From contig OX467082.1 of assembly GCA_950106755.1 (NCBI GenBank), positions 434,001 to 498,000 of the forward strand: a stretch of 64,000 bases of DNA. Reading direction: 5' to 3'. Position 1 is the stretch's first letter; the number at the start of each line of letters is the position of its first letter. The translations under genes were made by a program, and so were the position numbers. Below the pieces are notes generated by a model. That model was not told where the DNA came from and did not search any database. It saw only the letters and a list, made by a program, of their open reading frames with translations. Shown one piece after another: positions 1-64,000 of this stretch. The DNA comes from Climacium dendroides (taxonomy: Eukaryota; Streptophyta; Bryopsida; Hypnales; Climaciaceae).

Positions 1-2
1 CT

Positions 3-1649
3 ATTAGCGAATGCAAGGACGAGAGACATAGGCGGATACTAGAGTTTCTGATTCCTATCTTGTATCCGGAAAAGCCAACACGGGTTACCATTACGGTGGC
101 CAATACTATTTTCGAGGCTATGGAGAACCGGGTGGTGCACTAGGGTAGAGTCATAGCCGGAATCGTGGCTAAGTTAGCGGATCACGTGACCCGAGCAAAG
201 GCGAGTCCAGTTAGCACCTACTTGTTCCATTTGTACCATCAACAGGAACTTTTGAGTGTAGCGGAAGTAATCCAGTATGACACCGGAAAGGCGATCCTGT
301 CATACGGACTTTCCGGGGAGGAGGCGGAAGATCCGGTCGAGTCTGATCCGGAGGAACTTCCCGAGGAACGTTTGACCGATCTAGAAGAACTTCCCGAGGA
401 ATGTTTGACCGATCCAAGGACCAAGAAGAGGAAGTCAACTGATCCGGGGTCACGATCCAAGCCACAGGCGATGGAGAGAGGGGAGTCCAGCAAGGGACCT
501 GAAGTGGAAACAGAATCAGCATTTTTCAATGCGGGGCTCGAGTGGATACGTGAGGTTAAGGTACTCTATGACAGCTTGGCGGATTTGGTGATAGATACCG
601 CGGAGGTGTTGAAGGTGGAGCCGGATCAAATTGTGGAAGCTGTTAAGCGACTGCCCAAACTGGAAGATCTGAAGAAAAGGGAGGAGCGGATCCAGGAGTT
701 GGAGGCGGAACGGAACCAACTCCAGGCCCGAGTGAATTGGGCGGAAGGGAAAATGGCAGCTGCAAAAGAGAAAGAGAAAGAGGCTCTCGCTTTGGTCAAA
801 AATCTATCCGAAGCAGTCAACATCAAAGCCGACATCATCACAAAAGCTGCCTTGTTTGACTCGAAGATGATATCGGAAGGCCACATTACCGGAACCAAGG
901 TAGTAACCATCCTCGTAGACTTCACTGCGAGGAGAGAGCGAGTTTTGAAGGAGATCCAGCAGCTATTGGCGGCTATCGACCCAAACCATGCGATGGATTT
1001 CTCCACCTTTCCGGAACTTCCTTTTGTCTCGGGTACCCCAAGGAGACCAGTGGTGGATCGTGCAACCCGGATGGAGGGATTGAGGGGGATATTCACACCA
1101 GCCGAGCCTTCCGCTGGCAAAATGCGGATGACGGAGTTGAATTTGAGGCCAGCTTTGGAACCGGAACCTGAGTCCAGCGTGAAATCGGTTCCGGTACCAC
1201 CCAAATTCTCAACCCCGGAAGTCCCCAAGTCCCAAACAATGCTGAACTTGATGACTGGATCATTCAAGGTTCCGGGACAGCAAATCAGGGGAGACCTCAT
1301 TAACCGGATTGGTGGAATGACCATCAGGCTCGGACTAATCCGAAAGGATTTGTACACATGCAAGAGACCACGCCGGAGAAAAGAAGCGAACCCGCAACAT
1401 TGGAGGATATACCGCCAGAGAAGGAAAAGGAAGTTCAAGTCATCGAAGATTCTGAAGAGGAGAGTGCCTACTCCACCTCCAGAACGAAGACGACAGCGAT
1501 CTGTCTCCCGCAACGCGCCATATCCAGACTCAGGCCACAACGAAAACCACGCCAACAAAGAATACGAAGGGGACTCCTACCAGCCAAGCGGGGAGCCGCT
1601 CAAGGAAAGGACGGAAGCTAAAACATTAGAATTCGTAGGAGAAGTATAG
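3..1649 (+). pseudogene. Gag-like coiled-coil protein, copy 1 (3' part)
   Basis: The reading frame enters from outside the window. The conserved stretch (ANTIFEA, then SPVSTYLFHLYHQQELL) matches the relics at 2698-5549 (minus) and 57384-59486 (plus), so this is a repeat family. An in-frame TAG at 141-143 lies where both relatives have Trp (DWGVV, DWAAI). Then follow an acidic linker, a coiled coil at about 540-990 rich in E/K/L heptads, and the family motif KAALFDSKM. After about 1350 the +2 frame (ETTPEKR, later an acidic IEDSEEES) resembles the tail of the 2698-5549 copy better, so a frameshift near 1350 is likely. No reverse transcriptase, protease or integrase is visible. Gag-like is an inference from layout; the family name is unknown to me. 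Confidence 0.55.
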
Positions 1650-2697
1650 AATCCGGATCGGGTTTCCGAGCATGGACCCGGTTTCCGGAATCTTAGGCGG
1701 ATAGTCAAGAAATCCGGCAATCTCGGACGGTAGTTAGTAATCTTTCTGGATATCCCGAGGTTTTCAGTGATTGGTTGCCTGGATTTCCGGGTTTTCTTTT
1801 TAGGCTTTTAGGAGTTGACTTTGGGTTTTTGTGTTAGTATTTTAAGGGCAGGCAAGTTAGTTGTCTGCCATTCCATCCTACTCCATTCGATCTTAGTGCT
1901 TTTACATATGTATTACGATTTCTTTTTCTTAATCTAAGTCAACCAGGGTGCTTCTAGCTGCACTTTGCTTAGACGGAATCTTTGGCTCAGTGTATGCATG
2001 TATGTTTGTATCCTTGTACTAGAGAAAGAGAAGGGAGGGAGAAGAGGAATCCGGATCTTGAGCTACGGATCATCTGGGGATGGAGCTAGTGAGAAGGAAT
2101 GCGAGCTGAGTAAGGGAGTGTAAGTGTGACGTGCTTTTAAATTGTCGGAACGGCAATCTGGATAAGACGGTAGAGGTCCCTGCGAGTCTAGAACCAAGAG
2201 GGTTCTGTGCGGAGATAAGCAACCGCCAAAGGAAAGGAACTCCCGCTACTTCGAAAGGTCTACCAACCTCCCCATTGGTACATTGTCTTCTCCTTAAGAT
2301 TCTATTCCTTTGGGTCTATGAGTTCTGATCCATTGTTGTAGTCAGAGAGGTGTGAGAATTGCTCTGTGTGACCTGATTCCGGATCGGCCAATCCGGAAAC
2401 TGTGAGAGGATACTCCTCCCTTCTCCTACAACTGTGTTGTCTTAGGTGTGTTGTTCAGTAGATTTAGAGTACAGAGAGGATAATTATACAAGTGGTGAGT
2501 CTCCACCCCTTTCTAGATCAAGGACGGACCCTCTGAGGGTAAAACAGAGGCAACAAAAACCAGTAACGGAAGAGAGACAAAACTCAGTTCCGAGAGTGTC
2601 CGGATTTGGTACGGAATCCGGAATGTACTAAGTTTCCGGAATAAGGTAGGGAAGTGAAATAAGAGGGAATAAGTGAGTAGTCACAATCCGGATGCTT
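1650..2697 (+). other. 3' noncoding part of copy 1, rich in TCCGGA
   Basis: No convincing gene. The stretch is dense in the palindromic hexamer TCCGGA and extensions such as ATCCGGAT and TTCCGGAA. The same enrichment is seen downstream of the related copy at 59487-60596. The short ORFs here are not protein-like. The 3' boundary is uncertain, near 2690, where a minus-strand relic begins tail to tail. Confidence 0.45.
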
Positions 2698-5549
2698 CTA
2701 ATTCAATCGATATCTTACTAGAAGTTCCCTGGAACGATAATTCGTGTCATCTTGCAACAATTTGTCATTGTAAGGATACATACGGCTAACTACGCGTACG
2801 ACAGTACCGGATTCTTCATCCTTGTCCTCTTCTTCTTCTTCTTCTTCCTCCTCATCATCGTCCTCTAGAATCGTCCTCTTCTTCATAATTGGAAGCTTCT
2901 TCTTCTGCGTGGTTGGTGTGGGCGAAACATTGGCCCTAGTACTCTGAGGAGTGGTTTCCTCAATCGTTCTGCCCTTACCGGATCCTTACCTCTATGATCC
3001 AGTCTTCCTTTCCTCCATTGACCCAGTTTCGCTTCCCAAAGCTAAGTTGAATAGGGTGGAAGGAAATACCTTTTGTGTCTTTGTAGGAGGAGTTGGAGAG
3101 ACTGGAGATAACTCACTTAGGTCGATAAACTTGGTACTCAGCCCTGGTTTGGGCACGTTCTTCTTCTCGGACGGTTCCGATCCAGATCTCGTCTTCTCTT
3201 CAGCTGCGGCCTTCACCTCTTCCGATGGTTCCCTCGCCTTGCTTGTTGTCTCCACTTCTTCGGTCTTCTCTTCCTCAGTAGCCTCTACTGCTCGTGTTGC
3301 ATTAAGGGCAACGTCAGTTACTTCCCCCAATAGGGAAGTCATTTCTCCTTTAGGCTCTAACCGAATGGAAGAGCTTGGCACGTTCTCCATCTTGTCCTTC
3401 GCCTTTACTTCTTCTTCGGTGACCAGAAGGGGTGTTGGTGCGAGTTCCGATTCCGTTTCCGGTCCCTTCTCCCGCTCTCTTCGTCCTTCTACCTCCTTCA
3501 TCACCTCGCGCAGTGGCTCCACTATCGCCTCCATCTTGCGGTGGTAGAACACTAACGCCATCATCAGGTTGGCTGGAATTTGCTTTCCGGTCTCCATCAC
3601 CTTCTCGTCAAACAACATTGCTTTGTTGATAACTTCGCCCGAATTGCCGATGAACTCCCGAATCGCTTGAAGGTTCTTTGCAGCTGTCTTGGAGAATTTC
3701 CTCTGCTGGTCCATTTCTTCTCTCTTCTCCTCCAACTCCCTTGTTAGCTGGTCCACCTTACTCGCGGCTTTGCTCAGCTCTTTCTTCACCGCTTCCTTCA
3801 TCTTCTGGTCCAACTGCTACTGCGGCTGACTGATCTTCAGCAGCTGACATAGTTCTTGAATGGTCTTCTAGCTCTTCCTATACTAGACCCGGAACTCACT
3901 GAGTTCCCTCACAATTCGACCTAGGGGATCCTAGTTCCAGACTAGATCGACTCTCTTATTACCCTCTCCTATTTCTGAGTCTTTTTCCTTCCGATCCTGC
4001 CTCCTCCACTGAGACTTAGCTTCCTCGATTGGTATAGTGTCTGCCTCTGAATCTTCCTCTTCCTGCCCGGCTTCCTCATCCGGGTCTTCTATCTCGAATT
4101 CTGACATGGCTTTGGCCATATCATATGAATCTAACTCTCTATTTGTAAGCCAGCCATGTGCTTGATACAAGTGGTAGAGAAAAGGGGTTATAGGGGAAGG
4201 CTTAGACTTCCCTATACCTCCTACCAATCTCTTGATCTGATCTCTCATCACTACGCCCCAATCTACTTTCCGGTCACCCGACAGTGCATCGAAAATAGTG
4301 TTCGCCAAGGTGATTGTAATCCTGTTTGGTCGCTCTGGACTAAGGATGGCTGCTAAGTACTTCATTAAATGTTTCTCCCTACCATTTATGCACTCTGCCA
4401 TAGGGAAACCATCCTTCTTCGTTGGGGGATTCTGGAACTTATCCATGTAGAAGTGATCCGTCCGAGAAGCCGGTCCCTTGTCTGTCTTCTTGAAATCGTA
4501 CGTCTCTCTCCACAGCGTTGGAGTCCAGTCTTCAGGCCGGCTTCCCGACGTCCCCTTCCACTTCCTTAGCGGCACGCCGATTACCTCCCTCACAATCTCC
4601 TCGTCTTTCAAATTCCATAGCCAGGCTAGAAACCCCTCACACCCCATTTGCCAGAGGTCTTCTTCTAGCTCCGCTTTCTCTCGTGGATCCGCTAGTACCA
4701 CCAGCTTCACCATGCGCAAGGATACAGCTACCTCTTCTCTCACCATCGTGGGTTGTTCTCTCAAACCCTCTCAATGACCGGAATCACTATTTGGAGTTTC
4801 ACAATCACTTGCACTCTAGTCTTCCTATTCCGCTCAAGGACCCTCCTCAAAAGTCGCCTCACTAGTACACTCCTAACTCCACACTCATACGTAAACTTCT
4901 AAGTGAACTCTCCTCTCGAGACTCGTTTGTCCTTAATCCGGTCCGTAAACTGAGCCCGTAACTTCTTCTCTTTGGCTGACATATAAGTACACCTCGAATG
5001 CTCCTCACCAATCTCTTCTCAAGGTAGCTTCCCCGCAAAAGGAGGTCTGAGCCACCTGCCCCTCCTATTTCTAGGACTGCACTCACCCGGGCCGTTACAG
5101 GTGATCGTTTTCCTTAAAATAGACCCGTTCTCAAGTATGGTCTAGAACTAGGTAGGCACCCGTTACACCCGGATTGCCTGTCTTCCGTTTCTGGTCTCTG
5201 GTCTTCTATTTCATTCCGGTTTCCGGTTTCTAATGAAAATCACTCTGACCTACTCCTGACCTATCTATACCATTTCCGGACTTTCGGTTTCCGATTTCCG
5301 GTTACTTCTGTTAACACTATTATCTATTCTAAAGTAACCCTCTTCCAATATCCGGTTCCTAACTACTTACGGTCTACTTTTCTAAAGAAAAACAAAAAAA
5401 TAGGGAGTAAAAAGCTCTATTCCCCTTATTTCCCTTCTAAACCTAAAGACTAGATTTCCGTGCTCCCACAGAGGCACCAGTGCCGGCATCTCGTCCTCCG
5501 AATCTTCAGGCAGATCCTTCAATTTCCGCTGGCTTGCCCTAGAAGTCAT
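2698..5549 (-). pseudogene. Gag-like coiled-coil protein, copy 2
   Basis: Starts at MTSRASQRKLKD (5549), matching the start of the 57384 copy. The central domain (4764-3931) contains ANTIFDAL, DWGVVMRD and SPITPFLYHLYQ; the coiled coil (3813-2992) contains the motif NKAMLFDEKV; an acidic Glu/Asp run follows at about 2890-2800. The central and coiled-coil parts share one frame, interrupted between 3931 and 3814 by four stops, all TAG. Further stops (TAG, TAA) lie near 2985. The N-terminal piece is in a different frame, so an indel separates 5382 from 4764. It is a decayed mobile-element gene. No enzymatic domain is recognisable. Confidence 0.55.
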
Positions 5550-6043
5550 CGTGCTCACGAACAACCCTCACACAATCTCTCCCTAAATCTCTGCTTACAA
5601 ACTTTCACTCCGGTAACCCCTGCACGATCGCAACTCACACAGTCCCTCAGTCTACCGGAATTCTAACAAAGCTAGGAAAAAGGAATACGCTGGCGGAAGA
5701 ACAAAAAAAAGAAGATAAGTGTGCCCACTGCCGGCTACAGTCCCCCTCTTATACTGGCCCGATGTACGGGACAAGTTTTGGTGGCAAAACCCAATCCCTA
5801 GTACAAATCCGATTTCCGATTTTTAGGGCCGGCGCCGACATCCGATTTCCAGAACTTTCTAGGGTTCCGGATTTTAGGTTTTTAGCCCTAATGAAATTTT
5901 TCCGGATCCGGAAATCCGGTTTTCCTAATTTGCCCTAACTTCCTAGGAGAACTCAAAAACTTTCCCTTTGAAGGAGACAATTTTTGAATTTTTCCGTCAT
6001 ATGCTAGTATTATGGGTCTAGCATGTGGGATTGCATTCCCACA
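5550..6043 (-). other. 5' noncoding leader and terminus of copy 2
   Basis: Read on the minus strand, this begins with TGTGGGAATG at 6043 and passes through a short palindrome (TGTGGGA...TCCCACA) to a leader that closely matches 56890-57383. Two copies beginning at the same base define the left terminus of the gag-like element. It is rich in TCCGGA. No LTR partner was found at the other end. Confidence 0.5.
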
Positions 6044-6153
6044 AAAGTACAATTGCTGTTGTTATTATTGTTTCGAAGACCTAGAGTCTTGAATTCATAT
6101 GCAATTACAGCGTGCACCCTAAACCCTCTTCCATGTGTTAGGTGATTTTGAGC

Positions 6154-6726
6154 ATGGACGCCTCCGAAGAGGAAGGAAGTCGAAATCAGGGCTTCGAAAC
6201 TTGGTCGAGGGGTAAGAAGTCTAGACGGAAAAGCACGTCAACTGAGAAGGTACTGCCCAACCAAAAAGGGAATGAAGTAAAAGTGCCTGCAATTGATAGA
6301 CTTGTTAAAGAATGTAGGGCGACAGAGATTTCAGCAAAATCCAATGGATATGTAGGGTGGGTCATTGTTCGTCCAAAGGAAGGTGTGTCTCCTTTTATTG
6401 ACAAAGCCCGACTTCAGAAGAGAAGGAAAGTATGTGCAAGTGTCACCGAGGAAGAGTTACAGAACGAAGTTCAACGTAGGAGGATGCGTGACAACGGCCC
6501 AGAACATGTGCACTCGCTAGTTTTGCCTGTGGATGAGCTCAGACATGGAGAGGACATTCATGGGAAGGGCAAGCGGAAAAAGGAAGAGATAGCAGAAGCG
6601 GAGGATGAGGAGACATTTGACACTGATCTCGATGATCCGCGTAAAGTAATGTGTAAACACTATATTCAATATTTTGAGAGTTTTGGAGTCTCTCAAAATA
6701 ATATAGTCCATTTAGACCCTAAATAA
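6154..6726 (+). CDS. Hypothetical acidic/basic protein, 190 aa
   Basis: An open frame with ATG at 6154 and TAA at 6724-6726. The start is chosen because it opens a charged N-terminus (MDASEEEG). The protein is hydrophilic, with Lys/Arg clusters (SRGKKSRRKS, GKRKKEE) that could be nuclear localisation signals and a C-terminal acidic run (AEAEDEETFDTDLDD). No domain, signal peptide or membrane segment is visible. It lies between the 5' end of copy 2 and the left end of element A and has no homologue elsewhere in the window. It may be a host gene fragment or chance. Confidence 0.3.
   Translation: MDASEEEGSRNQGFETWSRGKKSRRKSTSTEKVLPNQKGNEVKVPAIDRLVKECRATEISAKSNGYVGWVIVRPKEGVSPFIDKARLQKRRKVCASVTEEELQNEVQRRRMRDNGPEHVHSLVLPVDELRHGEDIHGKGKRKKEEIAEAEDEETFDTDLDDPRKVMCKHYIQYFESFGVSQNNIVHLDPK
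6670..6700. repeat. Perfect 11-bp stem, 9-nt loop
   Basis: TATTTTGAGAG at 6670-6680 and its exact reverse complement at 6690-6700 flank a 9-nt loop. It lies inside the 3' part of the ORF at 6154-6726. Function unknown. Confidence 0.6.
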
Positions 6727-6887
6727 TGAATTATAATGTTCTACAGTTTAGGCTACATTTTCTAGTTGTAATTTGCAATTTCCATTAAAATGAGAGTCTT
6801 TTGAGTGATTGTCTGTTCAAACACATGTAATTTGGTTTAGAGTAAATGTTCTGATTAATATAAATAATGATTGTGTTATTTTCTGAA

Positions 6888-7004
6888 CACCAAGTCATGA
6901 GCTTCGCAGTCTGTTGTAAGGGGTTGTTCATCTCATTGAAGCGGTCCGAGTTCGATTCCCGTCAAGGACATATGAGCGTATGAGAAAAAAAACATGACTT
7001 GGTG
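6888..7004. repeat. 12-bp inverted repeat enclosing a tRNA-like B box
   Basis: CACCAAGTCATG (6888-6899) and its exact reverse complement (6993-7004) bracket about 93 bp containing GAGTTCGATTCCCG, which resembles a tRNA T-arm/B box. No acceptor stem or clear A box pairs with it, so it is at most a tRNA-derived SINE scrap. It lies just inside the left end of element A. Confidence 0.35.
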
Positions 7005-8280
7005 CTGCTAAGTGAGCTTTGCAGGCAGGAAAATTGTAGCAACCAACCGGCCCCCTATCCAAAATGTGACAAGTGCTTTACATGTTGACCAAATAAATAG
7101 TAGATATTTCCACTACATTTTGCTCCCCAATAGCAATGTAATTTCAAATAAAATGTACTCAATGATAAACACAAAATAAAATGAAGTAAAAAATAGATAA
7201 AACAAAGTTGAAGAATACAAAATAAAGAATATTGAACAGAAAAGACATTGTTTTGTAAACACAAAACATACACTTCAACACATTTATGCAATACGAAGCA
7301 ATGAAATACAAACAATCAAATCAAACCTACACCATCTATTCTAATATATGAATTCCATTCGTTTTATAAAACATGACGATGGAAACAACATATTTATAAA
7401 ACTTGCAATATACATCAATACATAGCTACAAATATCAAGTATATGATGCAAGGCTTCGGTTGATGATGTCAATTTGAGCAGCAGGAATCTTGATCATGCA
7501 TTGGCGAGTATCCTTCCGAATGTTAGGCTTCCACGCTGTCATAAGAGCATTTGTATGCTCCCAAAGTTGCGGTTCAGTTTCATCCACTTTCCAACGTAGA
7601 CCTCTTTCACTGTTCCATCCAGTGTAGAAGTCTTGAACATCTTCATCTCTTGATGTTGGACGGAAGTACTGAATGCGTATACAATTAGGTTTCTCCAGAT
7701 TACAATTTGGATCAGACAATGCCCTTGCAATCCAAACATGATGACTATCACCTTCTGCGGGTCGAACTGCAACAAAATATCCTTCAAAGAGATCTCGACC
7801 CACCCTAAAGGATGGTTGTGGACGACCTCTCAAAGGGCCTACGTATGCATCATCTTCTCCAAACTCTTCACGGTCCTCGCCGTCTTCATCTAATTCATCC
7901 ACCCGAGTAGCTTGAACACGGCTACACTACAACAATGGCAGTGTTTTATGACTGCAGAATTATGACTGAGGATGACTGGCGACTGCTTGCAGTTATATTC
8001 TTGAAGGCCAACACTTTGGGGAAAAATATGACTGCAAAATATGACTACCAGTCATTTTTACGCCTTGTACTTCACAAGTGTATACTATACGGCCATTAGG
8101 AATACTAAAATACTTCATAGGGAACGTAGGGAACATGTTTGGGAACGTTGAGTCATATTATCAATTATATTTTCATAGTAGTGAATCTTTTTTGGTTTTG
8201 GGCAATTCAAAAAGAATACGGGCAATTCTAACAAAAATATAAATAAGCCATCATTTAAAATTTTGAAATCATAGTCATCT

Positions 8281-8475
8281 ACTTTTTCGGATTTTGAATC
8301 CTAGTCACCACTTTTTTAGTGTTTTAAGACCCTAGCCATTATTTTTTTAGGATTTTAGAATCCTAGCCGCCACTTTTTAGGGTTTTGAAACCCTAGCTGC
8401 CTCTTTTTAGGGTTTAAAAACCCTAGCCGCCGTTTTTTAGGGTTTTGAAACCCTAGTCATCACTTCTTGTGGTTC
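8281..8475. repeat. ~40-bp tandem repeat, AGGGTTTTGAAACCCTAG type
   Basis: About five units alternate a palindromic AGGGTTTNAAACCCTAG core with GCCGCC/ACTTTTT spacers, within the CACTA element. The core resembles plant telo-box sequence but is not a telomere. Confidence 0.6.
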
Positions 8476-8489
8476 TTCTTCTTTACCTT

Positions 8490-9300
8490 CTATTGTCTCT
8501 TAGCTCTCATTTGTTGTTGTTTTTTGTTGCATCTCAACTCTTGTTTCTTGTTGCTCTTTACTTCATGTTTCTTGTTTCTTATTGTTGTATCTAAATTTTT
8601 TTTCTTGCATTTGAACTCTTTCTTCTTTTTAGTTATTGTTTTGTAGTTCTTGCTTCTTATTTCTTCTTGTTGCATCTACACTCTCATTTCTTGTTCTTTC
8701 TTGTTGTGTCTTAGTTGGTGCTTTTTGTTTCTTCTTGTGTCTTAGTTGTTGCTTCTTATTTCTTCTTGTGTCTTAATTGTTACTTCATGTTGTGTCTTAG
8801 TTGTTGTTTCTTATTTTGTGTTTCTTCTTACGTTTTAGTTGTTGTTTCTTGTTTCTTGTTGTGTCTTAGTTGTTGCTTAGTTGTTTCTTGTTGTGTCTTA
8901 GTTGTTGCTTCTTGTTTCTTGTTGTGTCTTAGTTGTTGTTTCTTATTTTGTGTTTCTTCTTACGTTTTAGTTGTTGTTTCTTGTTTCTTGTTGTGTCTTA
9001 GTTGTTGCTTAGTTGTTTCTTGTTGTGTCTTAGTTGTTGCTTCTTGTTTCTTGTTGTGTCTTAGTTGTTGTTTCTTATTTTGTGTTTCTTCTTACGTTTT
9101 AATTGTTGTTTCTTGTTTCTTGTTGTGTCTTAGTTGTTGCTTAGTTGTTTCTTGTTGTGTCTTAGTTGTTGCTTCTTGTTTCTTGTTGTGTCTTAGTTGT
9201 TGCTTAGTTGTTTCTTGTTGTGTCTTAGTTGTTTCTTGTTGTGTCTTAGTTGTTGCTTAGTTGTTGCTTAGTTGTTGCTTCTTATTTCTTGTTGCATCTT
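8490..9300. repeat. Degenerate TTGTTG/TTCTTG tandem repeat inside CACTA
   Basis: Long array of units of the form GTTGTGTCTTAGTTGTTGCTT with a higher-order duplication of about 120 bp at 8845-9200. It creates spurious long ORFs rich in Cys, Leu and Val on the plus strand. No gene is supported. Confidence 0.8.
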
Positions 9301-9825
9301 AACTTTTACTTCTTGTTATTTCTTAATACTTATCTTTTTTTTCTTGTTTCCTCCATTATCAATCTTATTCTTCCTATCCTAAACTTAAGCTACATATTTT
9401 GTGTTGTTATAAGCCTTTGAAGGTTGAACTTTGTTGTTCAATCACTAAAAATTAACGTCTCATTTCTTTAATTGTATATGCAGGCACCAAAAGTTGAAAC
9501 AAAGACATTGGAGGCTACTTACAATCCAATGAAGTCATCTTCACATTATTGTAAGGATTATAGGCCTTATTGGATTGTATGAATGATTCATTGTGATATA
9601 TAGATTTTGTATTAGTGACTAATAAATGTCAATGAAGATAGTTGTATTTGTTCTTACATTTTCCTTCTTTAATATGATTATCTCTCATACATCTCTAAAA
9701 TCATATATTATATATTCATTTTTAATTGCATGAGGCTTTTTATTCAATTGTCAAATCATCTTGATGTATGATAGTTATATATCATGTTTACTTAAAATGC
9801 ATTAAAAATGTGATTGTAGTTAGTA

Positions 9826-10265
9826 ATATGACTGACAAAAGTCGTATTCTACATCATTCAAAAATATGACTCATGAGAATCATTTTTCACATTAACAAGA
9901 ATATGACTCACACTAGTTATATTCCATGTAACCAAAAAATATGACTCATTGCAGTCATATTCCATATTACTACAAATATGACTAACCGCAGTCATATTCC
10001 ATATCACTACAAAAAATGACTTACCGCAGTCATATTTCACATCACTGCAAAATATGACTCACTACAGTTATATTCCACGTTATTGCAAAATATGACTTAC
10101 TACAGACATATTCCACATTACTGCAAAATATGACTCACTGCAGTCATATTCCACATCACTGCAAAATATGACTCACCGCAGTCATATTCCATGTTACTGC
10201 AAAATATGACTCACCACAGTCATATTTCACGTCATCAAAAAATATGACTCGACACAGTCATATTC
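9826..10265. repeat. CACTA subterminal array, ~38-bp units
   Basis: About twelve units contain AATATGACTCAC followed by GCAGTCATATT, so each unit is itself palindromic, with a period of 37-38 bp. The same ATGACTGCA words occur at the element ends. In En/Spm elements subterminal motifs bind the element's own TnpA-like protein; that role here is inference. Confidence 0.75.
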
Positions 10266-12990
10266 CACATAGGATTTTTTTATTTGCCCGGGCAACCCAA
10301 AAAAAAGTCAAAACCCCCCTAGCATAGTCAAAGTATACGCCTAGTTGGCATACTATGGCTAAAAATGGGTATTTATACCCCTCAACCCATATAACTGCCA
10401 ATATGACTAATGTCTGAAGCGACTGCTTCTAAACTACTGGAGTCAGTCATATCCCGAGTCATCTATAGTGATTTCTGCGTGAGTCATATTTTTTGATTTT
10501 ACGACTCACTACAGTCATATTTTGCAGTCATAAAACACTGCCATTGTTGTAGTGCTAGTTGGCCAGAAACCATCCTTTAAAACAGAAGATGAAGGTAGTG
10601 GTTCTAGCAATGCTATCTTGACGCCACGCCAGTAGTGCACTACGTGCTCATAACGTCTTCGGTACTCCCCAGTGCGATCTTGATTGCACAAATGCTCCCA
10701 GTACTTTACAAATCCGGATATGCCCTTCAAGATGTCCTCCGTGCCTTTCATTGGACTTGGCAAAACTGCTTCTGGCACTCCATGTGGCCACAAACTTTGC
10801 CCTTCCAAGTCCTCCTTCCACAATTTCATTCCATTATCAGCCCCCTTTGGTAACCAATCAACATCAGTGCACAACATCTTGTACTTCATAACTGGACATC
10901 CAGTAGAGTCCAAGTAAAACTTGACTTGTTGTGGCTTTGTATGACCAACCATGATGTCATTGCCGTCTAAAACACTGCCTGCTATGAAACCTTTGAAATC
11001 TGGCACCTCCTCTATGAGGTGAGGGATTGTTGGAATGGATTCCACATCCATAAACGACTTCATAAGTGCAGGAATTGTAAGGAAGTTTTCCTTCTTCAAA
11101 AGCATGCTCCATCTTCCAAAGAGCGCATCAATGTCGTCATGAGTATGACCCACGATCATGAAGTTCACGTACACTTCACGGAAGATCTTGTTTGCAACAA
11201 GTAGAGACCAGTAACAAAAAACAAATCTGTTTTTGTTGTCTCCGGTGGCATTATCCATCTGCACATTCAGAATTGGGGGAAGTGGCATCCCTGGACATAA
11301 GGTTTCCGGTGGTGGAGGTAGCGACGCTTCACACACTTCGGCACCCTTGAGAATTGCCTTGGACAAATTTGTGGATCCTGACCCCGTAAACAATTGCCGA
11401 GAAGATGATTTCGGTGGTAATTCCAAATCTCGCAACAACTTCGCCATGGAGCCAATAGTGTAGTTGGAGTCGTGGGGAAACATATCCAAGCCATAATGCG
11501 CGTATCGAACATCACCATGACCGTGGGCAATCATGCCAGTCATCGAAACGGGCAACTTCGTGAGTCCATTAAATTCTTTAGTCTTATGGAAAAAGACCGG
11601 AGAAGCAGTTTTGGCATGGTCCATCTTGTCATGTATAATTGTCAAACATTCGTGTGGAAACTTGTGCGAGCGGTAACGATTGATGTAATACATCTCCTTA
11701 TGCGCCCGAGCAATAGCCAAATGCTTGTTAAGCCTCTTTGACCATATCAAAGCACTTTGAGATCCAGCAATACAACTTCTTCGTAGCTCTTGTAATTTGT
11801 CACACTGAACACCGAGTGAAATTATCACCAGGTTTCTTCACCTCGAACTCTGAGAACTTGGAAGACCTGATCTTGCTTAAGTTCGAAGTTGAAACCTCAA
11901 GTAATCCGAACGCTGCATTGACGTCGTTGATTTCCTTCATCTTACCCTTCCACTGAAAAGTAGAGGGAAGACACATGGAAACAACCTTGTCCCCTGACTT
12001 CAAAGTTCGAGTACGATGTGGCATGTGGTCCGCCTCCTTCTCGAGGATGCACTTTAGCATTGCAGTTGCTTGTTGGGTGTGCTTTCTCGGCTTCTCCAAT
12101 CCTGTATTCCCATGGTCTCTTGCCTCTCGTTTGTCCTTCCAATATTTGAGGTATCGGTAGAATGTGGCCTCCGGGACTTCAGAAATATGCATCCATGCTC
12201 GCATGCACACATTAATACCTTCAACTGTCACTGTCTTCCTTCCACGCGCATCCAGATGAACAGACCTATGTACTTCAGTTTTCATGTGCGACCTGAACTT
12301 GAATGATGTACATGAGTACATTCTCTCACGGAAGGCTCGAATCTTCTCCCTTGGAAACGGTTGAATGCAATTTTGAGAGCAACAAACTCTACTGGACACT
12401 AAGTTAATGGACTCTGGGGTGAGGAGTTCCTTAGATCTGCGGGATGTCACGCGAGGTGGATTTCTGAGGATACTTGAATATGGCCAAGCAGATGTTGGAG
12501 GCTGTGGATTTTGGAGGCGAGCTTGCAGTTGATTAAATTTATCCCAAGCCTCATGGTCGTGAAGGCTTGCTCCCGCGCAGTGGACTCGCTTAATCGGCCA
12601 AGCTACCAAATAGTAAATCTGCTCTTGAGGGATATCCACTTCAGAGAATGTCTTGGTGATGTGGACTGCTACATGGGTATCTCCAAGGGGACCATTAGCT
12701 CCAAGCACGAGGTCTGAGTTGACACTATGGCAAGTCCCTTCACCAACAAGTAAACCCGCCTCATTGTAGAGAGTGACACATCTTGTATTCCATAGACGAC
12801 GCGGGATGCCCTCGCATTCAGGAATGCTAACATTCATCCCTTCCAGAACAGGAAATTCTTCATCCGAGAACTCCATGTCGTTGATGGGGTCCCCGTCAAT
12901 ATTCATCTCCGTATCCTTTAGACAAAATGGTAGTCACTTTGTTCAGAAGAACAACACGTCTTTCAGTATCCGAATGAAACCATGACAATC

Positions 12991-13581
12991 AGTTCGAATC
13001 GAGCTTAACAGAGTGGATCTCGAGATCCAGAACACTCACTAAAATGATAGTACAATCTGCGTATACAAGCATCTAGAAAGGCTAAATGCTTTGAATATTT
13101 GGAAAAGGGCGCGCAGGTAGTTAAGGCATTAGAAATCCTCTTTGACAAATAAATGGGAACTTAACCACGTCAATGTCAGCTTGATTCGAGCTGACCACTG
13201 GATCTATCGATTCGCACCTATTCAATCTAATCTATAATATTCTATATCACAATCCTTACTCACGGCGACTTGAGATGACCAACCACATTATGATCATAAA
13301 TCCTCATTCAGCTCGAATCGAGCTGATCAACCACACTACATGACTATTTCCTCGTTTAGCTCTTTTCAGAGCAAATATGTGAAATTGATAATTATTTCTC
13401 AGCTGGCAAGATAAGATCTTCAAGAATTGTAGTTTAGTTCGAATCGAACTAATCATGCAATCGGTGAACTCGTTCATATGTATTCTTTGTCAACTCAGTC
13501 AACTCGAATCGAGCTGACTGTGTAGTTTCTGCACTTAGTCAATATGTTCCTTGTGTGTTAATGATAAGCTCGATTCGAACT
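12991..13581. repeat. Cluster of six A-type palindromes upstream of transposase A
   Basis: Copies or near-copies of AGCTCGANTCGAGCT start at 12991, 13178, 13310, 13436, 13501 and 13567. All lie upstream of the transposase start and its splice acceptor, apparently in a 5' leader intron. Mismatches are few and usually confined to one half-site. A separate perfect palindrome, GGATCTCGAGATCC, lies at 13015-13028. Confidence 0.85.
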
Positions 13582-13599
13582 AAATCTCCCCGGATTTTA

Positions 13600-14280
13600 C
13601 GGAATAATTGATTCAGTAATATTGAATATAGTATTCCGTATTTTTCGGCATACATTTCGGAGTTCCTTTAGCACTGCGACAATTCTACTTCATCAACAAC
13701 GAGGTTCCTGAAATGGTAGAATTAAATTGGTAATGAAGGGCAAATTGCTTCATACAATCATCGTTACGAAACTATAGAAATGGCCGACGCGTTCATCAGT
13801 ACACCAAAGTTGCGAAGTCCTGAACTCTATATCAATCAAACCGCGATACGGAAACAGCAAAGCATCAAACGGAAGTCGCATACCACCACATCACATACAT
13901 CTCATTCAAAAAAAATATGAAAGCATCCCCGCATCTGCAAGAAACAAGTGTGGCACTTACAAGTCCTTCATAAATGCTGAGGGGAAAGCACACGCAAGTC
14001 GACTCGGACGACGACAGAGAGAAAGAAAAAAAGAAGATTATTGAATTCCGTGGGAAGGCGTACTCCCCAGTCAATGGCGGGAACTTCTGGGCGGCAAGAG
14101 AACAGCGTGAACTGAAATTTGAAATGCGTCACTGTAGGGCTTCCTAGAATCAGGGAGTACTTTGAAAAAGCACAGCCAAAAATGAGCATCCGAAGCGAAC
14201 TTCCGGGGTACTATTAGATGTACATTCCAATCATACATTCCCGAGAATATGGAACGCATACTTTCCAGGGAAATACTCTA
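13600..14280 (-). promoter_or_regulatory. Probable leader/promoter region of transposase A
   Basis: The minus strand here includes a CT-rich tract (about 14045-14010) typical of plant 5' leaders. The region lies upstream of the palindrome-bearing leader intron. No coding homology. Promoter assignment is by position only. Confidence 0.3.
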
Positions 14281-14289
14281 AAGTTTAAC

Positions 14290-15480
14290 TAGAGGTTGGT
14301 ACTTCTGAATTCATAATTAGTATTTTGTTAGAATTTAAGTGCATTATATCATATAGAATGCAGAAACAAAAATTTGATAAATCTTCAAATTAAAATTTAT
14401 TTTAAAAAAAATTATGAAGAATCGGTTCGTCCTTGCTATGCTATGCATTCATCATTTGAATTTCAGTATAATTTTTATGTATTAGATAGAATAAGCAATA
14501 CTTTTCAAAATAAATATTCAACTAAAAACTATTAAATTTTTCGTAAATTTTTTTTGAAATGAGCAAACTTTGATATATACAACAGAAATTCATTAAACGA
14601 TTTATGTTAAATAATATACATTAATGATACATTAAAATGCATTAGAAATTTGAATCAATTATTACAAACAATGGCAATCCATATTCTAGAATAAAAAAGA
14701 AACACTTCTGAAATGTAAATTTCAAGATTTCCATAAACAACTTAATTGTTGTGAAATCAAAAATAGGCATGAATGTTTTTTAAACAAAATGAATGCACTA
14801 TTAATTCAATATATTCCATATTAATAAGAATATTAAATCTACTAATAACAGGTTCAAAAAACATAACAACTCTAGAGTCCAGATTGAAAAATTCAGTATT
14901 CTATATAAATAAATGCATCTATTTAATAGTAAATCCTACAAATGTAAAATACATTCTCCACAATAATTTTAAGTTTACTTAATTACAACAAATCCAGGTC
15001 ACTCTACACTTCGGAGATGGAACACATATTGATTGTAGAAACATCTACAATTTAGAACTTTTTGGTTCATTTGGCTAATGAAATAGACATGTAAATGAGA
15101 GAAAAAATTGTAATAGAAATTAAAAACGCCCTATTCAATGATAATGCATGGGCACCTCATGAAAAAAATAATGTAATTCAATTTTTCCACGTGGCTCAAG
15201 GTTCATGCTAAACTGACTGAGCCTGCACTTTATCTCACAAAGTCAAAAAAAATATGCAATAAAAGTGCAAATGAGAAAGGAAAAATTCATAGAAGTTGCA
15301 ATCACGCTCTTCTTTAACAATCCATGGACATCTAATCAAAAAAATAATGTAAATGAATATTTCCACGTGCCTCAAAGTTCATACATAAAAGGCCAAGTCT
15401 GTACGAACGTCATTAACGTTATAGTACCTTGTGGTACGAACGTCATAATACCTTGAGATACCAACGTCATGAAATTCAAT
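14290..15480. repeat. AT-rich dispersed repeat in the spacer of element A
   Basis: 14430-14780 is recognisably similar, in the same orientation, to 35330-35700 (shared words such as TGCTATGC, ATTAGATAGAAT and TTACAAA). The rest is AT-rich with no gene. Confidence 0.5.
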
Positions 15481-15489
15481 CAAGGCCAA

Positions 15490-16560
15490 TCTAGATGGTC
15501 CAAAAACTTGTGTACACAAGCTCTAAATTCTTTTCCGATGTGGTTTGGATCAATGCATGTGTTTAAAAAAATACATTCATTTGGTGATCCACATGTATTT
15601 ATAAACCTACACTATTAAAATTGACTATAGTTTGCGGTACCAATGTCATGAAAATCAATCAAGACCAATTTAGATGGGCCTACAGTATTTCCGCACAAGT
15701 TCTAAATATTTTTTGGTTGTGGATTTGGTCAATGCATGTGTGGAAAAAAAAATGGGTGTCTCACATGTATTTTCAAACGTAAAGTCTTCAAATTGATTGT
15801 ATTTTTGAGTCCGAATGTCATGAAAATCAATGAAGGCCAATTTAGATGGGCCCAAAGTCTTTTCCCACAAGTTTTAAATTTTTTTTGGTTGTGGATTTGG
15901 TCAATGCATGTGTAAAAAAAATAAATGGGTGTTCCCCATGTTTTTGGAAACGTAAAGTCTTCAAATTGACTGTATTTTTAGGTCCCAATGTCATGAAAAT
16001 CAATGAAGGCCAATTTAGATGGGCCCAAAGTCTTTTCCCACAAGTTTTAAATTTTTTTTGGTTTTGGATGAGGTCAATGCATGTGTTAAAAAAATAAATG
16101 GATGTCCCACATGTTTTTTCAAACGTAAAGTCTTCAAATTGATTGTATTTTTAGGTCCCAATGTCATGAAAATCATTCAAGGCCAATTTAGATGGGCCTA
16201 CAGTATTTCCGCACAAGTTCTAAATATTTTTTGGTTGTGGATTTGGTCAATGCATGTGTGAAAAAAAATAAATGGATGTCCCACATGTATTTTCAAACGT
16301 AAAGTCTTCAAATTGACTGTATTTTTGAGTCCGAATGTCATGAAAATCAATGAAGGCCAATTTAGATGGGCCCAAAGTCTTTTCCCACAAGTTTTAAATT
16401 TTTTTTGGTTGTGGATTTGGTCAATGCATGTGTGAAAAAAATAAATGGGTGTCCCACATGTATTTTCAAACGTAAAGTCTTCAAATTGACTGTATTTTTA
16501 GGTCCCACTGTCATGAAAATCAATGAAGGCCAATTTAGATGGGCCCAAAGTATTTTCCCA
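15490..16560. repeat. 173-bp tandem satellite in element A
   Basis: The marker TTTAGATGGGCC recurs at 15669, 15841, 16014, 16187, 16361 and 16534, with a diverged first unit near 15490, so about seven units of 172-174 bp. Units are AT-rich and produce repeated spurious ORFs. Its position in the spacer between divergent genes parallels the 177-bp satellite of element B, but the two sequences are unrelated. Confidence 0.9.
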
Positions 16561-16843
16561 CAAGTTCTACATGTTTGTGGAAAAGAATTGATATTAGAGT
16601 GGATTAATATAATGACATTAGAGAGGTGGCATGCTAATTGTTTATTTTGGCTTCAAACTTCATTCACATATTATATGTATACATACAATAAATCAATACA
16701 CTTGTGAAGATTTCAATTCTAAATTTGGAAATGCCAATTATCTTATATCACTCTATTTTTACTTCTGAATTTCAACTCTCTTCATTCACCATAATGTTTT
16801 TGTAATTTCCCAAGATTTAAAGATGTGATATTGTACTAGCTAA

Positions 16844-16974
16844 AGGCCATATTTGTTAAAATGAGACGAAATGGTCATTTTGAGACTTCAACCCTATAAC
16901 AATTATAGTGATTTTTTTCTCCAGTCAAAGATAAAATGAGAGTGCTCATTGTCTCATTTTAATGAATATGGCCT
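16844..16974. mobile_element. 131-bp MITE-like inverted-repeat element
   Basis: Ends AGGCCATATTTGTTAAAATG... and its inverted partner match over 24 bp with two mismatches. The TIR contains the CATTAAAATGAGA motif seen at the ends of elements A, B and C. No clear target duplication. Confidence 0.6.
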
Positions 16975-17575
16975 GCCTATTGTATTCCTATAATATGACA
17001 AATTCTGATAAAATTGGAATTACTTAGTTGGTGCTTGCTTTGGTAAGGAAACATTATAATCCATCATTTATTATTATAATGACATTCTTAAAATTAAAAT
17101 CTTCACAAGTGTATTGATTTATTGGGTATAAATCTTTTTATAAGTTTCCATTTACTATTACTTTATTTTTTCATCAAAATGCAAAAGAAAATGTATAATC
17201 CAAAAAGCGTATGACATGCTCAAAAAGGTTATTGGTCAAAAAAGTGAATACAATGAAAAATGATAACTAATCGAAGTTTAGAATGCAAAAGAAAGGTCCA
17301 GGTAACACTACACTAATGATGATAAGTAGTGTTATCCATACTAATTATTTTAGAAATGCTATAAGTTTTTACTCTTCATAAATATTTTTACGAAAACCAT
17401 AACTCCTAGTATCATTCTAAGTGGGAAAACTCTACATCCATAGTTGGTAAAAATATTCATCAAGAATGAAAACTTATGACTTTTCTAAATAAATTAATAT
17501 AGGTAATAATATTTATCATCATTAGAGTAATGACAACATACTAGTATTAATAGTCATTAATGTAGTCGTTACAAA
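16975..17575. other. AT-rich spacer, nothing recognised
   Basis: No gene-like ORF. A loose inverted similarity exists around 17330-17520 (TAAGTAGTGTTATCCATACTAATTATTT versus its complement), suggesting a decayed foldback. Confidence 0.35.
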
Positions 17576-17579
17576 GGGA

Positions 17580-19500
17580 CCTGGTTTGGACCCGGTTCGA
17601 ACACCAGAAGGGGGCGGATAAGAAGAGGTCGGGTAAGAGGGGGTCGAGTATCAGCGGGAGGTCGGTCACCAGGCAACAGGGTGGGTTAGTATACCAGAAG
17701 GGGGCGGGTATTATCAGAAGCCGGCTTTGGGGTTAGGGTTTGGCGCCCTCCTTTGCATTCCGTTTTTTTTCTCATTTCCTGTTGCTGCGCCGTGTGATCG
17801 CTGTGTGATCGTGTTCGTGTTGCTGTGCCGTGTGATTGCCGTGTGATTGTGTGAGTGCATTGCATTTTTTGGGGAGTGCGCGGAAATTGGAAGTGAGTGC
17901 ATTGTATTAGCTTGAGTTGTTTCTATCTTCCTCTGAGTGCGCTTTTGGAGCACTCGACAAGGCAGACAAAAACCTGTAGTTGCTAGGGTTTTCAGAACGT
18001 GCTCCATTGGAATTTGAAGGCGACCCTAAGACTTCTACTCTGTCTGATAAACAGATATTTAGAATTGGTTTAGTTGATTTGTAACCCATTGTGCTAACTT
18101 CATCTCTGTTTTCCTTTGGTTTGTAGCAAAAATATTACCGTGGTTGCCTTCTCAGTTTCCCATTGATCCCGAATATTGTTCTAGAACTGTAAATTGAATC
18201 AATGCCCCCTGTATCCTTCTTGTGAGTGCCACTACGCTTCTGGAGCATGCGGTAAGGCAAGCTCGAGTGCGCTTCTGGAGTACGCGGCTGTGGCAAACAA
18301 CAACCTGCAACTCTTGTTCCGGATTTAGAGCGTGCTCAAGTGACATTTCAGGGTTTTGAATATCGAATTTGGTGGCTGTAGCGCTGGAACGGAAACGGGA
18401 ACTCGAAGCTTCCAAGAGGTGACAATTTCCTTGTAAGTTACTATCGATCTTGTGCATTTTGTTGTGGAGACGTGAGTCCTGCTTCCTGCGATATGTCAAT
18501 TTTGGTTTTCAACTGGTATGTCAATTGCGATATTTGGTTTTCAGCTGGTATGTTAATTGGTATTCAGTGACAATTTTTTGGTATGTCAGCGGGTATGTCA
18601 ACTGCAATATGGAGTTTGCTTCAGTGACAATTCGTTTGGTGCAGTTTGGTTCTTAGTGGGATGTAAGTGGATTTGGCAATTGTAGTGTGCAATTTTTCAC
18701 AGGAATCTTTAGGGAGGGAAATTTAGACCCAGAAGGTGCAAAGTTAATGGTTTTGTGTGGTACCTGAATTAGGTCACTTGGTTTATTGTCTTGTATGTAT
18801 TGGATTGAGTTTTCATGTTTTTGAATTTTTGTGTTTTATTATTTAGTATGAATGGCTTTAGGTTCGTAGTGTTCTTATTCCATATGCAATTGACGAAGTA
18901 TTTGAATTGCATATGATGTCACCTGCAGCAGCCTAAACTTGTTTGCACATTTGACTATGCAGGTGCAGTTAATGTGGTTCAATATTGCGGATTTGGGACA
19001 ATTTGGAGGGACTTTGCTTCTGTTAATTTAATTCCGTGGTAGTAGTTTTGCATTAAGTGGTTCTTCTTCATCGACTTATTTCTCAGTGGTATGATGCCTA
19101 TTTCATTTGTTTTGCATCTGGTAGAGGTTGAATCATTTTTTTATCATGGGTTTAAAGAGGTTAGCAAGGTCTGTGTTACGGTCTGAGTAGGGGTTTAGTA
19201 GGGTTCGCTCACGAGTTCTTAGGGTCTGTTGATAACATTCTGGTCATGGTCAACTATAGGGTTAGCTTTAGCGACAGTCAAATGCGAATTCAGCTCGAAC
19301 AGCACTGAATGTCGAAAATGCACTCCCGTTAATCAGATGGGTTCGAGCTGAATATGCAACAAGTAGAACCACCCAACCAACTCGACTGGAGCAAAATCCT
19401 GATTTTCGGACCTTAGCAACAGCAAGAAAGAAGAAAAGTACAATAAATGCAATCATAACCAAAAGGAACGACTCTCCAGACAATGATAAATCCCACTGTA
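17580..19500 (+). promoter_or_regulatory. Probable promoter/leader region of cargo A
   Basis: Composition becomes GC-richer at 17580. A segment near 17900-18010 (GAGTGCGCTTTTGGAGCAC...) is partly repeated near 18225-18350, suggesting a duplicated leader exon. Half-site matches to the A palindrome appear near 19290-19390. No coding homology. Assignment is by position upstream of the cargo leader acceptor at 20305. Confidence 0.3.
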
Positions 19501-19503
19501 CTC

Positions 19504-20264
19504 AACTCGAATCGAGCTGATTTTAAACAGGACGGTCCATCAATCTAGAGTAATGTTATTGTCAAACCGACTAAAACAACAACAATGTAACGAATAACCA
19601 AAGATACATTTAACAGCAAAACTAAATTAGCTCGAATCGAGCTAAAACAACTCAATTTCAATAAAAATATGTCAAAACCACAAAAGCGTCCACAAAGTCA
19701 AGAAGATTAACTTTAATATACAAACTAAGAACATGACATTGACAAGTCCACAAAGCCTAAAAGTCCCCGTCAAAAAAAATAAAAAAACTAAAACGTTAAA
19801 AAATCGATATCACACAAACTTTAAAACGTGCAACGACCAGAACAAACCAGACAAAACCAGACAATCAACTCGAATTGAGCTCAATACACAGTAAAACTTG
19901 ACACATCATAATGCCTCTCACAACAACAGAAAACCAACCACACAAAAATGACAACAGAAGCGCAATGATACCAGAAACCGCCACCTAAGAGTTCGATTCG
20001 AGCTCTCCCAGTATTAATATAGCACAACACAAGTAGATAATGAAACAAATCTAAATCGGACACTCGATGGTGAAAAAAACATCGAACCAGGAAGCTCGAC
20101 TCGAGCTCTTATAAGCATTAGTGACATAAACATACTTGCGAAAATGAGAGGATTAACAAAAGAATGACAGATAGACAACATGTAGCAAAACGAATAGACA
20201 TTGGCTCCCATGTAGAAGGAAATGCAGAGATAATTAAACTGAATCTATCAGCTCGAATCGAGCT
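19504..20264. repeat. Cluster of six A-type palindromes upstream of cargo A
   Basis: Copies of AGCTCGANTCGAGCT or one-to-two-mismatch variants start at 19504, 19629, 19867, 19990, 20093 and 20250. They precede the splice acceptor directly before the cargo ATG at 20306, so they appear to lie in a leader intron. Confidence 0.87.
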
Positions 20265-21758
20265 AAATGAATAAGCTAACACGTTGAACACAGTACAACG
20301 TGCAGATGGATAGCCAAGTTGAGAAGCTGAAACAATACTTCACAAGGACAGAAGTCCTGAAGGTTAGTGAAGATGACGGGGACGACTTCCTCGACGACGG
20401 GGAGTACTGGGAATTCACTTACCCCGAGAGGGTTGAGTGTTGGAGCCTTACCATGATCCCCTGTACAGAGCTCATTGCCTTCTGCGTGAAATACAAGGGG
20501 ATGAGCTGCTTCCTCCCCATGTCCTACGAAGAGCAAGTAAAGGACATGGTGGAAGACATTCCGCCAACGATTAAAATACATTGTCAAATGGCTGTCTTGG
20601 GTGTCCCCGCCAAAGATCAATACAACTTCACCATCCACTTCAACTCCCAGAAAATACCATTCCGCGTGACAAATCTCATTCGTAGTCTTGAAACTACGTT
20701 GTTTCAGGACCACATGAAGGAGCTCGAGGAGAAGGTGAACGAGAGGGTCTTCTTGAAAGAAAACGGAGATCCGATATCAGGCCACAAACTATGTAGGAAG
20801 CTCAGGCAAATGTTCCAAGACTTTACTTGTCTGAAAACAAAAATAACCATAGAGCGGGAAAGCAAAACTGCCCGCACCGTGTCCTTGAATGTGGAGAGCC
20901 AGGGAGGGAGTCAGATCTCCACTGACAAGCAACCTCTTGTGGATACACAGAGGAGGGAGAAACGAAACAAAAAGCCTGTTGATCCCGGGAGACAACAAAG
21001 GCAAACCAGTAACCTTGCCTCATCCTCCCAACAGAAGTCCATGGAGAAATCGGGAGATCAGTCCGGCGTTGACGACATTGCCTGCGACTTCAGTGACATT
21101 CTCGAGTCCTTGCAGGTGAACAGGAAGCCGGACTACGAAGAGTCCAACAAGGCCTATAAGAGGTTCTGGACTGCTTGCACGGACGTGTTCTTGTACAAGA
21201 TGGAGAAGAAGACCCTTCCCATCGACAAACTTATTCAGGCACCGGCCACGCTGAACATCCGAAGCAAGGAGGATCGCATCGTCGAAGATATGATGTACTG
21301 GCTCGTAAATATGCCAGACCACAGCAATCGGCAGATGCTCTGCGTGATGCTCGTGAACAAGCCCACAAGAGACAGTGATGATTCGTGGGAAGAAATCAAG
21401 GACGGCGATTTCTACATTATAAACGAGCAGCACAGTGTGTGGGCAAGCAAACTAATGCAGGACCCCAAGTACAATGTCGCGCCCAAGATCGTCAACGACT
21501 ACCGATCATGGAGTTGCTACATTGTGTAGACCGAGGACACTGAAATTCTGCGATCCATTTCAACGTATTACAACCACGTGAACCACTTTCAAGCAATCCA
21601 GCCATCGTGGGCCACGAACATTCTAGGGGCACGGAAGGTCTGGGAGGAGATGGGGAAACCGCGGAACCCCAAGGATGACACCTCCTCTGGATCTATTACA
21701 AGCTCCCGGCGGTCCAAGGAGGCGCACATCAATAAGATGAAATACGCGGTAAGTATTC

Positions 21759-21773
21759 ACCTCGACTCGAGCT
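21759..21773. repeat. A-type palindrome in cargo intron 1
   Basis: ACCTCGACTCGAGCT, one mismatch to the consensus, begins 10 nt into intron 1 (donor at 21749). A more degenerate site follows at 21821-21835. Element B has its palindrome at the equivalent place (41766-41780). Confidence 0.85.
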
Positions 21774-23277
21774 CAAATTGCATTGGGATATGTCCCTCCC
21801 TCGAAACCCCGTAGTAGTTCAGCTCCAGTCAAGCTCATTCATTAACTGTCAGACAATGTGACAATTTGTTGCAGGAATTCCTGAAGGCCATGCAGATGCG
21901 GTTCTCCATGATCGACGTCGCCAAGAGTCAGACCAAGGCTAAAGGAAAAGACGCAAAAAATAGTCTGGTGATAACCAACGAGGTAAAAATTATCACAGCA
22001 CCAGACGAAGTCTTCAACCTCTGGAGTGAGGTCATCTCTAGTGCGGCACATGGCGAGCTCGTTGACCCAGACACACTCAAGAAGTTCAACGCGAAGCCTT
22101 TATGGAAAACGGAGAACGGAATGCTCAATAAGGAGTATTTCAAATTCTTCGGGAATCTCACGTACGAGGACCTGAAGAAGCTCGCCAACCATATTTTGAA
22201 TAAGTCTGGCGACAAAAGAAAGCAGCCTCATCCGAAAGTGACGATCAAGCAGTCATCGTCAGTTTTGGAAAGTTGCTACTCATCAAGTGCTTGGATTGAG
22301 AGGTGCAAACGAAAACAGTTCGTGAAGAAAGAGTTGAACAAAATTGACCCGTCACTTGGATTCCTGAACGCGGACAATGAGGTTGTGCCGGAGAAATGGA
22401 AGGAGTTTAAGTCCAAACATTTTGTGACCTCGGCCATAATGAATGTTCTCCTGGAAAGGCCTGGGAAGGAGTTCTTTTCAGAGATTAAGCAATTGAAGTC
22501 TAAGAATAAGTCCACATAAGAAATTTCTAAGCACGCTGCTGAGTTCTTCAAGGTCTTCCTAAGAGAGAGAAAGAATTTTGTCCCACCGTCAGCAGTGGCG
22601 TACTATGCGCCATACAACATCAAGGACGACAGACACACGGCATGGCCAACCGGTGTGTGGACTGTGGACACCCCGGCTGATCTGAAAGTCGGGGTCATTG
22701 ACTTCCGTTTGATTCTGGGAGTGTTGTCCAAGCAGAAGGGCACTATTGCGATTCCCTACTTCAACACCGTCATGTTGTCGTTGATGGGGAAGCGCAAGCC
22801 CCTGTTGGAGGAGGTCCCAATCTGGCTTTTCATCTGTGCGAATGTAATGGAGCAGATGCAAGTAACGGCATTTGTGCAGAACCACGAGGAGTTGCACAAG
22901 TTTAGGTGCGAGTATGTGGACTACATGCCCGGGGACTACGAGCGTCTGGGTGACATGTCATCGGCAAAGGCAAAGTCCCATGCCAAGGTCCTGCTCATGT
23001 TCTTAATCAAACTCGAGTACTGCACGGACGTAAAAATCCCGAATGCATTTTGGGCTCCGGACACACCAATCTTCAACACGCCACGCGGGTACAATGAACT
23101 GGAATTCCGCCTATACAACGTAGAGCTTCGTATGGAATTCTACTTGTGGGTGGTGAAGTCCTTCTGCAAGGCTGGTGATAGTGTGTTCTCGGTCTTTGCC
23201 GGAGGGAAGTTCACATGTACTGCGGTGGTATGCCCTCTTCCCTCACATTCCTTCAAACTCACTATGAGTGTCACATC

Positions 23278-23324
23278 AGTTCGAATCGAGCTTAATTGTC
23301 TGTTGATTCAGCTCCACTCGAGCT
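23278..23324. repeat. Two A-type palindromes in cargo intron 2
   Basis: AGTTCGAATCGAGCT at 23278 and AGCTCCACTCGAGCT at 23310, both inside the 143-bp intron 23228-23370. The matching intron of element B carries three B-type sites. Confidence 0.85.
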
Positions 23325-24329
23325 GATATGATAGTTTATTGATGATAGATGCTCGTTTCTGTCACTACAGATGAGTTCCGTGAATGTGTTCGTAGTTGGA
23401 GTGAAAGAGGACTCCCTCTTCTGGAACGACATTGTCACCACGGCCATGTTGCTTGACAGGGCCGACTTTCTGGAGTTGGGCTACAGAGTGGAGGAGCCTA
23501 AGTCAAGTAAGCAGCGGGAGTCTCATTCGACACCTTCGCCCGCGAAGACAATGCGGAGGGCCCCGTGGGATTCTCCATCCACTGGTCGCCAGATCAAGAG
23601 ACCTATCGAGGAGCCTGAAGTGATCTCAAGCTCCGATGACGACGCAGAGGATTGCCAGCAAGATGAAATGCCCGATCCTCCTTCATTGCCTGTTCGTGCA
23701 ACACCAACAGAGCATCGTGGCTTCTCTGCGTCAACTGGAGACGCGATTGAGACGCAATTGTCGTCAACTCCGTCGTCCACCCATCCGCGGAAGAGAAGGA
23801 AGACTTCACTCGTGGATGACATCCTTGAGAGGAGGTTTGCTGAGATCGAGGAGAAGCGGCTCCAAGATCGGGCGGAGAACATCTTGTAGCAGCAGCAGAT
23901 GAACAAGAGGCTGGATAGCATGCAGACATTCATGCTGCAAGATTCCAACGAAGCTAACGACAAGTTAGACGCCTTGATTTTGTGGATGAAGGGTGGGAGG
24001 CCCATGGCCGAGGTCCAGCCTGCGGCACCTCAATTGAGGCTTGAAAACCAGCCATTAGCGTCGTCTTTGGCCCCACCTTCAGGTCAGGTAGGCTCGTCAA
24101 AGTTCGCGGTGCCTGCACCACCCTCGCATCCACCGCCTAGGACACCACCTCCTCCACCATCATCCGCGGTTGTGCCACCGGTGCTTGTGGAGGCGCAAAT
24201 GTGCACTTGGTCCTCCAGAGGTAGGCAGTGGTGATGTGGTGGAGACCCCCGACCAGCCAACCACGTCTCCTAGCCAAGAGTCCGGCTCAGGTGCACCTCA
24301 ATGATCATTCGGTGTTCTTGTACAATTTT

Positions 24330-24344
24330 AGCTCGACTCGATCT
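24330..24344. repeat. A-type palindrome after the cargo stop codon
   Basis: AGCTCGACTCGATCT starts 26 nt after the inferred TGA at 24302-24304. Element B has its site 30 nt after the corresponding stop. Confidence 0.8.
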
Positions 24345-24562
24345 GGTTTTTGACGTGGGCTGTATGTAGTTTTAGAGTTATCTCATAGACAACTCAACAA
24401 TTTTGACATAGTTGAACTTCTAGTGGACCGAACCATGGAGTTCAAAATTTTCAGACATTGTGTATGTACATCAAAACATTTTTATGTAAAGCGGTAATAC
24501 CCGGATTCCTTACAACACTTCCTTTGTACACTCCTGACTTGCAAGCGCTGTCAATGTTGTAG

Positions 24563-25765
24563 ATTTGTTGCCACCTACTGTTGCATCAGGTGTACTCACT
24601 TCCAAACCGACCTCATCGAAGCATGTGCCTGATGTTGTCTACGAGCCGACGGATCAGAATGTCACCTTCAAAGAGGACAAGCCTGAATCCTTGAATACTG
24701 CCACTCTTGTACTTGAAGACAGTGTCATACCAGATGCCGATCTTCTCGAGGTCATGATATCCAAGCCGACTGCTACGACAAGGGATGTTACTGCGGAGAC
24801 AGCCGAGACCTCGCAGTAGAAGGTATGTCTTGAATTTTACATTCTGAATTCTGTGTTTGTTTAGTGACGTCTACAAATCTGAACGACCGTTTCAATTAGC
24901 GCGATGTCCAGAGGCTATGAATGCAGGATAATAACTAGCTCCACATTCGTCCATTGTTTATCAGGAATCTGATCCTCCACATGATCTTCCAAGACATAAG
25001 GAGGTGGTCAATCTTCCATTGGAGTCCAGGGCTGTGGACAAGTGGATCAATGTCGTCCTGGACCTCAATGGGGTATTGTGCGCCTATGAAGATCACAAGT
25101 ATAAGGGCTGGGCCAAACAGACTGGGGACGCATTCCAATCGCACTCTGCTACTGAGCCAGCAGTTGTGGGACCAAAGCTAGTGTATGTCCGTCCCAGGTG
25201 TTTTGATTTCTTACGTGCGTTAGGAGAGATAGCTACAATTTCAGTGTGGAGCAGTATGAAGACTTCCACTACTGATGAAGTGGCTGCCTATCTCTTTAAG
25301 GGGCTCGACCTACCGGTAGTCAAACTAGGACAGACCTCTTGTACGACTGTGAAATGTAGGGAAAAAAACTCCAGAATTACAACATTCAGGGAGCCAGGCA
25401 CAAATAAGGAACTCTTCCTTAAAAACTTGGAGACCTTGTTCACTGGCTACCGGAGGAGGTTCTCGTCCCAAAATACTGTGATAGTGGATGACAGTCCCAT
25501 GAAGCACATTCTTAACAATGCTGAGAACGTCATTTTACCGGAGTCATGGTCATACAGAGGTAATGGTGTGAAGGACACTTTCCTCCTGGATGTCCTGCTC
25601 CCTTGGTTCCAGAATCTTCACGTGGCTCCTGAAGAGGGACTGAAGTCCTTCCGAGAGAATGCGGCCAATCGAATTGGATGCCGCATGCTGTGTGACGATA
25701 GAAAACAGAAGAAGGAGTACGATAAGTTGATGGAGGTCGTGCAGGCATCTTCCTGCATTCATTAG
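24563..25765 (+). pseudogene. FCP1/NIF-type HAD phosphatase-like protein, element A
   Basis: Two exons: 24563-24822 and 24965-25765, matching element B in position and phase. Exon 1 has a TAG at 24817, where B has Glu just before the donor. Exon 2 carries the HAD core: VVLDLNGVLC in place of DLDETL (the second Asp is Asn), ISVWSSM at motif II, a Lys in ELFLKNLETLF, and VIVDDSPMKH at motif IV. FCP1/SCP relatives remove phosphate from the RNA polymerase II C-terminal domain; plants also have DLNG-type members of uncertain activity. The catalytic nucleophile Asp is present. The first coding exon upstream is not identified, so the start is unknown. The terminal TAG is shared with B. Confidence 0.65.
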
Positions 25766-25817
25766 GACTACGCTAAGGGAGGCATAGGTTCTCGATTTCC
25801 ATGCTCTAGTCTAATTT

Positions 25818-25934
25818 AGCTCGAGTCGAACTGACTTAAGCCTGCCTTCTAGAGATTTGTAATTTCAGTCCTTATGCCTCTAATAAAATAGTCATGGTTT
25901 AGTGCTCGTGTCTCAAATCAGCTTGATTGGAGCT
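25818..25934. repeat. Two A-type palindromes between phosphatase and DYGQY exon
   Basis: AGCTCGAGTCGAACT at 25818 and AGCTTGATTGGAGCT at 25920. Element B has exactly two B-type sites in the same interval (37524 and 37604). Confidence 0.8.
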
Positions 25935-26056
25935 TCCTAGTTGCTTGGATGGTGTGATTGATTCACGTTCTAGGTTTGTTTGTGGATGGTGTTTCATGTT
26001 CTCAATGCTATGCAGTTCTATTTCGTGGTCATGATATAAATATGATTTGCTTCTAG

Positions 26057-26692
26057 AGTCTGGACGTATGGAATTCAACTGATGGAGATGATCACCTTTC
26101 GTGCGTTGCGTCGGCAAATTCTATATTGGACTATGGACAGTATGCAATCCTGAGCAGGGGGAACTTTTTGTACTCGGCGGCAACAGCAAACTCCACAATG
26201 GACTATTCTACTAAGCCCGTGGACGACGGTGTGGTGGATAGTCCGCCTAATAACGGCCCACGTCTACCGAAGTCCTGCTCACCTTCTCCTTTGTGTTGCG
26301 GGGGGCCACTTGCTTCTCAGTTATCGCCGGTGGCATCAAACATGGCGCCAAAAAAGAAGCTTTATCACGAGGCCACAACACAAATTCCTGCACCAGGGAA
26401 CAAGTCAGGGATCTCTCGTGGATCTCATGATATTGGTGGATCTCGTGATACTCATATCGGAGCTGCTTGTGATAGTGCAAGGCGCCGTCCCAGGTATGTC
26501 CTGTTAGGGAGCGTCCGGATGTCTAAGACACATGATGGGGTGCAGAGAATTCAAAGCGATGCTCGTCATCTCGACGCATCAGACCGCATGTTTTTACAAC
26601 GGCAAAGGCATCAACGGTGGAATGAGTACAAGAAGCCAAATACAGGATACAGTCGAGGGCCTGAGATTCTCAAGGCGAGGGAGTTACAGTGA
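26057..26692 (+). CDS. DYGQY-motif protein exon, element A
   Basis: An open exon follows the acceptor TTCTAG (26051-26056). It shares with 37391-36756 the block ILDYGQYAILSRGNF, then NSTMDYSTKPVDDGVVDSP, then SCSPSPL, and near the C-terminus SRGPEI. The middle is variable and low in complexity. No known domain. It lies about 290 bp past the phosphatase stop, after two palindromes. A conserved donor-like GGAG/G follows that stop in both elements, so this may be an alternative 3' exon of the same transcript or a separate gene with an unseen start. Confidence 0.5.
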   Translation, partial: SLDVWNSTDGDDHLSCVASANSILDYGQYAILSRGNFLYSAATANSTMDYSTKPVDDGVVDSPPNNGPRLPKSCSPSPLCCGGPLASQLSPVASNMAPKKKLYHEATTQIPAPGNKSGISRGSHDIGGSRDTHIGAACDSARRRPRYVLLGSVRMSKTHDGVQRIQSDARHLDASDRMFLQRQRHQRWNEYKKPNTGYSRGPEILKARELQ

Positions 26693-26840
26693 TGTAAATC
26701 ACACATATAATACTTGTTCATATTATGTGTTCATATTGTAGAGTGGCAGTCTACAAAAAAGTACATGTTGGGAATTTATAAGTGATAGTCTTCCATCAAT
26801 ACTAGGGGTTCATACACTATACATTTAGGACTGCTCGGTA

Positions 26841-27220
26841 ATGATGTTCTATAACAATACATGGGTGATGGTCCGAGATGACCCTAAACTATTGGGTGAT
26901 GGGCGTGAGCTTTATGGAGACGCGAATTATCCAACGTCCATAGTGGAAGAGAAATTCAAGTTTCCAAATAGTCCGCTTCGAGAATCGGTTGCAGTTATTG
27001 CTCCTGGGCAGGTCTACAGGTTCCGTTGGAACAAGGGAGGTTGAAGAAATAGAAACACAGTGGATCATTTTGTACTGATGTTTCAACTCCCAATTGGGGC
27101 ATCTAGAAGAGAAGGTCGTTGTAAGCGCAATGGAGGCAACCTCGGACAGATACAGTCGGAGAAAAGAAATTCTAAAGGCTCGGAAGAAATTAAGGACTGC
27201 ATCTTGTAGCTCATATACAA
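26841..27220 (+). pseudogene. Degenerate second copy of the DYGQY-protein tail
   Basis: The stretch ELYGDANY at about 26910 matches KLYGDANY in the element B protein. After a stop near 27044 the line resembles B's ERRSLQAQRR tail in shifted frames. It is also homologous, inverted, to 61960-61560 in element C. It is a decayed tandem duplicate. Confidence 0.5.
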
Positions 27221-27279
27221 TTGTATGTAGAAGAGGTCCTAATTATGTACATGTAGGCTCGACAATCCCTAAGTTTGTG

Positions 27280-27990
27280 TAGAGAGTAGAAAAATAATAA
27301 ACCCTAAACCTTAGTAAGGCCTTGAGCCCGATTTTATCAATAGCAGAGAATAATGTAGGGGTTGTCGTAACTCGGAAGTTGTAGAGTCGAATATCAACTA
27401 TTCCCTTAGCAAATAATCATTTGCATTGCACATGGAACCGACTGAGTGTGCATAGTTGAGCCAATTCGTGGTAGAAGAGAAAGGAAATATTATATAACCT
27501 TTACTCGCAGCTATTCTTTGAATGTACACTCATACACTGCTTTTTGAACATTGTGGTGTGTGAGAGTACATTCTAAGAGTAGCTGCGAGTTAAGGTTTTA
27601 TAATGTTTGCTTTCTTCTACCACGAATTGGCTCAACTAGGGGAACAGCTGGTATTCGATTCTACAATTTCCGAGGCTCTGACAATCCTGGACCTCATAGT
27701 CATTATGGACAGTACATTGTCGTACCTCGGAAGTTGTAGACTTGAATAACAATTGTTGCCTCACCAAATAATCTTTTGCATTGCACTTTCTCCGGTGCAA
27801 TGTCTGAGAATATTTGGTGGGGGAACAGTTGGTATTCGATTCTCCAATATCCGGGCTTTGCCAATCCCTACGTTTGTCTCTGCTTTTGATAAAGGCAGGC
27901 TCATAGCCTTCTGGTCACGAAGCCTTCATTTTGTGGACGCAATTGTCAATTTCACAAAAGTCCTAGTGCTCAGTCGTAGTGCTTCCTGAA
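27280..27990. repeat. Foldback units at the cargo end of element A
   Basis: Inverted-repeat units built on GTTGGTATTCGATTC...GAATAnCAA and TTTGCATTGCACTTTC/TCCGGTGCAATG. Homologous, inverted, to the better-preserved array at 60940-61440. Spurious ORFs result from the repeats. Confidence 0.65.
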
Positions 27991-28292
27991 CCCTACATTT
28001 TACATCATATGTATCTTATACAAGTGTAGTCCACGATGGAAGTAGTAGTTTAGTACATGGATTGCTCTATGTTTATAGTACATACATCCAATACATGTAT
28101 ATTTGATGACTTCCTATAAATTATGAAGAAGTCACAATTTTGACCTTTGATTTTGGAATTTGTACCTTTCGTATGCACTTTTTGTGTCATTGCAATGCTT
28201 TCCTTGTAGTCATTGATCTACAAGTATATTAAATTCATGGTTGAAAGTCTCTTCCTCAACTCCCATTTCACTGGAAAACTCTCATTTTAATG
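27991..28292. other. Cargo-side terminal region of element A
   Basis: Noncoding. It matches the reverse complement of element C, in C's pieces 60602-60790 and 56780-56889, which flank the inserted gag-like element there. This shows an uninterrupted version of C's end. Confidence 0.75.
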
Positions 28293-28530
28293 AATATGAT
28301 GTTTGTAGTGAGAATGGCAATGTACATGATTGAAATTCTATTCTAATAGAAAGCTTCAATATCATAGAATTGGATGTGTAAATGAAGTTACCATTCTCAA
28401 TTTGTACAGAAATGCATTTAGGTTTGTGATGTGTAGTCGCAGTGCTTTAATTTTTGTGACTAATGTTCTCTTTTGTGGATGGGAACAGAGATGTGCTGGG
28501 ATGGTGCGCATTGGAAGTCCTTTGTTGTAG

Positions 28531-29069
28531 GAGAGTCATCTACATGTTTCCATTCGGACGTTGGAGAAGAATGCAGCATTGCATCCTACATTGCAAGCTG
28601 AACAAGCCTTAGAGGAAGCAGGAAGTGGTCGTCAGTCTGAGTCAATTCCTATCGAGCGACGACAAGTAGGAGTGGGCAATGCTGGAGTACGAGGCCGCCG
28701 TGTGAACCATGACAACCCAGAGGACAACAGACTGCTAAGACAGAAGGTCCCACACGAAAAGAAGATAGCATTTGCACTCGAGAAGCAGTTCAAGGAAGAT
28801 GGCTTGCAGCTTCTGCCACAATAAGGGTCGACACAGGTAATTCTTATAAGTGATGACAATGACGACTTCCAAAATGTTTCAGTTCATGATCGTCGCAACA
28901 GCCCCTTGCCCCAGAAGTCGGTTCTGTCGGAGTCGAAAGGCAAGACTATTCGTAAGAGGAAAAGGGCAAACAGAGACCTTGCGATGCAAAAGAGGGAGTC
29001 GTCAGGGGAGAAACCTTTTTACATAATGGTGAATGGAAGAAACACCACCGTTTTTGACATTTTCTTGTA
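28531..29069 (+). pseudogene. Unidentified basic nuclear-type protein fragment
   Basis: An open stretch (LEKNAALHPTLQ...) runs to a TAA at about 28822-28824, and the same frame then continues VILISDDNDDF...KTIRKRKRANRD to 29069. VILISDDND resembles a SUMO-interacting motif, and KRKRAN a nuclear localisation signal. It lies outside the inferred right end of element A. No family recognised. It may be a host gene fragment. Confidence 0.3.
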
Positions 29070-29863
29070 GAAAAGTGAGCATCTCAAGTGCAGGTGCCCA
29101 ATGTGTAGCAAGGTTTAAAAAAATAAATTCAATGCATTTCAACACTTATATTTTACAGTGTATAGAATGCAAGTTTTTGAATTTTGTACCACATATTCTG
29201 AAGTCAATTTACTAGAAGATCCTATGGTTAAATGTGTCAAAAACAATTTTGCCCCCGAAATTTGATAGTTGTACTCAAAAGGGTAGTTTCAAAGCATTTC
29301 TGATGGAAACATGGTCATAGAACCTTAATAGTTAAACATATGAACTTGTAGTCATAAAAGCATTGAATCACTACTTTTAATCATTTACATAGAAAAGAAC
29401 TCTTTTTTTAGGTACAGAACTTTAGATTTTAAAATTTCAAACTAATTTTTAGTTGTTTGCATCCTTGTGAAATGACATACGCCAAATCTAAAGATTTCTA
29501 TACTATAGGTTCAAATTGAATTCATCACAAAATATTCGAATGCATTTGCGGTTTAATATATATTTTCGGAGCATTGTATTGCTAACATGTGATTCGAAAT
29601 CGTATATAATGAAATTCTTGATGATAATTTTTTTGAAAAGCATGCTTGAAAATGTCAAAAAGGTCTCCTTTTCCAATCCTTCTCTTATGCTTGTCTATAA
29701 CTTTTGATTGGAGTTCTGAAACCCTAAACGGATTCTTGGAGCTGAAAAATATAGATTGGCCAACTTTTCCTAGTTTCAAGATTTTTGAAATAAGATGTTT
29801 TCCTATGCCTAAATGAGGTTTTAAATCCTAGTTTTAATCCTAAACCCAAAATTTCACTTCACT
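29070..29863. other. AT-rich stretch, nothing recognised
   Basis: No convincing ORF, repeat or RNA gene seen. Confidence 0.4.
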
Positions 29864-30046
29864 ATGTCTCATAGAGCTCCTATTCCTTCTAATTTAGATA
29901 TCCCACATGGTTTGATCTATCCCCTAAACCATCCTTATGAATATAAGGAGCTCCTCACTCTACAACATATTCCAAGGAAATGGAAGGAATTTGTTTATGA
30001 ATTTGTATTGTTACAAGTAAAGCAGAGTTCATTACATTTGTATTGA
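29864..30046 (+). CDS. Short ORF, possible N-terminus of a gag-like gene
   Basis: Opens MSHRAPIPSNLDIPHGLIYP and ends YKELLTLQHIPRKWKEFVYEF..., which looks protein-like (Pro and aromatic residues, a KELLTLQHIPRKW segment). 60 codons. No continuation and no homologue in the window. It may be an exon 1 remnant. Confidence 0.25.
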   Translation: MSHRAPIPSNLDIPHGLIYPLNHPYEYKELLTLQHIPRKWKEFVYEFVLLQVKQSSLHLY

Positions 30047-30189
30047 AATTTACTTTACTTGTCTATGAAAATTGATAAATAAGTATTTTCTACTTCTCAA
30101 TGTTTATAACGCAAATACACATTTTTTAATCCACATGTTACAAAGCTAAGCAAGGCAGGTCTAGTAAAGAATGAAAAACAGTTTCAACC

Positions 30190-30760
30190 ATGAAGTTCAA
30201 CGTGAAGCAGGGGATCTCTGAATGGAGCTCGACGTGGAGCATCGGGAGATCGCCCGGTGAGGTGACCCTTCTTGACATAAGGGAAGCGTAGGGACTTGTA
30301 CGAGGTGATGTGGGAGATCTCTGGATGGAGCTCAACGTGGAGCATCGGGAGATCGTCCGGTGAGGTGACCCTTCTTGACTTAAGGGAAGCATAGGGACCT
30401 GTACGAGGTGATGTGGGAGATCTTTGGATGGAGCTCAATGTGGAGCATCGGGAGATCGCCCAGTGAGGTGACCCTTCTTGACTTAAGGGAAGCGTAGGGA
30501 CCTGTACAAGGTGATGCGGGAGATCTCTTGATGAAGTACAACGTAGAGAATCGGGAGATCTCCTGGTGACCCTTCTTAAGGGAAGCGGAGGGGGAACCTA
30601 CACGAGGAGGATTGGGGGATCTCCCGACGGACATCAACGCGGGGGAGCCGGGAGATCTATTGAGGAACCTCAGTACAAGGGATGGAGAAGATCGCCTAGT
30701 GAAGCTTAACTCAAGGGAATGGGCCATCTCTCGATGAACCCAAGCGTGGAAGATTGGATG
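30190..30760. repeat. 103-bp tandem repeat
   Basis: The marker AGCATCGGGAGATCG recurs at about 30238, 30341, 30444 and 30547, then in degenerate form near 30644. Units include GGTGACCCTTCTTGA and GGGAAGCGTAGGGACCTGTA. No gene. Confidence 0.85.
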
Positions 30761-30769
30761 ATTGCCTGT

Positions 30770-31610
30770 TCGAAAAAACCGCAAAGGAAATTTGGTTCGA
30801 ATTGGGAGACCTCTAGGGTTCTACTAACGGGGGTTCATCATGAAGGTTGGTGCTGTCCTCTTGGATTTTTGGATTCCTACTTCCGCAAAGACGATGGATT
30901 CCTACGTCATTCATTTATTTTTTGAATTCGCATGATGTTTTGGCCACACATACTAGACTTAGATGTGCAACTTTTCTATGGAAATGTATTGAAATTGGAC
31001 TTTGAATGAAGAAATAACAAGTCGCGGAAGCTCACTGCACTCCAAAAATGGCAGGATTTGGAACTTTGAATTGCTCCCAAGCGTTCAATACAACTTGGAT
31101 TCACCTAAAACCCAAAACCTGCCATACATAGACTTACCACCCTGAAACCCTAAACCCAACAAATTTTATTGGAAACGAACAATGGATGAAGGAGATACAA
31201 GGCCCCAAAGCCTAAATCCTTACAATGCAGTTTGCTGAACTGAAATAGAACCTCCAAACTTTGGGTGGCTTCCAAAAAATCAAAATGTCTTGCATTGACC
31301 CAAAGATTGAACCACACAAACAAGGAGAGCAGCTGAACTTGCATGACATTCGGACCCTGCAGAGGGAAGACACAACTCAATATTCTCAATATAGCACACC
31401 ATATTGAAAGAAACTAATTCCATCAAACATACACAGTCATTCGCTCCATCCACAAGTTTGATTCGAGCAGATACAACACACCCAACGCTTATGAAAAGTA
31501 CACAACTACTACAACCGATGGAGACAAATTATCACAAAAGGAAATGTTTATTTACAATGTCCGACGTTTACATAGCCCCCCTACTGGAGCTTTCGACTAA
31601 AACCGTCAAG
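30770..31610. other. 3' flank of gag-like relic D, nothing coding
   Basis: No supported gene. Possible 3' noncoding portion of the minus-strand relic that follows. Confidence 0.3.
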
Positions 31611-31612
31611 AA

Positions 31613-33697
31613 TTAGTGTCGCTGCTTAGATGCATTCTGACCTTCACTGGATTGGTGTTCCCACTCTCGGGCTTGCTTCAAGCATTTGAACAGGTGGTCA
31701 TCCGCTTTAAGCGCTGTAAAATTATAACGGGCTTGATGAGCTAAAAAGCGTTGGCAACTCGGGTAAAAATTAGTCTGCTCGTCTACCAAGGAATGATGCA
31801 CCCCAGCAATGAAATTGGAAATCGCCATAGCTTCAAGCAAATGGGTAAATCTGGAACTACTGTATTGCAACCGCATGAAAAGCCAAAACTCCTTTCTACC
31901 GGCATCAAACACGTTCATGTCCAGAGTCACCCGAAAGTTCCGACACCAGTGTGCCAGGATTGCTGAAAATACCGCTGCTCTAAAGCAAACTGGATCATGA
32001 TGACTCCGATGCTACTCAAAGAACCTGGTATAAGCTAACGCGCATTCATCAGGAGAATAGAACAGTCTAGGAATTCGCGGCCAATTGTACTCCACGTTGT
32101 CGATTGTGGCCCTAGGATCCCACCGATAACGTCACTGATATGGACAAAATCTTGGATCACGCACCACAGCCGGAGGAGGATGGAGGGTCCATGTCGTATT
32201 TGTTGCATCACTCCTCAACTGCATCACCTTGTCTGGTGGTGAATCTAGCTTCCTCGCCAAGCCAAAATCCTACAACATTTACTCGATGGCCTTCCAACTG
32301 ATGAAGGGAGGTTCGCTGAAGCGATCAAACAAAGCCTCGTAGGAGCCCAAGTAAGTATTGTCGCCTAGCGCTTCATCAACATGTGCAACTCGAAGCTTAG
32401 CTACCCTCCGATCATGGGCTACACGTTTTGCTTGAAGTGCTTGCTCCTTTTCTGCGAAAAGGGTGTCCCAGTCCTCCTTCTCCCTTCAAAGTCGATGGAT
32501 TTGATCCTCCTGGGTTGTCACTGTTAACTCCAATGCTTCCAGACATTTCTTTAGCCGAACACATTCTTCGTCCTTAACTTGAAGTTGTTCGTTACTACAC
32601 CCTCCACCTTTCGCATACTTTTTAAGTTCTTCGGTTTCCTCTCGATTCTTCCGCAATGTCTCCTCCAACTACGCAATACGTGTGTTCCAGACAATCAAAT
32701 CAGACGCTGAAGCAACCTGTCCCTTGAACTGTTCGGTTACACCTGCTATAATTTCTTGGATCCAACGGGAAGGGGAGGGTCGCACTGGAGCTGATCGGGG
32801 TTTGGTCCTTTTCTTCTTGCGCGATGTTTTCCCAGCTTGAGCGCCGGAGGGGCCCGCTTGGGGTGGATCGGAAGTCAACTTCTCCCACTTCGAGCGATTC
32901 ATTTCCTCCTCCGAAACTGGTCCTTTCTCCCTTAAGGGTGGGACAGGCGAAGCAATCGCCTTATCAAGCGGAACAGTGAAGTTATGCCTGTAGCTCATCT
33001 CCCACAACATTGTAAGGATGTGCTTCACGGGCTTATCTCCGAGTGAGCCCGCCTTCATTTCTCATAAAGATCTCTTCAGGTGGTGGATGAATAGCACACT
33101 CCAATCCAACCTAATTCCCTCCAAAGCCGCAACCACCATACGAACTGTAGTCATCGGCAACTCTGTGGGAAATTCCTTGAAACAAATGTATCGGTTGACA
33201 AAAGAAAACCATGCATTCCAGGGCTCCACGGCTTCCACATACTCCCACCTCTGAGTTAGCGGGTCATAAGCCTCCTCCTTACCCCCCGGGAAAATGTCCT
33301 TCCACACTTTTTTAGATGGCTCCTGGAGTCGACTCAACGTTGTGCATCGTTCCCTGCCAAGGAGTTGAAAAAACATTGGTGGAGTGGCTGAGGTGATACG
33401 TAGTTGAGAGCCCGCAAATTGCACGATGAAGTCATCTGACTCTTCCTGAAATGTTTGTACCATAGATTGCAAAATGTCCCCCTGATAAGTAGTAGGTTCA
33501 CGAAAGCGGGTGATGTAGAACCAAAGTCCTGCCTTCTCCAGCTCGTCTTGGCGAGCACTCAATCGTTGCTTGAAGTTCATGGGGTATATTTCCTTCGGTG
33601 CAGCCTTCTCCATACTGGCCAAATTATCTGAATCAAAAGTGAGGTTGCTCAAATCAGTTAGCCTGACGCTTCTATAATCGCTCCAAGCATTTTTCAT
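31613..33697 (-). pseudogene. Second type of gag-like protein (relic D)
   Basis: Starts MKNAWSDYRSVRLTDL at 33697. An N-terminal globular part (FKQRLSARQDELEKAGLWFY, LGRERCTTLSRLQEP) is followed by a basic Pro/Ser linker with KKRTKPRS, then a coiled coil (EETLRKNREETEELKKY), then a C-terminal part (FWLFMRLQYSSSRFTHLLEAM...). The frame is broken by at least six stops (TGA, TAG, TGA, TAA, TGA, TAG). It has a similar overall plan to copies 1-3 but no obvious sequence match. No polymerase domain. A retroelement gag-like origin is inference. Confidence 0.45.
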
Positions 33698-33699
33698 TT

Positions 33700-35200
33700 G
33701 TTTAAGCAGTTCTTGGAAACCCTAAACCTTCATGGACACGCAGATCTTCTTGGTTCAGTTTTAAAACCCTTCCTAAATATACATATCTACTTTTGATCAC
33801 TTCAAGCGTTTCTAATTGAATTCAGTTGTTTGAAGCCATTCTGTACCACATTATTCCTTTTCTACTTAGTCTTCTTTGTAAAACCGCTTCAAGCGAAACA
33901 GGGACTGTCGTTATCCCAAGACTATCATCTGCATTTGCTGAAAGCTTCTTTACGGTACACAGTGGCATGTACTTCTCAATTGAATTACTCCTGATTGAGA
34001 GGTCTTTGGAAAGGGTTTATTATTCCACGAAGTACGTTTGCTCGGCTCAAAGCTTCAACCGTATTAGTCGGCCTAAACCCTTTGACGTGGAACCCCGACT
34101 TCCAGCGAGATTCAAAGTGTAACCCTACCTCTAATTTCCTCTTCAAGAGAATTGGTGGCTTGTTTTTGAAGCTTGAGCTAAAAACGGCTCCCGGTTGAAC
34201 CGAACTAACTTCTCGTTGAAGCAACTTCTTCAACTACTTTGTTGCTTTCAACACTCCTTAGAGATCAACAGCAGTTACATAGCTTAAAGCGCACCATCGG
34301 AAATCACTTCAGCATCTTCCATTCATGTGTTATACCCCAAAAAAGAAGACTCAACCCTGAAATTGCTTGGAGCTACCTGACTTTTCTGCCCGCACCTAAA
34401 CTTCAACAACCCTACTTCGCTTCAAGCGACGACTTCCAAAGGAAAACTAGTTTAACCGCGCACGATGAAGCTGCTTTCAAGCACACCTCTCTCACTTTGA
34501 CACGCACGGATACTCACTCATTCAAATGATGGCACTATGAGAGGTCTCTCACCGTAAACCCTGATCTTCGTCTTCGTACCACGAAGGCTTCGGAAAACTC
34601 CCCTCGCGATCGGTCGCTACGATTCCAACTCCCCGTACTGTAGTTCACTCCCACTCGAAAACCGCTCTCAGCCGCACTCGTCTCCCGTTTCCTGGTGCTT
34701 GATGGGTTAATTCTCCCGATGTAATGTCTCATCTCCGGTAACAGAGATCCGAAGCCGTCCTTCTTCTTCCGCTTTAAGCGTTTCTCACCCTGAACTCCTG
34801 ACTTCACCCACCATGGATCGATTTCCACACCATTCACCGCGACAAGCGATCCTATCAGTACTTCGGAACAATCGCTGCTCACACCCTAAACACAAACAGT
34901 TCCGCAAAGAAGATCGCTCAAAGCTCCGCCTAAACATTCACAACAACATCGCTCCCAACGCGAACCACTAAGCATGAGCCAGGAGAAGACAACAAGTGAG
35001 GAAGACAAGTTGATTTGATTTCGGCGCCGCCGTCTAGCAAATCATGAAATGAATGCGATTTCATCCATCCTTGAAGATCAGGTCTCATCAGTACTGGACA
35101 GCATCTACCCTTCATTTCATTAATGCTTCCAGCAAGGTACATTATATTTAATTGTTTTTTTCTGATTCCCAAAATCTACGTCTCCCCAGTCATGTCTCTT
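33700..35200 (-). promoter_or_regulatory. Leader region of relic D with CGCTTNAAGCG palindromes
   Basis: Noncoding region upstream of relic D, homologous in the same orientation to 62180-63860. It is dense in CGCTTNAAGCG and variants: perfect copies near 33886, 34431 and 34770, and imperfect ones near 33798 and 34279. It ends with a conserved stretch AATGAATGCGATTTCATCCA (about 35048) shared with 63685. Confidence 0.5.
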
Positions 35201-36410
35201 AATAATAACTCATCAATGTCTTTGAAAACAAGATTCCCTGCAACGTATGGGGAGATCTCGCGGTTAATAAAAAAACAAACCGCATGAAATTGGCAAAATA
35301 TTGTTTTCATTTAAGACTTGTAGGCCGTAGTAGCGGTTGGCACTTGCTATGCTACACATTCACCACTAGAATTCCGTTAGAATTTTTATATATTAGATAG
35401 AATGAAGAATAAGAATTTCAATAAATCTTCTGCTAAATATTACTAAAATTTTCATATAATATTTTTCATTAATAAGCATTTATTAATATAAACAATAGAA
35501 ATGTAATGAATGATAAATGATATGCATTCAATGATGAATATGGTAAAAGATACACATACATTAGAATCCATTAGAAATTTGATTCCCTTGTTACAAAAAA
35601 TGGTAATCCAAATGGAAGATTTGAAAAAAAAACTTATAAATGTCAAGGAAATTTGTGAACAACGTAATTATTGTGGAATCAAAAATCGCTTCAATTGAAT
35701 AAATTTCTCAAAATCATTTGGTAGTGGCAATAGGAAATTGAAATCATGAAAGCTCAGAGCTCACAAAAGCACAAAATCATAGAAGTGCAAAGAAGTGTAA
35801 AGCCCAAAAATATAATATGGTCTTAATAACAGTGGACATGCTATGCTAGTTAGTGAACTTTCTCTGTTTGTACGATCAGGAGATCGTACGATGAGCATTC
35901 TCACTACCACGCTTTCGATTTTTATGTTTTTCATTGGGAGAACTCTTGGTGATCGTCTTCTAGCCGGAGACCTCATGGCTCATGATGAATGAATAGGGCT
36001 GCGCTACTACAAACCCGCTTGACGACCTCTATCGGGGGATCTCTAGATGATCGGACCCTACTTGACCAATATTGAACATCTCCTCAAAACCCTACATGCA
36101 GGGATCTTTCAGGGGGGAGCATTCGCACTTTGCTTTTGTCAGTTCTATCATTTCAGCGAGGGGCAATCTTCAGAAGAACGGACCGAGCTTGCTATTGAAA
36201 TTTTGCTATTTCAATTGGGATATCCCCCGATGATGAGATTGAGTTATTGCCTTCTGAAAATGAGATTGGAGTATGGCTATACTACCCAAAGGATACCCTG
36301 AAAATCAACCCTCGTCCCTCCCCCCATCGTTGTTTTTAGTGAACCTTGAGCCCTGAGCCCCTAAAACCCTAAACCCTGATTTCTGAACCCTACGTAGTAA
36401 ACAACGGTAT
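35201..36410. other. AT-rich filler between relic D and element B
   Basis: 35330-35700 is the second copy of the AT-rich repeat at 14430-14780. An 84-codon ORF at 36047-36301 has no recognisable features. Telo-box-like CCCTAAACCC occurs near 36365, just outside the end of element B. Confidence 0.4.
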
Positions 36411-36755
36411 ATTCAATATTTTGGGAGTTTTCCAGTGAAATGGGAGTAAATTTTGAATGACTTCGTGATTTCATAAAGCACATTATTGCAAATTGGGAAG
36501 AATGACAAGTCTCCAACACGTAAAAATCATTGAGTTGCAATCAAGAGAGGTCTGAAATTAAGGAATGTGGAAAAGATATGCATCAATGCACTGATTGAAT
36601 TCCGAATAATAGGCAAAATTCATCTCATATACATGCCACCTGTACGTCCAATATGAACAACTCCCAACTATTGAAGTGTCCACCTAGTATGAACAACTAT
36701 GAACAACTACCAACTATCAGAGTGTCCATCTAGTATGAACAACTATGAACAAGTA

Positions 36756-37391
36756 TTAACCACGCGATGTACTCCTCAGCTTCTCAAGGGCCCTCCAAAT
36801 TTCCGGGCCTCGACTGCATTTTGGCCTGACACCCGCACCCTCCTGGCGCATGTATTCCCTCCGCTGCGCCTGTAGTGACCTCCGTTCTGTAGAGTCCCAA
36901 GTGGAAGTCGAGGAATGAGTACACGTCGGCCTCTCGACTTTCCTCTTCAATTTACTTGCTTCAGCTGGTGCACAACGTGGGAGCAGAAGCTGTGCAACGT
37001 GGGGAGCATTGATTTCCACGTTGAAGTCATATGGCGCATCGTTTTTCACTTCTGTTGTCTTCATTAGATAATTCGCATCTCCGTAGAGCTTTCTCTGCGT
37101 CCCTTTCTCTGAAGTAGTCGACGACGATGAGGAATTCCTAACTTCCCTGGAGCGTAAAGGGGATGGCGAGCACGAAACTGGCAAGCGTGGCTTTTTCTCC
37201 AGAGGACTGTCGACCACTCCGTCCTCGACGTGCTTCACAGAGAAATCCATGGTGGAATTCAATGTTGGAGCCGAGCACAAGAAGTCCCCCGTGCTAAGAA
37301 TAACGTATTGTCCATAGTCAAGAAGGGAGTCCTCTGACGCTTGACATGGGAAGACCCCACCTCTTCTAGATTTTGCAGAGGGACTTCTCAC
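36756..37391 (-). CDS. DYGQY-motif protein exon, element B
   Basis: The exon starts after the acceptor TATCAG at 37391 and is open to the stop at 36756. Conserved with A: SLLDYGQYVILSTGDF, NSTMDFSVKHVEDGVVDSP, SCSPSPL, SRGPEI. Also KLYGDANY and a Lys/Arg-rich ERRSLQAQRREYMRQ tail. The product is hydrophilic and probably nuclear. No known fold. The selectively conserved blocks between two otherwise diverged elements suggest a real function. The upstream exon is not certain. Confidence 0.55.
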   Translation of the reverse strand: MRSPSAKSRRGGVFPCQASEDSLLDYGQYVILSTGDFLCSAPTLNSTMDFSVKHVEDGVVDSPLEKKPRLPVSCSPSPLRSREVRNSSSSSTTSEKGTQRKLYGDANYLMKTTEVKNDAPYDFNVEINAPHVAQLLLPRCAPAEASKLKRKVERPTCTHSSTSTWDSTERRSLQAQRREYMRQEGAGVRPKCSRGPEIWRALEKLRSTSRG

Positions 37392-37523
37392 CTGATAGAA
37401 AACGGAAGAGAATTAGCATTGGAACCTTCAACCAAGCACAATCACAGCAAGTCCACGATGAAGCGAAAGCAGAAGGGATGGAATACAAGCTAACTAAACA
37501 AACTTCGTCTCAAACAACATATT

Positions 37524-37618
37524 AGCGCGAAGCGCGCTAAACTTCAGCATTTATAAAGGAGGAAAGTGTCATTCACAAACGCCATGATCGCCTACCACAC
37601 CTTAGCGCGAAGCGCGCT
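37524..37618. repeat. Two B-type palindromes between DYGQY exon and phosphatase
   Basis: AGCGCGAAGCGCGCT at 37524-37538 and 37604-37618, one mismatch each to AGCGCGANTCGCGCT. They share the same variant. Both lie in the same interval as the pair in element A. Confidence 0.87.
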
Positions 37619-37699
37619 AAAATACAGTGCAGCGTGAGAATTAGAGGAACTGCAACATGCAAACAACGGGAGCTTGACCGCATACCTCCAGCAGTAAGT

Positions 37700-38779
37700 C
37701 TAACTAACAATAATAGGCCCAAGCAAGATCTCCATGAGACTGTTATACTCTCGACGACCCCGTTCCTCGCACAGCATTCGTCTTCCAATCCTCCACATCT
37801 TATCCTCCCTAAAGGATTTGAGACCAGTGCTGCGGTTGCCGTTCAATTTTTGTAACCACGGCAGTAAGACAGATAGAAGAGTTGTGTCCTTGTCCCCATT
37901 CCCTCGGATACTCCACGAATCCAACAAAATTACATTTTCGGGCTTATTCATGAGGTGTTTGCGAGGGCTGTCATCGACTATGACAGTGTTATTGGGAGCA
38001 AAAATCCCGTGGAAGCCACCGAAAAGGACATCGAGGTTTTTAAGGAACAAGTCCTTATCCGTTCCCAGCTCTTTGTAAGCCACCAATCTCCCGGCCTTGT
38101 CCTTGTGCTTGATCGTTTTGCAGGAGTTCTGCCCGAGAACAAGGAAGGGCCATTTTCCCTCACGAAAGAGGTAGTTAGCAATTTCATCGACCGTTGTTTT
38201 CTTCATGGAGCTCCATACAGAAATGTTTGCGATCTTCTGTAGCTCCTTCAAGAACTCGGCGCAATTGGGACGAACATAAACCGCTTTGGGCCCGACAACG
38301 GCAGGAATGGTGGCTGAGTGCAGGTCCGAGGCCTTGTTAAACTGCTTGATGGAAGGGTTAGACTTCATGTCCTCGCAGCGACATAAGATGCCATTGAGGT
38401 CCAGGACGACGTTCAACCACTTCTCTGCCCCCCCAGACCTCAATGGACGATGGACGGCCTGCGAAGATCCCTCACGATCTATTGTAAGATGAGAGCCCTG
38501 CTAACAAACGTAGGAATTTACAACCAGTTACAATCGTGAAACTGGCTTCATTGGAACGACAAGACAAATCAGACAGAAACGTTCCCGATCGGGATTGAAA
38601 AAATGTTAACAGAGTCCGGTCGCGTCATGAAGAAGGAAGTAGAGATTATACCTTCTCCAATGCTGACTGTGAAGGCTGATCAACGTTTTTGCAACTTGCC
38701 GAATTCGGACTCGTCTGCAGCAGATTTTGCATCGGAGGGACAACACAATCCTCAGGACATGATTCAATATTTAAGAGGC
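37700..38779 (-). CDS. FCP1/NIF-type HAD phosphatase-like protein, element B
   Basis: Exons 38779-38652 and 38497-37700 with GT-AG borders, aligned to A. No internal stop in either exon. HAD motifs: VVLDLNGILC (nucleophile Asp kept, second acidic residue replaced by Asn), ISVWSSM, a Lys in DLFLKNLDVLF, and VIVDDSPRKH. The first exon (IESCPEDCVVPP...) begins with two nucleotides completing a split codon, exactly as in A, so at least one more exon lies upstream; it could be within the methyltransferase-like gene's transcript. The stop TAG is conserved in A and is followed in both by a donor-like GGAG/G. A likely role, dephosphorylating RNA polymerase II or another nuclear target, is inferred from the family. 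Confidence 0.65.
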
Positions 38780-38967
38780 CTGCAATTCCAGAATCGGGGA
38801 AAACTTTCTCTGTGAGAGATATATTACAATTTCAGAGACATCGTCTTTTAGAATACATAACTCACTCTAGATATATCTACTGGCAACTATTATAGCTACA
38901 AAACATCCGCTTGACATCTAGCACTGTATATACATACAAAAAAATCAGCTAGGAATCTATCACACAG

Positions 38968-38988
38968 TTTAGCGCGAGTCGCGCTAAA
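38968..38988. repeat. Perfect B-type palindrome after the cargo stop codon
   Basis: The core AGCGCGAGTCGCGCT at 38971-38985 is extended symmetrically by TTT/AAA. It lies 30 nt past the stop (39016-39018) of the methyltransferase-like gene, as in A. Confidence 0.92.
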
Positions 38989-40128
38989 TCTACATCACGC
39001 ATTCCGAACAGAAGTTTATTGTGCAGAACCTGCAGGTTGATCTTCGGTGGGCAGGGCATCACTTCCAGACTCCACCTTGGAAGCATCCCTGGACAGGTCC
39101 TGCTCAATGCCTACCTCCGTTGCCGTCTCAGTCTCAGCTTGGAATTCGGGACGGCCAATCTCCCTTGGTGCATGTTCCTCGGCTTCAACGTCTTCAATCA
39201 ATATAGGAGCTGGCGGTTCGGGCGTCTCCACGGGAAGAGGTGGCGGCATGGGCAGGGCCTGCGACGGACTCGAAGCATTGCTGATGTTTGAGCCAGAAGG
39301 CTGACCCTGGGTGAGCAGCATGGGCGATGGTTCAGCGGGCGGCAGCCTCTGGATTGGCTCCACACCAACCTTCTTGAATAAGAGCTGGAGCATCTCCCTG
39401 TTCTGCTGAGCAAGCTCTCGGTTGGCCCTCGACTCCTCTTGCATCCACTTCTGACTGGCCTTGTGCAACTCAATGTTTGCCAGCCTCTCCTTCGCTTGAT
39501 CGGCCACCATTTGCGCCAGTGCAAGCTCGGTCTTTTGTTGCGCCATCAGAGCTTGCTGTTGCATTTGCTGCATGGACTCGTTATGTCGCTGAGAAATTTT
39601 GGCCAATTCGCTCGCAATACTTGAAATTGTATCGCGCTTCCTCTTTTTCAGTGGCCGTCCAGATCCAACAGGAGTCATTGGTGTCTGTGACAACAGTGGC
39701 AACATGGAGCTTGCCGATGAACCGGGCACATCCGCTGATATGCGATTGGTCGGTGTCGCCATTTCATCAAGTCCTTCCGGACCGTCATCTGCAATCTCTT
39801 CTCCCTCCTCCTCCTCCTCCTCCTTGAATTCGGACTCAGCCTTGTTGCAGACAGGGCTTTCAACATTCTTCTGCAAATTGAGAGGGGAGCATTGGCTTGA
39901 CCTCAACTTTTTCTTGTAGGACGAGGGTGTTGAGCATTGACCTTGATCACCAGGCATTGAGTACCCAGTGTCAAGGAAATCCACGATGTCAAGTGTGATT
40001 GCCTTGACACAAATTTCGTCCCACCATGCTGATTGACTGGCTAAACCAGTGGCGAAGACATTCACATCACTCATCTGCCAACAGAACGAAGAGGATCAGT
40101 CTAATCCTGTACTGAGGATCCAGAATTC

Positions 40129-40280
40129 AGAGCGAGTCGCGCTAAATTATTGGTTTCTAGGAATGTGAAGACAGGGATACTCTGAAGAAGTCTACATATA
40201 CAGACTGTTGAATATGTATCGCAAGTGACTTCAGCGCGACTCGTGCTAATACAACAGGTCATTTTAGCACGACTCACGCT
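40129..40280. repeat. Three B-type palindromes in cargo intron 2
   Basis: AGAGCGAGTCGCGCT (40129), AGCGCGACTCGTGCT (40233) and AGCACGACTCACGCT (40266) in the 230-bp intron 40075-40304. The last has matched changes in both halves, which keeps the dyad. Confidence 0.88.
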
Positions 40281-41765
40281 AAACAATTGACAGAAACCTC
40301 TTACCATTGCTGCGCACGTCAACTTCCCTCCAGCGAAGCCCGAGTATATTGACATCCCAGACTTGCAGAACTTCTTGACGATCCACAGATAGAACTCCAT
40401 TCGCAATTCGGTGGGATGGATTCGGTATTCCAGCTCGTTGTATGCACGCGGCTTGACATACCGTGCCATCTCTGGACATTCAAATTCATCTGGAATGGCC
40501 ACCTTGTTGACATTGGTTGGGTTCTGCAGAAAGATCAGCTGCACTTTCTTCGGCGTTTTCGCAGCTGAGCAATCACCGAGTCGATCGTTCTTGCTGGGAC
40601 AGTACAAGGCGTATGAAACCTCGAAGGTTTTCAAGACCACATTGGATTCAATCCAATGGAGGACTTGAGATTGTTCCTTTTCATCCCCACAAATAAAGAG
40701 CCACGCTCGGACATCTTCAAGGGCAGGTTTCTTTGTCTTGGCCATCGAGGTGAGCACTTCAATGAAGTACGGATGGTCGATTGTGGAGCTCGTCTTCTTC
40801 TGAATCCCGGGCATTGTCCTGAAGTCGAGAACCCCAAGCGCCATATTTTTGGCGATTTGCTCAGTCATCGCATTCGCTGTCCACTCCTTGTGTATATTGC
40901 CCGCCACCACATAGCCTCGGTAGTGGCCACTTGCGGTTGGGACCTGGAAATTAGACTTATGTTGCAGAAATCTCTTCAAGAAATCCTGCGCATCTTTGGA
41001 CAACTCTGTGATCTCTTTGTTGAGGGAAGACTTATTCTTGGCCTTCCCGAAGTATGCTTCGCCTGGCTTGTCAAGAAGGACGTCCATGGTAGCGCTGGAT
41101 AACTGATGGTCCTTCTTGAAAGTCTTCTAGTTATCATGGATGATGTCGCCTTCCGCATTCAGAAACCCGAGAGCAGGCTTGATTCCATGAAGCTCTTTGA
41201 TCACCAGATTCTTCCGCTTACGGCGCTCAACCCAGTCTTTTGTGCTCCAGCAGTCGTCAAGCACGTTCTTGATGCTCTTTACTGTCACCTTCGGGTACGA
41301 GAACCTACGCTTTTCACCCGTCTCGTTGAGCAAATGTTCAGCGAGTCTTTTCAATTCTGCGTAGCTCAAGTTCCCCAGGTGTTTGAAGAACTCCCGATTC
41401 AGCACACAGCTCTCGGGATTCCAATCGTCCCTCGCATTGAACATGGCCCCCGTATCAGGATTGACGAGCTCTCCATGCGCGGCAGCGGTGATGACTTCAC
41501 TCTAGAGTTTGTACACATCATCGGGTGCCGTGATGAGCCAGAGTTCGTTCGTCAGCTTCAGTTTTTCCTCTCTGGCCTTGGTTTTTAAGATTTTCAAGCT
41601 CTTGACAACGTCAATCATAGAAAATCTGATTGTCATGGCCCTCTCAAATACTTGACACACAGTTAGACAAATTTAATTAGAAACGACGACGTAGCTCATC
41701 AAAGATCAATCATGTAGCATGCATTCTGTACAGGGCTGGAATTCTGTTAGCCGACGAGGCGGTTT

Positions 41766-41780
41766 AGCGCGAATCGCGCT
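41766..41780. repeat. Perfect B-type palindrome in cargo intron 1
   Basis: AGCGCGAATCGCGCT, extended by TTT/AAA, lies 11 nt inside the intron from the donor at 41791. The A-type site in element A is 10 nt from its donor. Confidence 0.92.
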
Positions 41781-43378
41781 AAAGTGCTGACCTGAAATCG
41801 CTCACGCTTCTTCTTGTTCTCTACAGTTTGCCGTACTTGAGACGCGGTTCCAACAGACTTGGTGGGCTTGGGATTTTCGGGCCTACCCATATCCTCCCAC
41901 ACTTGACAAGCCCCGAGGATGTTGCTCGCCCAAGATGGCTGCACAGCGATGAAGTGGTTTGTGCGGTTGTAGTAGGCAGAAATGCATCTGAGCTTTTCCA
42001 CGTTCTCCGACCACACAATGAAGCAATTCTACTTCTGGAAGTACTTGCGCTCGATTTTGTCGATGTTGTTGGAGTCATTAAACATGAACTTGCTTGCCTC
42101 CACACTATATTGCCCGTTTATTATGTAGAAATTGTCGGTTGCAATTTCTTCCCACGTCTCCGGCTTCTTAGTGCAGCCCACGGGCATGACGCAGAGCGTT
42201 TGTTTCGTGCTCTTGTCAGGAATGTTGAGGAGGTAGTTGACCATGTCCTCAACAATGTTATCCTGCTTCGATCGGATGTTATAGGTCGCAGGAGCCTCCA
42301 CGAGCTGAGAGATGTCAATCTCTCGCTTGTCACCAACACCAAAGACGTAGGCGTCTTCACAGCTGGTCCAAAATTGCTTGTAGACTTGACTGACGTGCGT
42401 ATAGTCAGGGCTTCTCAGCGTCGCTCGGGAGTGAGGCAAGTTTGCCATCTCCTCGGCGTAACATCCTTCGGGAACTTCGGAGACTGGAGGCTCGGTTGCT
42501 GTGGCTGTCTCTTTCTGAGGAGGATCAGCCACTTTTTTCCCTTTTCGCTGTTGAGGCTTCGAAGGCTGTGCTTGAGTTTTTCTCTGACCTCGACTTGTCT
42601 CTAATTCCTGCTTCACGATCACCTTAGAGGTCTGGCTGACGCCTTGTGACCGATCGGGGCTTGCTATACTCTTGTTGCATGGAGAGCTTCCCCTTCAACG
42701 TATTGAAGTCGTTGAATAGCTGGCGGATTTTTGTGCACAGCCTCTTCCAGGTTAGGGGAGTGCCGTTTGCATTCTTCTACTCGTTGTTGTCAAGCTTCTT
42801 CTCTAACTCTATGATCTCGTCGGCGTATGGAGTAGGTTGGAGGCTTTCCAGGAAGTGGCTGAGGTTGAATGGGATGAGGACCGAGTTGATGCATTTGGCG
42901 AAGTGGTATTGCCTGCTCGCTCCCGGCACAACGGACATGCATTTCACTTTGATCATGGGATGCGCGTCCACTTCGACATCTTTGATCATTTGTTGATAGG
43001 AGAGTTGGAGGGCACATATTGCGTTTTGAAACTTGTAGCTGAAGCAGATCATGTTTGTCATTGGTATCATGCATATGCTCCAACACTCTACTTCTTCAAG
43101 CTCTTTGAACTCCCAGTACTCGCCTTCGACTACACTCTCGTCCGCATTGGGATCATCATCCGCGCACTGTACTTCACATCTTTTGAAGTACATTTCAAGG
43201 GCTTCAACTTGGTCCTCCATTCTGCCAGAACAATGTTACGGTGTTTCATATTAGAACACTGATATGTATTAATTGGGATCTCTAGCGCAGATTTCTATTC
43301 ATATTTGTATTTTGACTCTTTTGCCTAGCTCACGCTGGATCAAATCATGATGACTCTCGTATTGGTAGGAAATACTTT

Positions 43379-43908
43379 AGCGCGACTCGTGCTGAAGTTG
43401 AATTTGTCTAGATTTGATTTGGTATGAATCACTGGTAGGAACTGATTAGCGCGAGTCGCACTAAAGTGGAGGTCTTACACTATCATTATGTTGGAATATA
43501 CTTTAGTGCGACTCGCGCTAAGGATGAATTGGTCAAAGGAGATGTCAAACAAGCATCGTTAGGAGTGATTTAGCACGAGTCACGCTTACTCAGAGAGCAT
43601 GCGCTAGATCGAAGGACTGATACTTTCTAGTCGGATGATTATACTTTAGCGCAACTCGCGCTAATGTTGAGCTGATTGTTCTAGTTATCTACGTTTTCAA
43701 TTTTTTGTTCTGGGCGGGAGTATTTTAGGATCAGGATGCTGTTTAAGCATTATTTAGCGCGACTCGCGCTAAAATGGATATGTATTTTATGGCTATGTCT
43801 TGTGGGTATCGGGTGCTATGTTATTATTGAATGGGATGTATAGGACACTTGAGTGGCAGGATTAGCTTAACGAATTTCTAGATATACCATTTTAGCGCGA
43901 GCCGCGCT
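43379..43908. repeat. Cluster of seven B-type palindromes upstream of cargo B
   Basis: Sites start at 43379, 43448, 43505, 43572, 43648, 43756 (perfect) and 43894. All are upstream of the cargo ATG (43220) and its acceptor (CTGGCAG, ending at 43222), so probably in a leader intron. Confidence 0.9.
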
Positions 43909-43919
43909 AAAATGGCTAA

Positions 43920-45350
43920 TTAACGTTTTATTTAGTCATGACTTTATTTTTAGGGTTTCAGGTTACAAAGAATAGGGTTCAGGGTTTTAGAACAGGAGCA
44001 GGAACAGGAACAGCAAACAGCAACAGGAACAGGAACAGCAAACAATAAGAGCAACAACAACAACGACCAACAACAAACACATGTATTTAACCTAAAACCC
44101 TAAACCACAAACATCATTTGCTTCATTGTTACCGGATCATGACTAATTTTGGGTTTGCTTCAACGGAAGATGACTAAGCAAGCAATAAGCAACCAAGCAA
44201 GTCATGGTTGAAACATTCAAGCAAGCATGCAAGCAAGTCAAGGAAGAAGCATTCAAGCAAGCAAGGAAGCAAGAAAATTAGAAATTTATTGACCACGTAC
44301 CTAAAAAATAGCAACAGGTACCTTGCAGACAGTAGGTGCAGCTCAAAGATCACACCTCGCAACTCAAGTGGCTCTGTCCACACGAGAGTGCCCTCATTGA
44401 AATTCCAATTATACGAACAAAGAACAGAATAAAATCACACCACAAAATCCTTGAAATTCAATCACACGGAAACAAAACCTTAATACAGCATAGCATCTAA
44501 TATGAATCTCATCAAGCAAGGAACCGACAACTTGTGAAATTAGCATTGTCCCAAGCTCTCTGGCAATTTCTAACAGCTTGAATTTAGGTTAAAAACTCGT
44601 GAAAAAAGATTGGCAAAGTACCTGTTGAAACGAGGAATTTTGATTGTGTGCCTCCCACTTCGCAACTCAAGTGTCTCGCAGACAGCAGGTGTAGCTCAAG
44701 TGTAGCTCGCACCAGCTCGCACCAACCACCAAGCACCTTGATGCAAGAAGCAAGCAAGTCAGATAGCAGGTGTAGCTCAAGTACAGCTCACACCAGCTCG
44801 CACCAACCACCAAGCACCTTGATGCAAGCAGCAAGCAAGTCAGACAGCAAAGCACCTCGCAGCAATCCGCACCTCGCAACTCGGACCAAACAATCCGCAC
44901 CTCGCACCTCGAAGCAAACAATCCGCACCTCGCACCTTGCACCTACGAGATTGCGTTGAATTCGTAGCAATCCACACCTCGCAGCAATCCGCACCTCAGA
45001 CCAAACAATCCGCACCTCAGACCAAACAATCCGCACCTCGCACAGCAGGTGCAACCCTAAACGTCGAACCGAGCACCAAGCACGAAGTACGAAGTACCTC
45101 GCACCAAGCAGCAAGCAATCCGCACCTCGCACCAAGCAATCCGCACCTCAGACCAAACAATCCGCACCTAGCACCTCGCAATTTCAAATTTCAAGCATTC
45201 GTTACAGCTCTCTCGCCGTGCTCCTCCGCTGCAGCCCAGGCGGCCAACAAAACTCTCCACAATGAACTCAATTGTGGCCTCAACGAAGAAACTAAAAAAG
45301 AGCCAAACCAACAAAACTAAAAAAACAAGCAACAAATGCGCTGATCCTCC
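43920..45350 (-). promoter_or_regulatory. Probable leader/promoter region of cargo B, low-complexity
   Basis: 44000-44060 is (ACAGGA/ACAGCA)n. 44160-44280 is rich in AAGCAAGC. 44640-45190 is a degenerate array of CGCACCTCGCA, CAATCCGCACCTC and CAGCTCGCACCA units that yields spurious ORFs on both strands. No gene. Confidence 0.4.
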
Positions 45351-46640
45351 CCCCGCGCGGCGAAAGGAGGGTGACGACCGACCGGGGCTACACCGAGCCT
45401 CCAACCAGGGTCGGTATTAGGTTCGGGCTTAGGGGCGGGTAAAAATTTGACTGCCGAGGCCACAGGGTCGAGAACCAAGTCCATAGGGTCGGGAACCAAG
45501 TCCACAGGGTCGGCAACAGGGGACGCAGGGTTGGTCATTGGTGCTACAGGCTTCTTTTCCATTTTAGAAGAAGTGCATATTGGCAATATAAATATGATAT
45601 TGGTTTTCCAAATTGCAACATTCATCCATTTAAGGGAGCCAACCCATTTTGACCACTTAAGCCATTTGGACTATTTGCACGGCTGATTTTTTCAAAACTT
45701 CCATTTCTACAAGTTTCGAAAGAGGCATTACAATGTAGGCATAATTTTTGAGATGTTTTTTTGCAACATAAAATTATTGAGAATTTTAGTGGAAAATGGA
45801 CTTGCTTCTATTCTAATGATATAGCCCATTATCTTTCCAACAATTTTGATTGCAATATTGAGACTCTCCTAAGCCAATTATATAGTGCGACAACTGCATA
45901 GAAAGTTGTGCCATATGTAATTGCTGCAAATTTTTTGTGCACAGTCAAAAAGGAAATGGTCTATACTACCATAATGGGATGTCAGTTATAAATGGGTTGC
46001 CTCTTGTATTGGATGTATGGTATGGTTTTCATCCACAATTGGGCAATTTCATCTAATATATTTTTATATTTCAAAGTTGTCTAGTAATTTCATCCACTTT
46101 TTCTAGCATTTTCTATAATCTTTTTTAGGGCAATCCTTCCTTTTCATAAATCATAACAATCTTGCCTACTTGGAAGTTGAACTTTGCATGAATAAAAAAA
46201 AAATGGGAATAGAATGGGCCCTCAATCCCCTTGAATGGTCCAAATCCTTCAAATGTCTTGCAATAATTAAAAAAGAATGCTCAAATAAATTTCAAGCAAT
46301 TTGAAATTCGTGCTACACATTGGATTCCACATTAATTCTCAATGCTAGCCCATTTAGGAGTTAATTTACATGTGAAAAGGAAGGATTGCCAAGGATACGG
46401 CCGTTGTACCCTAACGGTTCAAAATTAAAAAGGTCATGGAATTTTGTAAGTGATTGCTCAAATTTTGATCAAGCAAGTTGTAAATAGTGGTACAAGCGAC
46501 ATCGTGCGTTCATTTTCAATCTTGCCCACTTAGAAATTGAACTTTGCATGAATAAAAAAAAATGGGAATAGAATGGGCCCTCCCCTTGAATGGTCCATTC
46601 TATTCAAATCATGGCCTTATGGGATGAATTCATTAAATGG
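45351..46640. other. Spacer of element B with a direct repeat
   Basis: Roughly 46180-46250 and 46530-46590 share TTGAACTTTGCATGAATAAA and AATGGGAATAGAATGGGCCC. 45450-45540 has (CAGGGTCGGNAACCAAGTC)n-type repeats. No gene supported. Confidence 0.45.
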
Positions 46641-46649
46641 TAAATAAAA

Positions 46650-47440
46650 TATATATTAGTACAAGTTATGAATTAGATGAACTTTAAGATTTTATAATAA
46701 AAAAACACTACTAGTGCTTCTTTTATACATTTTTGGAAGCAAAAATAATATGTAATTCAAGAACTCATGTGCTGTAGTATAGAAATACTAAAGTCCAGAA
46801 ACCATGATGTATATGAAAATAATCAAACGCAAAAGACATGTACAAGTTGCATACTAATTGAACATTTAGATTTCATGATAAAACATTATTCATGGTCATT
46901 TCATTCATTTTAACACGCAAAATAATTCTAATTGAATAAGTCATGTGCTGTAGTTTACAAATAATGAAGCCCAAAAGCCATGAGATATATGAAAATAATT
47001 AAAACCAAAATACATGTACAAGTTGAATACCAGATGAACACTTAGATTTCATGATAAAACTATATTAAAGGTTCTTTTATGCATTTTGACATGCAAAAGA
47101 ACTTCTAATTGAATAAATCATGTGCTGTAGTTTACAAATAATGAAGCCCAAAAGCCATGACATATATGAAAATAATTAAAACCAAAATACATGTACAAGT
47201 TGAATACCAGATGAACACTTAGATTTCATGATAAAACTATATTAAAGGTTCTTTTATGCATTTTGACATGCAAAAGAACTTCTAATTGAATAAATCATGT
47301 GCTGTAGTTTACAAATAATGAAGCCCAAAAGCCATGACATATATGAAAATAATTAAAACCAAAATACATGTACAAGTTGCATACTAAATGAGCAATTTAG
47401 ATTTCATAATAAAACGAAACTAATGTTCCTTCTAGGCACT
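46650..47440. repeat. 177-bp tandem satellite in element B
   Basis: The marker CATGTGCTGTAGT recurs at 46766, 46942, 47119 and 47296 (period 176-177 bp). The last units are nearly identical. It occupies the spacer between the divergent genes like the 173-bp satellite of element A, without sequence similarity. Confidence 0.9.
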
Positions 47441-50430
47441 TGGAGACATGCCAAAACAAATTAATTGCAATAAATGGTACTGAGAGACTTCGAATTTTTA
47501 TCCATATGAAATTGTAGTTCCATTTCGAATAATTAAAAGGTATGAAAGAAAAATATATTACAATCTACAAATTTATATTTATTGGGTTGAATTCAAAGAA
47601 TCTTGTTACAAATCTTCAACCCAAATTTAAAATTAGGAACATTCCAATTTATTTTATTGATTAAAAAATTGTTGAGAAGAATTTATTACATCGGTCCACC
47701 GATCTACGATGCCAACACTAGCTCTAAGCGTTATTACAAGTATATGGTATATGAGTCTGGAAAGCTATAAAAAAAAGTTTTGCACGCAAGCACATAAATA
47801 TGGTGCAAGTTGTAAACGTTTTGAATTCTCAAATTCCATGGATTGAGCGTTCAGACGTCCAACTCATTTTTGAAGAAGTAAATAAAACCTTAAAATTTTA
47901 ATGTACTACAGATGCCTTTCAAATTTTGGCTACTTTCTATGGATAACTAAGAAAATAACTTGCATGATTGGTGGCACATTTCAAATAATTATAGTGCTAG
48001 TGCCTTCATGATTGAATGGCACTTCCGAGTATGAATTACCATAATGTAAGCTTATAATTCATAATTGAGAGTGTGATGTGAATGCATGGTGGACTCCACC
48101 ATGATGGGTTCTCCAACTTCATCATTTCAATAATTACTGTTCTTTACTTCAAGAGATGACCTCACCTTTTGCCACTTCCAAAGTTCATTGTATGTGTCAA
48201 TTATCCAAATTTTCAGTTAAAAATGATTGTTTAGTCATGCGTGTATGTTTAAAAAAGTTGAAAAGTCCATCATATAGGATCTTCATACACCATAATTATT
48301 ATTTAGTGCAATAGGAAAGTCCTCTGCAAAGGGTGTTCATGATTCCATTGAACATGCAAAAAAATATACAATTACATAATTTTTAACATGAGTACCGAAT
48401 GCATCTTTTTGTTTATGTGCTTATCTTTCTACATTCTCATGTGGAATATAAAAATTCACGTAGTACATTGTAAAGAAACAAAAAATTATTTTATTTATTG
48501 TATGTGTACTTTGTTTTCAATATAATGCCCAGCACTAATTTGAATATAATGCCCACAACTAATTTGAACTTCCTTAATGAAAATTTTAAGCATTCATGTT
48601 TTAAATTTCATGACATTTAAAATTTTGGACATCTTCAGTCCAGCGGCCATGAAACTTCTTTTGTCACGTGTACATGATTTATTAAATGGGCAAGCATTAA
48701 AAATTTGCTTGGAATCCAATGCATAACTTTAGTAACAGTAATTTTAACTTGCTTCAAAGTTATTTGATTATTGACGTAACAAATTGCAAGACATTTTCAA
48801 ATTTGGGTTTTGAAAGGGCCGGGCCCATTTCATTCCCGATTTTTTTTTATTCATGTAAAGTTGAATTTCTATGTGGGCACAAATTGGACATTATTCTAGA
48901 ATATAATGCCCAGTAGTCACTAATTTTAACTTCCTTAATGAAAATGTGAGCATTCAGGTTAAAAATTTCATAAGAATGTCAATTCTGTATATAAACACCC
49001 AATCCTTAAATTTAATTCTATGATTTCCAACAAGATTCCTAAACTCCAATAAATATAAATTCAAAATTTGTACTGTAAAATGTTATTTACTTATCTTCCT
49101 CAATTTTGTATGTGAATGCTCATTTTCAACATCCTTAATTTCATCTTTGTGAATGATAAAACCGTGAATCTGGATTCTTTGCAGTAAATTCATGCTATTT
49201 TTATAGAAGTAGGTCTTGTACCATTATAGATTTCCTAAACCTTTTTATGATTGTTTCCAACTTTTTGAGCACAATTGCTTGATTTAGAAGTTTCAATTTG
49301 AATTTGATAACTTTGTATGCAAACAAGTTTACTATGGTTGCCTTTTGATTTCATAGGTAAGTTTAACATTTGTTAAAATGAATCTAAAAATTATTTTTTA
49401 AGGACACGATTGAAGTAGTAGTTGATTTGTTTTTAATGATTGAAGTAGAAGTTGATGAAAATGAGGCATACAATTAAATTTCATAAAGAATCATAAGAAA
49501 AGAACATTTGTTAGTATGAGTTGTATTTTCATAAATACAAAACTTGAAAGTATTTGGCATATATTACAGTCAAAGAGTACAAAGGAAGTAGAAATTTTAA
49601 ATTATATAACATTTATCATTATGTAACATTTATAATTTGTGCCAGAACATGGGTCTACTATTCCTTGAACAAACACATTTTGTCTATTATTTCACAATAA
49701 TGCTATTGTTATTTTAAAAAAATACATATTTTTATGGATTTACCCCTCCAAAAACAACTTAGAACGTTATGAATAAGTTTGGTCTTCAATGTGACATTGA
49801 ATTGTATTCGTCTACACGTATGCCTTTAAAGCTCCCTAACCAAATATTTAAATTTTTTGGCATCTATTCAATTTGGTACGTCAAAAGAATTAGCTTAGTG
49901 CCGTGGATTTCACATGACATACCCTCAAGCTTGAAACCTGAAACCCTAAAAACCCTAATATCCTAAAACCTCAATGTGAACTTCGTGAAATGTAAAGTCT
50001 ATTTAAGTATCTATTTATTAAGTATCTAAACTTTTAGAAGCGGAAACCTGAAATGCCGTGAGTGTAAAGTAGAATTGGAGTTTAGTTCCATGGACTCCAT
50101 GTAGAATACTATTTTGAGGCGGTCAATATTTTTTGAATTAAAAACGAGAAGGAATTTCCCCAATTGCAGTCACTGTAGAAGGAGAAGAATGTACCAACTT
50201 TAGAAACAGTTGTATGAGGGCATCTTCCTTAGCAAATAAAGTTGTCAGTCCAAATGACCCTTGACCATTTTTATCGAAGTGCGGAAAAGGCTAAAGGAAT
50301 ACAATAAGGCTACAAATAATAACTCCACTTGCCGTTCGTGACAGTCTCCCATTCGCAAGAAGACACGTCACCGTATGAAAGTCAACGAGCAATAAAAACT
50401 TATTTCTTAAAAGGCTGCTGAATCCGTAAC
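47441..50430. other. AT-rich spacer of element B, nothing recognised
   Basis: About 3 kb of AT-rich DNA without gene-like ORFs. Short partial duplicates such as ATAATGCCCAGCACTAATTT / ATAATGCCCACAACTAATTT near 48522-48570 and again at 48900. Confidence 0.45.
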
Positions 50431-50439
50431 ATCCGTGAG

Positions 50440-51100
50440 GAATTTGATTCATTCCTCTTTTAGGGTGCACCTGTAAGATTCCACCTGCAAAGGCATGAGG
50501 AATCCTTGAGCATCAGAAATTAGAAACATGACGTTCAAATTGTTGGATTGGGTTGGCGCTTGTTTGTTCGCGCCAACAATCTGGGTTGCATCACCGAATC
50601 GCATGCACGTCCTTCCTCTTTCACCATTCTCTTCCATCGAATTGTCGCATGTTTGTTGTTCCCGCTCTTTGTGTGCACCTCGTTCACTTGCAGTGTTCTC
50701 GTCCGTGTCATGTTCTGGAGTCCCAATTCGTGAACGCTTGCGTCTGTTTGGTTGTTATCCGCTGCTGTCGTAGCTCAAGGACTTCAACGTCAAACCTTGC
50801 CGGTAACGTACTTCTCCCTTCTACATCTGTTTTGCATACTTCCATTCTGAACGTGAACGCTTGTCAGGATACATTCCGTCAAATGCTTCAGAAACACACT
50901 TGATTGCGTAGGTCTTCATTTTTTCTAGATCGCATTTCACATTGTAGCAATTGTATTTGAATTTCATTTGCAACCATTGTGCTTGAATATCATTTCGCAA
51001 GGTCTCTCCATCGGGCACGTCTAATGTTGTTCGTTACCGGTTCCGTGAATTCCGGAACTACTAAAAATAGTAGTTTTGAGTTCAGCTTAGAAGTCTGTAT
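50440..51100 (+). promoter_or_regulatory. Probable leader/promoter region of transposase B
   Basis: GC-richer, CT-rich plus strand (CCTCTTTCACCATTCTCTTCC near 50610) upstream of the palindrome cluster and the transposase. Candidate splice donors such as GCCG/GTAACG near 50802. Short overlapping ORFs are not convincing. Confidence 0.3.
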
Positions 51101-51160
51101 GGATTCCGATAAATTCGAGATGTTCAGATGAATCATCACCGAAGTTATGACTAGCAGTTT

Positions 51161-51643
51161 AGTGCGACTCGCGCTAAATTACGTTTCTGAAATCTCATAC
51201 ATAGTTTAGCGCGTGCCACGGTAATGTATATTTCTGTTTTCTAATTCTAGAACACGGGATATGAAGTATAGAATAGTCGCACTGCAGTTCAGCGCGACTC
51301 GCGCTAAAGTGGGTTTCTGTCTGATAAGCCTAAGCGAGGTAATTGATTTACGGAGTAACTATATTTTAGCGCGAGTCGCGCTAAAGTATGTTTGGGAAGA
51401 GTCCGTGAATTTCAGCGCGAGTCGCGCTAAGATATTCTGTTTGATAATCCTGAACGGGTGATCGATATTCATTTTAGCGCAAGTCGCGCTAAAGTTTGCT
51501 CCTCTCTGGTCAATCTGAATTAGAAGATAGGCCTGGTCCACGGGATTCATGTACATGATAACTTAACTGCATTTTAACTTATGCCTAGACAGTACAGATT
51601 ACAAACAATTACATGGATGAACAACTTTAGCGCGAGTCGCGCT
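51161..51643. repeat. Cluster of B-type palindromes upstream of transposase B
   Basis: Sites start at 51161, 51208 (degenerate), 51291, 51368, 51414, 51476 and 51629. 51291, 51368, 51414 and 51629 have the perfect 15-bp core, several with TTT/AAA flanks. All precede the acceptor TTACAG before the transposase ATG at 51822. Confidence 0.92.
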
Positions 51644-51821
51644 AAACCATTATTCATGAATGAATAGAATTACAGTTTCCTACTATAACAAAAGGGACAC
51701 TAATATTTGTTTCCGTAGCACATTGACTTTAATAATGAAAAGTTATGTTTTTATTTAGAATTACGCACCTGAACTTCAGAACTTATTCTTGTTTGTAATC
51801 TGTTCTTGATTTACAGAGAAC

Positions 51822-54658
51822 ATGACCTCAAATTTTATACCAGATGACATCGTGGATTCATCGGATGATGAGTTCCAGGCTCTTGAGAGTATGAATGTTG
51901 GTGTTCCAGAGTGTGAAGGGCTTCCTCGCCGAATGTGGAACACAAGGTGTGTTACCTTGTACAATGGCGATGGCGTGCTTGTTGGAGAAGGGACTTGTCA
52001 TAGCGTGGACTCCCAACTCGTACTTGGTGCCAATGGACCACTTGGAGACACGCACGTGTCTGTACACATTTCAAAGTCACACTCTGAAGTGGACATTCCT
52101 CGAGAACGAGTGTACTCTTTGGTAGCTTGGCCAATTGAGCTCGTCCATTGTCGTGGGGCGAGTCTGAAGGATCATGAAGCAAGGGACCATTTCAATCGTT
52201 CCCGAGAAGCGCTCTTGAACCCCCCTTCTTCTAAATCGGCGAGGCCCTATTCCAGTACCATCAGAAACCCGCCTCGTGAGACTGCGTTGAAACAAAGGAG
52301 CTTCTTACTCAGGGATCGATCAATGCGGTGTCAAGCAAATTGTGCTGCAGTCAGAATTGCATTCAACCATTTCCTAGGGAGAAAATACGAGCCTTTCGAG
52401 AACGCATGTATCGGAATTCAACTTTCAAGCATAGAGCCTTCATGAAGACGGACGTGCACAGGCAGATCCATCGAGATGCATGCGGAAGGAGGATGGTAAC
52501 AATTGAAGGAATAAATGTGTGTTTGCGCGCATGGATGCATATTGCGGGGGTCGCAGAGTCTACTTTCTATCGCTACCTCAATTACATGAAGGCTGATAGG
52601 GAAGCAAGGGATCACGGGAACATGGGATTGCTCAAGCCTCGAGAGTATACCGAACAAGCCACGGCTTCATTGAAGTGCATTCTCGACAAGGAAGCCGATC
52701 ACATGCCACATTGCTCTCGAACTTTGAAGGAAGGTGACAAGGTCGTGTCGAAGATTTTGCTGGCTTCTTTTCAGTGGAAGGACCAGTTGAAGAAAGTCAA
52801 TGAAGCTAATGTGGCTTTTGGATTGAAAGAGATCTCAACTTCAAACTTGAGCAAGATAAGGTCGTCAAAGTTCCTGGAGTACGATGTGAAGAAGCCTAGG
52901 GACAATTTTGCAAGATGTGCTACTTGTGACAAGTATAATGAGCTCGTGAAGGACACTATCTCAGGATCTCATACCGCCTTGAAGTGGTCAAGGATGTTGG
53001 ATAAGCATCTACTCACAGCTCGTGCGCACAGAGATGTTTATTATATCAACTGGGATTGGTCGTTCAAGTTTCCGCATGAGTGCGTTACAATCATACATGA
53101 CAAGATGGATCATGCCAAGACTGCTTCTCCCGTCTTTTCGCACAAGAGTAAAGAGCTTGACGGCTTGATGAAGCTACCCGTTTCAGTGACGGGTATGATT
53201 GCGCACGGTCATGGTGATGTGCGCTATGCGCATTATGGCTTAGAAGTCTTCACCCATGACTCCAACTATACCATTGGTTCAATGGCAAAGTTGTTGCGAG
53301 ATCTGGAGTTGATGCCGAAGTCTTCTTCGCGAGAGTTGTTCAAGAATTCAAAGTCCACAAATCTCTTTAAGGTTGTGTTAGAGGGTGCAGCAATGTGCGG
53401 CGCGTCTTTGCCGCCACCGCCAAGTAACTTAGCTCCGGTGGTGCCGCTGCCCCCTATCTTGAATGTTCAGATGGACAATGCAACTGGAGACAACAAAAAT
53501 AGATATGTCTTCTGTTTTTGGTCTCTGCTTGTTGCAAAAAAGATCTTTCGAGAAGTTTATGTGAACTTCATGATTGTGGGTCATACGCATGACGACATCG
53601 ATGCGCTCTTCGGAAGATGGAGCATGGATTTGAAGAAGGAGAACTTCCCTACAGTTCCTGTGCTCATGAAGTCGTTCATGGACGTGGATTTCATTCCCAC
53701 TATCCCTCACCTCATCGAAGAAGTACCCGATTTCAAGGGGTTCATAGCGGGTTCATTTGAAGATGGCAATGAGATCCTTGTTGGGCATACAAGACCGCAA
53801 CAATTGAAGTTCTTCTTGGATTCCACAGGTTGCCCTGTCATGATGTACAAACTCTTGTGCACTGATGTTGATTGGCTAGGGAAAGATGGCAATGGCATCA
53901 AGTTGTGGAAAGAAGATGCTGAAGGAAGGAGTTTGTGGCCACGAGGTGTACCATTGCCCGTTCCGTTGAAGCCTATGAAAGACTTGGAGAACATCGTCAA
54001 AGGCGTGTCGGGGTTTGTGAAGTATTGGGACAATTTGTGCAATGCGGACGTCACCGGGGAGTATCGGAGACGTTTTGAGCACGTGGTGAAGTATTGGCGT
54101 GGCGTGAAAGTAGCATTGATGGAACCGTTACCCACATTTCCAACTTTGAAGGACGGTTTCTGGCCAAATACACATGTTCAACCAAGTCGAGTGGATCAAA
54201 TAGACGATGATGGAGAAGATCGTGAAGAATTTGGAGAAGATGAACCATACGTTGGGCCACTAAGTGGTCGTCCAAATCCATCTTTCAGAGTAGCGCGAGA
54301 CTTGTTTGAAGGCTATTTTGTTGCAGTTCGACCTGCTGAAGGTGACCTCCATCCTGTTTGGATTGGAAGGGCATTGTCTAATCCAAACTGCGATCTACAG
54401 AATCCGAACTGCGTTCTTATTCAATATTTTCGTCCGACATCAAGGAATCAAGATGTCCAAGACTTCTACACCAGTTGGGATAGCGAAAGAGGTCTATGTT
54501 GGAAGGTTGATGAAACTGAAGGTCCAATGTGGCAGCACACGGATGCTCTTATGACAACATGGAAGTCGAGGATCCAGAAGGACATTGTGGAGTGTATGAT
54601 CAAGATACTGGCTATACAAATCGAAGTCATCAACGAAAGTCTGGCTTTGTATAATTGA
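51822..54658 (+). pseudogene. Transposase-like protein of element B
   Basis: ATG at 51822 follows an acceptor. 945 aa once a single missing nucleotide near 52293 is allowed for. The first frame covers the N-terminal acidic tail and DUF8039-like module (ending SLVAWPI). The second covers CCSQNC, a helical region with GINVCLRAWMHIAGV and TFYRYL, the RNase H-like core (IIHDKMDHAK, NVQMDNATGDNKN, VGHTHDDIDALFGRW), and a BAH/Tudor-like end (FEGYFVAVRPAEG, WIGRAL). All candidate catalytic Asp residues are present. The downstream 776-codon frame is intact, so loss may be recent. Transposase function is inferred from the DDE-like layout, the DUF7869 resemblance and its element context. Confidence 0.7.
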
Positions 54659-56779
54659 GAAGCCATAACCACATATCTTTATAATTATGTGGCATGTTTT
54701 GTTTTGTATTTAACATCCTTATATTGTGTGTAATGGATGGAAATTATAGAAAGCCTAGGTTTCAATTATTGTGGTTTGGATTTAGTGTTTGGTATGACCT
54801 CTATGTTTTGGAAATGTACATCTTGTTTTTCATAAACAAGAGCACTCTATTTTCATTTTGATAAATATATTATTTTATTTATTTGAATTGACTATATTTT
54901 TCCCCCATCATTTTCACTTGTTTTTTTTTGCATAGTTGTGTTTTACACTTTCATTTTTATGCACTCATTTTACTCTCATTTTAATGGAAACTGTGCCTTC
55001 ATACAAAAAAGTTTGTATTTGTCAACTTTAGTTGTTTGGAGCAAATCCATTCTTATAACTATCAAAATGGACAATATTATTTTGGGATACCCCAATACTC
55101 CCATTTTTTTGAATATATCGTTAAACATATTTCATGTGTTCATGTATCCTTGACTCTTCTTCCTGCAATTGCAACCACAGAGCATTTTGGAAACAGTAAA
55201 GTTCTTTCTGGAGAATGAGTGAATGAAAAAGGACTCCAGGGTCACACTTCTGGATGCTAAATACAAACCTCAAAAATTGAAATTTGAACTTCATAAGATA
55301 TACCCGGAGAGGAGTGAACTGACAATATTGGCCCTACACGAATGTAGGAATTGAGTTTGTAGGCAAGTGACTGCCCACCCCAATGCCAGAAGCCTGTGTG
55401 ATTTACTACCTTGTTGTCCAGACTCGTGTTGTGCAGACAACCTTGCCAATCCTGCTTCATATCTTGGAGCATCACCCGATTGTGTGTGGCCTGCAATGCA
55501 CAAGAAACCAGTGAATGATCCCCATCTATTCCGTCACCATCGAGGCATGTCTTAGGACCGAGCATAGGGAGGGTGTTTTCCATGATGGACGTAAAGTCCA
55601 AAAGTATTGAAAGGCGTCCGTATTCGTGGAAGGTCACGAGGCGAATGAGATTTGAATACCAAGTCAGGTCGAAATCCTAATCAGACAAGCTTGGTTTACT
55701 GGAAAAAATGTCTTCACAAGTCGATTATTCCTTCCAATTCTGCTTTTCATATGATTTTATATTTTTTCCTTCATGTTAGAGGCTTATGTTAAAAATTATT
55801 GAATGGACTCGGCCATGTGGCCATGCGGTGGATTGGTGTTTGTGAAATCGGGTCGCTGTAGAATTTTTGTCGTCACTCACGGGTACAGTAACTTCGTTAG
55901 TGGATTGTAATTTAGGAAATGGTTGAGGCTATTTTTTCCTCGAACAATTGTTCGTTAGTGACAGAGGCCGGGGTTGTACACAAAGTGCTTCCTAGTGTAT
56001 TGTTTCATAATTCATCTAATGGCTTCTCCATGAAGACTATTAGGGTGAGATTTACTGTGGTTGAAATCTTGTGCGTCCTAGTAGTAGTGCATACAAATGG
56101 AAAGCAATAATCTGATGCCAATTTCAGCATGAATCATGACTTCACAGGTCAATGGAGTTGAAGGTAATGAAGTTCTAATTGTATGATATAATTGAGAATT
56201 TCAAAATAAAACAAACCCCTAGAAAACTATTATATGTAAACAAGAGAAGAGTGTTGAGGGCATCACAGCCTGAAAGTAAATGAAGCACAAGTGCAACCGT
56301 CAAATTCCCTAAACCCTATGAATGTAGATAAAGAAAATGGGTAATTGAACGGAACTAATAATGTAAGCAAGAATAGAAATCCTTTGTCCACAACATTGCA
56401 TTGTTCTTTTGCAAGGTTGTTTCCTCTCGTGAACCCTGAAATCCGCACGAAGGCTCACTACTTATTCTCTATTGTACTCACGCTTCATGCACAAGTTGGT
56501 ATGGTATGGGAGACAAAAACATCATCCACTGCACGTGGTTCTTTTTGGACACTGCCTCTACACAAGCGAATCATGTTCTACTTCTTTTACTTCATTTTTG
56601 TTCTCTTATTGTAGAAAAAGACAGAGCAAGCCTAAACCCTGAAATTCCACGACGGAAGCTATGACTGTTAGAAATACTAGCAACTAAACTAGAGACAAAT
56701 GTAAAAAACACCATTCCTTTTTTGAATTCACCACGTCTCCTTCCCATTCATATAGAGCACCGTCATGGAACATAATATT
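54659..56779. other. Right end of element B and inter-element DNA
   Basis: The transposase-side terminal motif is at 54972-54986. Beyond it no gene is firmly supported. A 126-codon minus-strand ORF at 55257-55637 lacks recognisable features. AAACCCTAAACC-like words occur near 56310 and 56630. Confidence 0.4.
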
Positions 56780-57383
56780 CATTAAAAAGAGAGTTTTCCA
56801 GTGAAATGGGAATGGAGGAAGAGACTTTCAACCATGAATTTAATATACTTGTAGATCAATGACTACCAGGAAAGCATTGCAATGACACATGTGGGAATGT
56901 GATCCCACATGCTAGACCCATAATACTAGCATATGACAGAAAAATTCAAAAATTGTCTCCTTCAAAGGGAAAGTTTTTGAGTTCTCCTAGGAAGTTAGGG
57001 CAAATTAGGAAAACCGGATTTCTAGATCCGGAAAAATTTCATTAGGGCTAAAAACCTAAAATCCGGAACCCTAGAAAGTTCTGGAAATTGGATGACGGCG
57101 CCGGCCCTAAAAACCGGAAACTGGATCCGTACTAGGGATAGGGTTTTGCCGCCAAAACCTATCCCGTACATTGGGCCAATATAAGAGGGGGACTGTAGCC
57201 GGCCGTGGGCACACTTATCTTCTTTCTTTTGTTCTTCCGCCGGCGTATTCCGTTTTCCTCGCTTTGTTAGAATTCTGGTAGACTGAGGGACTGTGTGAGT
57301 TGCGATCGTGCAGGGGTTACTGAAGTGAAAGTTTGTGAGCAGAGATTTAGGGAGAGATTGTGTGAGGATTGTTCGTGAATACA

Positions 57384-59486
57384 ATGTCTTCTAGAGCAAG
57401 TCGGCGGAAGTTGAAGGACTTGCGTGAGGATTCAGAAGACGAGACGCCGGCACCGGCGCCTCGACCAAGGACCATCCCGGTGATGAAGGTGGTTCCGGAG
57501 GTTTCGACGGAGGAGGATTGGCTGGCGTGCCTACGGGAGCACCTCCACAACATGGGGTGTGACGGACTCCTAGAGGTGCCGTGGGGGATCCAAGAGGAGA
57601 GTCTGGTTTCGGACATACTTCGTCCGGAAAGTGGTATCTTGGATACCACCATTCGGGCGAAGCCAGACCTATAGATGATGAACACTTGGAGGGTCGTCTA
57701 CAAGTTCCGGGAGGCGCCGGACAAGGTCATGGAGAAGAACCAGGAGGTGATGGAGGGCGAATTCCGGGCGCCTGCCAACCCGAAGGAAGGTCACCAGGTT
57801 TCCGACTTGGTGAATCCGGAGTACCGGGATGTAATAGCGTTTCTCAATCCTATCCTCCATCTCACCAAGCCACGGCGAGTAGTAGCGAAGGTGGCCTCCA
57901 CCATCTTGGGGAGCCTCCAAGGAAAGATGATGATGGATTGGGCAGCCATCATCCATGAGTTAGTCGGGGACCTGGTGCGTTCCCTCCGGTCCGGAAAGAA
58001 GAGCCAGAGTCCTTTTCCGGCGTATTTGTCTCATCTGTACGCCCATCACTCTCTACTCAAGGCAAACGAAGAGAGTGCGTATCAGAACCTAGTCCAACTC
58101 CAACAGTACGGAGGAGAAGAGCCCTCGCCTCGAGACGGATCGGACGATGAGGACACAGAAGAAGAGGAGCCGGTCTCTCCGCTAAGGAAGAGGAAAAGGC
58201 GGAATAGGACGCCGTCGGTAAGTCCGTGAGAGGAGCCTTCCACATCGGAACCATAGGAAGAGGTTCAGGAGGTAAAGACAGAGACCGGACCTATTCTGAA
58301 GGAAATCCAACCATCCATGCAACTGGTGGGACCGGTACGACCGCACACCGTCGCCACTCAGGCCGAGGCCGGACCCTCCCGGGCTTGGATGATAGAGGTG
58401 GAGGAGAGGGACCGGACCACCATGCGATTGGGAGGGACGTCCTTAGAAGACATCCAGGAGATGGCTCAGCACCTGATGTGGCGGGCAGATGACCTCACCC
58501 AGATCTGCGAGAACTACGATGGAGCTCTCAAACGGGTGTGTCGGAAGATGGCACTAACCGACCGGAACGCCATCTTCCGGAGGACGGATGCATTAGTGGC
58601 AGCGGAGCAGCAAAACAGCCTCCTCATAGAAGAACGGAAGAATTTGGTGACGGAGCTAGGGACGTTGCGCGTAGAAAACCGGACGTTGCGAGACCAAGTC
58701 CGGAATTCAGAATCCCGATGTGTGGAGTTGGAGAGCGCCCTCCGCACAACCCAAGAGACGGACCAGCTTACAGAAAAAGACCATTGCTGGCAGATAGCGG
58801 CATTATGCCAAGGAGTAGTTCAGCTCCGGAGCTCTTTGGATGTACCGGCGGATTATATCAACAAGGCCCGACTGTTTGAAACTAACCTCGATGCAACCGC
58901 CAGCTCAAGCCGGGTTCCTATTGTTAAATGCTTACTAGAGCAGGCCAAACGAATGGATACATCCCGGGCCGCGATGAGGGAGATGATGGAGTATTTGATT
59001 TCCATGGAGTCGGATCCGACACCTCAATCTCCCCCATCAGCACAAATTTTGGTGATTCCGTAAAGCAGCAATCCGGAATCTATGGTTATGGAGGTCTCAC
59101 CAATGGTACCGGTGAATCCGGAACTTTCACCACCAGTCGGAAGACCAGAAGGAGTGGACTGGGGAGCAGTGGTACCTCAGGGAAGCGAAGACCTACTTCC
59201 GGTGACTCCGACCATCGACCTGACAGGTGCTTCTCTGGAAGTTCACGCCGGACGGATGGTGCAGTCTTCTCCACGTCATAAGAAGACCCAGAAGGATTCC
59301 CGGGGGAGTCCGGACACTCAGGTAGTCGGGACCCAGAGTGTAGACAGGAACACCAGTATTGTGGAAGTCCAAAGATGGGGGCAAAGGGGTCCGAATCTAT
59401 TTTCTCCGGAGAGTAGCCGGAAGGAGGTAAAGTTGGATCTTCTGAAGGATTATGTTCCTCCCAAGGATCCGGATTCCAAGGAATAA
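57384..59486 (+). pseudogene. Gag-like coiled-coil protein, copy 3
   Basis: The most complete family member: a single frame from ATG 57384 (MSSRASRRKLKD) to TAA 59484, with stops at 57672 (TAG), 58227 (TGA), 58254 (TAG) and 59061 (TAA). Order: a Ser/Arg and acidic N-terminus; a globular part with STILGSLQGKMMMDWAAII and FPAYLSHLYAHHSLL; an acidic then basic linker (DEDTEEEEP, RKRKRRNR); a long coiled coil (58560-58790) ending in NKARLFETNLD; and a Pro-rich tail (SPMVPVNPELSPPV...KLDLLKDYVPPKDPD). About 700 codons. No enzyme domain. Gag-like role inferred. Confidence 0.6.
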
Positions 59487-60596
59487 TGTGCAGTAGTGTA
59501 GTATAGCGGCAATATCGGAGTCCGGCCATCAAAGCCGGAAAAATAGGATCTGGGATTTTCCGGAAATCTAGCGGACCAGTAGGAATGTTTTGTAGGATTT
59601 TTAGGATGACATTAGTCTTAGTATAAGTAGGAGTTTTAATGGCCTTTGTGGTCATTCACAGCTATCTCATAGTTTCAGCATTGTATCTTTTTCTGAGCTT
59701 AATTCTAAAGTGTTTGGAGTACCCAATCTCTTATCTTTCTTGTATACGGTATGTGTTTGTGAGAGGTGTGAGTCCGTTCTTGTGTTTCTGGAATTGAGAA
59801 CTTACCTTGTGTGGCAAGAGTCGATTTTGTGAGAGTATCCGGACGTATTAACTTGAGGGGGAGATCAACCGGATGGTTCCGATAGTAGGATTAGTGTAGT
59901 ACTGCTCGGATGCTGGTATAGCCTGCGTGTAGGATACAGCCTTAGGTGAAAGGGATATCTGAGAGGCTGCTAGCAACTTCCGTGTACGAAAGTATTGCCG
60001 GACGTGCCCGAATTCCGGATTGCCAGAATTCCCCGTAGAACAGAGTCAAGCCCTGGTGCAAGCCCAAGAAAGTACAGGAAAAACCACCCGGTCGATAGGA
60101 GGCTCAATGCTCGGTTAAAGGTTAGAATGTCGTTGTAGTTCTTGACCGTCCCTATGTAACCTAATCCGGAAGGCCTTCCGGATTTGTGAGGCGACGGAAC
60201 AGGAGGACACTTCCGGTCCCTGAAGAGTTAGTTTAGTATCAGCATTAGAGAGAGAGAGAGTGAAAGAGAGCGTGTTTCCGGACACAGTAAGCATCCGGAC
60301 ACGGTAAGCATCCGGATGGTGGATCTGGCCACTTGTCATGTAAACCCAGGGATCCCAGAAGGGGCACTGAACGGTTTCTGGATTCTTCCGGAACCCATCC
60401 GGCACTAGAATCCGGACCGGACCTAAAGTCCAGAGTAGTCTGACGGAGAGAAAAGTGAATGCTTAGATTGGAATAGCCTATAAAATTGTAATCCACAAGT
60501 CCTCGTGGGAATGATTCCGGAGCGGTTTACTCTAAGAAGGCCTTTGGTGTAAATTAAGGGCTAATTGGAGGAATACTGGTCCGACTAATCACTACA
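59487..60596. other. 3' noncoding part of gag-like copy 3
   Basis: Rich in TCCGGA motifs, with a repeated GTGTTTCCGGACACAGTAAGCATCCGG-type segment at 60270-60320 (two ~19-bp copies of CCGGACACNGTAAGCAT). No gene. Confidence 0.45.
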
Positions 60597-60939
60597 ATAC
60601 AGAAAGCACATATGGAAGGTACAAATTCCAAAATCGAAGGGCAAAATTGTAACTTCTTCATAATTTATAGGAAGTCATCAAATATACATGTATTGGATGT
60701 ATGCACTCTAAACATAAAGTAACCCATGTACTAAACTACTACTTCCATCGTGGACTACATTTGTATAAGATACATATGATGTAAAACGTAGGGTTCAGGA
60801 AGCACTACAACTGAGCACTAGGACTTTTGTCAAATTGGCAATTGCGTCCACAAGATGAAGGCTTCGTGACCAGAAGGCCATGAGCCTGCCTTTATCAACA
60901 ACAGAGACAAACGTAGGGATTGCCAAAGCTCGGAAATTG

Positions 60940-61440
60940 TAGAATCGAATAACAGCGGCCCCTTCACGAAATAATCTCAAACATTGCATTGTACAAAGTG
61001 CAATGCAAAAGATTATTTGGTGAAGGGACCGCTGCGATTCGACTCTACAACTTCCGAGCTCCGACAATGTATTGTCCATAGTAACTATGAGGTCCAGGAT
61101 TGTCAAAGCTCGGAAATTGTGGAATCGAATACCAGTTGTTCCCCCAAGGAAATATCCTCAAGCATTGCACCGGAGAAAGTGCAATGCAAAAGATTATTTG
61201 CTTGAGGGAACAGTTGATATTCAACTCTACAACATCCGAGGTCCGACAACGTACTGTCCATAGTGACTATGAGGTCTAGGATTGTCAGAGCTCAGAAATT
61301 GTAGAATCGAATACCAACTGTTCCCGTAGGGAAATATCCTCAAACATTGCACAGGAGAAAGTACAATGCAAAAGATTATTTGCTTGAGGGAACAGTTGGT
61401 ATTCGACTCTACAACTTACGAGCTCTGACAACTCCTACAT
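60940..61440. repeat. Tandem foldback array, ~181-bp units
   Basis: The marker GCAATGCAAAAGATTATTTG recurs at 61000, 61181 and about 61362. Each unit is a long imperfect palindrome: for example 61301-61325 and 61388-61412 are inverted copies with 24 of 25 bases matching, and pairing extends outward to about 50-bp arms. The spacers between units are themselves palindromic around GAGCTC. Transcripts would form long hairpins. Confidence 0.8.
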
Positions 61441-61549
61441 TAGTCTCTGCTATTGATAAAATCGGGCTGAAGACCTTATTGAGGTGTAGGGTTTATTATT
61501 TCTCTACTTTCTACGCAAAACTTAGGGATTGTTGAGCCTATATGTACAT

Positions 61550-61960
61550 AATTAGAACTTCTTCTATATACAATTGTAGATGAGGTACAAGAATGATGCA
61601 GTCTCTCATTTTCTCCTAAGCCTTTAGAGTTTTTTGTCCCTGACTGTATCCCCCTTGTTAATCTATCCGAGGTCGCGAATATGTTGCCTCCTTTGCGTTT
61701 GCAACGACCTTCTCTCCCAGACGCCCCAACTGGGAGTTGAAACATCAGTACAGAACGATCCACTGTGTTATTGTTTCTTCAACCTCCCTTGTCCCAACGA
61801 AACCTGTGGACATGGAATGGACTGTCCAGGAGCAATAACTGGAACCGATTCTTGAAGCGGACTATTTGGAAACTTGGACTTCTCTTACCCTATGGACGTT
61901 GGATAATTCGCGTCAGTAGTAGGTCCCGGAAGAATAAGTCGGCTCCTGCACCCTAAACCC
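61550..61960 (-). pseudogene. Degenerate DYGQY-protein tail in element C
   Basis: The minus strand reads STPSWGVWERRSLQTQRRQH then a stop, aligning with the element B tail ERRSLQAQRREYM. It is the inverted counterpart of 26841-27220. Earlier bases preserve YGDANYPTSI. Confidence 0.5.
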
Positions 61961-63480
61961 TACACCGTGCCAAATCGAATTCAACAGTTCCCGCCTGTCA
62001 TTCAAATTCTGTAGAAAAATGCAAAGTTCCTTGTAGTTCTCATATAATTTGTTCAAGTGCCCTTTCGGGTGAACTTCATCTTTTCAAATGGGGGATAATG
62101 AGGATGGGAAGACCTCCTCCTAAACCTTGCTTGGTAAACGCCCTGCATGGTCCCAACACTGGACAAAATGATAAGAAACGGTAAGTCTATCACGCCCAAA
62201 ACCTACTTTAAGCATTTTTCAGTAGCTCAAGTACTTCTATGAAACGGACTTCGTTAATATACGGTGTTCTTGGATTGGTCTTCCCCCCTCGATATATATT
62301 TTCAATCGCTTTAAGCGTTTCTAATTTCATTGAATTGCTTGGAGCGGCTTTTTTATCACGTTCTTCCTTTTCTATTTGGTCTACTTTGTGATGTCCTATT
62401 CCATATCACTTGAAGTGAAACCCTTTGACTTTCCTAAACCGTAAAACTATGATGTACATTTGCTTGAAGCTTCTTCACAGTACAGTATTCATTATCTTCT
62501 CAGTTGCTAACTGCTTGAGAAAGCTTTTAAAAGAAACGTTATTCCGCAAATGGAACTTGGTTGAAAGCTTGAGTACTGTTAGGCAAACCTTGTTTTTCAA
62601 CTGACTTCTAAGAAGACTGAAAGTCTAACCACATCCGTACTTTCCTGCTGAAGACTACAATTTATTGTTTTTTAAAGCTGAAGCTAAGAACATACTCCCG
62701 GTTGAACCAAACAAGCTACTTTTGGTTGAACTGAATGACCTTAAATTGCTTAAGCGTCTACAAGTACTCAATTGCTTCAAGTGTTTAAAAAAAGTCAGCA
62801 GTAGTTATATGACTGAAACCGCTACACTTGAAATTGCTTCCACATCGTTCATTCATGTTTTTCACCTCAAAAAATAAGAGTCCCTTGCATTGCTTTCATC
62901 TGCCCTACTTTTCGCTTGGCAATGGAACTTCAACAACCCATACCATGCTATAAGTGACTACTTTGAAGGAAGAATTGGTTTACCCTAGCCAAACCCTGAA
63001 GCTGCTTTCAAGCATACACCCTAAAATCCTTGGACAAGCACAGGTACTCATTCATTCAAATGTCATTACTGTGAGGTCACTCACCAATTGCCTTGGTCTT
63101 CTTCTTTGTACAAGCACCCTAAACCGCTGAAATAACTCTCAGCCAGCTGTACTTGTTTGTAGTCGCTTGCTACTTGATGTGTTTGCTTGATTTGCTTTAA
63201 GTATGCACAGTTCTCCTCATCTAATGACCGCTTAAAGCGCCCTAAACATTGTTGCTTCTAGCTTTTAGTAACATAACTGCAAAGTGGTCCTTCTTTCGTT
63301 TTCAGCATTCTTCACCATGTTCATGTTAAAACCGGCCCTTGAACCCTAAACTACACTTAGCACCACTAAGAGCGACCATATCAGCACTTTCCAAATAACA
63401 AACCCTGAACCTCATATAGCCGAATGTTCAGAGCCCCGCACAAACTTCACAAATAAGATCGCTGAAAGTGTAAAACACTA
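61961..63480 (-). other. Second copy of relic D leader (62180-63860), rich in CGCTTNAAGCG
   Basis: Homologous to 33740-35180 in the same orientation. Palindromic sites: CGCTTTAAGCG near 62308, CACTTGAAGTG near 62406, CGCTTAAAGCG near 63230, plus many one-arm variants. The gag-like gene that should follow to the left is missing, so this copy is truncated at about 62100, next to element C. Confidence 0.5.
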
Positions 63481-63489
63481 AGCAAAAGC

Positions 63490-63660
63490 TGGAGGAAAAC
63501 AGTCAAGGAAGACAAGGAAGGTGGCAAAAGCTAGAAGGAAACAATCGAGGAAGACAAGGAAGGTGGCAGAAGCTGGAAGAAAACAATCGAGGAAGACAAA
63601 GAAGGTGCTGGAAGGAAACAATCAAGGAAGACAAGGAAGGTGGCTCCGCCGATTCCGGCG
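63490..63660. repeat. 45-bp tandem repeat (about four units)
   Basis: Units of the form AACAATCGAGGAAGACAAGG AAGGTGGCAAAAGCTGGAAG. A single copy of the unit exists at the corresponding place in the 34980 region, so the array expanded here. The 78-codon Lys/Arg-rich ORF across it is a by-product. Confidence 0.75.
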
Positions 63661-64000
63661 CCGCCATCATGTACCAAATGAAATGAATGCGATTTCATCC
63701 ATCCTTCACTCCACAAGTGTTCATCAGTTAGCCCTGGCCCAAATTTACCATTTATGAATTGCTTCAAATAGAGGTACATGTTTAGACTCCCATTCAATGG
63801 ATTTTCCATGATTTCCCAAATCTATCTCTCCTTAGCTATGTCTATTAATGATAACGGAATCCCTTGGAAAAAAAAATCCCAAAAAAGAATCACTCTTCTT
63901 GAATTTTTGTTCTTCCCTCCAATTTCTTTAATACTGATATTATTATGATTGTAAATATTTGTACATTTTAAACCATGTACTACCGGAAATTTTGCCTTGC
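63661..64000. other. End of relic D-type leader and AT-rich flank
   Basis: 63660-63860 matches 35030-35210. The remainder is AT-rich with no feature seen. Confidence 0.4.

Follow-up and report, generated by a model that had tools for sequence, protein, structure and literature searches.

The window, by which we mean the whole 64,000-nucleotide stretch of Climacium dendroides DNA that was analysed, contains two related giant elements, A and B, lying in opposite orientation (Table 1). The transposase gene runs leftward and the cargo gene rightward in A, and the reverse holds in B, the two genes of each element being divergently transcribed with a long AT-rich spacer in between. A cargo opposite in strand to the transposase is also seen in L023/L024 and in an element of C16. 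Both copies are decayed: the A transposase gene is split, being interrupted between 7926 and 10515 by about 2.6 kb of other sequence, and both cargo genes contain stops, that of B with a frameshift in addition. The exons of the A cargo were modeled by comparison with B and with the Physcomitrium gene predictions P0121-P0125.

Table 1. Elements, genes and palindromic sites in the window (positions are those of the window)
Feature	Position	Strand	Basis or detail
Element A	6661..28298	.	ATATTCA...GRGAGT terminal sequences at both ends; fragments of the transposase align with B
Element A transposase (DUF7869), broken: 7435-7926, 10515-11828, 11800-12906	7435..12906	-	Pfam PF25273, E 4.4e-43
6 A-type palindromes, transposase leader	12991..13581	.	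at 12991, 13178, 13310, 13436, 13501, 13567
6 A-type palindromes, cargo leader	19504..20264	.	at 19504, 19629, 19867, 19990, 20093, 20250
Element A cargo, exons ~20306-21748, 21875-23227, 23371-24304, decayed	20306..24304	+	comparison with B
2 A-type palindromes, cargo intron 1	21759..21835	.	
2 A-type palindromes, cargo intron 2	23278..23324	.	
A-type palindrome directly after cargo stop	24330..24344	.	
NIF/FCP1-like phosphatase exon of A	25004..25765	+	PF03031, E 6.8e-15
2 A-type palindromes, phosphatase-DYGQY exon interval	25818..25934	.	
DYGQY exon of A	26126..26692	+	matches B at 75% of nucleotides across 116 bases
Element B	36409..55117	.	terminal sequences of A's kind
DYGQY exon of B	36759..37391	-	
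2 B-type palindromes, phosphatase-DYGQY interval	37524..37618	.	altered centre AGCGCGAAGCGCGCT; at 37524 and 37604
NIF phosphatase exon of B	37703..38443	-	PF03031, E 4.7e-21
B-type palindrome after cargo stop	38971..38985	.	
Element B cargo, exons ~43219-41790, 41667-40311, 40074-39016	39016..43219	-	
3 B-type palindromes, cargo intron 2	40129..40280	.	
B-type palindrome, cargo intron 1	41766..41780	.	
7 B-type palindromes, cargo leader	43379..43908	.	
6 B-type palindromes, transposase leader	51161..51643	.	and a degraded one near 51203
Element B transposase (DUF7869)	51822..54658	+	PF25273, E 5.1e-41; one frameshift near 52280-52445

The two transposases, putatively DDE-like, are 72.8% identical. 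Where the 120 relatives listed (of 174) are assigned to an organism, it is Physcomitrium patens or Ceratodon purpureus, and a Foldseek search gave no clear match. An intact DUF7869 frame, 52.7% identical to the A transposase, lies on contig L001, which was deposited as a cyanobacterium and is probably moss.

The cargo protein is predicted to combine a ParB-like domain with a DNA-methyltransferase fold of the N6A/N4C (beta) class, the fold model being that of a Physcomitrium homologue (mean pLDDT 71.6), through which the assignment is extended to the cargo of element A. Foldseek with this model returned nothing at an E-value of 0.001 or better (best 0.016); KorB, named a transcriptional repressor, is among the matches. 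Scans of the cargo against Pfam and NCBIfam had NIF, in the phosphatase part, as their sole match above cut-off, a PHROGs scan gave weak matches only, and a sequence search of the PDB gave one match at E 0.76. Physcomitrium is the organism named among the cargo relatives, and in two of its gene predictions (P0122 and P0123) a phosphatase of the NIF/FCP1 type is fused to the cargo. In canonical ParB proteins GxxR is the CTP-binding motif, and canonical methyltransferases carry DPPY and a motif I Asp. On the cargo alignment, where we placed these motifs ourselves, the presumed GxxR position reads GQHS, with S for the arginine in 39 of 39 sequences, S replaces D in the presumed motif I of 38 of 39, and what is probably motif IV reads DFRxLPG, not DPPY. 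Because these motifs are altered, neither CTP use nor methylation by the cargo can be assumed.

Palindromic sites in the window and in the genome

At up to two mismatches, the A consensus AGCTCGANTCGAGCT matches 28 places in the window, 19 of them in element A and nine corresponding to B sites at two mismatches (mean 0.13 and largest value 2 in 100 shuffles), and the B consensus AGCGCGANTCGCGCT matches 24, of which 20 lie in element B and four are exact A sites (shuffle mean 0.03, largest value 1). An earlier note, made from the letters of this DNA, had claimed about 18 A sites and 20 B sites with a symmetric difference of one base per half-site, and both claims are borne out. Exact copies number four for A and seven for B, and the two discriminating positions are T and A in 19/19 A sites and, in B, G and C in 18/20 sites each, the remainder being A or T. 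The motif also reaches further outwards, roughly as TYAGCTCGANTCGAGCTRA in A and TTTAGCGCGANTCGCGCTAAA in B. Where sites deviate from the consensus, the change is C>T or G>A in 14 of 19 cases in A and in 11 of 15 in B, the pattern expected of decaying methylated cytosines; the difference between A and B sites is a transversion in each half, and it is therefore not decay.

As the earlier note had also claimed, the sites are confined to noncoding DNA: none of the 19 A sites or 20 B sites overlaps our list of exons, which make up fractions of 0.37 and 0.43 of the respective elements. All 39 lie beside genes, in introns or just downstream, none falls in the long AT-rich spacers and, in both elements, none comes within 1 kb of either end. 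The further idea that they occupy corresponding places is correct for compartments: the transposase leaders hold six sites each (plus the degraded one in B, where seven had been claimed), the cargo leaders six in A and seven in B, intron 2 two and three, the DNA after the cargo stop one each, and the phosphatase-DYGQY interval two each. Intron 1 holds two in A and one in B. The correspondence does not extend to alignable positions, the transposase leaders of A and B giving no match by blastn.

A genome-wide scan, which the earlier note had proposed, covered the 412.6 Mb moss assembly (123 contigs) and yielded 540 exact copies of AGCTCGANTCGAGCT and 426 of AGCGCGANTCGCGCT; both patterns read backwards, as a control, gave 0 matches, and a mixed pattern with one half from each type was found in 42 places. 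The matches listed include 50 distinct A-type sites of the 540, of which four lie in the window and 35 in 20 fetched regions, and the 39 thus examined are all in or adjoining elements of this kind. In nineteen of the 20 regions tblastn detects coding sequence of cargo or transposase, and the remaining one (L006) adjoins L007, which has a transposase. Random background was rejected as the source of the exact single A-type sites in the fetched regions, since they belong to further cargo families of such elements. In viral contigs, the peptide patterns used revealed no relatives of transposase or cargo, and the 21-bp dyad had no match.

Site type, cargo and transposase across element families

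Other cargo families carry dyads of their own, AGGTCGANTCGACCT in family C, TTTAGGNCGGNCCGNCCTAAA in family D, whose sites are loose at position 4, and TTCAGGTN7ACCTGAA in family E, the last with 12 loose matches in L019 (shuffled mean 0.78) and four in L017, although C-family loci, too, contain 7-10 matches to the loose pattern. In addition to their main motif, families C, D and E hold an A-type (CTA) site that does not fit it, mostly between the methyltransferase and phosphatase exons and, in the D-like L018 and L022, in the cargo leader. L001, read only around its transposase, has three CTA-like sites in the transposase leader, one of them exact, and one within one mismatch in the 3' flank. 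The palindromes are hence not private to the window elements, as had been supposed: CTA recurs in L001 and as single extra sites in three cargo families, and the B type (CGA) is common to families B and F. Given the CTA-like sites in the distant L001, and on the three lineages compared, CTA may be the older form.

To the two transposase leaders of the window we added 37 leaders of 1 kb each, hand-chosen from the match lists (18 of 48 P0001-like copies, six of eight additional copies of family B and 13 of 48 of family D), and assigned each site to the best-fitting of six patterns, allowing one mismatch. Each of these 39 leaders, from four families, carries one site type, with four sites ambiguous: CTA accounts for 30/30 sites in family A, CGA for 68 in family F (plus one tie) and 38 in family B (plus three ties), and GNG for 77/77 in family D. 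No exact off-type or hybrid site was seen in them. Free mixing of types within one element, which the earlier note had named as telling against its proposal, is not seen in these 39 leaders. B and D copies were told apart by transposase identity (93-100 versus 80-82%). A and F leaders were told apart by the leader itself, so that what is established for these is the absence of mixed leaders. An independent feature is in agreement: the transposase match starts at residue 9 in 5/5 CTA copies, whereas in 13/13 CGA copies it starts at residue 1 or 2.

Family F separates the two genes. Its transposase (L034) is 92.5% identical to that of family A (L035) and 73.5% to that of B, and in the transposase tree A clusters with F and P0001 at 100/100, B lying outside. 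Its cargo, read from one copy that has stops (L032), shows an identity to B of 60% in exon 1 and 61% in exon 2, as against 45% and 48% to A, and the cargo tree groups B with F at 100/100 and A outside. Both trees had been proposed in advance, and F joins A in one and B in the other. The F sites are of the B type, even in the leader that precedes its A-like transposase; a few hybrids occur at the far end of the cargo, close to the phosphatase exon. A second F cargo, sought by distance, was not found. A hybrid marker site accompanies the F cargo. Of the 48 P0001-like transposases, 22 have such a site on their leader side, the median distance being 13.6 kb (5/13 CGA copies and 0/5 CTA copies), and 3/48 have one on the other side within 25 kb, all in an array on C3. 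Family D provides a second mismatch, with a transposase 79.5% identical to that of B, a cargo 44-48% identical and a different motif. On C1, by eye among the matches listed, all eight D-type transposases have an exact CTA site, the marker of the D cargo, 12.7-63 kb away on the divergent side, and the D cargo itself was read beside six of those eight sites.

Since F pairs an A-like transposase with a B-like cargo and B-type sites, and D is a second mismatch, it is the cargo, not the transposase, with which the site motif goes in the families compared. On the simplest reading, the sites would have the cargo protein as their partner, and not the transposase. The idea of an element-encoded DNA-binding protein diverging with its sites gains support from the leaders and from family F, which point to the cargo as that protein, and from the ParB-like domain predicted for the cargo. 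Binding by the transposase, for which the palindromes would be enhancers or internal sites resembling the ends, would account for their being as dense beside transposase leaders as beside cargo genes and for their placement in the transposase leader and 3' flank of L001. We nevertheless hold it improbable, because transposases as much as 92.5% identical, in A and F, go with different sites, as do the related ones of B and D, and because the sites of the window elements avoid the outermost kilobase and occur in cargo introns. Exploitation of a host transcription factor seems extremely unlikely: proximity to promoters and the CTA sites of L001 would suit it, but families within one genome differ in half-sites, which follow their cargo, and the 39 exact CTA sites examined, among 50 listed of 540, are tied to these elements.

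The earlier note had pictured the sites as changed in concert at matching positions, and point mutation of sites at homologous positions between A and F was rejected, the leaders of these two families giving no alignment despite the 92.5% identity of their transposases. F leaders contain internal duplications of about 125 bp that carry sites. From the unalignable leaders and these duplications, site sets appear to have been replaced or re-expanded together with the cargo, not point-mutated in place. Such duplications could also mean that the motifs have no function and hitchhike, being alike within a family by descent alone; leader copies compared within families are 92-98.5% identical, and no selection on sites after insertion was seen among F copies, in which sites and flanks vary equally (2.59% each in 12 of the 13 F leaders compared). 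Leaders that cannot be aligned nevertheless keep the dyad architecture, the gene-proximal placement and symmetric half-site changes, CGA is common to B and F with no alignable DNA beyond 27-37 bp around the motif, and exons and spacers of the window are free of sites, all of which makes an absence of function very improbable.

A candidate function for the cargo protein

The elements are giant two-gene moss DNA transposons, and we consider it probable that their cargo protein binds the palindromes as a dimer, thereby recognises its own element and keeps the genes of that element expressed. These palindromes of 15-21 bp are restricted, in the window elements, to promoters, introns and 3' flanks. 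The output would most likely be a countering of host silencing, by analogy with what VANC does for VANDAL elements. Each cargo lineage would have its own half-sites, so that cargo and site set would travel as a matched pair when modules are exchanged. Weighing against this proposal are the moderate strength of the fold matches, the altered cargo motifs, the single and decayed F cargo, the off-motif CTA sites of families C, D and E (in a cargo leader in L018 and L022), the hybrid sites of F and the equal variation of sites and flanks in F leaders.

Two other outputs of cargo binding have to be weighed. Autorepression or copy-number control, in which the cargo would hold down both genes, is suggested by dense operator-like palindromes upstream of two divergent genes and by the repressor KorB among the fold matches; sites are also found in introns and 3' flanks, however, and VANC motifs lie in introns as well as upstream regions, and we judge this output unlikely, if still worth some weight. 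Methylation of the palindromes by the cargo (N6A or N4C), as a mark of self DNA, would agree with the predicted methyltransferase fold and with the proposal that an algal ParB-methyltransferase accessory protein modifies its own transposon (PMC12477816). The presumed catalytic motifs are non-canonical, with S for D in motif I (38/39) and DFRxLPG as motif IV, and such methylation seems quite unlikely.

More tentatively, and with slightly less than even confidence, we suggest that, in this eukaryotic transposon lineage, a prokaryotic-type ParB/methyltransferase fusion with altered catalytic residues serves as a sequence-specific factor of self-recognition, that protein and dyad half-site change together, that cargo and sites are exchanged as a module independently of the transposase, and that families are thereby kept from acting on, or being counteracted through, each other. 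The co-change of protein and dyad half-site between moss families may be likened to the ParB/parS incompatibility groups of plasmids.

Relation to known systems

VANDAL elements are Mutator-like. In Arabidopsis, a protein encoded by the element (VANC) and subfamily-specific noncoding motifs, located upstream and in introns, are described as co-evolving, and loss of methylation has been shown (PMC5735166). The same account has VANC21 binding the nine-base YAGTATTAY, arrayed in one orientation, and motif variants spreading by tandem repeats and repeat turnover (PMC5735166), much as the moss site sets appear to do. The moss elements likewise have family-specific motifs dispersed in noncoding DNA, both in the window and in the 39 leaders of four families. 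They differ in that the motif is a dyad of 15-21 bp, the protein ParB/methyltransferase-like and the transposase of the DUF7869 type; neither a Mutator-like transposase nor a VANC protein was found in them. The parallel drawn by the earlier note is accordingly sound as logic and does not amount to membership, given the DUF7869 transposase and a cargo with no Pfam match above cut-off other than NIF.

If the proposed reading is true, land plants have in this system another, unrelated instance of the VANC principle, that of a transposon protein co-diverging with dispersed noncoding motifs, and a protein-DNA code becomes testable with matched pairs. The present analysis contributes candidate target sites, a number of paired specificities within a single genome, and a natural swap that uncouples the cargo from the transposase. 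Our literature search found no report of this moss system among the matches listed (bioRxiv preprints being outside its scope), and, what is new, as far as the searches show, is the moss DUF7869 lineage, its candidate target palindromes, the coexistence of several cargo-motif pairs within a single genome, and the swap.

A similar domain composition has been described in algae, where Sola1-1_Ec32 of Ectocarpus, a giant DNA transposon, encodes an accessory protein with ParB-like and N4C/N6A methyltransferase domains, and where the authors suggest that such proteins may bind and modify their own transposon (PMC12477816). The passages of that paper devoted to them name no target sites. The moss system resembles these, by domain description, in the ParB-like domain, the N6A/N4C methyltransferase domain and the strand of the gene, opposite to the transposase (PMC12477816). 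It differs in its DUF7869 transposase, its NIF phosphatase part, its co-diverging candidate target sites and its altered motifs, neither the canonical DPPY nor, in 38 of 39 sequences, the motif I Asp being present where we placed them. A bacterial precedent for anti-silencing by the ParB family is described for VirB (PMC10653881). In comparison with VirB and with ParB, Noc and KorB, the moss cargo is eukaryotic, is joined to a methyltransferase fold and has GQHS in place of the GxxR motif of the ParB CTPase clamp.

Palindromes of the further cargo families

The CTA palindrome, the type of site carried by element A, is retained at loci of cargo families C, D and E despite their different main motif, and it lies either between the methyltransferase and phosphatase exons (twice in L020) or in the cargo leader. 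The dyad of cargo family E, TTCAGGTN7ACCTGAA, lacks the CG core (L017, L019) and is located in introns and, in L019, also in the leader. Hybrid palindromes, composed of one half of the CTA type and one half of the CGA type of element B, are found at 42 places in the genome, and in family F, which combines an A-like transposase with a B-like cargo, they occur repeatedly and directly 3' of the phosphatase exon.

Positions of palindromic sites and premature stops
Feature	Location	Context
Hybrid palindromes	L032:9854-9936	family F locus
CTA site between methyltransferase and phosphatase exons	L011, L012, L013, L014, L016, L017, L019, L020, L021	
CTA site in cargo leader	L018, L022	
TAG premature stops opposite Trp	window 21527, 41127, 41502, 42029	

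Transposase and cargo frames

In the window, four premature stops in the A and B cargos are TAG, each standing where the other copy encodes Trp. The distance between transposase and cargo can exceed 30 kb in family D (G000:C1:7735888-7738257; D cargo in L012), and neither a palindrome site nor a transposase match occurs in L033, which covers 8 kb upstream from the cargo leader of L012. An intact DUF7869 frame is also present on a contig that probably comes from a moss but lies within a deposited cyanobacterial genome bin (L001, CADCWO010000071.1).

Other stretches of the window

A third, cargo-side end fragment (56769-61914) is split by an insert at 56890-60598, the left part of which shares 92% identity with 5471-6043. 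The stretches 33783-35209 and 62292-63855 form another related pair, 65-69% alike, with an uncharacterised frame nearby at 33062-33697. Finally, a short element at 16848-16970 has inverted ends, CTCATTTTAATGAATATG, that resemble the sequence at the termini of the giant elements, and is perhaps a non-autonomous derivative.
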